From the NCBI GenBank assembly GCA_951230915.1, contig OX579634.1:55379570-55443569 (forward strand): a stretch of 64,000 bases of DNA. The letters run 5' to 3'. Positions 1-64,000 of this stretch are shown piece after piece. Numbering within the stretch: the first letter of the stretch is position 1; every line of letters begins with the position of its first letter. Below the pieces are notes generated by a model that ran no database searches, was not told the origin of the DNA, and saw only the letters and a program-made list of their open reading frames with translations. Made by a program: the position numbers and the translations under genes. Source of the stretch: Antitrichia curtipendula. Its lineage: Eukaryota; Streptophyta; Bryopsida; Hypnales; Leucodontaceae.

Positions 1-777
1 ATGCAAACGGAAGGCCACGAGTTTGAAGAGGTGAAACATGAACTAGAGTCGGTAACTCAACAAAACATCTATTTGGAGGCACAATATCAGAAAATGATGC
101 AAGTAGTGGAGCTAGATAAATGCTTGCCAAAAAACAGTTCCGACACTCGTTGGTTGACGTGGGTTCAAAAACTACAAGACAAACCATCTGTAGTAACCCG
201 AGCAATGAAGGGGCTTCTCAAATTAGCCATGAAGTCGAAGGAGCAATGCGATGCCATTTCCTCTGACCTCCTATCTATTAGAAGGATGTTTGAGGTACAT
301 CATAGGGGTTCAATTGACGTCACATATTGGGGGGACATGTCGGCAATGTTTGAGCGATTGAATGACGCGCAGAAGATTGCGTCAAAGTCCATGAATTGGA
401 CCTTGGAAGTAGATGAAGGTTGGACCCCTTACAACACGCATTCAGCGCACATCAAAGAGGCGGACAAGATAGTAGTGCATGGTGAAAGTTCAAATACGGA
501 ACTATTAGAGGGTAAATGCAGCCTTTGTCTAAATCATTTTGGTCCCGAGGGCGCCTTAATCATGGGCCAATGTCGCCACACTTACCATATCACGTGCATG
601 ATGAAATCATCCCTTGTTCGTTCGGTTTGTCCCGAGTGTCGATCTCTTTTGAGTCCTAGGTTTTACGAAATGGTTGGGCACGAGGAGAGCATGCGCCCTA
701 GCCACGAATACAATCGATGGACCCTTCCACTTGACCAAAAGCCATTTCTATTCCAAAATTACATTCATTGGAGGTGA
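1..777 (+). CDS. Coiled-coil/RING-finger TE protein, 3' part, copy A (5' end outside window)
   Basis: This frame is open from the first base, so the gene starts before the window. The first ~110 residues are heptad-like and probably coiled coil. Residues ~172-214 form a C3HC4-type RING: Cys-Ser-Leu-Cys, then Cys-Arg-His-Thr-Tyr-His, then Cys-Pro-Glu-Cys. RING proteins usually act as E3 ubiquitin ligases, but that function is inferred here. The segment is practically identical to the complement of 16937-17713, the 3' part of the longer copy at 16937-18598. The frame ends at TGA 775-777, but the same frame continues with plausible protein (N-A-Q-K-L-I-H-D-V...) into the next segment. This stop is therefore probably a nonsense change (CGA to TGA) rather than the ancestral terminus. 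Confidence 0.7.
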   Translation: MQTEGHEFEEVKHELESVTQQNIYLEAQYQKMMQVVELDKCLPKNSSDTRWLTWVQKLQDKPSVVTRAMKGLLKLAMKSKEQCDAISSDLLSIRRMFEVHHRGSIDVTYWGDMSAMFERLNDAQKIASKSMNWTLEVDEGWTPYNTHSAHIKEADKIVVHGESSNTELLEGKCSLCLNHFGPEGALIMGQCRHTYHITCMMKSSLVRSVCPECRSLLSPRFYEMVGHEESMRPSHEYNRWTLPLDQKPFLFQNYIHWR

Positions 778-1532
778 CCTCTAATTTGGAATGCGCAAAA
801 ACTCATACATGATGTTTGTGAGAACTACAATGACGAATTGGATGACTTTGACTGGATGACACGCAATAGAAAGGTGGAGTTGCGGGCTAGGGTTATTGAA
901 GACTTGGAGGCTCGAGAATTGTTTTGTCGTAGCATGGGGGGACACTGGAGCATCTCACATCAAAAGTTCTTTCGATTTCCTGAAAAGAAGTGCGGAAAGG
1001 AGAAGATGGCGTCTGCATAGAAGTGCAACCATTTCAAGAGTTCAATGAGTAGTACGGAGCATACAATCACAGCTTAATAGGGAGGGCCCTATTCTTATCA
1101 AAATTGGAAGAAGTTGCGCAAGTTCGTGCTGCTTTTAATGTAGATGGGCTATCAAGCACAGAACATGCACTCGTGGAGGTGGCAAGTGCATTTGATAAGA
1201 GGATCACCGACATTATAACGACGTGGAGGACTTTTCTAGATGGCACAAGGCAAGCGATCTCGTTGACCCCTCGAGATGATGACAAAGCGGTAAATGCTAT
1301 GATAGAAAAGATTTATTCGGCTTTGAGAGCGTTAAAGGTAGAAGAAGTAGATTTGTCTCCCACAAGGAAAAATAAACGAAAGATGGAAGACGAAGATGAC
1401 TACTCTCTAGAAACCAAACGACAATTCATCGCTATAGATATGGAAGTTCGATCAGGAGGGGGCACAACCTCCGGGTCGGGTGGTCCTCAAACTCGTAGAG
1501 CAAGTCGAAGACTTAAGGAACAAGAGGGTTAG
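778..1532 (+). pseudogene. C-terminal tail of the RING gene, copy A, frameshifted
   Basis: After TGA 775-777 the same frame reads on through 838-1020 (rich in D/W/R). A one-base loss near 992 relative to the copy at 20.1 kb then shifts the frame. TAG at 1050-1052 stands where the third copy has CAG (20354-20356), so it is a Gln-to-stop change. The segment 1104-1532 keeps a good frame of ~140 residues with a basic, acidic and Gly/Ser/Arg-rich end. Copies at 16182-16876 (minus) and 20140-20836 (plus) show the same domain. The domain is not recognised. Confidence 0.6.
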
Positions 1533-1817
1533 AGGGTGCCTCTCATATTTCCGCAAACGGTAGCGATGATACAAAATAGTGTTTGTATTAGGGGGTTAAC
1601 CAATGAAATTTGTTTTGTACTTATTTGAATCTCATGAGGATTCAATATTAGTAATGCACAACACTCATGGTACGTCATGAGTTGCTTTTAATTGATGTAT
1701 AAATATTTATGCAATACAAATATGTTTAGATTTGTTTTTTCATAATGGTAAATTTTGCCTTCTTTATTTATCAAATATGTTTTTTTTGTGTACCTATTGC
1801 AGAAGATCATACCTACA
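1533..1817. other. 3' flank of RING gene copy A, AT-rich
   Basis: This is AT-rich sequence matching the complement of about 15,905-16,181 and the plus strand at 20,837-21,117. It stops matching at about 1817, where the CGTCCG-rich block begins, so this is the junction between the RING-tail copy and the end of the kinase element. No coding sequence is seen. Confidence 0.6.
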
Positions 1818-2140
1818 TGGTTGAAAGGACGTCCGGATGTCCGCCCGGACGTCGGGCGGACGTGGACACTGACCCCCGGACGTCTTTTGACATCCCTGGA
1901 CGAGCCGTCTGCGCGGTCAAGCCGTCGGATCGGTCGGATCGTCCGCGCGGTTGGGAGGCTCGCGGACGGGCCCTCGGGCGGACAAGGCGTCTGGCTCGCG
2001 GACGCGATCGCGCGGACGGATCTTGCGGACGGGACGTCCGCGCGATCCCGTCCGCATGATCTGCCCGTCCGATTCTGGGCCGTCCGATTCGCACGTACGC
2101 GTCCGCATTGCCTGGTCCGCCTTGGGACGCCATAAATAGC
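1818..2140. repeat. CGTCCG/CGGACG-rich subterminal block, outer end of K1
   Basis: The block is GC-rich, with dozens of overlapping GTCCG/CGGAC words on both strands and no convincing gene; the several overlapping frames here are compositional. The outer edge reads CATGGTTGAAAGGACGTCC, resembling the CAGGGTTGAC ends at 20,139 and 60,223. Dense short subterminal repeats of this kind are typical of binding regions in plant DNA transposons. The right-arm counterpart is 59,860-60,223. Confidence 0.6.
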
Positions 2141-2413
2141 GTAGGGGACGGCTCATTCCTCACAATCGTTTTCCTTGCAGAGTGGGTGATCCAGTGCCTC
2201 TCAGTGGCTCTGCGCGCCCTTTTCGTTTTGGTGCGTGAATGATTGTGCTTGGATATTGAATTGCATCAATTTATTTTGGTGATTAGTTGGTTTTGAAGGC
2301 CTTGTTAACAACTTCACCTCGTTTCATTGGCAAGTGTCAAACATTTTGTTCAGTTGTTCTAATGATTCATGTGAACTTTGTCATCAAATCATTTCATTTT
2401 AATCAAGGTTATC

Positions 2414-3511
2414 ATGCCTCGCAATAGTAGTTCAAGGTCCAGTAACAAAGGCAAATCCCAGGACATGAATTGAGGAGATTGGGCAAATCCAATGTGTGTA
2501 GCTCAACCTGGATGGGAAGAAGAGCCCAAGAAGGTTTGGGACAGCACAATGTGCAAAAAGTACGTCAAAATGACGCACCTCTCCAAAATGTGGTCACAAA
2601 AAAGAGCAGACAAGCAAGGTCGACGCTAGGAAGGACAAATTTCCACGTGCGAGAGCCAACACTTTGTGCATCGATACGAGGAAGTAACGCGGTGCGCTGA
2701 GCTGCCTGATTCCAAACCAAATGTTATGAATTATTCCAACATGGCCATGGTTTGAGTAGAGATTATACTCCACAAAGATGTAGACTGGCGCACAATTTAC
2801 GGGAAAAATGTTGACAATATGAAGCGCACTGACGCTGTTATTTATACGAGTTGGACTCAACCGAGCGATTGTATGTGAATGTGGTCCAATCGAGGGCAGT
2901 TTGGATTTCCGCTGGTTGTATTGCCGGATGCTAAGGATGAATGGACGGATGACGATGATGTAGAAGACAATCCAGCACCCGTAACATTTACAGTGGGACA
3001 TGAGCGTCAAGAAGCTCGGGAAGACATCGAGTTCAATCAACAAATGCAAGAAGCTATACGTAGAAGCATGGAGGATCGGGGTCAACAACACGGGCATGAC
3101 AGGTCCTACCAACATGATCGTACTGCATCTGGTTCGCAAGATGGTCAAAGGGTCTTACACTACGCTAACGACCCCCGAGGTACTTATTACAACCCAGAAA
3201 GAAGCCATGGAACCACACATGATTTTGGATCTAGCCAAGGAGGCTCCTTATTCTATTCCGGATCTACTACGGGTGGTTCATATGAGCGCCACATAGGCTC
3301 TCGTCATGTCGAACCAAGGCAAGGAAGGTCTCAGCACCGTGATGTAGTTCCTCCTCCAACTTTTGGAGGTCCTTACTATGGAAGTCCCAATCAAGGAGCT
3401 ACGCCAAGCGACTATGGATGCACTTGGGGCGGAGGACCATATCTTGGCACTTATGGATCCGGTTCCACACCACCAAAACATAGAGATGACATCCATTCAG
3501 ATTCCGAGTAA
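2414..3511 (+). pseudogene. K1 second gene (family shared with 18588-19616), broken by four stops
   Basis: From ATG 2414 one frame runs 366 codons to TAA 3509-3511, interrupted by TGA 2471, TAG 2627, TGA 2753 and TGA 2876. The N-terminal part matches the gene at 18588-19616 on the minus strand: C-K-K-Y-V-K-M, H-F-V-H-R and a V-E-(I/L)-I-L-...-D-W core recur in order. The C-terminal ~210 residues after 2879 are low-complexity, Gly/Ser/Tyr/His-rich and probably disordered. It is convergent with the kinase gene at 5069-6553. The right-arm copy is 58500-59597 (minus). No known domain is recognised. Confidence 0.55.
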
Positions 3512-3519
3512 AGTAGGTA

Positions 3520-5060
3520 GAGCTATTTTAGTCGTTGTCTCACAATCGAGTGGGCCTTGGAATCTTTTGCCATTGGATTATGGAGTGTGGCAATCATAGT
3601 ACAAAAATATTGGCATCTTGGCGAATAGCATTTACGTACTAAAATACTTTGATGTAAATATATTGTATTAAAATGTATTTGGAGGTTGGTACTTGGTATC
3701 ATCATAGCGGTATCGTTCAAGTATCAACTGTATTGCTTTTCAATATAAAAAATATTTGCGCATGACCAAATTCTATTATCATTATCCCCTAATCGTTTTT
3801 GACTATGTTTTCACCAAAAACATTCCAAAACTGCCATTTCTAATACTAGTGTCAAATTTTAGAAATAAAACATTCTTGGACACATGTAACCAGAGGATCT
3901 TGTAGTAAACTTATTTAAGAAGATGTGGAAAAAATTTCAGAATTTTCCACCATGTGGATTGCAAGATAATAGTGTTTGAATTGACAAAAATCCTTTTTTT
4001 GTCCCAGCAAAAAAATGGGCAGCTGCCCTTCACAAGGTCACATTTGTATGAAAAAATGTCCAAGATGGTGGTTACTCTTTGGATTTATTTTTGAAGGCAA
4101 ATTGGCTACATGCTTGAAAATTTTCAGATCATTATTTTGAAATTGTACAACATATAGGAAAAAAATAGTAAGTAGGAAGAGGTAGAGAATGATTCAAAAC
4201 ACTAAATTGTGAAGAATTTATTTATGGAATTGAAAAATGCCAATCCAACGGTTGTAATGTTGTAATAAACAATCTACACCCAATGTTTTTGTTTTTTTTC
4301 AAAAATATTGAAAATTGAGTTAAATAAAAGACTTCAAAGTTTATTTTAGAGTTGAAATTCCATAACTACCCTTAAACTAAGAATCCTCATACCTTTTGAC
4401 TCATAGATCTAGATGGAATGATTATAAGCTTCCCATGTACATATAAATCTAAAGAACCAATTTCAATTTTTATTTTCTTAAAAAGTGATTTTTGAAGAAG
4501 TTTTTTCGCTGCTCGTGCTGCCCGCCAAGGACTGAAAACAACATATCATGCAATAACTTTTTAACCATGTAGTCAAAATTTATGAAAATTGTTAGGCCAT
4601 AAAGCTACTCTTCGGGCACGTGTTGTATGAAAATCTCAAAGAAAAAAAATATAAATTCCATTTGTAGTGAATTGCCCAAAATCGCTATGTTGCCAAAAAA
4701 ACCACTTTGGTCTGTTAGGGGTTATATGTGTTCAACATTGATTATACAATTTTGAACCCAACCATACCAAGCTAACATCCATCAACAATAATTGTTGCAT
4801 TGCACTTCTCATCCAAAGATTTCAAGCAAAACATATGATGAATGCATAAATAGATGGTAGACATTGGACATTGGAAGTTTCAAAACACACAAACATTTCA
4901 AAACTTTATATGAATTATAAGGGTGCACATATATTGGCATACATTGATGGTGCATATATATACTAGATAGTTTGCAAACAATCATGCAAATTTATGTATT
5001 CGCCTCTATATTTATCTAATACTTCTATAGTTCTATTACTTCTATGTCGTTCACTAACAC
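3520..5060. other. AT-rich non-coding spacer between the convergent K1 genes
   Basis: About 1.5 kb of AT-rich DNA with homopolymer runs and no credible frame. Its first ~0.9 kb (to ~4,420) matches the complement of 57,584-58,490 and the rest matches 28,880-29,411. In the right arm the spacer was opened at that point by the 28-kb insertion. Confidence 0.6.
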
Positions 5061-5068
5061 CATAGACA

Positions 5069-6553
5069 CTAATATGAGTGGCGGAAGTGTTCATCCGGAA
5101 TAGGCCAGTTGTAATTATTGGTAAATCGATGGATGATTTTGGACAAGCTACCGAGAGAATCAATCACCGAATCACATAGGCGCTCCAAGTAAAGGTGAAA
5201 AATCCTTGCCAAATCCTCATGGCTAAATCTTGTATGTCCTTCATTTTCCCGATGTAAGCTCACATAGTCTGCCGACATGCAACCATTGTTGATGGCTTGA
5301 GCTATTCGACCAACCGCATATTCCTCCGATTTACATGATAAATCCGGTATCATTGACACATCCGCATCTCTTCTATGCAAGTATGCAATAGAAGGGTCCA
5401 CCCACCACCTCTTTTTCAAGGTCTCAGTCCGCTCACTCTGAGAGGTGAACGTGTACAAGGACTTCATTGGTTCATTACATAAAGTAGTCATGCCCCAATC
5501 GCAAACTCCAATGTAAACACGTGATTCATCATTGGAAAAGTGAAACATAATGTTGTCCACTGAAAGATCATTGTGCAAATGTCCAGCGCTATGCACTGCA
5601 TTCATGAGGTGCACCAATGCCCATGCAAGCTCCGTGCGCTTCTTCCTCCAATGACCAAGAAAAAAAGCTTTGGTCACCTCTTCCGGGGTCGGTTGAGAAT
5701 AAGCCAACCGAATGCCAATGTTATCGGGATATTCCTTATCCAATTTTAACATTTGCTTCAATGTTCCGCCCTTCCACCAATACGAGTACCCTTTGTTTTG
5801 CGTTGCATGAACAGCAAAAAACCGGATAACTCCATCATGTAGAATTATCACTGCCATTGATTCGTTTTGGTGTTCCAACCTTGCGAGCGGAGGTCGTAAG
5901 CGTTGTTGATGAGATACTTTCGCTGCGAACTCCCAAAATGTGGGTATCTCACGACATCCTTCAATTTGGACCCTCCGAATTGTTGCGTATCCATCCCTCA
6001 GGATTTGATCATCTTGTGGAATCACCCTTACTATTTCCGGAAGCGCTAAAAGATGTCGTCGCCCACGTTGCAACTCCACAAGTCCCTCATCACTATTCCA
6101 CCAACCCATTGAACCTCGCCTATTTCGATTCTTTGCAAAAAGGGCGCACTGGCGAACAAACAAGTCTGCCCTCAAAATGACCTGTTCAAAAGCGCCATCA
6201 CCTACGCGGTGTTGCTTCCCGTACTTCTCTAAGATCACCTTTGCATTCCACAATGCATCATGGACCTTGTTCTTCAAAAATTGTTGAAAGCCCTTCTTCT
6301 CCATTTCATGAATCCAGTAGGGTACGTTTAAAGCATCTGTGAACTTCTGTGCCATATCTCCCTTGAATTAAGCTGGGCACTCTTCTTCATACCTTGCATA
6401 TTTGGTATACAACGACGCAGTGGTTTCCGACTCATAAAATTTGACAATGCACTCAATGAGAAATGCTTTGCAAGCGAGAGAAGGAGCGTCCATACTCGAC
6501 TCACTGTCCGACTTCACTCGTTTGTCCTTCGCAGCCTTCTTTGATCTCGGCAT
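5069..6553 (-). pseudogene. TE-borne protein-kinase-like gene, K1
   Basis: The frame starts at ATG 6553 and spans 495 codons to TAG 5069-5071. It is broken only by TAA 6370-6368, where the right copy reads Asp-Lys. Visible kinase motifs include a hinge-like Y-W-W-K-G-G-T-L, a catalytic loop H-N-D-L-S-V-D-N-I-M (Arg of HRD replaced by Asn) and C-D-W-G-M in place of DFG. The N-terminus is Lys-rich. The substrate is unknown; catalysis is plausible but unproven. The gene lies convergent to 2414-3511 and next to a CGTCCG block, the same layout as K2 and K3. It is an atypical member of the protein-kinase-like superfamily. Confidence 0.7.
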
Positions 6554-6739
6554 CGTGATGAAATCACGTTTAGAAGTGCACTTGCAATTTGTAATCCACA
6601 AGGCAATATACGATTTGCCAAATGATCATACACGAAATGTAGAAAAAAAAAGCAACAAGTATCCCCTAGAAATCACACTCTTATCTTCCCTTAGAAAGGA
6701 GCCAATGGAGGATAAACCACCAAGCTCTCCGCTCTCTCG

Positions 6740-7165
6740 TGCATGACACAAGGGGGAAGATAAAAGTGAAGAGCGAACGGGCCATCCGGCTCTTTTATGC
6801 ATGGCAGAAGCCACCCGTCCGATACATCGGACGGCCCCGGTGAATCGGACCGTCGCCGACCGCTCTGGGCCGTCCGACTCTAAAAACGAAGGCGGACGCC
6901 TCGCTCGTCCGCCTGATCGGGCGGACGAGACGACGCGGACGGACAGTCGTCCGCATCGTAAGGACTGTCCGATCAGGCGGACGCCGCCTGTCCGACTCAT
7001 CGGACGGCCCCGATGTATCGGACGGCTGCCGTTCGCCCAGGGCCGTCCGACCTGGGCAATCCGCCTGATCGGACAGCCCCTCTCAAGTGGAGATCAAACT
7101 GAGAGATTTTTCGAGGTCGTCCGACCAGGCGGACGGCTGCATCATCTGACTCCTAAAACAACCTC
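6740..7165. repeat. CGTCCG-rich subterminal block, inner end of K1
   Basis: Alternating CGGACGG and CCGTCCGA words, many in the context TGATCGGACGG. It lies immediately upstream of the kinase start. The right-arm counterpart at 26,530-27,070 is longer and clearly diverged, unlike the neighbouring AT-rich DNA. Confidence 0.6.
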
Positions 7166-9043
7166 GACCAGCAAATAATGACAAGGATGGGAAAGACAAA
7201 AATCTCATCGACATTCACTTCCTTACTTAAAGAACTTGAATCATTAAATAGAACTCCAGCATTTTTTTAATGCAATGATCTTCAATTTTATACACTAAGT
7301 CCTACATCCTAAACCCTATACCCTAAACCCTATACCCTAAAACCTAAGTCCTAAATTGTATACTCTAAAGTCACAAATGTAAGAAATCATAACTAATTTA
7401 AAATATGAAAACAAATGCAAATTAAGTTCCTCAAGAAATATATGGACCATCTTCCATTAAGAACTTAACTTGAGGATTCTTGATTGGGTTTAGGTGTTTC
7501 TTGATTTTATAGCACGCACAAGTTCGCAAATAAAGCTTTGAAGTCAATTTTTTAATTTCTTATGTGAATATATTTTGTTAAACAAATTCAACAATAGACA
7601 TTTTATGTAACTTTATCAACACCATTGTCCCACATTAGTTGAATGAATTTATACCTCAAAGAATTCACCAATGTGCAATTGTGCATGGAATTTAAAAATT
7701 AAATGTTTACTTCTCTAGCTTTTCTAAATTGGGATGTTTGGTCATTCAACCCTTTGAGGAATATTCACGTACGTCTTTCACCTTGTGCATTTTAGCCAAA
7801 ATTTAGGCAATTGAGTTATGAATAAATGATTAAATTTGAAATGTTTAACCCCTACTTTTTAGGCACCTTAGCACCTTGCTTAACTACATTTTTTTGCGAT
7901 GAACCTTTTTAACTAAAAAAGGCTATTCCAGTGATGGTGAATGTCTCATTTTATATGATAAACAATTGAGTTGAGAATCTAAAAAAAAGATATTTAAAAA
8001 GAAACACTTAGTTTTCACTCATTAAAAAATTGTTAGGTAGAAGTAGATTCAAGATCGAAGGAAAAATTAAATCATTAATAGCTCTAAGATAGTAAGATAG
8101 AATTGAAATATACTAATTTCCACTCTGAGATTATTCTAGCAAGGAATCTAGACCTCATGAATTTTTTTATTTTATTTTAACTCTTAGAATTCAATTCAAA
8201 AATGAATACTTCAAGTTATTTATTCTAAAAGATACCAAAAAAACTCAGAAATTTACAAAAAATATTGAGGCCATAGGAGCCTGTCTAAAAATCTTACATC
8301 CATTTTGTCCCCCGATGGGACAATGGGACTTTAGAGAATTAGAGGTTAAACTCAAAAGAGCTATACATTCATTTTTTAAAATTTGTGAAGTAGAAATTGA
8401 TGCACTATTAAATGAAAAATAATACGCTAATAACTTTTGGAAGAATTGAAGAATTGTTAATCCCAATGAAAAAAATATTCTAATAGACAATTAATATTCT
8501 TTGATATCAATTTTGAATAAAGAATTTTGAATTCTAGAGACATAAGACAACTCTATATGCTTTTTCTAACTTCATGATCCGCACTCCGTAAGACCGCAAG
8601 TCTGCAACATATAAGTTATATAACTCCAAATGATTTTTGACAACATTATTTGACATTGAATGGGGCAATTTCTTATAAGTAGGTAATTAGGTATCAATCT
8701 ATACTATCATGACCAAAATGATTTTTTAATATTACATCAAAATATTATCACACATCCATTTTCAAAATACGCTTCTAATTTGGACAACATTTATATGAAT
8801 GACATGAACCCTAAATCCTAAATTCTAAATCCTATATTAGAACTTCGCATACAAATATCTTAGAAGATCGTGACTTTGATGCAATAGTATTATATAAGTA
8901 CATAGCAATTGTTTTTAGTTTCATGACATTAAGTTGGATTTGGCTTACTTCGACAAATTTCTTCATAAAAACAATTATTTTAAAATTGAGATGTCTTACA
9001 ATATATAGTAATATATGATTAAAATCCAAATAAATTTTTGAAT
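7166..9043. other. AT-rich non-coding DNA between K1 and H
   Basis: About 1.9 kb of AT-rich sequence with no credible gene. It matches the complement of roughly 24,825-26,500 nearly base for base. The exception is a ~200-bp stretch around 7257-7465, present here and absent from the right arm, which contains the telomere-like repeats. Confidence 0.6.
7290..7375. repeat. Degenerate telomere-like CCCTAAA/CCTAAA tract
   Basis: Six or so variants of CCCTAAACCCTATA/CCTAAAT in tandem, resembling the plant telomere unit CCCTAAA. It is interstitial and imperfect, and it falls in a segment missing from the right arm. Confidence 0.6.
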
Positions 9044-9048
9044 ATAAT
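9044..9048. repeat. Target-site duplication ATAAT (left)
   Basis: ATAAT here and at 12471-12475 directly flanks the 3.4-kb element. The matching empty site in the right arm (about 24,820-24,835) lacks the insert, apart from a 2-bp difference. Confidence 0.75.
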
Positions 9049-12000
9049 TGTCGCACGCGTAGTTAGCGCCTAAGTATCTTTAACACAAAAATGTGGTAAG
9101 ATGACACGAGTTATCGTCCCAGGGAATTCTAGTATGTTGCTACAAGTTTTGGGTATCCGGATCACTTCCAAAAACACCCCAAGCAATCCGTACACTCTAT
9201 TGCTATCTTCCGGAAACTAGTATTTTCCGGATTCCATTCCGGATCCGCCCTATTCCGGATTCCGGTTCCAACTCTCTCAAGTAACTGGTTTTAGATACCC
9301 CTGTTTCACCCTCAGGGGGTCCACTATTGATCTTTTCGAGGGGCAGGGACTCGCCACTCCTGGTTCACACTCTCTATCCGTAACAAACAAAACAAACACC
9401 CAAGAATTATACGGTAATAGCAAGGGGAGAATCCGTACCCTCACAATCTTCCAGATGACGTATCCGGAAAGTAGGTCACACAAGGCCCGGTTAAATCCAC
9501 CTTATTACAACGACAGATCCAGACTTTCCGGATTGTAGTGCTGACTTCTTAACTCTTGAGTGCTCCGGAGGTTAGCAGACCTTCCGATGGCTGGGATAAT
9601 TCCTCAGGCGGTTGCTTATCTCCGCACGGAATCCTCCCTGGACTTCCGGACTCGCACCTTCACCCGTAACAAGCTTCCACCGGATCACCGTTCCAGCAAT
9701 TTAAAGGCACCATGCACAGCTCCTCATTCACACATCTAAAGCTCTTCCGTCACAGCATATGTATCCGTCAACCCAAGAATCCGGACTCCCTCTCACACAC
9801 TCTCATTCACAAACCAGCGTACGACTCAATCATCAACGCGATACGCAAAGAGATGATCAAATTGATCTCCGGTAAGCTTCGATTAAATGACAAGAAAGGG
9901 AATGACAGGCCAACAAGCCGGCCTGCCCTTAAAAGCAAACAAAAAGCGGCCAAAAGGCCCACACAAAACCCGGCCAACGGCCAACTAAAAATCCGGCTAA
10001 CGGTCCTAATAACCGTTCCGGCAAAACCGGAAAGCCGTTTGACAGCCTAAAAGTCCGGAACTAGGGGCCCACAGTCCGGGTTACCCGTTTCCGGAAATAA
10101 CTAATAAGTCAAAATCCTAACTAAAAAGACACCCATCCGCACTAGTCATTTGCGGGGCTTCTTTGTCGATGGTCCGGCCCTAAGATTTGCTGGAGTGGAC
10201 TTCCGGGCAGTTACCTTTGCTGGAGTCCTCTTCGTTGCCGACCGAGTCCGGATCTGAGGCGGATCAGAATCCGTCCCATCCGATTGGGAGTGAGACTCCG
10301 CAGATTCCTCTTCCGTCTCATCAATCTCCAACGGCTCCTCGATCCTCGTGTGTCGCTGCCGTGTCGTCTTTGTCTCCGTCAAATTAATGACGGTGTTGCC
10401 CGGATTCGCTGGTGGTGGAGTGTTCTGCATATGCATAAACCTGTCCAAATCGGTCCGGGCAGGATTCCGGACACTTGCTGCTGCTATGGCCTCAGCTTCC
10501 GTCTCCGTCAATTGGAGAGGCGGAAACAGGTTTACCGCCGCCTGTCTTCCGGCTGTCCCCTCTTGGACGGTGGTCTGCGTGCTTGCTTCCTTCGGTGTTT
10601 TAACCTCCGGATAATTGACCACGTGAGTCGGGATTTCCGGATTCCTCTTTCCCGTTGAAGTTCCGGCTCCATGAGTTTCTTGGAACTCTCCTCCCGGAAG
10701 ATTAGCGAACATTGCTTGGTCAAGCAGGTTCGGGTCGAGGCTTCCAATCAGCTGTCGCATCTCCTTCAGCACTCCCTCCATCCGGGCCTTGAAATCCGTC
10801 AGGATGAGTACGACCTTTGTTCCAGTAATGTGGCCTTGGGCCACCATCTGTGAGTTCCAGAGTTGGGCCCTCGAGATGGTGCTGGCCGGAAGGTCGATCA
10901 GTTCTCCCAGCTTCCGTACTAGAGCCATCGCTTCCGTGGACTTCCGGTTCGCGATGTGCATCTCCCGTTCCGACCACTGGTGTTGGCTCCGGAACTGATC
11001 CCGTTCCTCCTGAAGACTCCGGATTTGATCGTACAGAACCTTGACGTCTTCCGGATTCGGTCTTCGTGCGATGGCGGCCAAGATCTCTCTCTCGTCCTTC
11101 ACTCCTAACGAATGGCAAACGTCTTGGAGTACTGCTGCCATCCGGTCGTTCACCGTCCTCGTCGTTCGCAGCCAATGTATGGCGTTCTTGACTGGATCCA
11201 ACTCCTCGTGTGGGTTTTCCGGCTGGACGGAACCTTCCGCCACTTGTTTCCCTCGCGCTGTCCGGTCGGTGGACTTCCGCCTACTGGTTCCGGCCTTCTC
11301 CGGAGTAGTCTGTATTTCCTCCGGAACGTCCTCCTCCTCAGATTCCGGCTCCTCCGGCTGCGGTTCCGGTCTCAGCCCGTACTTGAGGAGATTTTCCCCT
11401 TTCTTGTACATAAGCTGCTCCGGCTCGCTCAGGGTTTCCATCCGGTGGTACAAGTGGAACAAGTACGGGCTAATGTAACTGGTCTTCCGTCCTGAAATCC
11501 CATTCGCTAATTTATCCACAATCGTGTGAATAAGTCCGCCCCAATTTACGGGTCTTGGGGGCGGGTTAACCCTGTTTCCTAAAGCCCCCAAAATGGTGTT
11601 GGCCACCGTGGTGGTCACCCGGCTAGGCTTTTCCGGATACAGGATGGGGATCAAGAACTCTAAGAGTTGCTGATCCCGAGCATACACGCAATCCGTCGCT
11701 GCAAACCCCTCTTTTGGGTCGGCGGAGTTCCGGAATCTTTCCGCCGCAAACTTCTCCGTCCGGCCAGCCCATCCATGCCCCCGGTTTAGTGCAAAGTACG
11801 TTCCGGCCCAGAGCTCTTGTGTCCACGCTCTCGGGCGGCCCCTCACCGTCAACTCATACTGATTGGGAACTCCGTAAAGGAGTTCCTCAATCATTCCTTC
11901 ACTCTTCAAGTCCCATGGGCGGTGTAAGAATCCGACACAGCCCATAGTTTCTAAATCCTCCTGCAACTCTCTATGGCGATCCGTATCGAACGGAATCGCC

Positions 12001-12470
12001 GGGCTGACAGTCCGTGCGGTCACTGCCAGTCTACGGGCTCGGGTTTCCGTCATCCTGTCGGTCTTCCGGAATTGCACCGACCTTACTTCCGCTTCCTACC
12101 TCGATCCTATCTCACCACTCTTTCTCTCACTAAACGTATTCGCGAAAATGCCGCAGAGAAAAGAGACCGAATGAGAATGGCGGCGGGGTTTATTTAGCGA
12201 CGAGAAACCCTAAGTTCCCGAACCGGTGGAGTTCCCGTAAGTTCCCTAGCCGGAACCCCTACGATCCGGAACTTCCGACTATCCGGCTACTGGTTCCGGA
12301 ACACTGTTTTAACCTAATTAGAGTTTTAACTTTCCTACGAAAGAGATCTTTTCTAATGTAGGTTTCTAGCGTCTAAACTTCTACACTTATGCAAAAATTT
12401 CAAAGTTCTTCTCCTATATATCTCTATTTTATGTTTTAAGTTTAGTTTCCAGACGTTCCGTAACGTTACA
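9049..12470 (-). mobile_element. 3.4-kb non-autonomous TG...CA element (TGTCGCA family), copy 1
   Basis: It begins TGTCGCACGCG and ends ACGTTACA on the plus strand, flanked by 5-bp ATAAT duplications, with one long gene on the minus strand. The empty site in the opposite arm confirms its borders. TG/CA ends with a 5-bp duplication recall retroviral-type integration. I find no long direct terminal repeats and no reverse transcriptase, integrase or transposase, so it must be mobilised in trans. A relative with the same TGTCGCA end is the element at 29412-57578. The 9049-10140 portion is a CCGGA-rich 3' untranslated part. Confidence 0.7.
10146..12053 (-). CDS. Gag-like coiled-coil TE protein, intact
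   Basis: A 635-codon uninterrupted frame from ATG 12053 to TGA 10146; an in-frame GTG lies 8 codons upstream. The N-terminal ~220 residues are globular with conserved pieces M-G-C-V-G-F-L-H-R-P-W and L-L-E-F-L-I-P-I-L-Y-P-E-K-P. These recur as M-G-C-Q-G-L-L-D-K-P-W and L-L-Q-F-L-I-P-I-L-H-P-E-K-P in the relative at 29988. An acidic linker follows, then a coiled-coil stretch (~300-460) and a Lys/Arg/Thr/Ser-rich basic tail. There is no zinc knuckle or protease. I call it gag-like from its place as the sole gene in a TG...CA element and from its layout; the family name is inference. Confidence 0.6.
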   Translation of the reverse strand: MTETRARRLAVTARTVSPAIPFDTDRHRELQEDLETMGCVGFLHRPWDLKSEGMIEELLYGVPNQYELTVRGRPRAWTQELWAGTYFALNRGHGWAGRTEKFAAERFRNSADPKEGFAATDCVYARDQQLLEFLIPILYPEKPSRVTTTVANTILGALGNRVNPPPRPVNWGGLIHTIVDKLANGISGRKTSYISPYLFHLYHRMETLSEPEQLMYKKGENLLKYGLRPEPQPEEPESEEEDVPEEIQTTPEKAGTSRRKSTDRTARGKQVAEGSVQPENPHEELDPVKNAIHWLRTTRTVNDRMAAVLQDVCHSLGVKDEREILAAIARRPNPEDVKVLYDQIRSLQEERDQFRSQHQWSEREMHIANRKSTEAMALVRKLGELIDLPASTISRAQLWNSQMVAQGHITGTKVVLILTDFKARMEGVLKEMRQLIGSLDPNLLDQAMFANLPGGEFQETHGAGTSTGKRNPEIPTHVVNYPEVKTPKEASTQTTVQEGTAGRQAAVNLFPPLQLTETEAEAIAAASVRNPARTDLDRFMHMQNTPPPANPGNTVINLTETKTTRQRHTRIEEPLEIDETEEESAESHSQSDGTDSDPPQIRTRSATKRTPAKVTARKSTPANLRAGPSTKKPRK

Positions 12471-12775
12471 ATAATTAAATCTACGATCTATCATCAAAAA
12501 TTTAGAAAAAAAAATTTAGAACTATAGGTAGCATTTCATTTTGATCTTTCAAAATGGTCATTTCAAAATATCATTGAGATGTTTAATTTCAGGATTGAAC
12601 CTAAAAATATGATGTGCACATTGAAGAATGAAGTTTGATGTCGGTGCCATGAGGAGTTCAATGTCTTTGAAGTATTCACATTGGATGCTTGTTGTCATGA
12701 AGGCACACTCTTTGGAGATGACCTGGCCATTTCAGGAATCCTATGCTGCACTAAATGAGAAAAAAACATGCACTG
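12471..12775. other. AT-rich DNA after the insertion, with target duplication ATAAT at its edge
   Basis: Positions 12471-12475 are the second ATAAT. The rest matches the complement of about 24,540-24,830 in the right arm. No gene is seen. Confidence 0.5.
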
Positions 12776-12870
12776 CCATGGTCCGATGGGCGGTCGGACT
12801 GTCCGCCCGTCGGAAGGAGGTGACCAAGGCGCGGTTGGGCCACCAGGCGGATGGGCAGACAGACGGTCTT
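12776..12870. repeat. CGTCCG-rich block at the 3' side of H, single repeat unit
   Basis: One ~66-bp unit containing GGTGACCAAGGCGCGG and CCACCAGGCGGA. The right arm at 24,330-24,525 carries about three tandem copies of this unit. Confidence 0.6.
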
Positions 12871-13036
12871 CGCTAGTTTTAAGGTATTTGAAATAACAAA
12901 ATTTTGATGGTGTGCACAACATGAATGAGCAAATTTGTATTACAAACTTAAAGTTCGAACAATGAATTGTCATAACATAATGTGTTTAGGGTAAAAAACT
13001 AAACACCCAAGTTTACATCTTCTCAATCTTTATAAA

Positions 13037-13974
13037 TTATGGCTGATAGTCACTATCTCCTTTGACTTCAGTCCCGCTACTATGACCTGTTGTATCCCAT
13101 CCGGAATCATCGTCACTGGATGAATTTTGCATACTATCTGATGAAGATTGTACAATCTTCCCTCCTTCTTCTTGTACTTGTTTCGATGTGCTTGATCTCA
13201 CTGGTCTACCTAACTTATGATCCCTTTTGACTTTTAGTAGAGACTTTCCAATACCTCCCTTAAGATCGTGGATTGGTTTCACCTTTCGCTTGGTTAGAGG
13301 CAGACTTGCATCAAGGGGGGTTCTACCTACATTTTGTTTTTTCAATGGAGAGATTGCAAAAGGCTCCATTATTCTTTTCTTCTTAGCTTTTTTGGACTCC
13401 TTCACCGCGGGTGGACGTGCTTCCGACCTCCTGGAATGTTTGTCTTCTCTGCGGACAAAGCTTCCACTGTAGGGTTTGAAAATTTGATCGGAGAATGCTT
13501 TGCATGGCCAGAAAATCGACGAAACATAGACTCCAATGTTTGCACATCATCGTTGTCTGATGAAACGGATGGATTGGGATTGGCTCCAATGTGCAATTCT
13601 TTCAAATTGCTCAAATGTTGTTCTTTAAACCGTGAGTCTCCAGGACCATTCAAAGTCGTGCTACCGCTTGTATATAGTTCATGTCAAGGACCGCTACGTG
13701 ATGGTAATTGAGGATCTCGCACGAGGTGCTTCATGTCTTTGGCGTTGCGGTGTGGCATTGGGCACACGGACTCCAATACACATGGATCTTGACTTCCCTC
13801 TATTCGAGGTGCTTGGGCATTTTGAATGCCGAAAAGTCCAATAGTTTCACTTGTCAATGCCCTTGGTAATTCAATATTTTGGTTGACTACATTTGTGTGG
13901 GACTTCACCCCACACTCTCTCATGTCTTCGTGTTGATCATTTTCTTCCGCTCCTACCGTTGTCATGGTTGGCAC
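13037..13974 (-). pseudogene. C-terminal extension of the hAT-like gene, left copy (frameshifted)
   Basis: Downstream of the hAT frame lie three stretches: 13974-13684, 13653-13402 (same frame, TGA between) and 13405-13037 (shifted frame). The last has a Lys/Arg-rich nuclear-localisation-like segment followed by a Ser/Asp-rich acidic end. The same breaks occur in the right copy (23212-24149). It is probably one ancestral disordered tail or a separate decayed gene; no domain is recognised. Confidence 0.4.
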
Positions 13975-13991
13975 TCGGGAATTCGAATCAC

Positions 13992-14861
13992 TTAATCCAT
14001 TTGGGGAGTTTTATCACCTATAACCATTTCCTCATCTTCCTCCGCTACCTTCGCATGAGTATTTTCCCTATTTGCTAGAATGTTTTCACTACGCAACAAC
14101 CCGGTTCCATCTAAGTATTTAGCTATGGAAGGTCCACCTTCGTCATATTCATAGTCGTCCTCATCCAACGGAAACTTGTAAGGGTCTTTACAATAATCTC
14201 CAATGTCAGCATCATAATGAGGTGGGCTTCGAAGCGGTTCATCATCGAAATTGCAAATGCCGTGGTCATCTTCATCGTCCATGAGGGAATCAACTTCTTC
14301 ACCGGATTCACCACCCTCGTCTTCCGATGAAGACAAGGCCGAATCCTTCGACTCGAGGTTCTCATTGTACCACTTCTTCTTGTCATTTTGCTTTGATGCA
14401 CCGAGGACTTTGGAATTGGTATACACATATACCAAATCCTGTGCTCTTTGTGGCTTCAACTTGTTCCGATATTTGTTGTGAACAAAAGAATAGCTACTCC
14501 AATTTCGTTCACATGAAGACGATGATATCGGTTGGGCCAAAATCCTCTTGGCAATTGGAGCAATGAGCTTCCCGCACGCGCCCTCAAAATCCCACCAAGC
14601 ATGCGCCGACAATTGTTGTTCACCCGGATCCAACATGTTGTGGAACGGAGGTTCCCTATGGCGGAAGGCTACAAATTCCTTCACCACCTTCGCATACTCT
14701 GAAGGTGTACATATTTGCATCAAAACGCGCTTGCATGCAGCCATGGCATAGGTGTCGTCGGCTAGTTCTCTGTCTTTGAGGCCTACTACTTGATGTCGGC
14801 TGAGTTCCACGTCCACCCGATGCTTATGTACTTGGATTTCCTTGGGAAGAACCACCAACAT
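13992..14861 (-). CDS. hAT-type C-terminal dimerisation domain protein, left copy
   Basis: A 289-codon frame with the hATC signature near residues 70-140: A-H-A-W-W-D-F-E-G, then I-A-K-R-I-L-A-Q-P-I-S-S-S-S-C-E-R-N-W-S-S-Y, then N-K-L. It continues into an acidic Asp/Glu-rich tail. The first ~30 codons are probably out-of-frame linker; hAT-like protein starts near L-A-D-D-T-Y-A-M. The RNase-H catalytic core expected before this domain is absent. The predicted protein is identical to the right-arm copy at 22325-23194. Function alone is unlikely to be transposition; DNA binding or dimerisation with a full transposase is possible. Confidence 0.75.
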   Translation of the reverse strand: MLVVLPKEIQVHKHRVDVELSRHQVVGLKDRELADDTYAMAACKRVLMQICTPSEYAKVVKEFVAFRHREPPFHNMLDPGEQQLSAHAWWDFEGACGKLIAPIAKRILAQPISSSSCERNWSSYSFVHNKYRNKLKPQRAQDLVYVYTNSKVLGASKQNDKKKWYNENLESKDSALSSSEDEGGESGEEVDSLMDDEDDHGICNFDDEPLRSPPHYDADIGDYCKDPYKFPLDEDDYEYDEGGPSIAKYLDGTGLLRSENILANRENTHAKVAEEDEEMVIGDKTPQMD

Positions 14862-15204
14862 ATTCCTCTGGTGCCGTGCATGAGTCTTTTTCGGTAGAGT
14901 TCATAGTGTCTCTCGCATTTGACATAGCACGAACAACCATAGGCATAGGTGTGTCGTTGCCATCCACATTGTGTGGAGTACCTCTTTGTGGAATCACTCC
15001 ATTGCAACGAACAAATAGACCTCGAACTTCAGATGTCATTTGAGTACAAAGGCTGATTCCTTTGTTACGACTCCCCGATGTGCCTGCATATCCCAAATGA
15101 CTAAACATACGGACCGGCTTCTTGGCAAATACCAATTTGCAAGCCTTGCATTGTACTTTTCCATTTGATAGGGTTTCGTACCAAGAAGACCAATCCTTGG
15201 TCAT
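14824..15204 (-). CDS. BED-type zinc-finger N-terminus of the hAT-like gene, left copy
   Basis: From ATG 15204 the protein begins M-T-K-D-W-S-S-W and holds a C-x2-C (C-K-A-C) pair followed by His-Leu and a distal Cys, the layout of BED fingers in plant hAT proteins. It overlaps the hATC frame by 38 bp in a different frame. A Gly/Thr/Ser-rich linker is visible just beyond its stop in the shifted frame, so the two frames are the ends of one internally deleted or frameshifted gene. It differs from the right copy by one residue (Ser/Leu). Confidence 0.65.
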   Translation of the reverse strand: MTKDWSSWYETLSNGKVQCKACKLVFAKKPVRMFSHLGYAGTSGSRNKGISLCTQMTSEVRGLFVRCNGVIPQRGTPHNVDGNDTPMPMVVRAMSNARDTMNSTEKDSCTAPEEYVGGSSQGNPST

Positions 15205-15249
15205 GGTGGCTGTTTTAGGCTCTGTGTATTGAAACCCTAAATTCAAAAC

Positions 15250-15480
15250 GTAATGATAACAATTGGATAAAATCGTTCAAATGTTTATGCACAAAACCTT
15301 GGAAAACAAGGCCCCCCTTTCTACTGAACTATGCATTACCAAGTAAGGGACACAAAAAATTGCAGCGCCTAGCCCTTGGAAATCTTAACGTTCAGTTTCT
15401 TAGGAGTGTTTGCAAATGTCAATTTCAGGACTCTTATAGTCTTCATCTGTATGTGACCGTTGAATATGGGAAAAAAAAAA
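15250..15480. promoter_or_regulatory. Upstream region of the hAT-like gene, left copy
   Basis: About 230 bp of mixed sequence upstream of the BED start, matching 21,700-21,935 nearly exactly in inverted orientation. It is the likely promoter/5' leader by position only; no specific element was identified. Confidence 0.3.
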
Positions 15481-15484
15481 TCCT

Positions 15485-15745
15485 CCCACAACGGTCACGC
15501 GGACGGCCAGCTGGGCCGTCGGAACAGCGGACGGCGGATGCGAATCTGGTCCGTCCGAACAACGGATGGGCGGACGGCGGACAGCGAACTGAAGTTGTCG
15601 GATTAGCGGACGGGCGGACGGGAATCTAGGCCATCGGATCAGCTAATGGGCGGTCGGCGGACGGGAATCTGGACGGTCGATTCAGCGGACGGCGGACCGC
15701 GGACGGCCCGACCTAAAACCTGTCAGGCGGACAGGCGGTTCTTGC
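15485..15745. repeat. CGTCCG-rich tandem block at the 5' side of H, left copy
   Basis: Imperfect tandem units around GCGGACGGGCGGACGGGAATCTGG. The right-arm counterpart (21,285-21,690) has roughly twice as many units, so copy number changed after the duplication. Confidence 0.6.
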
Positions 15746-16181
15746 AATATCGGTAAGATGTTTGAAGTGTGCAAACAGGCGGACAGGTGGATTACGCGAA
15801 TAGAAATGTATCTGCAAATGAAAATGGGTGATTTGTAGGCATGGGATTATAGAAGATAACATAACAATAACTTGAAATGATTTTGTACAAATGTACAATA
15901 GGTATGATCTTCTGCAATAGGTACGCAAAAGAAACATATTTGACAAATAAAGAAGGCAAAATTTACCATTATGAAAAAACAAATCCAAACATATTTGTAT
16001 TGCATAAATATTTATACATCAATTAAAAGCAACTCATGACGTACCATGAGTGTTGTGCATTACTAATATTGAATTATCATGAGATTCAAATAAGTACAAA
16101 ACAAATTTCATTGGTTAACCCCCTAATACAAACACTATTTTGTATCATCGCTACCATTTGCGGAAATATGAGAGGCACCCT
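15746..16181. other. 3' flank of the RING gene, copy B
   Basis: AT-rich non-coding DNA nearly identical to the complement of 20,837-21,290 and of 1,533-1,817. No gene is seen. Confidence 0.5.
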
Positions 16182-16876
16182 CTAACCCTCTTGTTCCTTA
16201 AGTCTTCGACTTGCTCTACGAGTTTGAGGACCACCCGACCCGGAGGTTGTGCCCCCTCCTGATCGGACTTCCATGTCTATAGCGATGAATTGTCGTTTGG
16301 TTTCTAGAGAGTAGTCATCTTCGTCTTCCATCTTTCGTTTATTTTTCCTTGTGGGAGACAAATCTACTTCTTCTACCTTTAACGCTCTCAAAGCCGAATA
16401 AATCTTTTCTATCATAGCATTTACCGCTTTGTCATCATCTCGAGGGGTCAACGAGATCGCTTGCCTTGTGCCATCTAGAAAAATCCTCCACGTCGTTATA
16501 ATGTCGGTGATCCTCTTATCAAATGCACTTGCCACCTCCACGAGTGCATGTTCTGTGCTTGATAGCCCATCTACATTAAAAGCAGCACGAACTTGCGCAA
16601 CTTCTTCCAATTTTGATAAGAATAGGGCCCTCCCTATTAAGCTGTGATTGTATGCTCCGTACTACTCATTGAACTCTTGAAATGGTTGCACTTCTATGCA
16701 GACGCCATCTTCTCCTTTCCGCACTTCTTTTCAGGAAATCGAAAGAACTTTTGATGTGAGATGCTCCAGTGTCCCCCCATGCTACGACAAAACAATTCTC
16801 GAGCCTCCAAGTCTTCAATAACCCTAGCCCGCAACTCCACCTTTCTATTGCGTGTCATCCAGTCAAAGTCATCCAA
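16182..16876 (-). pseudogene. C-terminal tail of the RING gene, copy B
   Basis: The same tail as 778-1532, with the same one-base frameshift and the same TAG. Copies A and B therefore share a damaged ancestor and duplicated after the damage. The intact stretch 16610-16182 encodes the basic, acidic and Gly/Ser-rich end. Confidence 0.6.
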
Positions 16877-16936
16877 TTCGTCATTGTAGTTCTCACAAAC
16901 ATCATGTATGAGTTTTTGCGCATTCCAAATTAGAGG

Positions 16937-18598
16937 TCACCTCCAATGAATGTAATTTTGGAATAGAAATGGCTTTTGGTCAAGTGGAAGGGTCCATCGA
17001 TTGTATTCGTGGCTAGGGCGCATGCTCTCCTCGTGCCCAACCATTTCGTAAAACCTAGGACTCAAAAGAGATCGACACTCGGGACAAACCGAACGAACAA
17101 GGGATGATTTCATCATGCACGTGATATGGTAAGTGTGGCGACATTGGCCCATGATTAAGGCGCCCTCGGGACCAAAATGATTTAGACAAAGGCTGCATTT
17201 ACCCTCTAATAGTTCCGTATTTGAACTTTCACCATGCACTACTATCTTGTCCGCCTCTTTGATGTGCGCTGAATGCGTGTTGTAAGGGGTCCAACCTTCA
17301 TCTACTTCCAAGGTCCAATTCATGGACTTTGACGCAATCTTCTGCGCGTCATTCAATCGCTCAAACATTGCCGACATGTCCCCCCAATATGTGACGTCAA
17401 TTGAACCCCTATGATGTACCTCAAACATCCTTCTAATAGATAGGAGGTCAGAGGAAATGGCATCGCATTGCTCCTTCGACTTCATGGCTAATTTGAGAAG
17501 CCCCTTCATTGCTCGGGTTACTACAGATGGTTTGTCTTGTAGTTTTTGAACCCACGTCAACCAACGAGTGTCGGAACTGTTTTTTGGCAAGCATTTATCT
17601 AGCTCCACTACTTGCATCATTTTCTGATATTGTGCCTCCAAATAGATGTTTTGTTGAGTTACCGACTCTAGTTCATGTTTCACCTCTTCAAACTCGTGGC
17701 CTTCCGTTTGCATGGACGCGTCTTGGAATGTGGGAGGAGGATTATCCATGGCGGTTTCGGATATTACTTCCTTTTGGTTGTTTTCCTCAACCGCTTCTAT
17801 ACGCACGGCTCCGCCGGTCTTTGGAAGAACACATCCCCCATCCTTGAAATTCTTTTGCTTGAGCACTACAATTTCGTACTCCAATTTCTCAATCAATTCC
17901 CTTTGAGCAACTAGAGTGTCATATCGGGAATCCAGTGCGTTCGCAGATCTTTCATAATTAGCGCACACTCCTTTGAATGCATCCTTCAATTGCTTGTGGT
18001 CTTCTTTCAATTTCTCGTGCTCTACCTCCAAGGCCTTGTATTTCTCATTTTCTTCATTCAAGATGTGCAGGTTGCGATTATTTTTGGTCCGCTCCTCCAA
18101 TAATGGTTTCATAGACGTGACGAAATTCCAAAACGACAAGGCACCTTCCACCAACTCGGGCCCGGATTTGGTGAATTCCTGAGCAACTTCCATAAGTTTG
18201 GGGGCAATGCTAGCTACAAATTGAGCTGTAATCGACAATCTTTTTGAGATGATCACAAAATTGGGCCATTCATCACTGTATTCGGCGAAGGGATTACTCG
18301 GTCCGGCCTCGTTTGCGGTTTCAGTCAAGCCCGCCTTGTTTGCGGGGTTACTAGGACCGGCCTCATTTGTCTTGATTACTTGCTTTGGTTGAAGAGAGAT
18401 GTCTTGTTGATGTGCCCTAAACAAATAAAAAGCTTCCAACAAGCTTTCCAATTCACTCACCATTGGCAAATGACAATTGTGCCGTATTTTGAGTTGACAA
18501 ATGCAGATAGCTCTTATCCAATGGGTTGTCATCAATGGACACATTTTGCGCCATGCTATCGAGTTGCTTTCCATTTTTTGGCAACATCTACCCTTCAA
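16937..18598 (-). CDS. Coiled-coil/RING-finger TE protein, copy B
   Basis: An open frame of 553 codons. Real coding probably starts only about codon 61 (near 18,416), because the first part overlaps, in another frame, the continuation of the gene at 18588-19616. Residues ~70-100 contain repeats N-E-A-G-P-S-N-P. Residues ~200-420 are coiled coil. The RING (C-S-L-C ... C-R-H-T-Y-H ... C-P-E-C) lies near 467-510. It ends at the TGA also seen in copy A. It may be the 3' part of a fusion gene with 18588-19616, joined by a short intron or a frame slip near 18.45 kb. E3 ligase activity is inferred from the RING only. Confidence 0.65.
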   Translation of the reverse strand: MKGRCCQKMESNSIAWRKMCPLMTTHWIRAICICQLKIRHNCHLPMVSELESLLEAFYLFRAHQQDISLQPKQVIKTNEAGPSNPANKAGLTETANEAGPSNPFAEYSDEWPNFVIISKRLSITAQFVASIAPKLMEVAQEFTKSGPELVEGALSFWNFVTSMKPLLEERTKNNRNLHILNEENEKYKALEVEHEKLKEDHKQLKDAFKGVCANYERSANALDSRYDTLVAQRELIEKLEYEIVVLKQKNFKDGGCVLPKTGGAVRIEAVEENNQKEVISETAMDNPPPTFQDASMQTEGHEFEEVKHELESVTQQNIYLEAQYQKMMQVVELDKCLPKNSSDTRWLTWVQKLQDKPSVVTRAMKGLLKLAMKSKEQCDAISSDLLSIRRMFEVHHRGSIDVTYWGDMSAMFERLNDAQKIASKSMNWTLEVDEGWTPYNTHSAHIKEADKIVVHGESSNTELLEGKCSLCLNHFGPEGALIMGQCRHTYHITCMMKSSLVRSVCPECRSLLSPRFYEMVGHEESMRPSHEYNRWTLPLDQKPFLFQNYIHWR

Positions 18599-19616
18599 CT
18601 CTTGGGCTCGATACGGGGCCCAACATGGAGCTTGATACGGGACCCAATAGGGTGCCCAGTACGGGGCTCGATACGGGGCCCAATACGGGACTCAATGCGC
18701 GGCTCGGTGTGGTTGGCAAGTCTTGATTGCAAGGTACTTGTGTCATAAAATTCGTAGCATCGCTCGCTATGATATTATCAATTGATGCAATGGCCCTTGC
18801 CATTTGTTCGGGACGAACCTCTTTCCGACGTTTTTGTGGTGCAGACGGGGCCACCGGTTCCTCCTTCACGGGCCGCATGCTTGAAGCACCACTTTGTTCA
18901 CCCACGGATGTAAAATTGCGTATGCATATCCAATCCGCCCGAGGAGTTGAAAACACCTCTCCGTCAACACCTTCCACCGTGGCATTTGACATTGTAGTTG
19001 GAATCTTCGTAGAATCCAAATGTACTCCAATATTTCCCCCCTCCATGATCTCTTTTTTAACCTGCATTAAAGCATGTTTTTGTCGCTTCTGTGATTTTGG
19101 TGCCTCACTTGGACTTGCCTTTGGATCATACAAATCCGGAATATCTTTTTGCCCTACTCTAAGCAAAAGTGGAGCCGTTGTTGTTGGATATGTGCTCCAG
19201 TCCACCTTCCGAGCCAATATAAGCTCAACATACACCATAGAGGCCACGCTGTAGTTTATGAGACCCTTACTTATTGATTTGTCCCCGAAGAGGGCCCGCC
19301 AAACCTCAAGTGATCGATGGACAAAATGTCCATCCTTGCAATTCAATGGCCTGCAACAGAACCCTCGTGTGTGAATAATGTGGAACTCACAAGGCCACAA
19401 CTTGTCGATGTGATACATTTTCACATATTTTTTGCAGATTTTGGAGGTCCAATAAGTTTCTTCCTCCTTCTCCCATTCGCTCTCCGCTTTGATATTTGGA
19501 TCATCTAAAATGTCCCAGTGAAGCTCGTGGGCAGTCCCCTTTGATTTTGTCTTCGCGCTCTTGCCACCTCTTGAAGTCATCGCTACAGTACCCTTGCTCG
19601 TACCTTCCATTGTCAT
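18588..19616 (-). CDS. TE-linked protein, same family as the K second gene
   Basis: From ATG 19616 the frame runs 342 codons to TAG 18588-18590; a TTG lies 4 codons upstream. The core C-K-K-Y-V-K-M-Y-H-I-D-K-L-W, H-F-V-H-R and V-Y-V-E-L-I-L-A-R-K-V-D-W recurs in the K1 and K2 second genes. The C-terminus has a Pro/Ser/Leu-Gly repeat (V-L-G-P-V-S-S). Beyond the TAG the frame continues for ~40 good codons, so the stop may be a nonsense change. The next gene on the same strand is the RING gene. No known domain is recognised. Confidence 0.55.
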   Translation of the reverse strand: MTMEGTSKGTVAMTSRGGKSAKTKSKGTAHELHWDILDDPNIKAESEWEKEEETYWTSKICKKYVKMYHIDKLWPCEFHIIHTRGFCCRPLNCKDGHFVHRSLEVWRALFGDKSISKGLINYSVASMVYVELILARKVDWSTYPTTTAPLLLRVGQKDIPDLYDPKASPSEAPKSQKRQKHALMQVKKEIMEGGNIGVHLDSTKIPTTMSNATVEGVDGEVFSTPRADWICIRNFTSVGEQSGASSMRPVKEEPVAPSAPQKRRKEVRPEQMARAIASIDNIIASDATNFMTQVPCNQDLPTTPSRALSPVLGPVSSPVLGTLLGPVSSSMLGPVSSPRVEG

Positions 19617-19639
19617 GGCTGACGACAAGTGATATGAAA

Positions 19640-20139
19640 ATAATTGACCTCACTCTCCATCCGTATAGGAGCAATCAGCACAATGAAGCAACAGTTGTAA
19701 CTTCCGACATGGGTTCCACCTCTAAATGGAGAGAAGAAGTGAGGAAAAATGGAAGGGCCGTCCGCCTTTATACCCGTCCGCCACCAAATCTTAAATAGGT
19801 CCGGCTGCGGACGCCCTTCCAAACCTCTCGAAGCGGACTAGGTCGTCCGATTGATCGGACGAACCTATTGTCCGCTCAATCGGACGGTCTGGCCGTCCGC
19901 TGGATCGGGCGGCCGTATCATCCGATCAATCGGACATTCTGACCGTCCACATGATCGGACGGTCGGATCGTCCGAGTCAAACCGACCGCCGTCCGCACGT
20001 CCCGTGGTCTGCGTCCGTCGGACGGTAGCCACTGCGTCTGCTGCGTCCGCAACAGCATCCGCGTCCGGACGTCCGGACGTCCGCTTTTTGGACGTAATTT
20101 GCCCCCGGACGTTCCAATTCGTCAACCCTGACAATGACG
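19640..20139. repeat. CGTCCG-rich terminal block with hAT-like end
   Basis: Dense CGGACGG/CCGTCCG words upstream of the gene at 19616. The block ends in the complement of CAGGGTTGACGAATT at 20,125-20,139. hAT elements commonly begin CAGGG. Immediately beyond, the truncated RING-tail copy begins (ACAATGAC...), so this is an element border. Confidence 0.55.
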
Positions 20140-20836
20140 AATTGGATGACTTTGACTGGATGACGTGCAATAGAAAGGTGGAGTTGCGGGCCAGGGTATT
20201 GAAGACTTGGAGGCTCGAGAATTGTTTTGTCGTAGTATGGGGGGACACTGGAGCATCTCACATCAAAAGTTCTTCCGATTTCCTGAAAAAGAAGTGCGGA
20301 AAGGAGAAGATGGCGTCTGCATAGAAGTGCAACCATCCCAAGAATTCAATGAGCAGTACGGAGCATACAATCACAGCTTAATAGAGAGGGCCCTATTCTT
20401 ATCAAAATTGGAAGAAGCTACGCAAGTTTGTGCTGCTTTTAATGTAGATGGGCTATCAAGCACAGAACATGCACTCGTGGAGGTGGCAAGTGCATTTGAT
20501 AAGAGGATCACCGACATTATAACGACGTGGAGGACTTTTCTAGATGGCACAAGGCAAGCGATCTCGTTGACCCCTCGAGATGATGACAAAGCGGTAAATG
20601 CTATGATAGAAAAGATTTATTCGGCTTTGAGAGCGTTAAAGGTAGAAGAAGTAGATTTGTCTCCCACAAGGAAAAATAAACGAAAGATGGAAGACGAAGA
20701 TGACTACTCTCTAGAAACCAAACGACAATTCATCGCTATAGACATGGAAGTCCGATCAGGAGGGGGCACAACCTCCGGGTCGGGTGGTCCTCAAACTCGT
20801 AGAGCAAGTCGAAGACTTAGGGAACAAGAGGGTTAG
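20140..20836 (+). pseudogene. C-terminal tail of the RING gene, copy C, 5'-truncated
   Basis: It starts abruptly at the element border. Relative to copies A and B it has a one-base deletion near 20,198 but keeps the base they lost near 20,290, and it has CAG rather than TAG at 20354-20356. From 20207 its frame is therefore open for 209 codons to TAG 20834. It serves as the reference for what was damaged in the other copies. Confidence 0.6.
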
Positions 20837-21284
20837 AGGGTGCCTCTCATATTTCCGCAAATGGTAGCGATGATACAAAATAGTGTTTGTATTAGGGGGT
20901 TAACCAATGAAATTTGTTTTGTACTTATTTGAATCTCATGATAATTCAATAATAGTAATGCACAATACTCATGGTATGTCATGAGTTGCTTTTAATTGAT
21001 GTATAAGTATTTATGCAATACAAATATGTTTGGATTTGTTTTTTCATAATGGTAAATTTTGCCTTCTTTATTTGTCAAATATGTTTCTTTTGCGTACCTA
21101 TTGCAGAAGATCATACCTATTGTACATTTGTACAAGATCATTTCATGTTATTGTTATGTTATCTTCTATAACCCCATGCCCACAAATCACCCATTTTCAT
21201 TTGCACATACAATTCTATTCGCCTAATCCACTTGTCTGCCTGTTTGCACACTTCAAACATCTTATCGAAATTGTAAAAAACGCT
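20837..21284. other. 3' flank of the RING tail, copy C
   Basis: AT-rich non-coding DNA matching 15,746-16,181 in inverted orientation. No gene is seen. Confidence 0.5.
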
Positions 21285-21690
21285 TGTCCGTCCGACAGGT
21301 TTTAGGTCGGCCCGTTTGCCCGTCCGCCATCCGCCCGTTCGCCTGTTTGCCCGTCCGCTGAACCGACGGCCCAGATTCCCGTCTGCCGACCACCCATCCG
21401 TTGATCCGATGGCCCAGATTCCCGTCCGCCCGTCCGCTGAACTGACGGCCCAGTTTCCCGTCCGCCGACCGCCCATCCGCAGATCCGATGGCCCAGATTC
21501 CCGTCCGCCCGTCCGCTGTTCGAACGGCCCAGATTCCCGTCCGCTCGTCCGTTGATCCAACGGCTTAGATTCCCGTCCGCTGTTCGGGCGGACCAGATTC
21601 CCATCCGCCGACCGCATGTCCGCTGATCCGATGGCTTAGATTCCCGTCCGCTGTTCCGACGGCCCACCTGGACGTCCGCCGTTCGTGTGA
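21285..21690. repeat. Tandem CGTCCG minisatellite at the 5' side of H, right copy
   Basis: Units of about 48 bp around GGCCCAGATTCCCGTCCGCC, each followed by GTCCGCTGAAC or a variant. About eight units are present, against fewer in the left arm. Confidence 0.65.
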
Positions 21691-21981
21691 CCGTTGTGGG
21701 AGGAGTTTTTTTTTTCCCATATTCAACGGTCACATACAGATGAAGACTATAAGAGTCCTGAAATTGACATTTGCAAACACTCCTAAGAAACTGAACGTTA
21801 AGATTTCCAAGGGCTAGGCGCTGCAATTTTTTGTGTCCCTTACTTGGTAATGCATAGTTCAGTAGAAAGGGGGGCCTTGTTTTCCAAGGTTTTGTGCATA
21901 AACATTTGAACGATTTTATCCAATTGTTATCATTACGTTTTGAATTTAGGGTTTCAATACACAGAGCCTAAAACAGCCACC

Positions 21982-22362
21982 ATGACCAAGGATTGGTCTT
22001 CTTGGTACGAAACCCTATTAAATGGAAAAGTACAATGCAAGGCTTGCAAATTGGTATTTGCCAAGAAGCCGGTCCGTATGTTTAGTCATTTGGGATATGC
22101 AGGCACATCGGGGAGTCGTAACAAAGGAATCAGCCTTTGTACTCAAATGACATCTGAAGTTCGAGGTCTATTTGTTCGTTGCAATGGAGTGATTCCACAA
22201 AGAGGTACTCCACACAATGTGGATGGCAACGACACACCTATGCCTATGGTTGTTCGTGCTATGTCAAATGCGAGAGACACTATGAACTCTACCGAAAAAG
22301 ACTCATGCACGGCACCAGAGGAATATGTTGGTGGTTCTTCCCAAGGAAATCCAAGTACATAA
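21982..22362 (+). CDS. BED-type zinc-finger N-terminus of the hAT-like gene, right copy
   Basis: Same as 14824-15204 with one residue changed. The BED finger ligands C-K-A-C and downstream His/Cys are intact. It is followed at once by the hATC frame in another register. Confidence 0.65.
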   Translation: MTKDWSSWYETLLNGKVQCKACKLVFAKKPVRMFSHLGYAGTSGSRNKGISLCTQMTSEVRGLFVRCNGVIPQRGTPHNVDGNDTPMPMVVRAMSNARDTMNSTEKDSCTAPEEYVGGSSQGNPST

Positions 22363-23194
22363 GCATCGGGTGGACGTGGAACTCAGCCGACATCAAGTAG
22401 TAGGCCTCAAAGACAGAGAACTAGCCGACGACACCTATGCCATGGCTGCATGCAAGCGCGTTTTGATGCAAATATGTACACCTTCAGAGTATGCGAAGGT
22501 GGTGAAGGAATTTGTAGCCTTCCGCCATAGGGAACCTCCGTTCCACAACATGTTGGATCCGGGTGAACAACAATTGTCGGCGCATGCTTGGTGGGATTTT
22601 GAGGGCGCGTGCGGGAAGCTCATTGCTCCAATTGCCAAGAGGATTTTGGCCCAACCGATATCATCGTCTTCATGTGAACGAAATTGGAGTAGCTATTCTT
22701 TTGTTCACAACAAATATCGGAACAAGTTGAAGCCACAAAGAGCACAGGATTTGGTATATGTGTATACCAATTCCAAAGTCCTCGGTGCATCAAAGCAAAA
22801 TGACAAGAAGAAGTGGTACAATGAGAACCTCGAGTCGAAGGATTCGGCCTTGTCTTCATCGGAAGACGAGGGTGGTGAATCCGGTGAAGAAGTTGATTCC
22901 CTCATGGACGATGAAGATGACCACGGCATTTGCAATTTCGATGATGAACCGCTTCGAAGCCCACCTCATTATGATGCTGACATTGGAGATTATTGTAAAG
23001 ACCCTTACAAGTTTCCGTTGGATGAGGACGACTATGAATATGACGAAGGTGGACCTTCCATAGCTAAATACTTAGATGGAACCGGGTTGTTGCGTAGTGA
23101 AAACATTCTAGCAAATAGGGAAAATACTCATGCGAAGGTAGCGGAGGAAGATGAGGAAATGGTTATAGGTGATAAAACTCCCCAAATGGATTAA
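22325..23194 (+). CDS. hAT-type C-terminal dimerisation domain protein, right copy
   Basis: Its predicted protein is identical to 13992-14861, including the C-E-R-N-W-S-S-Y signature and the acidic tail, and it ends at TAA 23192-23194. Complete identity with the left copy indicates a very recent inverted duplication or gene conversion. The catalytic core is again missing. Confidence 0.75.
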   Translation: MLVVLPKEIQVHKHRVDVELSRHQVVGLKDRELADDTYAMAACKRVLMQICTPSEYAKVVKEFVAFRHREPPFHNMLDPGEQQLSAHAWWDFEGACGKLIAPIAKRILAQPISSSSCERNWSSYSFVHNKYRNKLKPQRAQDLVYVYTNSKVLGASKQNDKKKWYNENLESKDSALSSSEDEGGESGEEVDSLMDDEDDHGICNFDDEPLRSPPHYDADIGDYCKDPYKFPLDEDDYEYDEGGPSIAKYLDGTGLLRSENILANRENTHAKVAEEDEEMVIGDKTPQMD

Positions 23195-23211
23195 GTGATT
23201 CGAATTCCCGA

Positions 23212-24149
23212 GTGCCAACCATGACAACGGTAGGAGCGGAAGAAAATGATCAACACGAAGACATGAGAGAGTGTGGGGTGAAGTCCCACACAAATGTAGT
23301 CAACCAAAATATTGAATTACCAAGGGCATTGACAAGTGAAACTATTGGACTTTTCGGCATTCAAAATGCCCAAGCACCTCGAATAGAGGGAAGTCAAGAT
23401 CCATGTGTATTGGAGTCCGTGTGCCCAATGCCACACCGCAACGCCAAAGACATGAAGCACCTCGTGCGAGATCCTCAATTACCATCACGTAGCGGTCCTT
23501 GACATGAACTATATACAAGCGGTAGCACGACTTTGAATGGTCCTGGAGACTCACGGTTTAAAGAACAACATTTGAGCAATTTGAAAGAATTGCACATTGG
23601 AGCCAATCCCAATCCATCCGTTTCATCAGACAACGATGATGTGCAAACATTGGAGTCTATGTTTCGTCGATTTTCTGGCCATGCAAAGCATTCTCCGATC
23701 AAATTTTCAAACCCTACAGTGGAAGCTTTGTCCGCAGAGAAGACAAACATTCCAGGAGGTCGGAAGCACGTCCACCCGCGGTGAAGGAGTCCAAAAAAGC
23801 TAAGAAGAAAAGAATAATGGAGCCTTTTGCAATCTCTCCATTGAAAAAACAAAATGTAGGTAGAACCCCCCTTGATGCAAGTCTGCCTCTAACCAAGCGA
23901 AAGGTGAAACCAATCCACGATCTTAAGGGAGGTATTGGAAAGTCTCTACTAAAAGTCAAAAGGGATCATAAGTTAGGTAGACCAGTGAGATCAAGCACAT
24001 CGAAACAAGTACAAGAAGAAGGAGGGAAGATTGTACAATCTTCATCAGATAGTATGCAAAATTCATCCAGTGACGATGATTCCGGATGGGATACAACAGG
24101 TCATAGTAGCGGGACTGAAGTCAAAGGAGATAGTGACTATCAGCCATAA
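23212..24149 (+). pseudogene. C-terminal extension of the hAT-like gene, right copy
   Basis: Same pieces and same breaks as 13037-13974: 23212-23502, then 23533-23784 in the same frame after a TGA, then 23781-24149 in a shifted frame ending in an acidic Ser/Asp tail. The breaks predate the duplication. Confidence 0.4.
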
Positions 24150-24329
24150 TTTATAAAGATTGAGAAGATGTAAACTTGGGTGTTTAGTTTTTTACCCTAA
24201 ACACATTATGTTATGACAATTCATTGTTCGAACTTTAAGTTTGTAATACAAATTTGCTCATTCATGTTGTGCACACCATCAAAATTTTGTTATTTCAAAT
24301 ACCTTAAAACTAGCGAAGACCATCTGTCC

Positions 24330-24525
24330 ACTTGTCCGCCCATCCGCCTCGTGGCCCGTCCGCGCCTTGGTCACCTCCGTCCGACAATCCGACGGTCCGA
24401 CCGCCTGTCCGCCTGGTGGCCCATCCGCGCCTTGGTCACCTCCGTCCGACAGGCGGACGGTCTGACCGCCCGTCCGCCTGGTGGCCTGTCCGCGCCTTGG
24501 TCACCTCCGATCGCCCGTCGGACCA
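24330..24525. repeat. About three tandem 66-bp CGTCCG units at the 3' side of H, right copy
   Basis: Unit of about 66 bp containing GCCTTGGTCACCTCCGTCCG and GGTGGCCCATCCGC, repeated three times with small differences. The left arm has one unit. Confidence 0.65.
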
Positions 24526-24529
24526 TCGC

Positions 24530-26520
24530 AGTTCATGTTTTTTCTCATTTAGTGCAGCATAGGATTCCTGAAATGACCAGGTCATCTCCAAAGAGTGTGC
24601 CTTCATGACAACAAGCATCCAATGTGAATACTTCAAAGACATTGAACTCCTCATGGCACCGACATCAAACTTCATTCTTCAATGTGCACATCATATTTTT
24701 AGGTTCAATCCTGAAATTAAACATCTCAATGATATTTTGAAATGACCATCTTGAAAGATCAAAATGAAATGCTACCTATAGTTCTAAATTTTTTCTTCTA
24801 AATTTTTGATGATATATTGTAGATTTAATTATTCAAAAATTTATTTGGATTTTAATCATATATTACTATATATTGTAAGACATCTCAATTTTAAAATAAT
24901 TGTTTTTATGAAGAAATTTGTCGAAGTAAGCCAAATCCAACTTAATGTCATGAAACTAAAAACAATTGCTATGTACTTATATAATACTATTGCATCAAAG
25001 TCACGATCTTCTAAGATATTTGTATGCGAAGTTCTAATATAGGATTTAGAATTTAGGATTTAGGGTTCATGTCATTCATATAAATGTTGTCCAAATTAGA
25101 AGCGTATTTTGAAAATGGATGTGTGATAATATTTTGATGTAATATTAAAAAATCATTTTGGTCATGATAGTATAGATTGATACCTAATTACCTACTTATA
25201 AGAAATTGCCCCATTCAATGTCAAATAATGTTGTCAAAAATCATTTGGAGTTATATAACTTATATGTTGCAGACTTGCGGTCTTACGGAGTGCGGATCAT
25301 GAAGTTAGAAAAAGCATATAGAGTTGTCTTATGTCTCTAGAATTCAAAATTCTTTATTCAAAATTGATATCAAAGAATATTAATTGTCTATTAGAATATT
25401 TTTTTCATTGGGATTAACAATTCTTCAATTCTTCCAAAAGTTATTAGCGTATTATTTTTCATTTAATAGTGCATCAATTTCTACTTCACAAATTTTAAAA
25501 AATGAATGTATAGTTCTTTTGAGTTTAACCTCTAATTCTCTAAAGTCCCATTGTCCCATCGGGGGACAAAATGGATGTAAGATTTTTAGACAGGCTCCTA
25601 TGGCCTCAATATTTTTTGTAAATTTCTGAGTTTTTTTGGTATCTTTTAGAATAAATAACTTGAAGTATTCATTTTTGAATTGAATTCTAAGAGTTAAAAT
25701 AAAATAAAAAAATTCATGAGGTCTAGATTCCTTGCTAGAATAATCTCAGAGTGGAAATTAGTATATTTCAATTCTATCTTACTATCTTAGAGCTATTAAT
25801 GATTTAATTTTTCCTTCGATCTTGAATCTACTTCTACCTAACAATTTTTTAATGAGTGAAAACTAAGTGTTTCTTTTTAAATATCTTTTTTTTAGATTCT
25901 CAACTCAATTGTTTATCATATAAAATGAGACATTCACCATCACTGGAGTAGCCTTTTTTAGTTAAAAAGGTTCATCGCAAAAAAATGTAGTTAAGCAAGG
26001 TGCCAAGGTGCCTAAAAAATAGGGATTAAACATTTCACATTTAATCATTTATTCATAACTCAATTGCCTAAATTTTGGCTAAAATGCACAAGGTGAAAGA
26101 CGTACGTGAATATTCCTCAAAGGGTTGAATGACCAAACATCCCAATTTAGAAAAGCTAGAGAAGTAAACATTTAATTTTTAAATTCCATGCACAATTGCA
26201 CATTGGTGAATTCTTTGAGGTATAAATTCATTCAACTAATGTGGGACAATGGTGTTGATAAAGTTACATAAAATGTCTATTGTTGAATTTGTTTAACAAA
26301 ATATATTCACATAAGAAATTAAAAATTGACTTCAAAGCTTTATTTGCGAACTTGTGCGTGCTATGAATTCAAGAAACAGCTAAACCCAATCAAGAATCCT
26401 CAAGTTAAAAGATCGCTAGAGTTCTATTTAATGATTCAAGTTTTTTAAGTAAAAAAGTGAATGTCGATGAGATTTTTGTCTTTCCCATCCTTGTCATTAT
26501 TTGCTGGTTGAGGTCGTTTT
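24530..26520. other. AT-rich non-coding DNA between H and K2
   Basis: The inverted match of 7,166-12,775 without the 3.4-kb insertion (empty site about 24,820-24,835) and without the 200-bp telomere-like stretch. Frames here are short and chance-like. Confidence 0.55.
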
Positions 26521-26529
26521 AGGAGTCAA

Positions 26530-27075
26530 ATGATGCAGCCGTCTGCCTAGTTGGACGACCTCGAAAAATCTCTCAGTTTGATCTCCACTTGAGAGAGGCT
26601 ATCCGATCAGACGGATTGCCCAGGGTGGACGGTCCTTACGAGGCGGACGACTGTCTGTCCGCGTCGTCTGGTCCGTCCGATCAGGTGGACGGTCGAGGCG
26701 TCCGCCTTCGATAAGAGGGTCGGACAGTCCAGAGCGGATGGCGGCCGTCCGATGAGTCAGACAGGTGGCGTCCGCCTGATCGGAAGGTCCTTACGATGCG
26801 GACGACTGTCCGTCTGTGTCATCTCATCTGCCCGATCAGGCGGACGGGCGAGGCGTCCGCCTTCGATTTTAGGATCGGACGGCCCAAAGCAGACGGCGGC
26901 CGTCCGATTCACCGGGGCCGTCCGATGAGTCGGACGGGTGGCGTCCACCTGATTGGACGGTTCTGACGAGGCGGACGATGATCCGTCCGCCTCGTCGGGT
27001 CTGTCCGATCAGGCGGACGGTCGAGGCGTCCACCTTGCATAAAAGAGTCGGACGGCCTGTCCGCTCCTCACTTTT
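26530..27075. repeat. CGTCCG-rich subterminal block, inner end of K2
   Basis: About 540 bp of CGGACGG/GTCCGCCT words, longer and rearranged relative to 6740-7165. It lies directly upstream of the K2 kinase. Confidence 0.6.
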
Positions 27076-27283
27076 ATCTTCCCCCTTGTGTCATGCACGA
27101 GAGAGCGGAGAGCTTGGTGGTTTATCCTCCATTGGCTCCTTTCTAAGGGAAGATAAGAGTGTGATTTCTAGGAGATACTTGTTGCTTTTTTTTTCTACAT
27201 TTCGTGTATGATCATTTGGCAATTCGTATATTGCCTTGTGGATTACAAATTGCAAGTGCACTTCTAAACGTGATTTCATCAGG

Positions 27284-28768
27284 ATGCCGAGATCAAAGAA
27301 GGCTGCGAAGAACAAACGAGTGAAGCCGGACAGTGAGGCGAGTATGGACGCTCCCTCTCTCGGTTGCAAAGCATTTCTCATTGAATGCATTGTCAATTTT
27401 TATGAGTCGGAAACCACTGCGTCGTTGTATACCAAATATGCGAGGTATGAAGAAGAGTGCCCAGATAAATTCAAGGGAGATATGATACAGAAGTTCATGG
27501 ATGCTTTAAATGTACCCTACTGGATTCATGAAATGGAGAAGAAGGGCTTTCAACAATTTTTGAGGAACAAGGTCCATGATGCATTGTGGAATGCAAAGGT
27601 AATCTTAGAGAAGTACGGGAAGCAACACCGCGTAGGTGATGGCGCTTTTGAACAGGTCATTTTGAGGGCAGACTTGTTTGTTCGCCAGTGCGCCCCTTTT
27701 GCAAAGAATCAAAATAGGCAAGGTTCAATGGGTTGGTGGAATAGTGATGAGGGACTTGTGGAGTTGCAACATGGGTGACGACATCTCTTAGCGCTTCCGG
27801 AAACAGCAAGGGTGATTCCACAAGATGATCAAATCCTGAGGGATGGATACGCAACAATTCGGAGGGTCCGAATTGAAGGATGTTGTGAGATACCCACATT
27901 TTGAGAGTTCGCAGCGAAGGTATCTCATCAACAACGCTTACAACCTCCGCTCGCAAGGTTGAAACACCAAAACGAGTCAATGGCAGTGAGAATTCCACAT
28001 GATGGAGTTATCCGGTTTTCTGCTGTTCATGCAACGCAAAACGAAGGGTACTCGTATTGGTGGAAGGGCGGAACATTGAAGCAAATGTTAAAATTAGATA
28101 AGGAATATCCCGATAATATTGGCATTCGGTTGGCTTATTCTCAACCGACCCCGGAAGAGGTGACCAAAGCTTTTTTTCTTGGTCGTTGGAGGAAGAAGCG
28201 CACAGAGCTTGCATGGGCACTAGTGTACCTCATGAATGCAGTGCATAGCGCTGGACATTTGCACAATGATCTTTCACTGGACAATATTATGTTTCACTTT
28301 TCCAATGATGAGGCACGTGTTTACATTGGAGTTTGCGATTGGGGCATGACTACTTTACGTAATGAACCAATGAAGTCCTTGTACACGTTCACCTCTCAGA
28401 GTGAGCGGACTGATACCTTGAAAAAGAAGTGGTGGGTGGACCCTTCTATTGCATACTTGCATAGAAGAGATGCGGATGTGTCAATGATACCGGATTTATC
28501 ACGTAAATCGGAGGAATATGTGGTTGGTCGAATAGCTCAAGCCATCAACAATGGTTGCATGTCGGCAGACTATGTAAGCTTACATCGGGAAAATGAAGGA
28601 CATACAAGATTTAGCCATGAGGATTTGGCAAAGATTTTTCACCTTTACTTGGAGCGCCTTTGTGATTTGGTGATTGATTCTCTCGGTAGCTTGTCCGAAA
28701 TCATCCATCGATTTACCAATAATTACAACTGGCCTATTCCGGATGAACACTTCCGCCACTCATATTAG
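27284..28768 (+). pseudogene. TE-borne protein-kinase-like gene, K2
   Basis: ATG 27284 to TAG 28766-28768 spans 495 codons, the same length as K1. It is broken by TGA 27776-27778 (K1 has Arg, CGA) and TGA 27902-27904 (K1 has Trp). The catalytic loop H-N-D-L-S-L-D-N and C-D-W-G-M are intact. The protein is roughly 95% identical to K1 by eye, clearly more diverged than the neighbouring hAT genes. The partner gene is separated from it by the 28-kb insertion and lies at 58500-59597. Confidence 0.7.
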
Positions 28769-29406
28769 TGTCTATGGTGTTAGTGAACGACATAGAAGTA
28801 ATAGAACTATAGAAGTATTAGGTAAATGTAGAGGCGAGTACATAAATTTGCATGATTGTTTGCAAACTATCTAGTATATATATGCACCATCAATGTATGC
28901 CAATATATGTGCACCCTTATAATTCATATAAAGTTTTGAAATGTTTGTGTGTTTTGAAACTTCCAATGTCCAATGTCTACCATCTATTTATGCATTCATC
29001 ATATGTTTTGCTTGAAATCTTTGGATGAGAAGTGCAATGCAACAATTATTGTTGATGGATGTTAGCTTGGTATGGTTGGGTTCAAAATTGTATAATCAAT
29101 GTTGAACACATATAACCCCTAACAGATCAAAGTGGTTTTTTTGGCAACATAGCGATTTTGGGCAACTCACTACAAATGGAATTTATATTTTTTTTCTTTG
29201 AAATTTTCATACAACACGTGCTCAAGGAGTAGCTTTATGGCCCAACAATTTTCATAAATTTTGACTACATGGTTAAAAAGTTATTGCATGATATGTCATT
29301 TTCAGTCCTTGGCGGGCAGCACGGGCAGCAAAAAAAACTTCTTCAAAAATCACTTTTTAAGAAAATAAAAATTTGAAATTGGTTCTTTAGATTTATATGT
29401 ACGTGG
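28769..29406. other. AT-rich K2 spacer, proximal part
   Basis: Matches the complement of about 4,440-5,068. It is interrupted by the insertion at 29,411/29,412 and resumes at 57,584. Confidence 0.6.
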
Positions 29407-29411
29407 GAAGC
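29407..29411. repeat. Target-site duplication GAAGC (left)
   Basis: GAAGC here and at 57579-57583 flanks the TGTCGCA...TGCGACA element. K1 shows the uninterrupted site near 4430. Confidence 0.85.
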
Positions 29412-29987
29412 TGTCGCAACCTGAATTTTTGGTTTTCAGTTGTTTATCTAGAAAACGGATCGGAAACTATCAATTAGTATCTAGGTTTTGTTTAGAAACA
29501 GCAGAGGATGGAAAATTATGCAAGACATTGGAGTAGTAGAACAGTTGGAATGAATCCGATCTTAGCAGTGACAGCTAGGTTCCGGATTGGAATCGGAACC
29601 TTGTCCGGAAGAAGTAGTGAACCGGATTAGGGTTAGAGAACCGGATTTGGGTTAGACCGGATTGGTGGGACCGGATCGGTAAACGTCATCATGACGACTT
29701 TTAGGTCAAGAGAGACTATAAAAGCCCAGGACCTCCTCAGTCATTCTCCATTTCCAAACTCCGTTTGGTGAGAGTTGTTTCTTTGCGCCCCTCATTTTCA
29801 GCATTGTGAGTGTGCGCATGTGTGTGTGCAAGTGTTAGAAGTGTGGTGCAGGGTAGATTTCCGGTTGCGTACCGATCGCAATGCAAGTTTCCGGTTGAGA
29901 TCGGAGAGTGAAAGTGAGAACGGGACGTGCGGCTAAGACTGAGTGAGGTAGAATCAGAAAGGGACTGTCTCTATCTAGTCTGTGTCC

Positions 29988-31264
29988 ATGCCGCAGCTCA
30001 GGCGGAACAGACCAGGGCCATCCACGTCGTCGGCTCCGGTTAAACTCCAGAAGGTTGTTCCGGTTCTCCCCTCAAAGGAGGAGGAGAAAGAGATGCTTAG
30101 GTTAGATCTCAACCGGATGGGGTGTCAGGGTTTGCTCGACAAACCCTGGGGTTTTAAAGATGAGCAGATGGTGAAAGAGATCCAAGGGAAGTAGACGAAT
30201 CAGTTCGACAACACCATTCGTTGTGTTCCGGCGGAGTGGACGGAAGAGATCTGGAGGGAGGTATACAAATTCCGGGCAGGAGGCCACGGGATGGCAAACC
30301 GGAAGGACGAGTACATCTGGGGCAAGTTCCGAGGAGCGGTCAACCCCAAGGACGGATACGCGGTGGAAGACTGCATTGACAACCGACACCGGAAGCTGTT
30401 GCAGTTTCTCATTCCGATCCTACATCCGGAGAAGCCGACAAGGGTGACGATCACCCTCGGCAACACCATTTTCAGTGCTCTGAGCGGAGACCGGAAGGCG
30501 GACTGGGCCCGGATCATGTTCGATCTAGTAGCCCAGCTAGCGACGAGGGTCGGAAGGAGTAGGCCGACACCTGTGTGTCCCTACCTCTTCCACCTCTACG
30601 AGCAACACCAGCTCCTATTGGACTCAGAAGAGAAGGAGTGGAAGGCCCATGAGAATCTCCTGAAATACGGGGAATCGGAAATGGATGAAGAAGAAGAGGA
30701 GACTGGATCCGAGACTAAAGAAGAAGATGAAGAAGAGGCGGAGAGGCAGATCAAGCGGCATAAGACAACGTCTCTGACCGGAAGAGAATCTCTGCTCGGT
30801 GACAAGACCGGAAAGGAGAAGACACCGGAAGGGGAGAAGGCAGGCTGTTCGAAGAAGGGACCTGCCGATCCGTTCGAGAAGCTGGTCAAGACCCTCTGCG
30901 ACATCCGCGCAGATTGGGAGGCGAAGATAATCGCCTTGATCCAGATCGGAGAGTTGGTGCAGGCAGCACCGGATAGCAAGTTGCCGAGGAAGGTAGCGGA
31001 TTGCATCACCAATCCGACCGAGATCCGGAAGCAAGAAGCAGAGATCCGTCGACTTCAGGAAGAGGTCGACATGCTGAAGGCAGAAGTAGCCACCTTCAAG
31101 GAAGACATGGCCGCCATCCGGATGATGGCAGACGAAACGCAGAAGGTGGCGGAAGCAGTGAAGACGACTTTCGGTGAGGCCGGAAGCGCGGTAGTCAGGG
31201 CCAGACTCTTCAACGAGAAGGTCTTGGAGGAGAAGAAACTATCCGGTTCCCGGATAGTTCGGAT
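29988..31264 (+). pseudogene. Gag-like TE protein, copy 2, N-terminal part
   Basis: From ATG 29988 the frame is homologous to 10146-12053 (M-G-C-Q-G-L-L-D-K-P-W; F-L-I-P-I-L-H-P-E-K-P; C-P-Y-L-F-H-L-Y). It has one in-frame TAG at 30192-30194. An acidic Glu-rich linker and a coiled coil follow. Homology stops at about 31,264 where the nested insertion begins, and the C-terminus resumes at 56,037. Confidence 0.65.
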
Positions 31265-31684
31265 CTGTGGGCGCAAGGTTACCCACCCTTGGTAATCAGG
31301 CGAACACCGACCAGGTTCTATGCCTTTATCCATCTTTTTAAATATAAGGGGGTGTTGTGAGCGCGGTCCACTGTGCCTTCCAAGCAATGGATCTTTTGTG
31401 CTAACGTTTTTTGAGTGTCGTGGATGGCAGCGAATACTACTAGAATTGCATGGATAACTCGCAAGCTGACTGTGATGAACAAAAGTGATTGGTAATTCCT
31501 ACCTCCTTAACTGTCTATCCTATGTATAGGGTTGGCTGGGTAGTTGGCGTCATTTCTAACGTCCCTAACTACGTAAGTGGGGAACCTTTACGTTCCTTCC
31601 ATGAGTGTTGACAACTATTTTTTGGAGGGTTGACACTTCTCTCGGAAGTTTCAACCCTACGGCTAACCCTAAGCTTAAGCCTTT

Positions 31685-31950
31685 CCTCTAATTCCTGACT
31701 TCTAAATATAACTCTAGATTTTTACTTCTAATTATAACTCTAGATTTTTACTTCTAATTATAACTCTAAATTTTTACTCCTAATTATAACTCTAAATTTT
31801 TACTCCTAAACTTAACTCTGGATTTTTACTCCTAAATTTAACTCTAAATTTTTACTCCTAATTTTTAATTCTAAATGTTTATTTCTAATTTTTTAACTCT
31901 AAATTTTTACTCCTAATTGTAACTCTAAATGTTTACTCCTAATTTTTTAA
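31685..31950. repeat. AT-rich minisatellite split by the TTAA transposon
   Basis: About ten imperfect units of 23-25 bp, around AACTCTAAATTTTTACTCCT followed by AATTAT. Two more units resume at 53,124-53,175 on the other side of the 21-kb element. The variant with TTTTTTAACTC at 31,893 shows the uninterrupted TTAA target. Confidence 0.75.
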
Positions 31951-31978
31951 ATGCCAGATTTAACTACTTCTGGACTTT
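31951..31978 (+). repeat. Left terminal inverted repeat
   Basis: About 28 bp starting ATGCCAGATTTAACTAC. It is immediately followed by sequence able to pair with it (TTCTGGACT ... AGTCCAGAA), so the end itself can form a small hairpin. Confidence 0.8.
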
Positions 31979-32004
31979 CAATAGTCCAGAATTAAAGAGA
32001 TGGT

Positions 32005-33280
32005 GAAATCCCCCGATCTACCTCAATTTCTGCACTCATAAGTCTTTTGGAGAGTGCTTCTTCGTGTGCTTGGAAATGCTAGAAAATTTGTAAATTACTA
32101 TTCCGTAGTTGACTGTGTCAGAGTTCACGTGTCTGGATTGGGAGATCTGTGGACCAGGTTTCCATAATTTCAGCATCCCGTTTACAGCCCACGTCCCCGA
32201 ACCTATCGAGAGATCCCACGATGACAACTAGTTCAAGCAAATACGGCTCCGAGCCCTATATTAATACCTCACTCACCGTTCTGTTTGAAACGAATGCATC
32301 GTGAGATCCCCTGACAAGGTTGTCGAATATGCGGCAGCTTCAGTGACAATCTTTGTGTCGAAGCGCTACAGTTTGATTCATGTGCTGTAGACAGTGCAAT
32401 TTATAGATACATTAATGGAAGAAAACTTGGAATTCACTGGAAGTCCCAAACATCACTTCAGAATTATCAAACAAGCACTTCCTCTCGGGAAGAAGGAGAC
32501 CATTTTTATCTAAGCAGGAGATCCCCCGATGGAGTGCTAATACAAGAAACATTGTCATTTCACACTACATCCAGTGGAATGACAGGACTGTAGACAAGTG
32601 AGTCACAAGTGTTCAGACATTCAGCATACATCTGTAGACTGATGAATATCGGCTACTATACTATTTCATCTAAGGTATTTCAGTTTGTGTGGAGAAAATC
32701 GGGGTTCTATCACTACTGAAATACATCCAGTCTCTGATGTCCACGTAATTCTGAACATGCAAAACCCAGTCGACTGGAATTCCAACACGGACTGAAAGGG
32801 TAAAAAAATAAATGCGTATTCAGACTAATCTTTGTGCATGTATAATCCAAACACTGTATTTGTCATTGATAAAAACATGAACCACTTCCATTTCAGCAGA
32901 GGAAAGAAAAACAGCCCGCACTTCACATATCAGGTGACTGCCCGTGTTTCGCACGCATAATGAACACCATAAACGAATTCATATATTCATCAAGATTTAT
33001 GATGCTAATACATGTCACATAAAAACAACACTGAGAGGTTCATCGTCTAACAGTCGAACTCAAACAGGGTAGTGTACATAGAAAACCTAACTTTTGACTA
33101 AGCTACCTCAACGTCGAAAGCCTCGCGGGATCTCACGATTTCCGCAGCGACCTGAACAATGCATCGTGAGATCACATGATGGCCGCGACAACCCCCGCAA
33201 TGCATCGTGGGATATCACGATAGGCGCGCTACTCCACCGTATGTCGGGAGATCTCACGATGGATTACTGTTCTCGGACAA
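32005..33280. other. Left subterminal region with palindromes
   Basis: Non-coding 1.3 kb beyond the end of the DUF7869-like gene. Half or full palindromes lie near 32009, 32212, 32299, 32519, 33128, 33163, 33204-33221 and 33247, the last four packed into ~140 bp. Confidence 0.6.
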
Positions 33281-33289
33281 GGCGCTTGA

Positions 33290-36200
33290 TCACGGGTCCA
33301 ACACGTTTGCCCGATTCAAATTTGCCAAGGTAGCCTCCCTACTCTTCTTAGGAATGGTCCTTGATTTCAGATCCACTATTTTCGACCAATTCGCATACGC
33401 CACAGCAGCTGCGTCAACCCAGGTAGGGGCTGAATCTTCAACAACCCATTTACCGTACCAGCAATTCCGGTACCTCAACTCCAGCGTACTTTCGGAGTTA
33501 TCGGGTCGCCAATACTGAATCAAAAACTTCCCGTAATTTGCGTCTCCTTCCAGTCTGCATACAGTAGACAATGCTCTTCCTTGCCAAACAGCACATGTTT
33601 CCAGGACTTCCGGCCTAAGAAGTACCCATGAGCCTGGTCGTATGTCCAGCCACGGATTGAATCTTTCCATTGGCGCTTCATTTGCGGGGCCGCAATAAGG
33701 TTCGGGTTCCTCTTCTTCCTCCGGAATCACATCCATGGGATTTCCTTGGCGAGGGACTCCATTCTGCGCTACCCTCCAATCATACTATGGCCAGAAGCCT
33801 TCCACCAACTCCGGAGGACACTCAGGTAGTGGCTCCTTCAGCTCATCCAGTACGCACTTCTAGTATTCCACGTAAGGGCCGAATGCAGCTGCAAATCCCT
33901 CGCATTTTGACATTCCTTGTTGCCAGTACTGAATGTACTTCTCGAGTCCCACCAAAATGAAACCCTTGTTCACGGTAGCTTTCCGCGCCATTTCCCTTGC
34001 CTTCTCTTGATTTCCACCCGCGACGGGAACCTCGTTGCCCCACATGGGCTTAAATGGAACAGGCTTCGGACAACCGTGAAGGAGCATGGGGCGACCATTT
34101 TCATCTCTCCTCCAAATGCGTTGAGAAGGTTTATTAGATGGAAGCCACTTTGAATCAACCGTTGACTCCTTGTAATTCATGACGGGGACCCCATCAGTGT
34201 CCACGTAGAACTTGAATAGGTGCATCTCCCCCAATCCAATTAATCTTTCGGAGCCACCGGTCTAGTAACCCTCCACGAACGCCTTGAAATCCCCCACCTC
34301 TTGTATAAACTCCGGCAGAAATGACAATTCTTGAGACTGCATGAAGGCTTTCATGAGGTCAGCGACGACGAAAGTGTTCTTGGTCTTGAGTGCCTTCGAA
34401 AGGTGGTTGAAATAGGCATCGATATCCTCGTGAGTATGTCCGACTAGTAGAAACCCGACCTGAATTTCCTTGAAGACACCTCGTGCAGTGAGCAACGACA
34501 AGAACGCCATTAGGTATTTGTTCTTGTTATCCTTAGCAAAGTTGTCGAGTTGAAGATATAACTTTTCAGGAAGGGGGGTCCTACCGACCCGAGCTCCTGG
34601 TTCAGTGAGAGTCAGGCTGTCCATACATCTCGACTTTCCTTTGAGCAGTGCATGAGGGTATGGAAAGAGGTCGCCTGCCTCTCGAATCGGTGGACCCTCC
34701 AGTCGGCGCAACAACCTTGCCAAAGACGAAATGGTGAAGTTGGAGTCTGCCGGCCAACACAATGGAGCATAATGGGCGTACGCACCGTCACTATAACCAT
34801 GAGCTACCATTCATGTGACGCTCATGGGAAGTTGCCCCAAACCCGCCGTGGCCTTTGTCGTCACCCGCATTCTAGGGAGAGCCGTCTTCACCGTATCCAT
34901 CTTGTCGTGAATTATACATAAAATTCTCCGTGGATCTCGTTTGGATTCCTCACGCCAAGAGGCATACAGACAACGGCAAGACGCTTGGTGATTCAGATGA
35001 TGAGCCCTCTGATTCATGAACTCCACGTATTGGGGGCTTCCCTTCGCGGACTTCAGGATGTACTGCTGTAGATCGTCACACAGGGTACATTTTGCGAACG
35101 AACTCCCAACAGGCTTAATGTGGATGTTGTTGAAGTGGTCCTTCTTAATTCTACTAATGGTCGACTGGCTAACGGGCGGCAGACCGTAGTCGGCATTCAA
35201 CTGGAAAAACAGAACGACTAAGCTTCAGAAACAGTACGAGCAAAAAGAGCCAGCGAACGAAAATGACAAACACTATTCCAGAGAAACGATCGTGACATCC
35301 CACAATTGTTGATCCAGTCGAGGGATCTCACGATCACTAACTGCATTACTCAGAATCAATGGGTTTACCTCGTTAGCATCCGCTTGGACTCGTTTCCAGT
35401 TTCTGCCTACAGGTAGATATTTAAGAGTGTCCACTCGGCCATTACCGATACTGCGCATTTGGTGGGGCATTTGATCAACGTTCTCGTCAATAATGGCTTT
35501 CATAGTCCCTGTAACCTGAACAGTCCGAGTCCTCAGTCGCTTAATCCCTTTGTTTCCGTGCGTCCCCGAATTCACGCCGTCGTTGTACATCTCGATGTAA
35601 GTGTGGTAGGTCGACTTTGGGATTCCGTGAATTATGTACCACGCCGTACCACAAACTTCCACTCCTTGTAGTGTGATAAATTTTCGCTTCCGATCCCTAT
35701 TCATTTTGTGGAGCTGCCCTCCTTGTGTAATCCCATATTCGCGGCGGTCCTCGAACGACTTCAAGTAGTATTTCTGCCTAAGCAACAGCGTCAACTCGTG
35801 GTTAAAATGCTGACAACACGGATGTTTGCAGCACTTTTGCGAGCTCACTTTGCGGATCTCTTCGTCTGCTGTTTTCCGGTCTAACTGTGATTCCTTCAGC
35901 TTTATACTGGGTTTACGGACTACAAAGCGATATGGTGCTTTCATTCTACCTCCGAGATAAGCGAGAGGGTCGTCTGTATCTGGATTGGCGGCGAAATGAT
36001 CCACGGTCTCCTTCAACGACCGACCGCTTGGAAACCAGCACTCCGACAATGGCCACCTCTCGTGCGACATTATGGCTTCCTCGTTACCCACAAAAACATC
36101 GAGGACTAATACACCCACGAAGCCCTCACCAAGTGTTTCATCCTGGAAATGATCCTCCGCCCTCCAGCAAATGATACGGCCCGACGAAACATGGAGTCCC

Positions 36201-36649
36201 CATTCGTCTTTCCGATGAACATCAAGTGCAAACCAGGCCCCTTGGCGAATATATGGACAGGGATCCATTGGGGGATCCCTCGACGCTCTTACAACGTCGG
36301 CGATTCTCTACAGCACGACACATCCCTGAACATCATACAATGTTCTATAACTCCTGTATTGGGGGTTAAATCTTAAGTTCTGGAACGCTAACTTTATGGA
36401 ATGAGGCTGCACTAGAATATAAATCCAGAGCTCTACAAGTAGAGGCACACCCAGCCACTGGCCCTGAGGACGAACCTCCTTAACAATCCCGGATCCGACT
36501 TCACCGTATCCAGGAACAAACAGCTTAACCCAATCACCGATCAAGAACGATGGAGATTCATCGCTGGACTCCTGTGATCCACTTCCCACATGCTCACCGC
36601 GTACATATGGAACAATCGCATCAGCAGCGGACTCACTAAATGAATCCAT
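33290..36649 (-). pseudogene. DUF7869-like probable transposase of the TTAA element
   Basis: Two exons, 36649-35369 and 35200-33290, join in phase across a 168-bp GT-AG intron (1,063 codons plus TGA 33292-33290). The frame is broken by TAG 36310, TGA 34813, TAG 34264, TAG 33862 and TAG 33787 (first bases), with no frameshift. N-terminal residues ~30-180 hold two SH3/Tudor-like beta segments (W-V-K-L-F-V-P-G; I-R-Q-G-A-W-F-A-L). A Cys/His cluster follows (C-C-K-H-P-C-C-Q-H). Then come I-I-H-D-K-M-D, Q-L-D-N-F-A-K-D-N-K-N and V-G-H-T-H-E-D-I-D, the hallmark blocks of DUF7869 proteins. A third Tudor-like segment is C-terminal. Acidic residues in these blocks suggest an RNase-H-fold DDE nuclease (inference). 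Confidence 0.65.
35201..35368 (-). other. Intron of the DUF7869-like gene containing two palindrome copies
   Basis: The donor GAG|GTAAAC and acceptor TTTTTCCAG join two in-phase exons. Palindrome-family sequences lie near 35,285 and 35,325 inside it. Confidence 0.6.
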
Positions 36650-37867
36650 TCTCGGTGATTTATGGCGAAGAGATCTCGAAGATTTGTTGAACCTACAAAA
36701 ATCATGAACTATACCAGGAGTTAGTTTAGTTAAGAGATCGGCGTTCCCTTCGTAGCCAAGGAACCTGACGACAATGTCTTCAGTTCCGGCTGACTACTAA
36801 GGAAACACTTGCAGTACGATATACAAGATACCTAGTCAATCATCAACAATAGTGTCAGGGAATCTAAGGATAGCAGGTCTTGAAAAATGAATAGAGTACC
36901 CGGACAAGGTACGCAAGAACATCTGATGTCCACAAGCGATCGTGAGATCACACGATGCCCATGAAGGGAGCACTAAGCCAGTACGTACATTGAAGAGTAG
37001 GCCACTGGAACCAGACAGAAAGGTCCACACACCAAGGATCAATGCGTCGTTGGAACCCACGACACACAGGTCGTTGGGTCACCCTTTTCAGAGATCGTGG
37101 CATTCCACGATCCTCCTACCAAATTACGCCTGGAGGGAGTGAAATGCTAATAAACAAGTAAACGAACACAATTGTGCAAGCAGATCCCAATCTCATATCT
37201 AATCGGTCGTGTGATCCCAGGACCAAAACATTCTAGGATCCACGAAACAGACATCCCGAGACCTGCTCATTAGAAAGAGAGACAGCTGGATTCCTTGGTC
37301 GTCGGGAACCGAAGAAGACATAGTCCCAAGTTAACGAGACCCAGAACCAAATTTGGTGTAGTGAATCGTTGCATCCTACGAAACCAAGATCGTGAGATCC
37401 CACGATACTACGATCATGTGATCCTCCGATTTCTGGGTCGCTGATTTCCTCCATTCAAAGATCAGCGGGAGTCACTAAACTTTAGAATCACCGATCGTGG
37501 GATATCACGATCCTGTCTGATACGTGCGCGTACTACTCTATCGTATATCACCGTATCTAGACTTTGTCCTCAACATACGACGGCACTGTGGCTGTATTTA
37601 CAGGCACATTAACCTCTGTCTTCTGCCGTCTCCAAGTGAACCTCCATGTCACCAGAGCGTGGTGATCGCTTCACTAGGTGAGCTTCACTAGGTGAGTTTA
37701 TCCTAAGTAAATCTATTGCTCGGAGCAACCACCCGCAGTCGGACTCTTCTGCACTCTGAATCTACACGCGCTTGAAGCGTTTCACGAAATTGCAGTGGCA
37801 TGCATTCGACTGATGAAACACTCAGGCTCAAAATTCCAGTGTAGTTGATAGGAATGCATTGCTTACC
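36650..37867. promoter_or_regulatory. 5' region of the DUF7869-like gene, palindrome cluster
   Basis: About seven palindrome-family copies lie between 36,938 and 37,515, including one at 37389-37406. A GT donor at 37866-37865 (CACGAG|GTAAGC on the minus strand) suggests an upstream leader exon around 37,868-37,990, making this a leader intron. That is inference. Confidence 0.4.
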
Positions 37868-38600
37868 TCGTGAATAACGGCCCGGTCAAAGCATCGTCCG
37901 CCTCCACTCCAATCTCGTCGCCTACACCGGTAGACACCGACTCCACTCCACCGCAGCGTGCTCCACTTGTTCACGTGTGCAAGCAAAAAGGAGAAGCTGA
38001 AGGTTCGTTTCAAGTTATAAAACACCTGCACTGGAATTCAAGAGCTGTGGATTCCCGCCGTGAGTTTTCAAATTTTCAAGCGTTCCTTTTTTTCAAATGT
38101 TGGTTGGATGCGTTCTAGATTGCCGAGCTGCAATCAAGACGTGGAGTACGTGTGGTTTTACACTTTGGAAGTAGAATGAACTCTCGAATTCCGCGCTGCT
38201 CCGACCACAAGGAGGGAGGGCGTGGGGCTCTTGACTTTGTGAATGGAAATTCGCAGCTCCAGTGTTCCCTGCATTCCGGATCTTCACTGACATTCTGAAA
38301 TTCGCCGCATTCAAGGATGGTATCCCTGCACGGTTTCAGAGGAGTCAATGATGCTTCGAGCAAAGAGGATTCGGTCTTCTAGACTTTCATTTCCCGGATT
38401 TCACACGCGTCCAGGTCAATACTTGGACGAGTAACTCTGTGTCCCTCCACCTCAAGGCGATCTAATGACCTGAATACCAACATAACGGTTCCAGAATTGC
38501 TGTGCCCTGGTCTGTTCCGTGCCTAATGTGCTCTGTAGGTAGGGAACTTTTTTGGTTCAATCTGTCAGTCGGTTTAGGCGAGGAGCGGGGGTTTGTTTTC
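37868..38600. other. Possible leader exon/promoter region of the minus gene
   Basis: Mixed-composition sequence without palindromes. The stretch 37,868-37,990 is GC-richer and ends in a good splice donor on the minus strand. No domain-bearing frame is seen. Confidence 0.3.
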
Positions 38601-39334
38601 CTTAGCCCCAGACCGCCTGCGGTTTTAGGGTGTGTACCAGTGATCCCAGAACTGCTTTACTGAATTTAGTGAAACATGTTACCTAGGTTATTAGGATTTA
38701 GTGCAATATGCTACCTCCTCAAGACAAATGGGACTCAATTTTGGCTACCTTGAGGGTGAGTAGTATTAGAAAAAATAAAGAAGATAGGATTTTGCAAGTT
38801 TTAAAGAATCATTGGGAGTACTATAATACAAAACAACCAAAATAGCTGCTAATTTCAATATAGAGGAAGTTGCACATTGCCTACCAAATTCTATTGTTTG
38901 TTGCAATCTTGACTAAAATCTAATTTTTTCAAGGATTTTTTTTAATACACTTTTAGCTCCTGAAGTTTTTCAGTAGCAATGGAGCAAAATTTAGCCACTT
39001 CTATGATCATTAGTCTGTACTGGAACCCCTAAATGGCCAAGGCACCAGTTAGGTTTAGGTGGTTTCCGAAGAAGTGTTGAGGTGGCAACTTACAAGAAAA
39101 TGCTCTAGCCAAATATTTTAGTATTCAGCTAAATTTTATATGGAGTTATGTTTTCATCCACATTTTTCGATGAGTGTCCTTTATACATGACATTTTCATT
39201 CAAAATTTTAAAAAAATTAGAGCAATTTGGCATTGTCATCTAAATTTTCTTTAAATTTCTTCATATACTAGTAGGCTCGATGCAACCCATTTATTTTTGA
39301 GGGATGGAGCTACACAAGGCCAAAAAATAGAGTT

Positions 39335-39405
39335 TACGGATTAGGATTTTTAGGATTTTAGGGTTTAGGGTTTTAAGGGTTTAGGATTTAGGATGTAGGG
39401 TGCAA
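39335..39405. repeat. Degenerate telomere-like TTTAGGG tract
   Basis: Tandem variants of TTTAGGATTT, TTTAGGG and TTTTAGGG over ~70 bp, interstitial. Confidence 0.55.
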
Positions 39406-40954
39406 GGCCCCCGTAGGTGGTGTCTAAGAAACTTTTTTTGGAAAACTTTCTTAAGATGCAAATGAATTTCACTAAAAGTCAAACCATACCAAATCCCTAA
39501 TATTTTTAGTAGAAAATATTATTGAAAGATTCTTTTTTAAGTCTAACCCTAAACCCAAAAACCAATTTTGGGGCATGAATGATTATGATTTTTCCTATTC
39601 AAAATTTGTGCAAAGGGTTCCATTGCAATCTTGACTTCTTGTATTGTTCAAGGGTCTTGGAAATTTGCCTCAAATACTCTAGATTTTAATGAAAAAATCA
39701 TTGACACTAGGAATTCTTTATAAAAATTGGTAGTGTAGATTTTGAGATGTCATAAAATGATTGGGCTTATATATTTGATTAGGCCCTTCAACCTCATATT
39801 TTGGGGGTCTTGAATGTTTTAGATTTGACATCTAGAAGGAGAATGAAAGGTTTTCATAGTTTTAACACACTGATGATCAAACATTACAATCTTTCAATTG
39901 ATACAAATTATGATGTTGTTGTGTTTCCTTTTCCTATGTGATATTTAACATGTGTAGTTTGAATTTGTATGGTTACAATACCCCAAAATTTGATTCAACT
40001 TATCAAAAGGTTGGCCTCTAGTTCAATATAGAGTAAATTCAAAGAAGCAAAAAACAAGCCTTCGGTATTTAGAGGTTAACGTTTCCAATGAAATTCTAGA
40101 GCATTGGAATCCAAAACAAAAACAAATTCTCCAAAAAAAGAGGTAACTATTGAACCCCTCATTTTTTATTAAATGAAGGATTAGTTTTCACCTAAATCCC
40201 CTCATTTGCAAAAAGAATTCACAATAATTTCAGGTTCACAGGTGTTCATACTTGATATTTTATATTTGAATGACTGAAGTCTTAAGGTTTGGGTTCCACG
40301 GTTATAAGGGCGATTGTTCGCGGTTTAAGGACGCAAAGTACACACTTGTACGGTTGAAGTTTAACATGTGAAGAGTCATGATTTTTGGATTTAAGGTTTA
40401 GCATTCAAGAGGGCATTGTTCATGATTAATAATGCTCAAGCTTAGGATTAATTCATTTCAGGGTCATGGTTATTGGTTTAAAGTTTAGGTGTATACTTCA
40501 TGGTTTAGGGTGGTGAATTCTAGAGTCTTTGATTTTAGATAGATGATTTTTGAATTACCGGTTCCAGAACTTTTTGTTCAAGTTTTCTAAATTCATGCTT
40601 AATGGATTTTGAGATTTGTCACAAATGATTTAGAAATTATCACTAAGTAAACTTGTATTTGGACTACATCGTTCTTCTAGGCTACGTGGTCCATTTTGGG
40701 GAAAAGTTGCATGGATTGTTTCCGCTCATGAATCTTAACTTCATAAGCAGAGTATTTACAACTTCAATCTACATTTTTTTTTTTCATCCCAATGTGTATT
40801 ATTTTGAATAGGACTTATGGAATGAGGTTTCTTTGAACCGCAAGACGCCGGGAATAACATTATATTCATTAGTTTGGGAGATTGAGGACCTCCCAAAATA
40901 ATCATGTTGATCTCAACTTAAATCAACAACTCGCATTTAAAATGAGAGGTTTGA

Positions 40955-41215
40955 TGTAAATTGACATAAAACCTTTCAATATTAGGTCAAATCTTTGAAA
41001 GATTTTCTATCCGTTTAACTCGAATCGAGTTAAATTGATATAAAACCTTTCAATATTAGGTCAAATCTTGAAAGGTTTTCTATCAATTTAACTCGAATCG
41101 ACTTAAATTGACATAAGACCTTTCAATATTAGGTCAAATCTGAAAGGTTTTCTATCAATTTAACTCGAATCGACTTAAATTGACAAGAAAACCTTTCAAT
41201 TTTAGCTGAATTGAT
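40955..41215. repeat. Tandem ~70-bp repeat with internal inverted symmetry
   Basis: Three to four units containing CCTTTCAATATTAGGTCAAA, then GAAAGGTTTTCTATCAATTT, then AACTCGAATCGA. Each unit can fold through CCTTTCAA...TTGAAAGG. Confidence 0.65.
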
Positions 41216-42399
41216 ATAATACTTTTCGTTGAGTTTTTTTTAAATAACCTCTCATTTCAATGGAAAACTTCCATTTGAATGTGTCGTCGTTTTGAGTCCC
41301 ATTTTTTAGTTACGTGATCTATTTTGGGAAAAGGTGCATGGATTATTTCTGCTCATGAATCTTAACTTCATGAGCGGAGTATTACAACTTCTACCTTTTA
41401 CTTAAAAACTTAAGTTAATTATCTATACAATTTGAAGACAGTGTTTTTGTCAAATTTGAGTCAGATTTTTAGAAGTTCAATATTGCCTTCCAGTTTGGTG
41501 TTTCAGTGAAAATCCTCCGCTGTCCCTCTGCCAATCCAATTTGAATGCAAGCGCTTTACTTTGCTAAAGCCTCAGAATTGGAAGCCACCGGAAATTTATC
41601 ATTGATTTAGGATGCAACTGAAGTTAGGCCACAATATACCCAAAAAATGCAGGACCTAAATCCGGTAGCAAGAAAAATGAATTTGATCATGAAATTGGGG
41701 TCTTCACGCTTTGCTATTCATATTTCTAATTAATAGCAATAAATATATTGAGGGAGGTGACTGTCTCAAATTTTTTTGTCTTCCAATATAATGAAAGCAT
41801 CTTGCAGTTTCAGTTATCTAATAATTTGCACTCCGTTCTCATAGTCGCTCGTGGAGTTATAGTATTAAAACATGGTCAACTTGCGGTGCTTAAAAACAAA
41901 AATTTCAATTTTGGGGCATAAAAAATGTTTGTTTGAAAGGTTCTATGATGGGAATAAGGACTTTGGACTTCATGTTTTCCTGGATCTAACATCGCTAAAC
42001 CCTCTTATACTCTTATATTTTTAGTATCACCCTATGATTGAAGGTTTTATATATGATTTGAATCATTACATGAATTTTATTAGAATCGATTTCTATAAGA
42101 AAACACTTTATTTTTTCATTTGAGAGTTTGTTTAATTTTTGGGGCATTTAGACTTTCATATTTGAAGCCTATAACTTACTAATAGAGGAGTTTAAGACAT
42201 GCAAGTAACTATGACTATGAGTATAAATGGAAAAGAGAGTAACTTAATTCTCATTTATGGTAAGTTCATGGTAACTTCATTTTCACTTATGGTATCCCAT
42301 TTTCAATGATGATAACTTCATTTTCACTTATGGTAAGTTAATATTCACTTATGACTTCGTTTAGGGTCATGAGTGACCCGAAACCGTAGATTTCTCAGT

Positions 42400-42988
42400 A
42401 ATAATGAGTAGGGCTGACAGTGATTTCCTCCGCCGTCTCTCCCCTGACAGCGCCACGTCGACAGGGGGAGCTGGGTTTCCCTTCCCCAGTGCACACGATA
42501 TCGAGTGCTCTTCCCCTTCACCCAATGTCATGTGCAGCTGGAGAGTTCCCTTTCGTATTCCCTGCAGAGCTTGTGTTCCGCTGCGGAGTGTGCGCGAACT
42601 TGACCGGTTCATGAGTGTTTGACGCCGCGATTTCGATTGTGCTTGACGGGGCGAGTTTGATTGTGCTTGACGCCGCGAGTTTGATTGTGTTTGACGCCGT
42701 GAGTGTCCAGGAGTTGTGGGCGGAGCGTTGAAGGCGGTTGCGCGTGGGGCGTCGTCATTTACGGAGGGGAGGGAGGCGATCGAATTCCGTTTCCAGTCTG
42801 TGGGTGGGAGCTATCGCTAGTGGAGACGAGCGCGTGAGATTCCTCGTTTTGGCGACCCAGCATTTGCTGGTGGAGATGGGCGCGCAAGGTGGTGGAAGTT
42901 GGCGGCCAAGCATTTGCCGAAGGAGACGTTTCGTGAGCTGCGCACCGGATTTGTTGTGGCGAATGTGTGCGCGAACTTGACTCCAAAG
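42400..42988. promoter_or_regulatory. GC-rich putative promoter and leader exon of the giant plus-strand gene
   Basis: The composition switches sharply from AT-rich to GC-rich. Four tandem 24-bp units (GACGCCGCGAGTTTGATTGT plus four more bases) lie at ~42,620-42,705. A strong donor, CCAAAG|GTGAGT, is at 42989. Overlapping frames are short and frame-inconsistent, so I read this as promoter plus 5' untranslated exon. Confidence 0.4.
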
Positions 42989-44618
42989 GTGAGTTTCTTG
43001 CACATTCTTCCGCCGACGTTCATTGTTTGAGTTTTTTATTTCCATTTGCACAGACTGGCTTCATTTCTAGAGGGAGAGAACTACCGATTCAAGTGCGCGG
43101 CGTTAGACAGTCTTCATAATTATACTCGAGCTCCTAATTATCCTTTCCACTTTCTAGCTCGCATCCCTTCTCGACTGAAATCCCCCATTTACATTATTAT
43201 TTTGAATGTTCTCAGTTCTCAAATGATGCATGTAGTAAGACAGTCATGGCATTGCTTGTTTTGAAATCGACACTAGGCATGTTCTGCATTAATTTCCTAG
43301 TATCGTGACTTTTCGGTTTCAATTGGCCTGAATGTGTCGTCGTTGAAGGTTGCAATTTCTAGTTTCGTGCTGAATGTGATCAGGCTTGAATTATGGCAGT
43401 AAGATAGTCCAATGCATCTGGAAAATATTGTTTTGCTATCGAAACTAGTCTTCACATTCTGTTGTACTGATTGGATCGTATGACTTTTTTTTGGCATCTG
43501 TCGATTTTTGTACAATTGTATTGCATTCCGGACTCGGGCAAGCTGTCGGTACGATGGCAAGGACTTCAGCTCTGCGTACAGGAGGTCAAGTAGATTGGAA
43601 CGCCCCATAAGTTTCTAAATGCAACCCTCATTTCCTTTTTGTGCATGCAATGCGAAGCTTTAGAACAGTGCAATTAAAACTAGGGTGAAGGCTGTTGTTG
43701 TTGTCCTGTAATTTAGGGTACTCTGCACTCTCTTTACTCTTTGTTACAAACCCTGTCGAGAGTTACAGTAGTGCAAATCAGTAGAACAATACACGGTAAT
43801 AAGTATCCCACCTTATTACCGTGCTTTGAACCCCTAAACCTGTGCATCGTGGGATCCCACGATGCGCCATTTCTTAGTCAGTTGGCACTGAAAATCATCG
43901 TGAGATATCACGATAGGTTACAATTTCAAGATATTAGAGGACTGTCCATCGTGGGATCCCACGATCAAGGCTCATGGAAGAGCCTAATTATGTCCCGAGG
44001 ACCGTTCTCGCTGGAGTAGAACACGCCACATCGTGGGATCCCCCGATGAAATGTCGTAGAGACTCCAAGGAAATGCAAACCAAACCTCAAGTGCAAATGA
44101 GGAAGGAACAAAATCCGACATTGTGGGACATCACGATGCATTATTGTGTGCTGCCTCATCGAACACAGACGAACAGGTGAATAGGCCTCAAAGATTACTC
44201 ATCGTGGGATCTCACGATCGATGTAGACAATACCCTATGAAAATCATTAATAGAAGGCGGCCGTGAAATATCCCGAAAGCATGATCGACATACTTCAGAG
44301 GTCATCGTGATTTCCTACAATGTCTATGCCATCGTGATATCCTACGATCTAGAAGCTCTCGTGATAGCCTTACACTCCACCGTCCAGTTAGTTAGGCGAT
44401 ATCCCGTTCTATATTGTCCCAAAACAAGGAGTAGGCGTCGTAACGACTGCTAACTAGAATGAATCACAGATGTCTTACGTCTCAAGGAAATGTCATAAAA
44501 TCAACAATCGTGATATCCCACGATCGTGCTTGTAATACAAGCATATAGAGAGAATTAGCATTGCAAGACTATTGATTTTCCATCTCCCTCACTAACATCA
44601 CTGTCTACAATGCTGCAG
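42989..44618 (+). other. Putative 1.6-kb leader intron with the densest palindrome cluster
   Basis: Between a good donor (42989) and an acceptor near 44,618. Eleven palindrome-family copies lie between 43,845 and 44,524, including perfect ones at 43845-43864 and 43948-43965. No coding frame is apparent. Confidence 0.45.
43845..43864. repeat. Palindrome copy, perfect 20-mer
   Basis: CATCGTGGGATCCCACGATG is a perfect 20-bp palindrome and serves as the consensus for the family. Other strong copies: 33204-33221, 37389-37406, 43897-43914, 43948-43965, 44030-44047, 44120-44137, 44201-44218, 44507-44524, 51121-51138 and 51969-51986. Confidence 0.9.
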
Positions 44619-45920
44619 AGAACATCAATTCGATGACGATCCGGAAGATTGTTCACCGAGGAAGCTTAGTCACTTTGTCGACTCCTGGATCCGCGACTTC
44701 AAGTACAAGGGTCCACATAAACCTGGAGCTATATTCCGATGCGACCAAAGCGTTACGGAATGGGGCCTGGTCTGGAAGGTTGACAATGACGGATCAGCTT
44801 TGATTCTTCCCTCTATCCTGAACAGCGGCAAGGGACATGGAACAGGTGGTCTCAAGGTCGTGGAAGTGCAAGGACTTGACAACAAAACAGCGCTTCTTGT
44901 CATAGAAGAGAAGGTACCCCTATCCACTGAGTCTATTACCTACGGCTTCATCCTCGACTACGAGACGATGAGCATGGGACTCTGTGAGACCATGACAGCC
45001 AAGGCGCATTTAATGTGCAAGGACCCCGCGAAGCCTTCTTGGAAGCCTCAAGAAATGAAGAACCAATGGGATATCATTCAGGAAGATTTGGCTGAATCGA
45101 GTGCTGCCCCCAAGGCAGTCGAAGAGGATGCTCCCAAACCATCACCAGCCAAGAAGACCAAGAAGAGGAAGTCAGTGGTTGGAGCTCCAAGCAATGACGA
45201 TGATGTCGGACAGGGTTCAGCCGGAAAGAGGAAGAAAGCTGAGACCCCGCTTTTGCTGCACGAGGCTGTCGCTCTAGGGGAAGCAGAGATCAAGAAGATG
45301 CGACCGGAGCAAATGATGGCGATGAAGACATTGTACGAGAAATCCTTCAGTGGCTTCTACAAATGGGGAAGAAAAGCCCTTCGTGACAAAAATGGGGAGC
45401 TGATCCGCGTGAACATGAAGTGCTTGCACGAGGCATCAAAAGCACTGCTCGTATACAGGGCCATCGATCCTGAACGACTGGACAGAGTCACGAGGAAGGC
45501 ACGTATCATGCCAGAGTATGACTCAAAGAGCAGAGTGATTATAGTCCTCCCACTTAAAGTTGGCCCATACGGCCCAAATGGCGTGGTGACGCACTACGAG
45601 AAGACACCACCGAAACTAGAAATCTTTGAAGACCCGAAGACGCAATACTTCATTATTGGGGGACAGCACACTGTCAAGGCCTTCAAGAACCTGATTGATG
45701 CTAATGAAATTCCCGAGGCCGACAAAAAGCTCGCGTCTACGTTCTACATCATTCCAGTCTGGACACCCAAGGTCAACCACGGAGACCTACTGCACTTCTC
45801 GCGGGCACTGAACCAAAATCTCGCTGGTGAACAGAAGGAGATGAATTTCACCAAGCAGCTCTTGTACGCAAGAACAAAATGGCGCAGTATGGGAAGTCCG
45901 CAGCCCGCCATAATGGGGAG
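44619..45920 (+). pseudogene. Giant gene exon 2: ParB-like motif region
   Basis: An open frame of over 400 codons beginning just after an acceptor (CTGCAG|AGAAC); the frame continues upstream of the first ATG, so the start codon is in an earlier exon. Residues ~165-205 are Lys/Pro/Ala-rich and nuclear-localisation-like. Near 45,650-45,690 the protein reads F-I-I-G-G-Q-H-T-V-K-A-F. This resembles the G-x-H/R motif of ParB/sulfiredoxin-fold domains, which bind or hydrolyse nucleotides or DNA. The 3' border is uncertain (about 45,885-45,940). Confidence 0.55.
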
Positions 45921-46435
45921 AACTCACACGCAAGAGTATAATATAAGATTCCAATTCATATTTATGTTGACTCTGCATCTCAATGGAACACTTAGCAGTC
46001 ATTGTGGGATCCCATGATCGACTTGTACTTACAAACATAAGCAGACGAAATTGTAATGAAATCACTGTGGGTTCCACCATAGCTCCGGCAAAGCATTCTC
46101 AAATCCTCGGTGGACAGAAATAAGGTCTGTGTGATATGGTTTCTGGCTTCATTTCTAGGAATTGTATTGTGGATTCCTGTTCTTGACTTTTCGGATCAAC
46201 TATCGGAATATCAATTGTGTGATCCCACGATGTCCATGTTTGTGTTCTACTTCCATTTCCTTCACAATGCCGTCATTGTAATATCCTCTGATGGTTTTCT
46301 AGTCTATCCCACACAACTGACGCTATGCCGACTTGTTTTACTGTAACTATCGATGATCGTGGGATCTCACGACTTTGTATCCCATTCATGGTGTCAACCT
46401 CATCATTGGATACTCACTTTGACTCTGTTGTGCAG
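45921..46435 (+). other. Intron of the giant gene with three palindromes
   Basis: Non-coding between two good frames. Palindrome-family copies are near 46,000, 46,215 and 46,354. The acceptor is TTGTGCAG|GCATT at 46435/46436. Confidence 0.5.
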
Positions 46436-47797
46436 GCATTTCATCTGTGCTTGGTGACAATCTTTGCGGGTGTGAAGACTGTTGATAACTCGGAACTGCG
46501 AATACCCCTGCTCTTCCTGGAGGACGACGCCGACGTAAAGAGGTGGATCGACATTGAGGAGAAATTCATGAAAGGATATCTTCCCGATGGAACGGGCCTG
46601 GTCGATGTATGCGGGAAGCAGGAGCGAAAACCCCTAACGCAGAATGACTTCAAGACGCTCTATGGACTTCGACCGGAGGACATAAACTACCTTGCGGATC
46701 AAGTGGAAGCCAACGTCCTCTGTGTAAAGAGTTCGAGGATGACAGGTCAGAAGAGTGGCCGGCAGAATTTCAAAATCATCCCTCTCAATACCGCTGGTGC
46801 AAGATTGAGGCTGGTGAGGGCCATGAAGAACGAGCTCTTGGCACACTATACAAATCAACTGCTGCCCATGAGGAAGATGGAGTATGTACCATATCCGGAA
46901 TCCACTTGGGAGAACTTTGCGACCGAGAAGGACATCGGAAGCCACGAATTAGATTTGTGGGTGAACAAGGCCATGGAAGTCCCTGCTGGGAAGAAGTGGC
47001 TGGAAGGCAGGACAAAGGGATTGAACAAGACGTTCGACCCAAAGGACCTCCCCGAATTTGTCATTAATATGTGGGAGTCGTTCTTCAAGTCCGCTGTGGA
47101 GGATGAAGTGACACAAGCGCATGTACAGGATTTCTCGAAGCACTATCTGTGCAAAATGATGGACGAGAGAATCTGGGATATCAGCAAAACTTTGTCGGCC
47201 CCAGACGTCAAGGCATGGCGGGGAAAGAAGAAGCGTCACCTTTACATCTGGTTCATGTTTGAGGAGGCATCCTATGGATCCCGTACGAAGATGCTGGAGT
47301 TTGGAAAACTGAACAGACTCTTCAATGCTCTGGAGTTCTACGACCCTAAGGACAAGACTATCTCACCGTAGGCTGGCGCCGTCCTCATCACAGATGCCGA
47401 GGGATTCCACACTATTGCGAGCTATCTCGAGAAAAGAGATGAGGAGATGAGAGCAAGGTTGTGGGACTGGCACGTTGTGACTTACATGGCTGGGCCGGAC
47501 GACTTCTTCCCTATGTCACCGGCCGGGGAGGGGTTCAACGTCTTTCTCGTCTTCATCTTCGAGCACATCCCTCACGGAACCAAGCATGATTCCTTCAAAG
47601 CCTACTTCCCTGGACTAACTGATCTGAAGCAGACTTACAGATCGCAAGACATGAAGGATATCCACCCGTATTGGCGACGACCGCATGTGCCGTACCTGAA
47701 GATCAAGACGGCGGAGGAGATATTTAAAGGACTCGCATACACCGACCTTGTCCTCGTGAATGTCAACGGCGGTCCCGAGTTCACCTACCTGGGACTG
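46436..47797 (+). pseudogene. Giant gene exon 3: large unrecognised domain
   Basis: 454 codons in one frame, broken once by TAG 47369-47371. It starts after TGTGCAG and ends at CTG|GTAAGG. The content is globular, with many Trp and Lys residues, and is not recognised. The exon joins in phase to the next. Confidence 0.55.
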
Positions 47798-47897
47798 GTA
47801 AGGTCTTGGGCTCCACAATCTTCCTTTCATTTCGAGCAACGCAATGTTTTGGTCCTGCCAGTTCCAGGCACACTAACAACTGATTGGTGTATTTTAG

Positions 47898-48188
47898 AAT
47901 TTAGGAGGTGTTCAAGTACTGGAGGTAGTGCATTCCGCTAAAGCTGTGACGGCAAGTGAGGTCTTCGCCAAACAGATTTGGGACGACAAGGAAGCACCCG
48001 CGGCAGCTCCTCCAGTTCCAGAAGGCACCGGCGAGGCCGAGGATCAACTGGACATGGAGGCTGATAATGACGAAATCAACCCATCCGATCCTCTAGATTG
48101 CCATGACGAGCATGAGGACAATATAGTGAATGAGGTCATCGACGAATCCTATGAACGTATAGGAACAAGGTCGGTTGATCACAATGAG
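47898..48188 (+). CDS. Giant gene exon 4: acidic linker
   Basis: 97 codons between acceptor TATTTTAG and donor GAG|GTTAGTG, in phase with both neighbours. It is rich in Asp/Glu/Ala/Pro and probably disordered. The following intron (48189-48313) contains a palindrome copy near 48,217. Confidence 0.5.
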
Positions 48189-48313
48189 GTTAGTGTGCGT
48201 TAATTGCTGAACCATCATGAGATCCCCTGATCTTGGGAAGCTCACATTAGTGATTTCTGGTGTTTGATTGGGATTCTAAATGTTCAAGTGATTTGTTTTT
48301 GGATTCGACGCAG

Positions 48314-50042
48314 GAGGAAGATGCGCCTTCAAGAACTCTCGCAAGACGGTCGGAGGACGTAAACGTCACTGACTCCAACGTTCAGTCGCCTCCAACGGGT
48401 CCAAGCAATATGGTGGAGCAACAGGAGCATCATTATGAACCGCCAGCACCAAGTCGGCTGGGAGATGTAGCCAAGCAGCCACAGAAAGCTCCTCAGCCGG
48501 AAGGAGCTGGACGACAAGTGCATTTCCTGTCCGACAGTTCAACAGGCGATGAGGTTACAGGGTCTCTGCTCGAGAACCCGAGGACATCCAGAAGGAAGAC
48601 TAGAAGTAATCTGGCCAAGTATCTTGGCTGTGGAAGAAATACTGCTGGGAAGAAGGCTGCAAAGCGACGACAGCAAGGTAGTGCAGCCGCAGTGCAGACA
48701 CGGAAGGTGGTTAGTCCCAAAGCGAATCCGAACAGGGACGTTGCCGAGGCGGAATAAGATCCGCAGATGTCAACTGGGATTGTGAATCCCGAAGCATCAC
48801 ACGCGGCAGGCATACTTCTAACATGTGCTTGTCGGCCGTCAACTCTGGAGACTGTCGATTTAGGCGTTCCCGACGAGGAGGTGCCGTAGACAGCTAGTGG
48901 CGATGGAGTTATCAGGAATGTGCCCGATGGGACAGAACCTGCCCGAGGGATGAACCAGACGGAGGTCAGAAGAATTCCAGGTCCATCAGGGGATCCCACA
49001 ATGAACACAAGGACTGTGTTGGACATAGTGAAGGGTCTGGAAAACTCAGATGAAAGCACCGGCCGCCAATCAACTGAAGGGTGCCGAGATCTTACTCTTG
49101 ATGGAGACCTCCCGGGGATTGACGCCAGCAGACTTGAGTTGGAGGTTCCCGCGACAGATGCCCCTGCACCAGGCTCTGGAAACCGTGATAAGGGGGCTGG
49201 GGCGAGCACACAAGCATCGTAGGATCCCCTGATCGTCCAGGAAACGGAGGTCGTCATGGCGCAGGTTGATCAGGCAGCTGGCGAGGGTATTGACGGACAT
49301 CTGGTAGGATTAGGAACTTCTACATCGGGGGATATCACAATGGTCGCTTCGCGAGGTCTCCTGCTCACGGGAATAACGGTGGACGAACAAGAGGACACCC
49401 TCGTTGACTTGGTACCCATGAGTCCGAGATTCAGACCGAAGGTGACTGTGGATATTGCTTCTGTCGCCTCCACTGTTGCACTGGCGGTGTCAAGTGAAGT
49501 GGCTCCTGGAAACGGTGAGGGAATTAACGAAGAAGTGCTGGAGGCCTTACCATATGAGGCCGCAGACATAATGAAATTGTGCGTCGTAGATGCGGTCAAA
49601 TCACTTGCTGAATCTCCGAGTAATTATTTAATTGCGTTCGATTTCATCGACCCTAAGGATCCTTTTCGAAAGACGAAACAGCATACGCAAGCCGTAAGGC
49701 GAGCGCATCGATTCCTGTACAAACCATTGTTTAACTGGGCATTTCAGAATGGGCCGCGTGTAGGACTGGAAGGAGGGGATCCAATGGATCAACTATTCAA
49801 CGAGGAAGGCGATGAGGAAGAGCAAGAGAGCGACGACGACATGGAAGAGGGGAAAGGGCCAATTTTTGGCGACGATAGGGGGAAAGAGGAAAATCACGGC
49901 GACGAGAGGGGGAAAGGGCCAATGGTTCAGGACAAGATAGGAAATCGGCAACGGGACGATGATGAGGGCAATAAAGCATTTTAGGGTGTCGACAAGAGCA
50001 AAGAAGGGCCTCCCCGAAAATACATCCGACCCCGGATTCCAG
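48314..50042 (+). pseudogene. Giant gene exon 5: long low-complexity region with four stops
   Basis: A single frame across 576 codons with TAA 48755, TAG 48887, TAG 49220 and TAG 49982 (first bases) and no frameshift. It is rich in Pro/Ser/Thr, then Asp/Glu/Gly repeats (G-K-G-P-...-G-D-D/E-R-G-K). Three palindrome-family copies (48,985, 49,216, 49,323) lie in coding sequence, read as S-G-D-P-T-M, S-stop-D-P-L-I and S-G-D-I-T-M. It ends at the donor CCAG|GTAAGA. Confidence 0.5.
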
Positions 50043-50128
50043 GTAAGAAGTTAACCATTTTTTATAATGCTTATACTTGAGAACGGATTCTTAACTGGAC
50101 TCTAACGCGCTGTTTGTCGGATTTTCAG

Positions 50129-50793
50129 CAGGTTGTCGAGTCATCGAAGTCTCTCGTAAAGAGGTGCGGAAGCCGTTGAATAAGGTAGAACCGCGGCCGT
50201 ATTTTGTGATCTTTGACCTGAATGGAGTTCTAGTTCACAAGACTTTCGATGATCGTAATAGACGTCGCTATGCTGTGCGACCGAGTTGCCCACACTTCCT
50301 GGACTGGGTGCATAGGACTGTTAAACTCGCATTCTGGAGCAGTATGACAAAACAGAATGCGACATTCGCTTTGAACCAGATGCTGTCCGGGGCGGTTGTG
50401 AAGCCGAAGGATGTGCCTGTTCTCACGCAGGAGGACTGCACACTCTCGTCTTACAGAGACCGTCGTCGTCCGGACAGGCCTTACTTTCTAAAGGATCTGT
50501 CACACTTCGCCCATAAGCTGAATTTGCCGACACAGGAAAATCTTCTACTCATCGATGACGACCCATTAAAGAACCTCCAAAACGACTGTCATAGCGCCAT
50601 CTTCCCCACAACTTAGGATGGTGACATGAGAGATGATTACTTAATGGGGAAGCTGTTTCCTTATCTCAACCAACTTTTCAAGTCACAGGAAGCTGTCCCA
50701 GCGTATGTTAGAGCCCACCCGCTTCCTCATGGTCAGAATCCGGAGATCCCGTTGACCAGACCGGGGTGTGACATATTGAAGGGTGTAACTTAG
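50129..50793 (+). pseudogene. Giant gene exon 6: FCP1/NIF-like HAD phosphatase domain
   Basis: Joined in phase by a GT-AG intron (50043-50128). It contains F-D-L-N-G-V-L-V (FCP1 motif I, second Asp replaced by Asn), F-W-S-S-M (motif II-like) and L-L-I-D-D-D-P-L-K (motif IV-like), and ends near D-D-Y-L...P-Y-L. FCP1-like domains dephosphorylate Ser on proteins such as the RNA polymerase II tail; the Asn change may impair catalysis. TAG 50614-50616 interrupts it, and ~58 further codons of family-like C-terminus follow before TAG 50791-50793. Capture of a host phosphatase domain by a transposon gene is the likely origin. Confidence 0.65.
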
Positions 50794-50829
50794 ATGTCGT
50801 CTGTATCTTCTACGTGGGACTGGATTCGG

Positions 50830-52050
50830 AGATATCACGATCTCATTCTATCATACTTCATTACTTACTGTTTAATACTCTTGAACTCACTGTGAATTTT
50901 GTAAATGCATTTTTTAAATACTTGACTTTCCCATTTCTTAAGAGTCATTTTAAATTTTACTCATTTTGTAAGGCACATTGTAAATATTATTGTATGGTTA
51001 TATGTGAAATCCATTTGTGAGTTAGAGTTATGATTTCAATTGGATAATTTTGACCTCCATAATTATCGTCGTCCGTGAATATACTAAGATGTGTTTGTAT
51101 AGTATGCAAGTTCATTTCCTGTCGTGAGATCTCACGATGGACTGTAGGGGTGATTTTAACTGACATGTGTTGTCGTACTCATTGTGCACAGCGTCAGTCT
51201 CTCTTCTTCTTTTTATTAAATCGCATATCATGTTGCTGGGGATAATGAAATTGTATTTAACTCTGAAGTATTTTATTTCTGTTTCTCCGAAACAACTGAT
51301 GGATCATTGCATTTAGAATGGTAAGTAAGATTGAAGCCATGACATATGGCATTAAGAAATTAAAGCAAGTAAAGAGATAAATGAAGAGAATGGAGCAAAG
51401 AGAAACATGAAGACTAAGTGAAGGAGTAGAGTGGGGGACCTACACTCCAGCAATCCCCATCTCGTCTGAAGACGATGGTAAGGTCCCATCATGTCTCGCG
51501 AAGATGGGGGAATGCTGGGAAGCGGTATCTTCAGTAGATTTTATTAGTGTGGGCCTCATAATGTTTAGCTGCTTAGTTCAATCAGGAGATTGCATGATCT
51601 TCCCTCTTGCCGTCCAAAGAATTTAATGGATCACCATGTACATGTCCGATAGTACAAACAGTTGTGCGTCTTTCGTCCCCGTAATGTCCTCCATTTTGGT
51701 TTATGTAATAGGGGATGATAGTTGTAGTTGTACTTATGCAATTTGTTGGGCGTGTTCCTCCTATTGCCAGCAAGACTTCACCCTAAAACCGCTGAAGTCT
51801 TGAGTTGAATTTGTTTACGTAATCTTCTCTCTATGGCTTGATTGGGAGATCTCATGGTCGTGTGACTTTGCCTCTAATGGATACTCTGCAAATGAGATTT
51901 TCACTTGATGTTCTCTTTTCTAATCCGCCAGTTCTATTCGGTACGCGGTTCTGTAGTAATGCATATTCATCGTGATATCTCACGATCATTCGACGTCTTC
52001 TTCTGTCTGTACATCATTTCTGTGTGCTGAGATGTACTTGGTCTTTGCAG
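50830..52050. other. Right subterminal region I with palindromes
   Basis: Non-coding AT-rich DNA with palindrome-family copies near 50,825, 51121-51138, 51,579, 51,842 and 51969-51986. Confidence 0.5.
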
Positions 52051-52527
52051 AAGGCGATGCTCCTTGTACTGATTGGGGATCTCTGCGTTAAGGGCAGTGT
52101 GGAGGATCTTCCACAGAATATACAAATACGGGCTGGCTTCCACAATCTTCTGCGATATCTTGTTGAAGAAACTCACTGTGGCTTGTGGGCGGCAGTGCAA
52201 CCTTCGACATTAGCTGTTTTCCTTTGACGTATTCTACCGCTGGAGATTCTTTCAAGGTTCCTTTTCTTTTCTGGATCCGACAATCCACGCAAGAACCAAC
52301 TGTATCCGCGGCGTCATGCACTATTGAGGACTCTTTCAAGTAATCCTCGGACGCGCAGGGTACTCTTGAATGACACTGTCGTAATGCTTGTTCTCGATCC
52401 TCTGAATTGGACACGTCCGCATTTACTTCAACCGGCGTTGCATGTGAGGGATGATGTAGATACTTCAGATTGGCAATGTGCGCACGTTATAGGACCGCGC
52501 TTTGATTGGTCGTGGGCCCAGAAATAA
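52051..52527 (+). pseudogene. Additional exon block of the TTAA element, unrecognised
   Basis: After the acceptor GTCTTTGCAG one frame runs 159 codons to TAA 52525-52527, broken once by TGA 52225-52227 (CGA likely). Hydrophobic L-L-V-L-I-G-D-L and V-V-M-L-V-L-D-P-L-N-W stretches are visible. It could be the last exon of the giant gene or a third gene; there is no known domain. Confidence 0.4.
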
Positions 52528-53095
52528 GCATAGGTTCACATGGAACTAGTGGCACTTATTTGATTGGCACCCATTCGATTTGAATGGCACGTATTTGTTG
52601 CATCCAAATGATTATAAAGTCCTTTTCGCTCGTTATCACTTGGGTTGTGCACAGTCATTGCTTTGGCTGTTTTGTATTGTGTTTTCAAGTAGTGGGTTCA
52701 CCCTATTCGTTTCACCAAAAAGTAAAAGATGATTATGAATTGGTGAATCCACCTTCTGTATTTCACTGTTATTACAACTTATCAAATGTCCGTAACTGCA
52801 TGAATGTTTTGCCTCATCACATCTTTCTTCTTGGGTAATGCTTTGCGAAATATGTCGTGACATCTCCCGATCTGTAATGTCGCATATTTAAAGCCAACCC
52901 TAAATACGAATGCATCAATTTGTTCCTACACTTTAAATCCAAAAGGGATACAATTCCACTGCATCAACAATCTCCCGATGACTCCACATCCTAAGGCAGT
53001 TTAAGCCTCCATTGAAAGGCATTGCGGCCTTAGTTTACATAAGATCAGGATATCCTACGATGCTCTAAACCTTCACAAAGTCCAGAATTCCCACT
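52528..53095. other. Right subterminal region II with palindromes
   Basis: Non-coding, with palindrome-family copies near 52,850, 52,975 and 53,045, up to the right inverted repeat. Confidence 0.5.
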
Positions 53096-53123
53096 AAAGT
53101 CCAGAAGTAGTTAAATGTGGCAT
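53096..53123 (-). repeat. Right terminal inverted repeat
   Basis: The complement begins ATGCCACATTTAACTAC and matches the left end with one mismatch. TTAA follows at 53124-53127, then the resumed minisatellite. Confidence 0.8.
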
Positions 53124-53127
53124 TTAA

Positions 53128-53690
53128 CTCTAAATTTTTACTCCTAATTGTAACTCTAAATTTTTCCTCCTAGATTTATCTTGGGTCACTATTCACTTGA
53201 ACAGCTAACTAAGGGAAAAATCAATGCTAATAAGGAGAAGCACCAAGTTTGATTCAAGGACTTACCTCGTCACTACCAGTGTCGGAGATGCGCTCGTCCG
53301 CATCCGCGCGCCCATTTCCATACTCCATAGTGGTCCGTGGGTCGTGGAAAGTTTTTCCCAAGTCTAATGCTTATGTTATAAAAATTTGTGGATACCGTGT
53401 GATCTAACCTCTTTCTTTCCTTTTCGCCTTCTTTCCTTCTCCTTTTCTTTCCCTTTCTCTCTTTCTACACTAACACTATTCTACCTAAGCTTTGATGGGG
53501 TGTCTTACAACTATAGATTCAAACCCCAAGAAGTTTTGGTGAGAGTTGAGAGTTGTTTGATGCAGGTATAGAGGTGCGACTTATCCCTTCTTTCTCCTTC
53601 CCCCCATTCTCCTTCCTTTTGTGTTTGTTTTCTTTCCCTTGACTTCAACCCCTTTAACCTTCCCCTAACCCCCACTAATTTCAACCTTTC
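53128..53690. other. Minisatellite remnant and pyrimidine-rich tract
   Basis: Two minisatellite units to ~53,175, then unique sequence, then a strongly C/T-rich stretch (53,405-53,470 and 53,585-53,700). No gene is seen. Confidence 0.5.
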
Positions 53691-53749
53691 TCTTTGTTTT
53701 GTTTTTTCTCTCTCACCCAAGCCCTGGACTCCCTGGACTCCCTAGACCA

Positions 53750-53965
53750 ACTCGGCTGTGCCCAGCGACCTACCCAGACCCCCCCCAGCGACTGTCCCGA
53801 CTCCCCAACAACCTTTCCGACTCCCCAGCGACTGGCCCGACCCCCAGCAACTCACCCCGACTCCCCAGGAACTCACCCGACTCCCCAGCGATTGGCCCAA
53901 CCCCCTTGTGACTCACCCCGACTCCCCAGGGACTCACCCTGACCCCCCAGCAACTGGACCAAATC
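53750..53965. repeat. C-rich minisatellite ACTCCCCAGCGACTGGCCCG
   Basis: About ten imperfect units of 15-18 bp, alternating CGACTCCCCAG and CAACTCACCC variants. Pro/Thr/Ser-rich translations are artefacts of the repeat. Confidence 0.65.
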
Positions 53966-56036
53966 CCCTTACAACTGAATCCACTTTTTTGGGTTCCTTA
54001 AGGGAACCCACCCAAGCAAATCTAAATCGGACTTTTGGTAAACTTTCCCCGTTTTTTGGTGTGGTTTCTTGTTTACGGACGCCGGCTTACAAGGGGTGGG
54101 GTCACTCTTAACTTAGACTTAATCTCGGACGCTAAAACTTGGACTTTTTCGAGAACGTCTTGGACTCTAGACTTTGGAACGAAAGTACATAGGAGTTCAA
54201 AGCTTTGCCGTAGAATTGGCTTTAACACCAACTTTAGGACTTATGATATCCCTTCGTTCAAAGCTCCGCCGTCTAAGGCTTGATTTTAACACGTACTTTA
54301 GGACTAGGGCTGGTCACAGGTTCAAAGCTTCGTTGTTCCCCGGGGGTGGGGCCCACTCACAACCAACAACGTAAAAGACAACTTTGGTTAGGACTCAATA
54401 CGAGGGCACACATGCACACAATGCTAATGATCACAGGTAAACTACCATAGACTAAAGGCCCCCCAAAGCGGCATCGCCAAGGTACGATGAGGGGTAACTT
54501 TAGGATTAGTACAAGGCATAAGAAGTCACACAAGTATAGGGGAGATCCGTTCAATTCACAACAAGGATGCAAGGCAAGGTAAGGTAGAAGGATCCAAAGG
54601 ACCTTCAAAGAGAGCTTGAAATAGAGCAACAAAGGGAGCCAAAAGTGCTCCAAAAACACCGTAGAGGTTTCTTGGCTAAAACGCCAAAAAATCCCAACAT
54701 AAGTTGGACCCACGGACCCAAAATAAGATTTGGAGGTGTTCAAAAGAGAAAAATGGGGACCTTAAATAGGTTTCCAAGCCCCACCTTCCCCTCAAGAGCT
54801 CTAAAGTAACCTTATCAACTTGGATTTTCATCCTCATCTTCAAAGATTTTCATCCTAATCCCTAAAAAACTACTTTTACCTATCTACACTGGACCAACCT
54901 CCTAACTTTTGGAGAGTTACTCCAATCGTCAAACGGATTGCGCCATTGGCTCCAGATTGTCGTGTTTAGTCCAAAAACCCTGTACCCCCCGTACCGAGGA
55001 CAATAAACCATCGTAGGCTAATTTAGTTTAAAAAATTAAACCGTGATAAAATCCTAGATATTGGGGGTCTCCTATTTTGAGAAATGTAAATAGCTTAGGG
55101 TCTCCGGTAGGTGTGAGGGAGTCGGAAAAGATTCTTGGTTGACTTCGTTCCGTCGTCGTATGGTCTCGGAATACCGGTCAACGTGGTGGGGATCCCACCA
55201 CGTGATAAATTCTTGAGGAATCTCGCCGGTTTGGGTACTTGCCGCTATCGAAATGTTGCGAAACTTCACGGAGCGCATTATAAACATAAAATAAACTAGT
55301 CTAATTTTTAGTGAGATTTTCTGGCAACTTGGGTAATTTCCATGAAATTCCGGTTGGAGGTTACCAGGGTTGACCACCCGCAAAAGGTTCTTCTGCAAGT
55401 CGGAAGATGACGGAATTTTTCACAGGACCTCTCATGGGGTCACATGAAAGATGTGCAGGTGCGTTCCCGTACCTGGCACAATTGGTCACTGGAGATGAAT
55501 TGGCCATCTCTTTAAGTTTATCGATGGTACGGGAATCTTTTGCAGATAGAAGAATCTTGGCGAATCGATTTTGTCGTTGGACTCCTGGCATAGGATTTAC
55601 CCTAGGACACCATCCTTGGGCTGTAGATTCCTCCACGGCTCGGTCTTGCGTCAGTGGCTCCTGCATGCTAACGATTGGGGTTTAGAGAATTTCTAAACCT
55701 AACTCTAGGACCCGACCTAGTGGCCTCGTTGTGGATCCCTCGGACCGACTTAGCCATGAATTGCCACATTCATGGTGGAATTTAGCCCTTTTGGGCCTAT
55801 GTGACTTGGATCCTACTATTCCACCCGTTTCGTTCTTTCTACCTATTTTTGGACCCGGTTTGGTGGGATTCTAAGTCTAAACACAAATCTAGACCAAATA
55901 CTATAATGGGTATGTTACAATCCTATTTTGGTTCTACACTCTTTTTATGGCTTTTTGTATATTTTTCTTAACTTTAAACTGCAAATTTCCAAAAAAAAAA
56001 TTCTACGAGTCCCAAGTGACAAATTTGGAGCTCATA
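53966..56036. other. Non-coding remainder of the insertion in the gag-like gene
   Basis: 2 kb with three imperfect ~70-bp repeats near 54,185-54,330 (GTTCAAAGCT...CTTTAGGACT) and no frame with recognisable homology. Opposing frames of ~90-100 codons at 55,361-55,685 are the longest and are probably chance. A poly-A run precedes the right border near 55,991. Confidence 0.45.
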
Positions 56037-56395
56037 GGATTCTGACTGACTTCTCCGAGCAGGTGGAGAAGAATTTGGTCCTAGCACGAGGAGCAGCGAA
56101 CCAGATGGAGGAGTGTACCCAAAAGCTGATCGGATCGATGAGGGTCCACCTATCGGACATCTCCATGCCGGAATTGTTTCCGGAAGTGCCAGACCCAAGG
56201 GAAAGAAGAGACCAGACTCCACAGTCAAAACCAAGTCAGCCTTCCCAGACTGCGCCAATCAACATAGATTCCTCTCCCGGTTCCGACATGCCAAATCCGA
56301 TAGCTGGAGAGCGGAATAGGAACTTGGAGGAAGTCTTCGAGCAATTGGAGGCGGAGCCCAAGAGTCCTTCATTGGGGCACGGGATAGCGATGTAG
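56037..56395 (+). pseudogene. Gag-like TE protein, copy 2, C-terminal part
   Basis: Resumes as I-L-T-D-F-S-E-Q-V-E, matching I-L-T-D-F-K-A-R-M-E in the intact relative, and ends at TAG 56393-56395. It is separated from its N-terminal part by 24.8 kb of nested insertions. Confidence 0.65.
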
Positions 56396-57578
56396 AGTAA
56401 GTTAGGTAGGATAGGATAGGAACGGATCCGGATTAGTAATCCGATCCGGTAGTGCTAGGAGGACCGGAAGTTAGGATCCGGATTTAGGTTGACTTTTAAA
56501 CAGCTCTTTTTGGCTTTTGTATTTTTGGAAGTTCTCAAAGTGTATATAATTCAGTCCTTGTGCTGAGGACTGGGAGTCTTTCCTTCTACATTTTTTTTGT
56601 GTTTTCTCCTTGTGTTTTCTTGTTGTACGTTCTCCCATGTTTTGGCAGGGTTGTGCGTGAGGGAGTTCGGAAGGCGCAAGCGGATGTGTTGGGAATTTCT
56701 CCCCTTGGTGTTTTTCTTGGTTCTAAATGCATGTGAGCAGATAAGATACAATTGGGAGTGAACTTCAGTGCCTCAGCGCGTCTAGAGTTTGAGATTCCGG
56801 GTGAGAAAGCCGTTGTTAGGCTAGGCGGATAGGGAGGGATTCCTTAGTCGCGCTAGAACTCCTGGGTGGGAAATCCAGTTGAGTGTCCAATCTCCTGTGA
56901 GGTCTCGCCATCTTAGCGGTAAACGGAAGAATTCTAGTTGACGTTGGAACGGACGGGTGCACTTGTAACCGCCTTAGCTTCACACAAATTAGGATTGCAT
57001 CAGGGTCGTTGTAGTATTGAGAGGATCGTGCGGGGGGTCTTTGTGTGACCAGCAAACCGGATTGCTATCTGGGCTGCTGTGAAGGACCAAACCGGATCCG
57101 TACTAGCCTAGGAAAGAAGAGATTAGGAAAGTGGGTCTTCAGCCACTATAAGTCACGGAAGGTGTGGTGGGCCTACCACTCTCAAAACCAAGCGGCGAAC
57201 CCTCTGATGGCTAAACAGAGGTAAAACGAAACCGGATAGGAGAGGAAATAGTTGTAAGTTGTCTAGAGCGGATTGGTCTAGACAGATGCCAGGATCGGAA
57301 AAGCTATGATCCTGCGGTTGTGTTGGTCTTGAGAACCGGAATACTAGTTGGAATCGGAAGAGTGATAGAATCCGGTCCTTTGTTTTCTGGGTGTTTGTGT
57401 TTCCGGTCATAGAAAAGGGACCGGAAAAGATGAATGTTACTACTGACTTGGCTTAGTTTGTTAATAAGGCTAGATACTTCACAGAATCTCGTGGGTTCGA
57501 TCTTTAGAGTCACTTAGTTATACTCTAGGGTGATTTTTGTGAACATAATGGGAAATTTACCTATCCTATGCTGCGACA
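56396..57578. other. 3' non-coding part of the TGTCGCA element, copy 2
   Basis: CCGGA-rich sequence without a gene, ending ATGCTGCGACA. The target duplication GAAGC follows at 57579-57583. Confidence 0.55.
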
Positions 57579-57583
57579 GAAGC

Positions 57584-58495
57584 TTTGAATCATTCCATTT
57601 AGATCTATGAGTCAAAAGTTATGAGGATTCTTAGTTTAAGGGTAGTTATGGAATTTCAACTCTAAAATAAACTTTGAAGTCTTTTATTTAACTCAATTTT
57701 TAATATTTTTGAAAAAAAATAAAAACATTGGGTGTAGATTGTTTATTACAACATTACAACCGTTGGATTGGCATTTTTCAATTCCATAAATAAATTCTTC
57801 ACAATTTAGTGTTTTGAATCATTCTCTACCTCTTCCTACTTACTATTTTTTTCCTATATGTTGTACAATTTCAAAATAATGATCTGAAAATTTTCAAGCA
57901 TGTAGCCAATTTGCCTTCAAAAATAAATCCAAAGAGTAACCACCATCTTGGACATTTTTTCATACAAATGTGACCTTGTGAAGGGCAGCTGCCCATTTTT
58001 TTGCTGGGACAAAAAAAGGATTTTTGTCAATTCAAACACTATTATCTTGCAATCCACATGGTGGAAAATTCTGAAATTTTTTCCACATCTTCTTAAATAA
58101 GTTTACTACAAGATCCTCTGGTTACATGTGTCCAAGAATGTTTTATTTCTAAAATTTGACACTAGTATTAGAAATGGCAGTTTTGGAATGTTTTTGGTGA
58201 AAACATAGTCAAAAACGATTAGGGGATAATGATAATAGAATTTGGTCATGCGCAAATATTTTTTATATTGAAAAGCAATACAGTTGATACTTGAACGATA
58301 CCGCTATGATGATACCAAGTACCAACCTCCAAATACATTTTAATACAATATATTTACATCAAAGTATTTTAGTACGTAAATGCTATTCGCCAAGATGCCA
58401 ATATTTTTGTACTATGATTGCCACACTCCATAATCCAATGGCAAAAGATTCCAAGGCCCACTCGATTGTGAGACAACGACTAAAATAGCTCTACC
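57584..58495. other. AT-rich K2 spacer, distal part
   Basis: Inverted match of 3,520-4,425, almost identical. No gene is seen. Confidence 0.6.
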
Positions 58496-58499
58496 TACT

Positions 58500-59597
58500 T
58501 TACTCGAAATCTGAATGGATGTCATCTCTACGTTTTGGTGGTGTGGAACCGGATCCATAAGTGCCAAGATATGGTCCTCCGCCCCAAGTGCATCCATAGT
58601 CGCTTGGCGTAGCTCCTTGATTGGGATTTCCATAGTAAGGACCTCCAAAAGTTGGAGGAGGAACTACATCACGGTGCTGAGACCTTCCTTGCCTTGGTTC
58701 AACATGACGAGAGTCTGTGTGACGCTCATATGAACCACCCGTAGTAGATCCGGACAAGTATTGGGAGCCTCCTTGGCTAGATCCAAAATCATGTGTGGTT
58801 CCATGGCTTCTTTCTGGGTTGTAATAAGTACCTCGGGGGTCGTTAGCGTAGTGTAAGACCCTTTGACCATCTTGTGAACTAGATGCAGTACAATCATGTT
58901 GGTAGGACCTGTCATGCCCGTGTTGTTGACCCCGATCCTCCATGCTTCTACGCATAGCTTCTTGCATTTGTTGATTGAACTCAATGTCTTCCCGAGCTTC
59001 TTGACGCTCATGTCCCATTGTAAATGTTACGGGTGCTGGATTGTCTTCTACATCATCGTCATCCAACCATTCATCCTCAGCATCCGGCAATACAACCAGC
59101 GGAAATCCAAACTGCCCTCGATTGGACCACATTCACATACAATCGCTCGGTTGAGTCCAACTCGTATAAATAACAGCGTCAGTGCGCTTCATATTGTCAA
59201 CAATTTTCCCGTAAATTGTGCGCCAGTCTACATCTTTGTGGAGTATAATCTCTACTCAAACCATGGCCATGTTGGAATAATTCATAACATTTGGTTTGGA
59301 ATCAGGCAGCTCAGCGCACCGCGTTACTTCCTCGTATCGATGCACAAAGTGTTGGCTCTCGCACGTGGAAATTTGTCCTTCCTAGCGTCGACCTTGCTTG
59401 TCTGCTCTTTCTTGTGACCACATTTTGGAGAGGTGCGTCATTTTGACGTACTTTTTGCACATTGTGCTGTCCCAAACCTTCTTGGGCTCTTCTTCCCATC
59501 CAGGTTGAGCTACATACATTAGATTTGCCCAATCTCTCTAGTTCATGTCCTGGGATGTGCCTTTGTTACTGGACCTTGAACTACTATTGCGAGGCAT
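58500..59597 (-). pseudogene. K2 second gene, broken by stops
   Basis: Same 1,098-bp frame as 2414-3511, from ATG 59597. At the first broken codon this copy has TAG 59540-59538 where K1 has TGA 2471-2473, both one step from TGG (Trp). The other stops are shared. The open C-terminal 210 codons (59132-58500) are Gly/Ser/Tyr/His-rich. It is the partner of the kinase at 27284-28768. Confidence 0.55.
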
Positions 59598-59859
59598 GAT
59601 AACCTTGATTAAAATGAAATGATTTGATGACAAAGTTCACATGAATCTTTAGAACAACTGAACAAAATGTTTGACACTTGCCAATGAAACGAGGTGAAGT
59701 TGTTAACAAGGTCTTCAAAACCAAGTAATCACCAAAATAATTTGGTGCAATTAAGTATCCGAGCACAATCGTTCATGCACCAAAACGAAAGGGGCACGTA
59801 GAGCCACTGGGAAGCACTTGATCATCCACTCCGCAAGAGAAACGATTGTGAGGAATGAG

Positions 59860-60223
59860 CCGTCCGCCACGCTATTTATGGCGTCCAAAGGCGGACCAGG
59901 CAATGCGGACGCGTATGTGCGAATCGGACGGCCCAGAATCGGACAGGCAGATCGTGCGGACGGGATTGCGTGGACGTCCCATCCGCACGTGCCCGCCCAC
60001 AAGATCCGTCCGCACGATCGCGTCCGCGAGCCCGATGCCCTGTTCGCCCGAGGGCCTGTCCGCGAGATCTCGTCCGCGGGACTGTCCGCGAGCCTCCCGA
60101 CCGCGCGGACAATCCGACCAATCGGACGGCCCGACCGCGTGGACGGGCCATCCGACCGTCCAGGGATGTCAAAAGACGTCCGGAGGTCAGCGCCCACGTC
60201 CGCCAGACGTCCTGTCAACCCTG
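59860..60223. repeat. CGTCCG-rich subterminal block with hAT-like end, outer end of K2
   Basis: Dense CGTCCGC/CGGACGG words. The last bases are the complement of CAGGGTTGACAGGACGTC, ending at 60,223. The K3 kinase starts only 85 bp further on. Confidence 0.6.
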
Positions 60224-60307
60224 AAAAAGGGGGGCAGTTTTTCACTTTGTGGAAGCCGAATTCCTAATTCCTTTCATTTTGATTATTTGTTACTTGATAC
60301 TGTCACG

Positions 60308-61975
60308 ATGGCTGGTCACAATTTCTCGAAGAGAAAGGTTGATGATTGGTGGACAAGTGTAGGAGATGCACCGATTATGGACCCGGATGCGGAATCACTA
60401 GAGCCCGTTTCAGAGGCCGTAGCTGCAGAAGGGTCCGTAGCTGCTGCACGTGGGGGGCGGAGAGTCTTCGAAGGCAAAAAACAACAACAAAAGAGCCACA
60501 AGGCTACAAATCTAGAGAAGTGGCCAAGCAAGGGTGCAACGCGGAAATTGCATGAAGTGGCGTTGGATTTTTTTGATCAGTATTCGATTTTGCAGTTGAA
60601 CACAACATACATCTCACGCGGATTACAGGGAGTGGATGTCATTAAACAAAAGTTCCACCACATGTTCTGGATAATAATGAGCGCAAATGAGTGGCATGAA
60701 GACCGCACAAAAGAATGCTTCAATCATTGGTTGGAGTCACAAGTACAAACGTGTATCTTCAACCTTGCCCAAGTTGCGGAAAAAATAAAAGGCTTTGAGA
60801 AGAGTGTAGTGCCCAGACAACAAGCATTGAATTTGTTGCACAAGAAGGTGTATTGGTGGCATGAAGCAGTGCGTGGATTGTCTTCAAACAACATCCGTTT
60901 TGCTCCTTGGTTTCAACGAAGTCAGAACTTGGCCTTTAGTCAACAAGCTGCAGGAGGAGTGGTTTTCCTAGAAAGAGGAGTGGTGGTGGTTCCTTTGTCT
61001 GGCCATAGCAAACAAGGGAGGCATGGGAGGGTGCGCAAAGTATGTGTTCAAAATTCAAAACATATTCCCGAGAATATGGAATTAGCTGGGAAGTCAGCCT
61101 TGCGCGTGGATGAATTGAAGAAGTCTAGGGAGAAGTTGTCCATCGAGGCATTGGTATGTCCGTGCGAGCATCCAGGGGTCATCAAATTCTTTGCTATAAA
61201 TGACATGACCATGGAGTGTTATTTGCAATGGTGGAATGGCGGTACTCTCGGCGCCATGTTTACTCGTGATGAGAAGAACCGAGATCTAGATGAAATTGGA
61301 GAGTTGGCTTATGATGCAACTCTTCAAACAATGCAAGCCATGAAACAACTCATGGCATATAGACGCAAGCGCACTGAACTTGCGTGGGCAATGATTTTCA
61401 TTGTAGATGCAGTGCAATAGTGCTCTGTTTTGCACAACGACATCACACCGGAAAACATTATGCTTCATTTTCTGAATGATGATGGAAGAACCGTGTGGAT
61501 TGGTCTATGTGATTGGGGAATGGGTAGCCGCATCAACAAAGAAACCCCTTCTCTTTACCAATTCAATTGTCCAAGGAAGTTTCAGGCAACCCGAGCGCAA
61601 CGTTGGTGGATGGCTCCTGAGTTGATGTACTTGACTGGAGAGACAGAAACTTCATCATCTCTTACTCGCAGGGTTAAGCCACCGTGTGTTAGTATACACA
61701 CGGACGGATACTCCATAGGGAAATTGGCTATAAAGGTATGGAAAAAAGATCGCGGAAATGTAGAGATGATTCCGGACCATACGGCATTTGGTACGTTTCA
61801 AACCATGTTGGGTGAATTGTGCAAGGTGGAGCCACTACAACGACGCTCGGTGACATATGTTGTGCAACATCTAAGTGGTGCTCCAACATTTTGGACACCA
61901 CTCGTGGATTGCTAACGCGAGGCCCGCAAAGAACAAGACCTTCAAGAAGAGCAGGCGCGCAATGAAGATTAGATA
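60308..61975 (+). pseudogene. TE-borne protein-kinase-like gene, K3 (divergent)
   Basis: ATG 60308 opens a frame of 535 codons to TAA 61913-61915, broken by TAG 61418-61420 just before the catalytic loop. After the TAA the frame continues as a charged coiled-coil-like tail to 61,975. Kinase blocks: W-W-N-G-G-T-L hinge, H-N-D-I-T-P-E-N-I-M catalytic loop, C-D-W-G-M, M-A-P-E-L (APE motif) and Y-S-I-G-K-L (subdomain IX). It shares architecture but only modest identity with K1 and K2, so it is an old, separate branch of the same family. The activation segment is better preserved here than in K1 or K2. Confidence 0.7.
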
Positions 61976-63290
61976 ATAGTGTATTACCATGTAGTTGCAA
62001 AATTAGTGTTTACTTAGCACATGCGGTTATTATAGTATGGCTTGAGGACATCCATAGCAATGTAGCACACTTTGTGGCTTCAATGCATTTTGTACTCATT
62101 TTGGTTTATATAAAGTTATAAACATATTTTATCTAAACATTGAGTTGTAAAAAACTTCTTGTCTTCCCTAACTTTATCATTTAAATTGAGTTTAAACAAA
62201 AATCTTATATCTTTAGTACTAAAAACTTTGAATTGTATATCACTACAAGAAATTTCAATTAGTTTTGTGGAAAATTGTAACTGTCAACATTTTTGTTGCA
62301 CTTCATGCCATAAATAAGTAAGAATAGAAAAAACAATTCAAGAGATTCTAAATTTTTAGTTTTTTACAAGAGGTACAAATATCAATAGAGATTTCTAGTC
62401 AGAAAATTCTTCAATTGGTTATTTTATTTTTCATGCCCAAAACTAGTAAACAACCACAAAGAAAAGCTTGAAGTCAAATTTGACTATCAAACCAAATTTA
62501 TATTTTTATTGAAAATCAGCATAATATTTTAATATTTTTTTCCATACGTAAGAATTCATTTTCTATTTATGTTTGTTTTTTTCATAAAATCTAATGGAAA
62601 AATGAATTTATTGTGATTTTATAAAGCTAAACGTGGAAATCAAATTTTATCAATTATAATATATATCAGAATAATCTGAAACTCTTACCATAAGTGAATG
62701 AATGAAAAACATAGTTTTATAATTTTAATTTTAATGAAATTTGAAAAAAAGAAAACATACATGAAAAAAACACCACACTATGTTATTTGGATTTTAACAC
62801 ATGGAGTTTTCAATTGCAATAACTCTTTCAAATTTTGACCTCGATGCTTGAATATTGAAAAAAAATAATTAAAAAACAATAGTGCCCCGAAGGCCCAATT
62901 TTCCATAAATCACAGTGAAAGTTAATCTGAAATTGCAAAGCTAGCATTCAGAAAACTAGTTTTTCCAAGTTTTAATGTTAATATCTTTCAATCTATTCGG
63001 TCAAACTTCATGAAATTTTTACCACGTGATAAAAAACATGTGAAGTATAAGATCTTACGGTTAGATGTTGTAAAAAACATTTTTTCCATATGTTGAGGCA
63101 AATGCAAGAGAAAAGACAGTTTTGCGTTGTTTTTTGTGTAATGACTTTTGGACTTTAGGGGTAAATAGTTCCATGAGAATGAAAGGAACAAAAGTCATAT
63201 TTCATATTAATGCTACTTTCAATATGCAAGGTATTGAGCCTCTAAAACCATTGCATTTGAAAATATGAAGACCCTATTGTCATTTCAAAA
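61976..63290. other. AT-rich spacer of K3
   Basis: About 1.3 kb of AT-rich DNA without a gene, in the same position as the K1 and K2 spacers. It is not evidently similar in sequence to them. Confidence 0.5.
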
Positions 63291-63294
63291 ACAT

Positions 63295-63984
63295 TCAACG
63301 TCTTTCATGCCTAAGAATGCGCATAGAAGTATTTGCATTTGCTTCTTGTACTATTGGTTCATTACCACCAATTTCTTCGAGTGGACCTTGTCGGGGCACC
63401 GGCCCCCTGTAATCACTATCTCTTGGAACCTCACCATCTTCACCTATAGTACCACCGATGGATTCACCATCATCATTGAATGGTGCACTACCACTTTCGC
63501 TGGAGGCCTCGGAATTGCACTTTCGTTGTGGTTGAGCTATAGAAGACAACGTCCGAAGAGGTCGTTGGCCCATTGCGTCCATAATGCCATCTGTATTGGG
63601 TCCTTCTGTTTGAACTTCTCTTAAAAATGGTTGGGAAGCCGCTTCTTCCCTCCTCAGCCTTCTACACGTTCTACTACTCACACGTTCACTAGTAGTACCT
63701 TGTGGTCATGGACGCTTCCCTCAATAATTGGCATGTATAGGTGGCCGCAATGAAGTCGTATTTCTAGTCGCACGATGTGACACCATACCAGCCAATCGTG
63801 TACCTATCGACAAAGTTGGTTCGTGTGGATGAACTTCGGAACTAGACGACCTTGATGAACTTTGGATTTGTAGATTTTCCAATATTGGCATTTGCCGTTG
63901 TGCAACTAAGACTCGATTTGGAGGGGGCATATGTGCTTCTCCACCTTGAGAGGGCCCTTCTCTGCGGGTGGTCCTCATGGGCAA
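63295..63984 (-). pseudogene. K3 second gene, C-terminal part (continues past the window)
   Basis: Two frames, 63984-63721 and 63681-63295, rich in Arg/Ser/Gly/Pro and acidic residues. They are convergent with the K3 kinase, like the second genes of K1 and K2. There is no sequence similarity I can trust; the assignment rests on position, orientation and low-complexity character. Confidence 0.4.
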
Positions 63985-64000
63985 TGACGGTGGTACTACT

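Follow-up and report, generated by a model that had tools for sequence, protein, structure and literature searches.

Background

VANDALs are Mutator-like elements. In Arabidopsis, their non-coding DNA carries a short protein-bound motif that is targeted by VANC anti-silencing, and in the cited passages these elements are where sequence-specific anti-silencing by transposons is described (PMC5735166, PMC10398659). Soybean CACTA elements, in the part of the account cited here, carry subterminal repeats that form palindromes (PMC2613891). Given these soybean CACTA (PMC2613891) and VANDAL (PMC5735166) precedents, a preliminary description of the DNA analyzed here went too far in stating that no such case was known to it from a nuclear transposon.

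The palindromes in question, 18-20 bp long and about 40 in number, were reported from one transposon of the window, the whole 64-kb stretch of DNA that was analyzed. Our preferred and fairly probable explanation is that they are operators of a little-described DUF7869 transposon family, read by a homodimeric, probably element-encoded protein.

Results

The palindromes lie in a transposon whose ends agree with those of other copies (Table 1), inserted in a 26-bp minisatellite that runs in the same orientation on its left and right sides. The element is multi-copy, has inverted repeats and a target duplication, and encodes the PF25273 (DUF7869) domain, making it a DUF7869-bearing DNA transposon; its termini read ATGCCA. 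Copies D, B and F have the duplications CCAT, CTAT and ATTG at the corresponding positions, indicating a 4-bp target duplication with no TTAA specificity, as three of the four copies with both ends have 4-mers other than TTAA. The ATGCCA ends and the four 4-bp duplications differ from the CACTA termini and 3-bp duplication of CACTA/En-Spm, and the three other 4-mers do not fit the TTAA-specific duplication of Kolobok or piggyBac. CpG depletion is only slight overall (observed/expected 0.86-0.91), so heavy methylation of the element is not evident from its composition. The AT-rich block in its center was considered as an insertion private to the window copy and rejected, since it is present in the other copies over the stretches compared.

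Table 1. Features of the transposon and its palindromes (positions in the window)
Feature	Position	Strand	Basis or remark
TTAA, left copy of 4-bp target-site duplication	31947..31950	.	ends set by alignment of other copies
Transposon, 21,173 bp	31951..53123	.	ends agree with those of other copies
Left terminal inverted repeat, ATGCCAGATTTAACTACTTCTGGACTTT	31951..31978	+	blastn self match to 53096-53127, TTAA included
Left subterminal palindromes, 8 sites	31999..33261	.	PWM scan; centers 32008, 32213, 32306, 32521, 33130, 33171, 33212, 33251; last four spaced 39-41 bp
Transposase-like (minus) gene	34262..36652	-	PF25273 E 6.5e-36; homologues P0005-P0047; in-frame stop at 36308-36310 in window copy
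DUF7869 open frame of minus gene	34810-34262	-	
Conserved exons of minus gene	about 36652-35366 and 35194-34946	-	
Two palindromes in minus-gene intron	35288..35335	.	centers 35297, 35325; intron 35195-35365
Palindrome in conserved exon	36266..36285	.	center 36275; counterpart in subfamily-2 element
Six palindromes 5' of minus gene	36938..37512	.	centers 36947, 37102, 37214, 37397, 37421, 37502
Central region, palindrome-free	37520..43840	.	includes AT-rich block ~38650-42400, common to other copies
Nine palindromes 5' of plus gene's conserved exon (leader)	43845..44525	.	PWM scan; centers 43854, 43905, 43956, 44038, 44128, 44209, 44312, 44339, 44515
Plus gene, conserved exon	44602..45945	+	protein family unassigned; motif IIGGQHT; ParB-like at weak score
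Four palindromes in plus-gene intron	46000..46374	.	centers 46009, 46222, 46283, 46364; intron about 45946-46433
Plus gene, further conserved exon	46434..47803	+	in-frame TAG at 47369-47371 in window copy
Four palindromes	48213..49342	.	PWM scan; centers 48222, 48993, 49224, 49332
NLI-interacting-factor-like phosphatase open frame	50095..50616	+	PF03031 E 1.5e-9
Right subterminal palindromes, 6 sites	50823..53062	.	centers 50832, 51129, 51849, 51977, 52862, 53052
Right terminal inverted repeat	53096..53123	-	same blastn self match
TTAA, right copy of 4-bp target-site duplication	53124-53127		

Scanning the window with a symmetric half-site PWM refined on it (main threshold 14 bits, looser thresholds 8 and 6 bits) revealed 40 sites scoring at least 14 bits, centered from 32008 to 53052, and 43 at 8 bits or more. 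All 40 lie inside the transposon; the remaining 42.8 kb of the window has none at 8 bits or more, and two appear there once the threshold is lowered to 6 bits. Shuffled sequence gave a mean of 0.15 sites at 14 bits. The palindromes, their reported number and their confinement are borne out. The pattern of the preliminary description, allowing up to three mismatches, gave 65 strand-wise matches, most palindromes being counted twice, once per strand, against a shuffle mean of 0.21. The 18-20-bp palindromes are symmetric because both halves match the same degenerate consensus, CATCGTGRGA; the best are perfect over up to 22 bp. Isolated half-sites are not enriched, with 8 inside the element (0.39 per kb) versus 22 outside (0.51 per kb).

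Across the 400-Mb genome, the pattern has at least 3500 matches per strand (two mismatches or fewer), compared to 17 and 30 for a reversed-pattern control; density in unrelated DNA is thus not equal to that in the element, either genome-wide or in the window. Among the matches listed there are 66 exact places, 37 of which have a scored DUF7869 match no more than 20 kb away, with 0.7 expected at random positions. The upstream exon of the transposase-like gene has 117 scored matches in the genome.

Within the element, six sites fall in the 659 bp of two introns bracketed by homology and one in 5321 bp of conserved coding sequence (p 1.6e-5). For most sites, the earlier assignment to introns, leader and subterminal DNA stands; it fails for the exon site 36275 and for sites 48993, 49224 and 49332, which lie in an open frame without detected homologues. 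Splice-like sequence predicts an intron around site 48222. The block at 38.6-42.4 kb, as had been noted, contains no palindrome in the PWM scan, and the surrounding gap, from 37502 to 43854, is 6352 bp. The central 5.9 kb, the expected promoter region of the divergent genes, is without sites, which is odd for a simple promoter operator.

This distribution bears on whether the sites serve transposition only, bound subterminally by a transposase or accessory protein that pairs and cuts the ends, like TNPA of Spm/En. Fourteen of the 40 sites are subterminal, on one side or the other, with the outermost centers 57 and 71 bp from the element ends, and the DUF7869 gene contains a possible helix-turn-helix stretch (a weak HTH_psq match in 3 of its 13 members at E 0.13 or worse, with low model confidence there). 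However, the other 26 sites are internal, the plus-gene leader has the highest density (11.2 per kb versus 6.1 and 2.4 per kb subterminally), and the homologous intron and leader hold palindromes in elements of all three subfamilies examined, making a role in transposition alone unlikely.

The subfamilies were compared using one 8-kb stretch each for subfamily 2 (L124) and subfamily 3 (L125) and 1 kb of another element. The subfamily-2 element, with a transposase exon 70% identical to that of the window, has 13 sites scoring at least 14 bits and 15 scoring at least 10 bits, many at corresponding places. The palindrome is retained in its counterparts of the intron and leader, where masked alignment scores per base (0.32 and 0.38) are at the level of shuffles (0.36 and 0.37); some of its other non-coding pieces can be aligned with the window at 67-72%, and its 3' flank aligns above the shuffled level. 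The subfamily-3 element showed a T-to-G shift at position 5, with G in 30 of 30 half-sites, compared to T at 59 and G at 17 of the 80 half-sites in subfamily 1 and T at 14 and G at 13 of the 28 in subfamily 2; the subfamily-3 sites were re-fitted with their own matrix (15 sites, the window's matrix at 14 bits giving 11), and its array units are duplicates of one another. Tandem expansion is seen as 48-bp arrays in subfamily 3 and as a 77-bp array in a further 70% element.

The G-type motif occurs at 470 places genome-wide versus none for its control. On contigs C1 and C2, read by eye, exact T-type sites lay no more than 20 kb from 12 of the 15 DUF7869 matches of at least 69% identity, and G-type sites from 0 of 15; the seven matches of 68% identity or less had G-type sites in four cases, a T-type site in one and neither in two, and that T-type site belongs to the neighboring copy D. 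These comparative data, retention in subfamily 2 and the shift in subfamily 3, are the decisive ones and suggest that the palindromes may act as element-wide operators.

A host transcription factor or repressor could instead have been recruited, the element having gathered its operators. The formal evidence for such a binder is the same as for an element-encoded one. Nevertheless, the motif is absent from the window outside the element at 8 bits or more, and one subfamily switched its motif while the others did not, which is easier to explain if each carries its own binder; we therefore regard a host protein as improbable.

Within the subfamily of the window, the site counts of six other copies are 40, 39, 38, 31, 30 and 19, of which the final three come from incomplete stretches, and in a table built on the window's sites the sole palindrome gap is in copy E at 35297. 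Palindromes and flanks diverged to a similar extent, both between recent copies (4.5% versus 4.2%, six copies) and when nine sites were followed in a larger set of up to 33 copies (2.2% versus 2.6%). Selection on the palindromes is thus not clearly visible within the subfamily; the similar divergence fits neutral decay after insertion and is no demonstration of function.

Spread of the palindromes as units, like selfish REP or double-hairpin repeats multiplying inside the element, had also been suggested. Many sites are near-identical, the neighbors 33130, 33171 and 33212 have flanks in common, other subfamilies have tandem arrays, and flanks agree slightly more over all site pairs (7.72 of 30 bases) than at random element positions (7.52±0.05). 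This excess is small and led by neighboring sites, though, and the window has no copies outside the element and few in conserved coding sequence. Spread as a unit thus holds only as local tandem duplication, and selfish repeats are a very unlikely explanation of the whole.

Random re-pairing of the 80 half-sites gave 240±6 symmetric cells compared to 237 observed, indicating that the halves vary independently, as they do in elements of subfamilies 1, 2 and 3; if 20% of sites were mirrored, so low a count would be expected with P=0.0045, and if 10% were, with P=0.05. Nine sites followed across up to 33 element copies showed 105 one-sided changes and 1 mirrored change (1.1 expected), contradicting the claim that a change in one half-site frequently has its mirror image in the partner half. 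In transcript orientation, G.U and A.C did not differ significantly (33 versus 25, p 0.36), giving no G.U bias, and Rfam had no match at gathering score within the window. Of the selection for pairing or dyad binding proposed earlier, dyad binding is supported by the independent halves, whereas pairing is rejected, lacking both covariation and a G.U bias. A hairpin role at the level of RNA or of single-stranded DNA, such as in splicing, double-stranded RNA or replication, is largely refuted by these data and exceedingly improbable, despite good individual palindromes, several of them in introns.

The plus gene gave a weak ParB hint: two of five members matched phrog_1033, 'ParB-like partition protein', with a best E of 0.04, and the frame in the window itself reached 0.11, with no ParB match in Pfam, NCBIfam or PDB sequences, and the structure model of this candidate had a mean pLDDT of 35.6, too low to use. 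A Pfam scan of ten open frames placed DUF7869 and NIF above the cut-off and two further models below it, and found no VANC (DUF1985/DUF287) or Mutator model in these frames.

Discussion

Binding of the dyad by a protein, not hairpin formation, is highly likely because the half-sites vary independently and isolated half-sites are not enriched. That the element encodes the binder is probable, and we see about an even chance that anti-silencing or self-regulation is its main role. In the operator model that we favor, the palindromes would work in the manner of the VANC targets in VANDALs or of the subterminal motifs read by TNPA. Each subunit of a homodimer would read one half-site, CATCG(T/G)G(R)GA, at a fixed zero spacing, and operators arrayed mainly through the non-coding DNA of the DUF7869 family would place the protein on leaders, introns and both ends. 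The bound protein would maintain open chromatin over the element and regulate the two element genes, and the terminal sites may also aid transposition.

More tentatively, the DUF7869 family could have a transposon-wide operator system independent of VANDAL/VANC, with its own dimer, private palindromes and a tandem Tudor/Agenet-like module. An element-encoded dimer would then read about 40 palindromes per element, subfamilies would evolve private palindromes and protein together, each regulating or un-silencing its own copies only, and the transposase-like protein would add the tandem Tudor/Agenet-like chromatin module. If true, this would add a second example, based on palindromes and from a different type of transposon, suggesting that self-addressed, transposon-encoded regulation evolved repeatedly. 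The shifted motif of the sister subfamily would be a natural specificity switch, and therefore the binder and its specificity-setting residues are directly testable.

In bacteria, REP palindromes and the parS sites bound by ParB combine several to many palindromes with a dedicated protein. The element likewise has multiple palindromes and a putative dedicated recognition protein, but it is a transposon with eukaryote-type gene structure in which no REP transposase was found, and its relationship to ParB reaches only E 0.04. The TTAA duplication of the window copy is, in the cited passage, the signature of Kolobok (PMC9587614).

The likeness to CACTA/En-Spm, as far as the cited part describes it, lies in motif repeats near the ends, an element-encoded DNA-binding protein (TNPA) and divergence of the motif between subfamilies, and soybean Tgmt* elements share the palindrome-forming repeats (PMC2613891). 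However, Tgmt* motifs are described there as lying no farther than 159 and 732 bp from the borders, in elements with CACTA ends and a 3-bp duplication, whereas here the sites extend through much of 21 kb between ATGCCA ends with a 4-bp duplication. From VANDALs the element differs in its DUF7869 gene, its 4-bp duplication and its 18-20-bp palindrome, mostly dispersed in the window element with no VANC-style same-orientation tandem array, whereas the cited passages describe VANC motifs of 8-9 bp and VANC21 sites arrayed in one orientation (PMC5735166). In both systems a short motif is dense in the non-coding DNA of one transposon family, in introns and upstream regions, and undergoes tandem-repeat expansion, here in other subfamilies; in both, too, subgroups differ in motif, C-type and T-type in VANDALs (PMC5735166) and T-type and G-type here, the latter comparison being of one element each in detail together with the genome-wide pattern.

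Palindromes in the window are confined to one transposon

A symmetric scan with a half-site matrix derived from the window, at thresholds of 14, 8 and 6 bits, identified 40 palindromes scoring at least 14 bits, every one within the transposon (shuffle mean 0.15), in agreement with the preliminary description of about 40 copies in a single element. Lowering the threshold to 8 bits gave 43 palindromes, none outside the element, and 6 bits yielded 46 within it and 2 beyond. In consensus the half-site is C-A-T-C-G-(T, less often G)-G-(A or G)-(G, less often T)-A; the dyad centre lies immediately 3' of the last A, and information extends about 10-11 bp from that centre. Isolated half-sites at 9 bits were no denser inside the element (8; 0.39 per kb) than outside (22; 0.51 per kb), indicating that the unit is a dyad with fixed spacing. 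CA or TG replaced CG in 22 of 80 half-sites; in both palindromes and flanks, CpG positions diverged at roughly twice the rate of other positions, and CpG depletion over the whole element was slight.

The location counts (Table) bear out the earlier placement in introns, the leader region and subterminal DNA. Density was 6 in 659 bp of intron versus 1 in 5321 bp of conserved coding sequence (p 1.6e-5). The central 5.9 kb of the element contained no palindromes; with its AT-rich block set aside, 5.9 were expected in the remainder of this void and 0 seen (P 0.003).

Features of the window and locations of the 40 palindromes
Feature	Window position	Strand	Detail
Inverted repeat pair	12846-15480 / 21706-24340
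Inverted repeat pair	4467-6812 / 27025-29370
Inverted repeat pair	2024-4432 / 57579-59987
Inverted repeat pair	1-1815 / 15899-17713
Kinase-like frame	5069-6367	-	PF00069 below cut-off, E 1.7e-4; within the 4467-6812/27025-29370 inverted repeat
Kinase-like frame	61421-61915	+	PF00069 above cut-off, E 2e-8
DNA transposon	31951-53123		21,173 bp
Transposase-like gene with DUF7869 frame		-	PF25273, E 6.5e-36
Gene of unassigned family		+
Frame resembling NLI-interacting-factor phosphatases		+
Palindromes, left subterminal 1.3 kb			8/40
Palindromes, right subterminal 2.5 kb			6/40
Palindromes upstream of minus gene			6/40
Palindromes upstream of plus gene's conserved exon			9/40
Palindromes in two homology-bracketed introns			2 and 4 of 40
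Palindrome in intron predicted from splice-like sequence	48222		1/40
Palindromes in open frame without detected homologues			3/40
Palindrome in conserved exon			1/40

The terminal inverted repeats, including one flanking TTAA, were identical at 31 of 32 positions. Six further copies (A-F) retrieved from the same genome, three as incomplete stretches, gave long alignments to the window at 93-98% identity and contained 40 (D), 39 (F), 38 (B) and, in the incomplete stretches, 31 (A), 30 (C) and 19 (E) palindromes; the AT-rich block at 38.6-42.4 kb was present as far as each was retrieved. The copies with both ends carried differing 4-bp duplications (TTAA in the window; CCAT, CTAT and ATTG in D, B and F), and thus the duplication lacks TTAA specificity. 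About 190 bp at window 51885-51888 was found in A, B, D and F, all four other copies reaching there; it was either lost by the window copy or acquired in these four. A 73-bp tandem array (window 40957-41205) in the AT-rich, palindrome-free block interrupts the alignments of other copies; the array also matches itself in inverted orientation.

A 26-bp minisatellite, ACTCCTAATTATAACTCTAAATTTTT, flanks the transposon on both sides in the same orientation, split by it into window 31698-31944 and 53123-53177. The large inverted repeats around the element are 1.8-2.6 kb long and 96-100% alike, and frames lying within or close to these repeats have matches to kinase, RING and hAT-dimerisation models. 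Two other frames, at window 10146-12095 (-) and 30195-31295 (+), are similar by eye, neither with a Pfam family at E 0.01.

The two halves change independently

The claim that changes in one half are often mirrored in the other was not upheld, as 237 symmetric cells were observed versus 240±6 under random re-pairing of half-sites. In simulations, mirroring at 20% of sites gave P=0.0045 and at 10% P=0.05. Observed and expected symmetric cells were likewise 188 and 188.3 among 25 more strictly selected sites, 100 and 99.4 in a subfamily-2 element, and 118 and 116.4 in a subfamily-3 element. Nine orthologous palindromes traced through 32 copies plus the window, with 29 to 32 usable sequences for each palindrome, showed 105 one-sided changes, 1 mirrored change and 1 unlike double, with about 1.1 doubles expected. 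Each half behaves as if read separately, as by one subunit of a putative dimer. Base pairing between halves is required by no observation, there being no mirrored excess and no difference between G.U and A.C mismatches at palindromes in the transcript sense (33 vs 25).

Palindrome type follows transposase class on two contigs

The pattern of the preliminary description, with up to two mismatches, had at least 3500 matches per strand in the 400-Mb assembly, versus 17 and 30 for the reversed pattern. The matches listed, from contigs C1, C2 and the beginning of C3, included 66 exact palindromes, of which 37 had a scored DUF7869 match no more than 20 kb away, against an expectation of 0.7. Copies A and B account for 12 of the other 29; there, an extra stretch or a deletion explains their distance from the scored exon. 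The transposase-like exon had at least 117 scored genome matches, with 40 at 85-100% identity, 48 at 69-77% and 29 at 63-68% among the matches listed.

Elements of subfamilies 2 (L124) and 3 (L125), classes defined by this exon, with the window element in subfamily 1, were selected on transposase class, ahead of any knowledge of their motifs, and compared over 8 kb each, together with 1 kb of leader from another 70% element (L126). L124, a 70% element, contained 13 palindromes at 14 bits or more and 15 at 10 bits or more, which occupied the subterminal region, the intron homologous to the window's, the leader and the position equivalent to the exon palindrome. Once the palindromes were masked, intron and leader sequence of L124 aligned to the window only as well as shuffled sequence, so that many palindromes either persisted longer than the DNA around them or were re-acquired in it. 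The exon was 75.5% identical, the 3' flank aligned above shuffles (0.57 vs 0.36), and some short non-coding stretches matched the window at 67-72% (blastn).

L125, a 66% element, carried a shifted palindrome, CATCGGGAGATCTCCCGATG, with 11 copies at 14 bits using the window's matrix and 15 using a matrix fitted to L125. Position 5 was G in 30 of 30 half-sites under the re-fitted matrix; the window element, by comparison, had 59 T and 17 G among 80 half-sites, and L124 had 14 T and 13 G among 28. Six of the L125 palindromes are spaced 48 bp apart, in an array of duplicates. The G-type motif (G in the half-site, rather than T) with up to one mismatch occurred at 470 genome places versus 0 for the control, and seven of these places, 48 bp apart, adjoin the match at C2:1717039. 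L126, picked since no exact palindrome was listed nearby, had T-type palindromes bearing a mismatch, arranged as a 77-bp tandem array; this array (600-960) holds several palindromes, some with the asymmetric centre GAGTTCCC.

On C1 and C2, motif type tracked transposase class by eye among the matches listed: of the 15 matches with at least 69% identity, 12 had an exact T-type palindrome within 20 kb and none a G-type, and the seven at 68% or below comprised four with G-type, one with T-type in a neighbouring copy and two with neither.

A putative element-encoded reader

We propose that the palindromes are probably operators, selected for recognition by a dimeric binder of evolvable specificity, because they combine a dyad and independent halves with strict spacing, avoidance of conserved coding sequence, retention amid unalignable DNA and a set-wide change in one lineage. 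Such a dimer would bind each palindrome with one subunit per half. We favor a binder encoded by the element, since the whole set can hardly shift without a shift in its reader.

The window copy is decayed, with in-frame stops at 36308-36310 and 47369-47371 that are read through in relatives. The plus-gene exon encoding IIGGQHT had four relatives by protein search and a weak ParB-like match, and the next exon (window 46434-47371) had a weak ASH2L-like winged-helix match in two of nine homologues (best E 0.006). A model of the DUF7869 protein, from the homologue P0005, had confident N-terminal barrels, to which the nearest Foldseek structures were tandem Agenet/Tudor readers, with modest VIA-align scores. 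A weak HTH_psq match suggests a possible helix-turn-helix in this protein; the few residues there that differ in the subfamily-3 protein from the window and subfamily 2 (single sequences) may offer a lead to the binder.

Comparison with known systems

Palindromes occur in leaders, introns and both ends, not at the ends alone, which suggests that the binder would influence chromatin or transcription across the element as a whole. VANC21 recognises a 9-bp motif in the non-coding DNA of VANDAL21 (PMC5735166), and VANC causes methylation to be lost across the element (PMC5735166; PMC10398659). By the features tested, the element belongs to neither the VANDAL/VANC nor the Spm/TNPA system, because its ends, its duplication and, in a Pfam scan of ten open frames, its genes differ. 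The palindrome system would nevertheless resemble both in its working, VANC21/VANDAL21 being the nearest worked example for an element-wide effect on chromatin or transcription (PMC5735166) and TNPA of Spm the nearest for the ends (PMC2613891).
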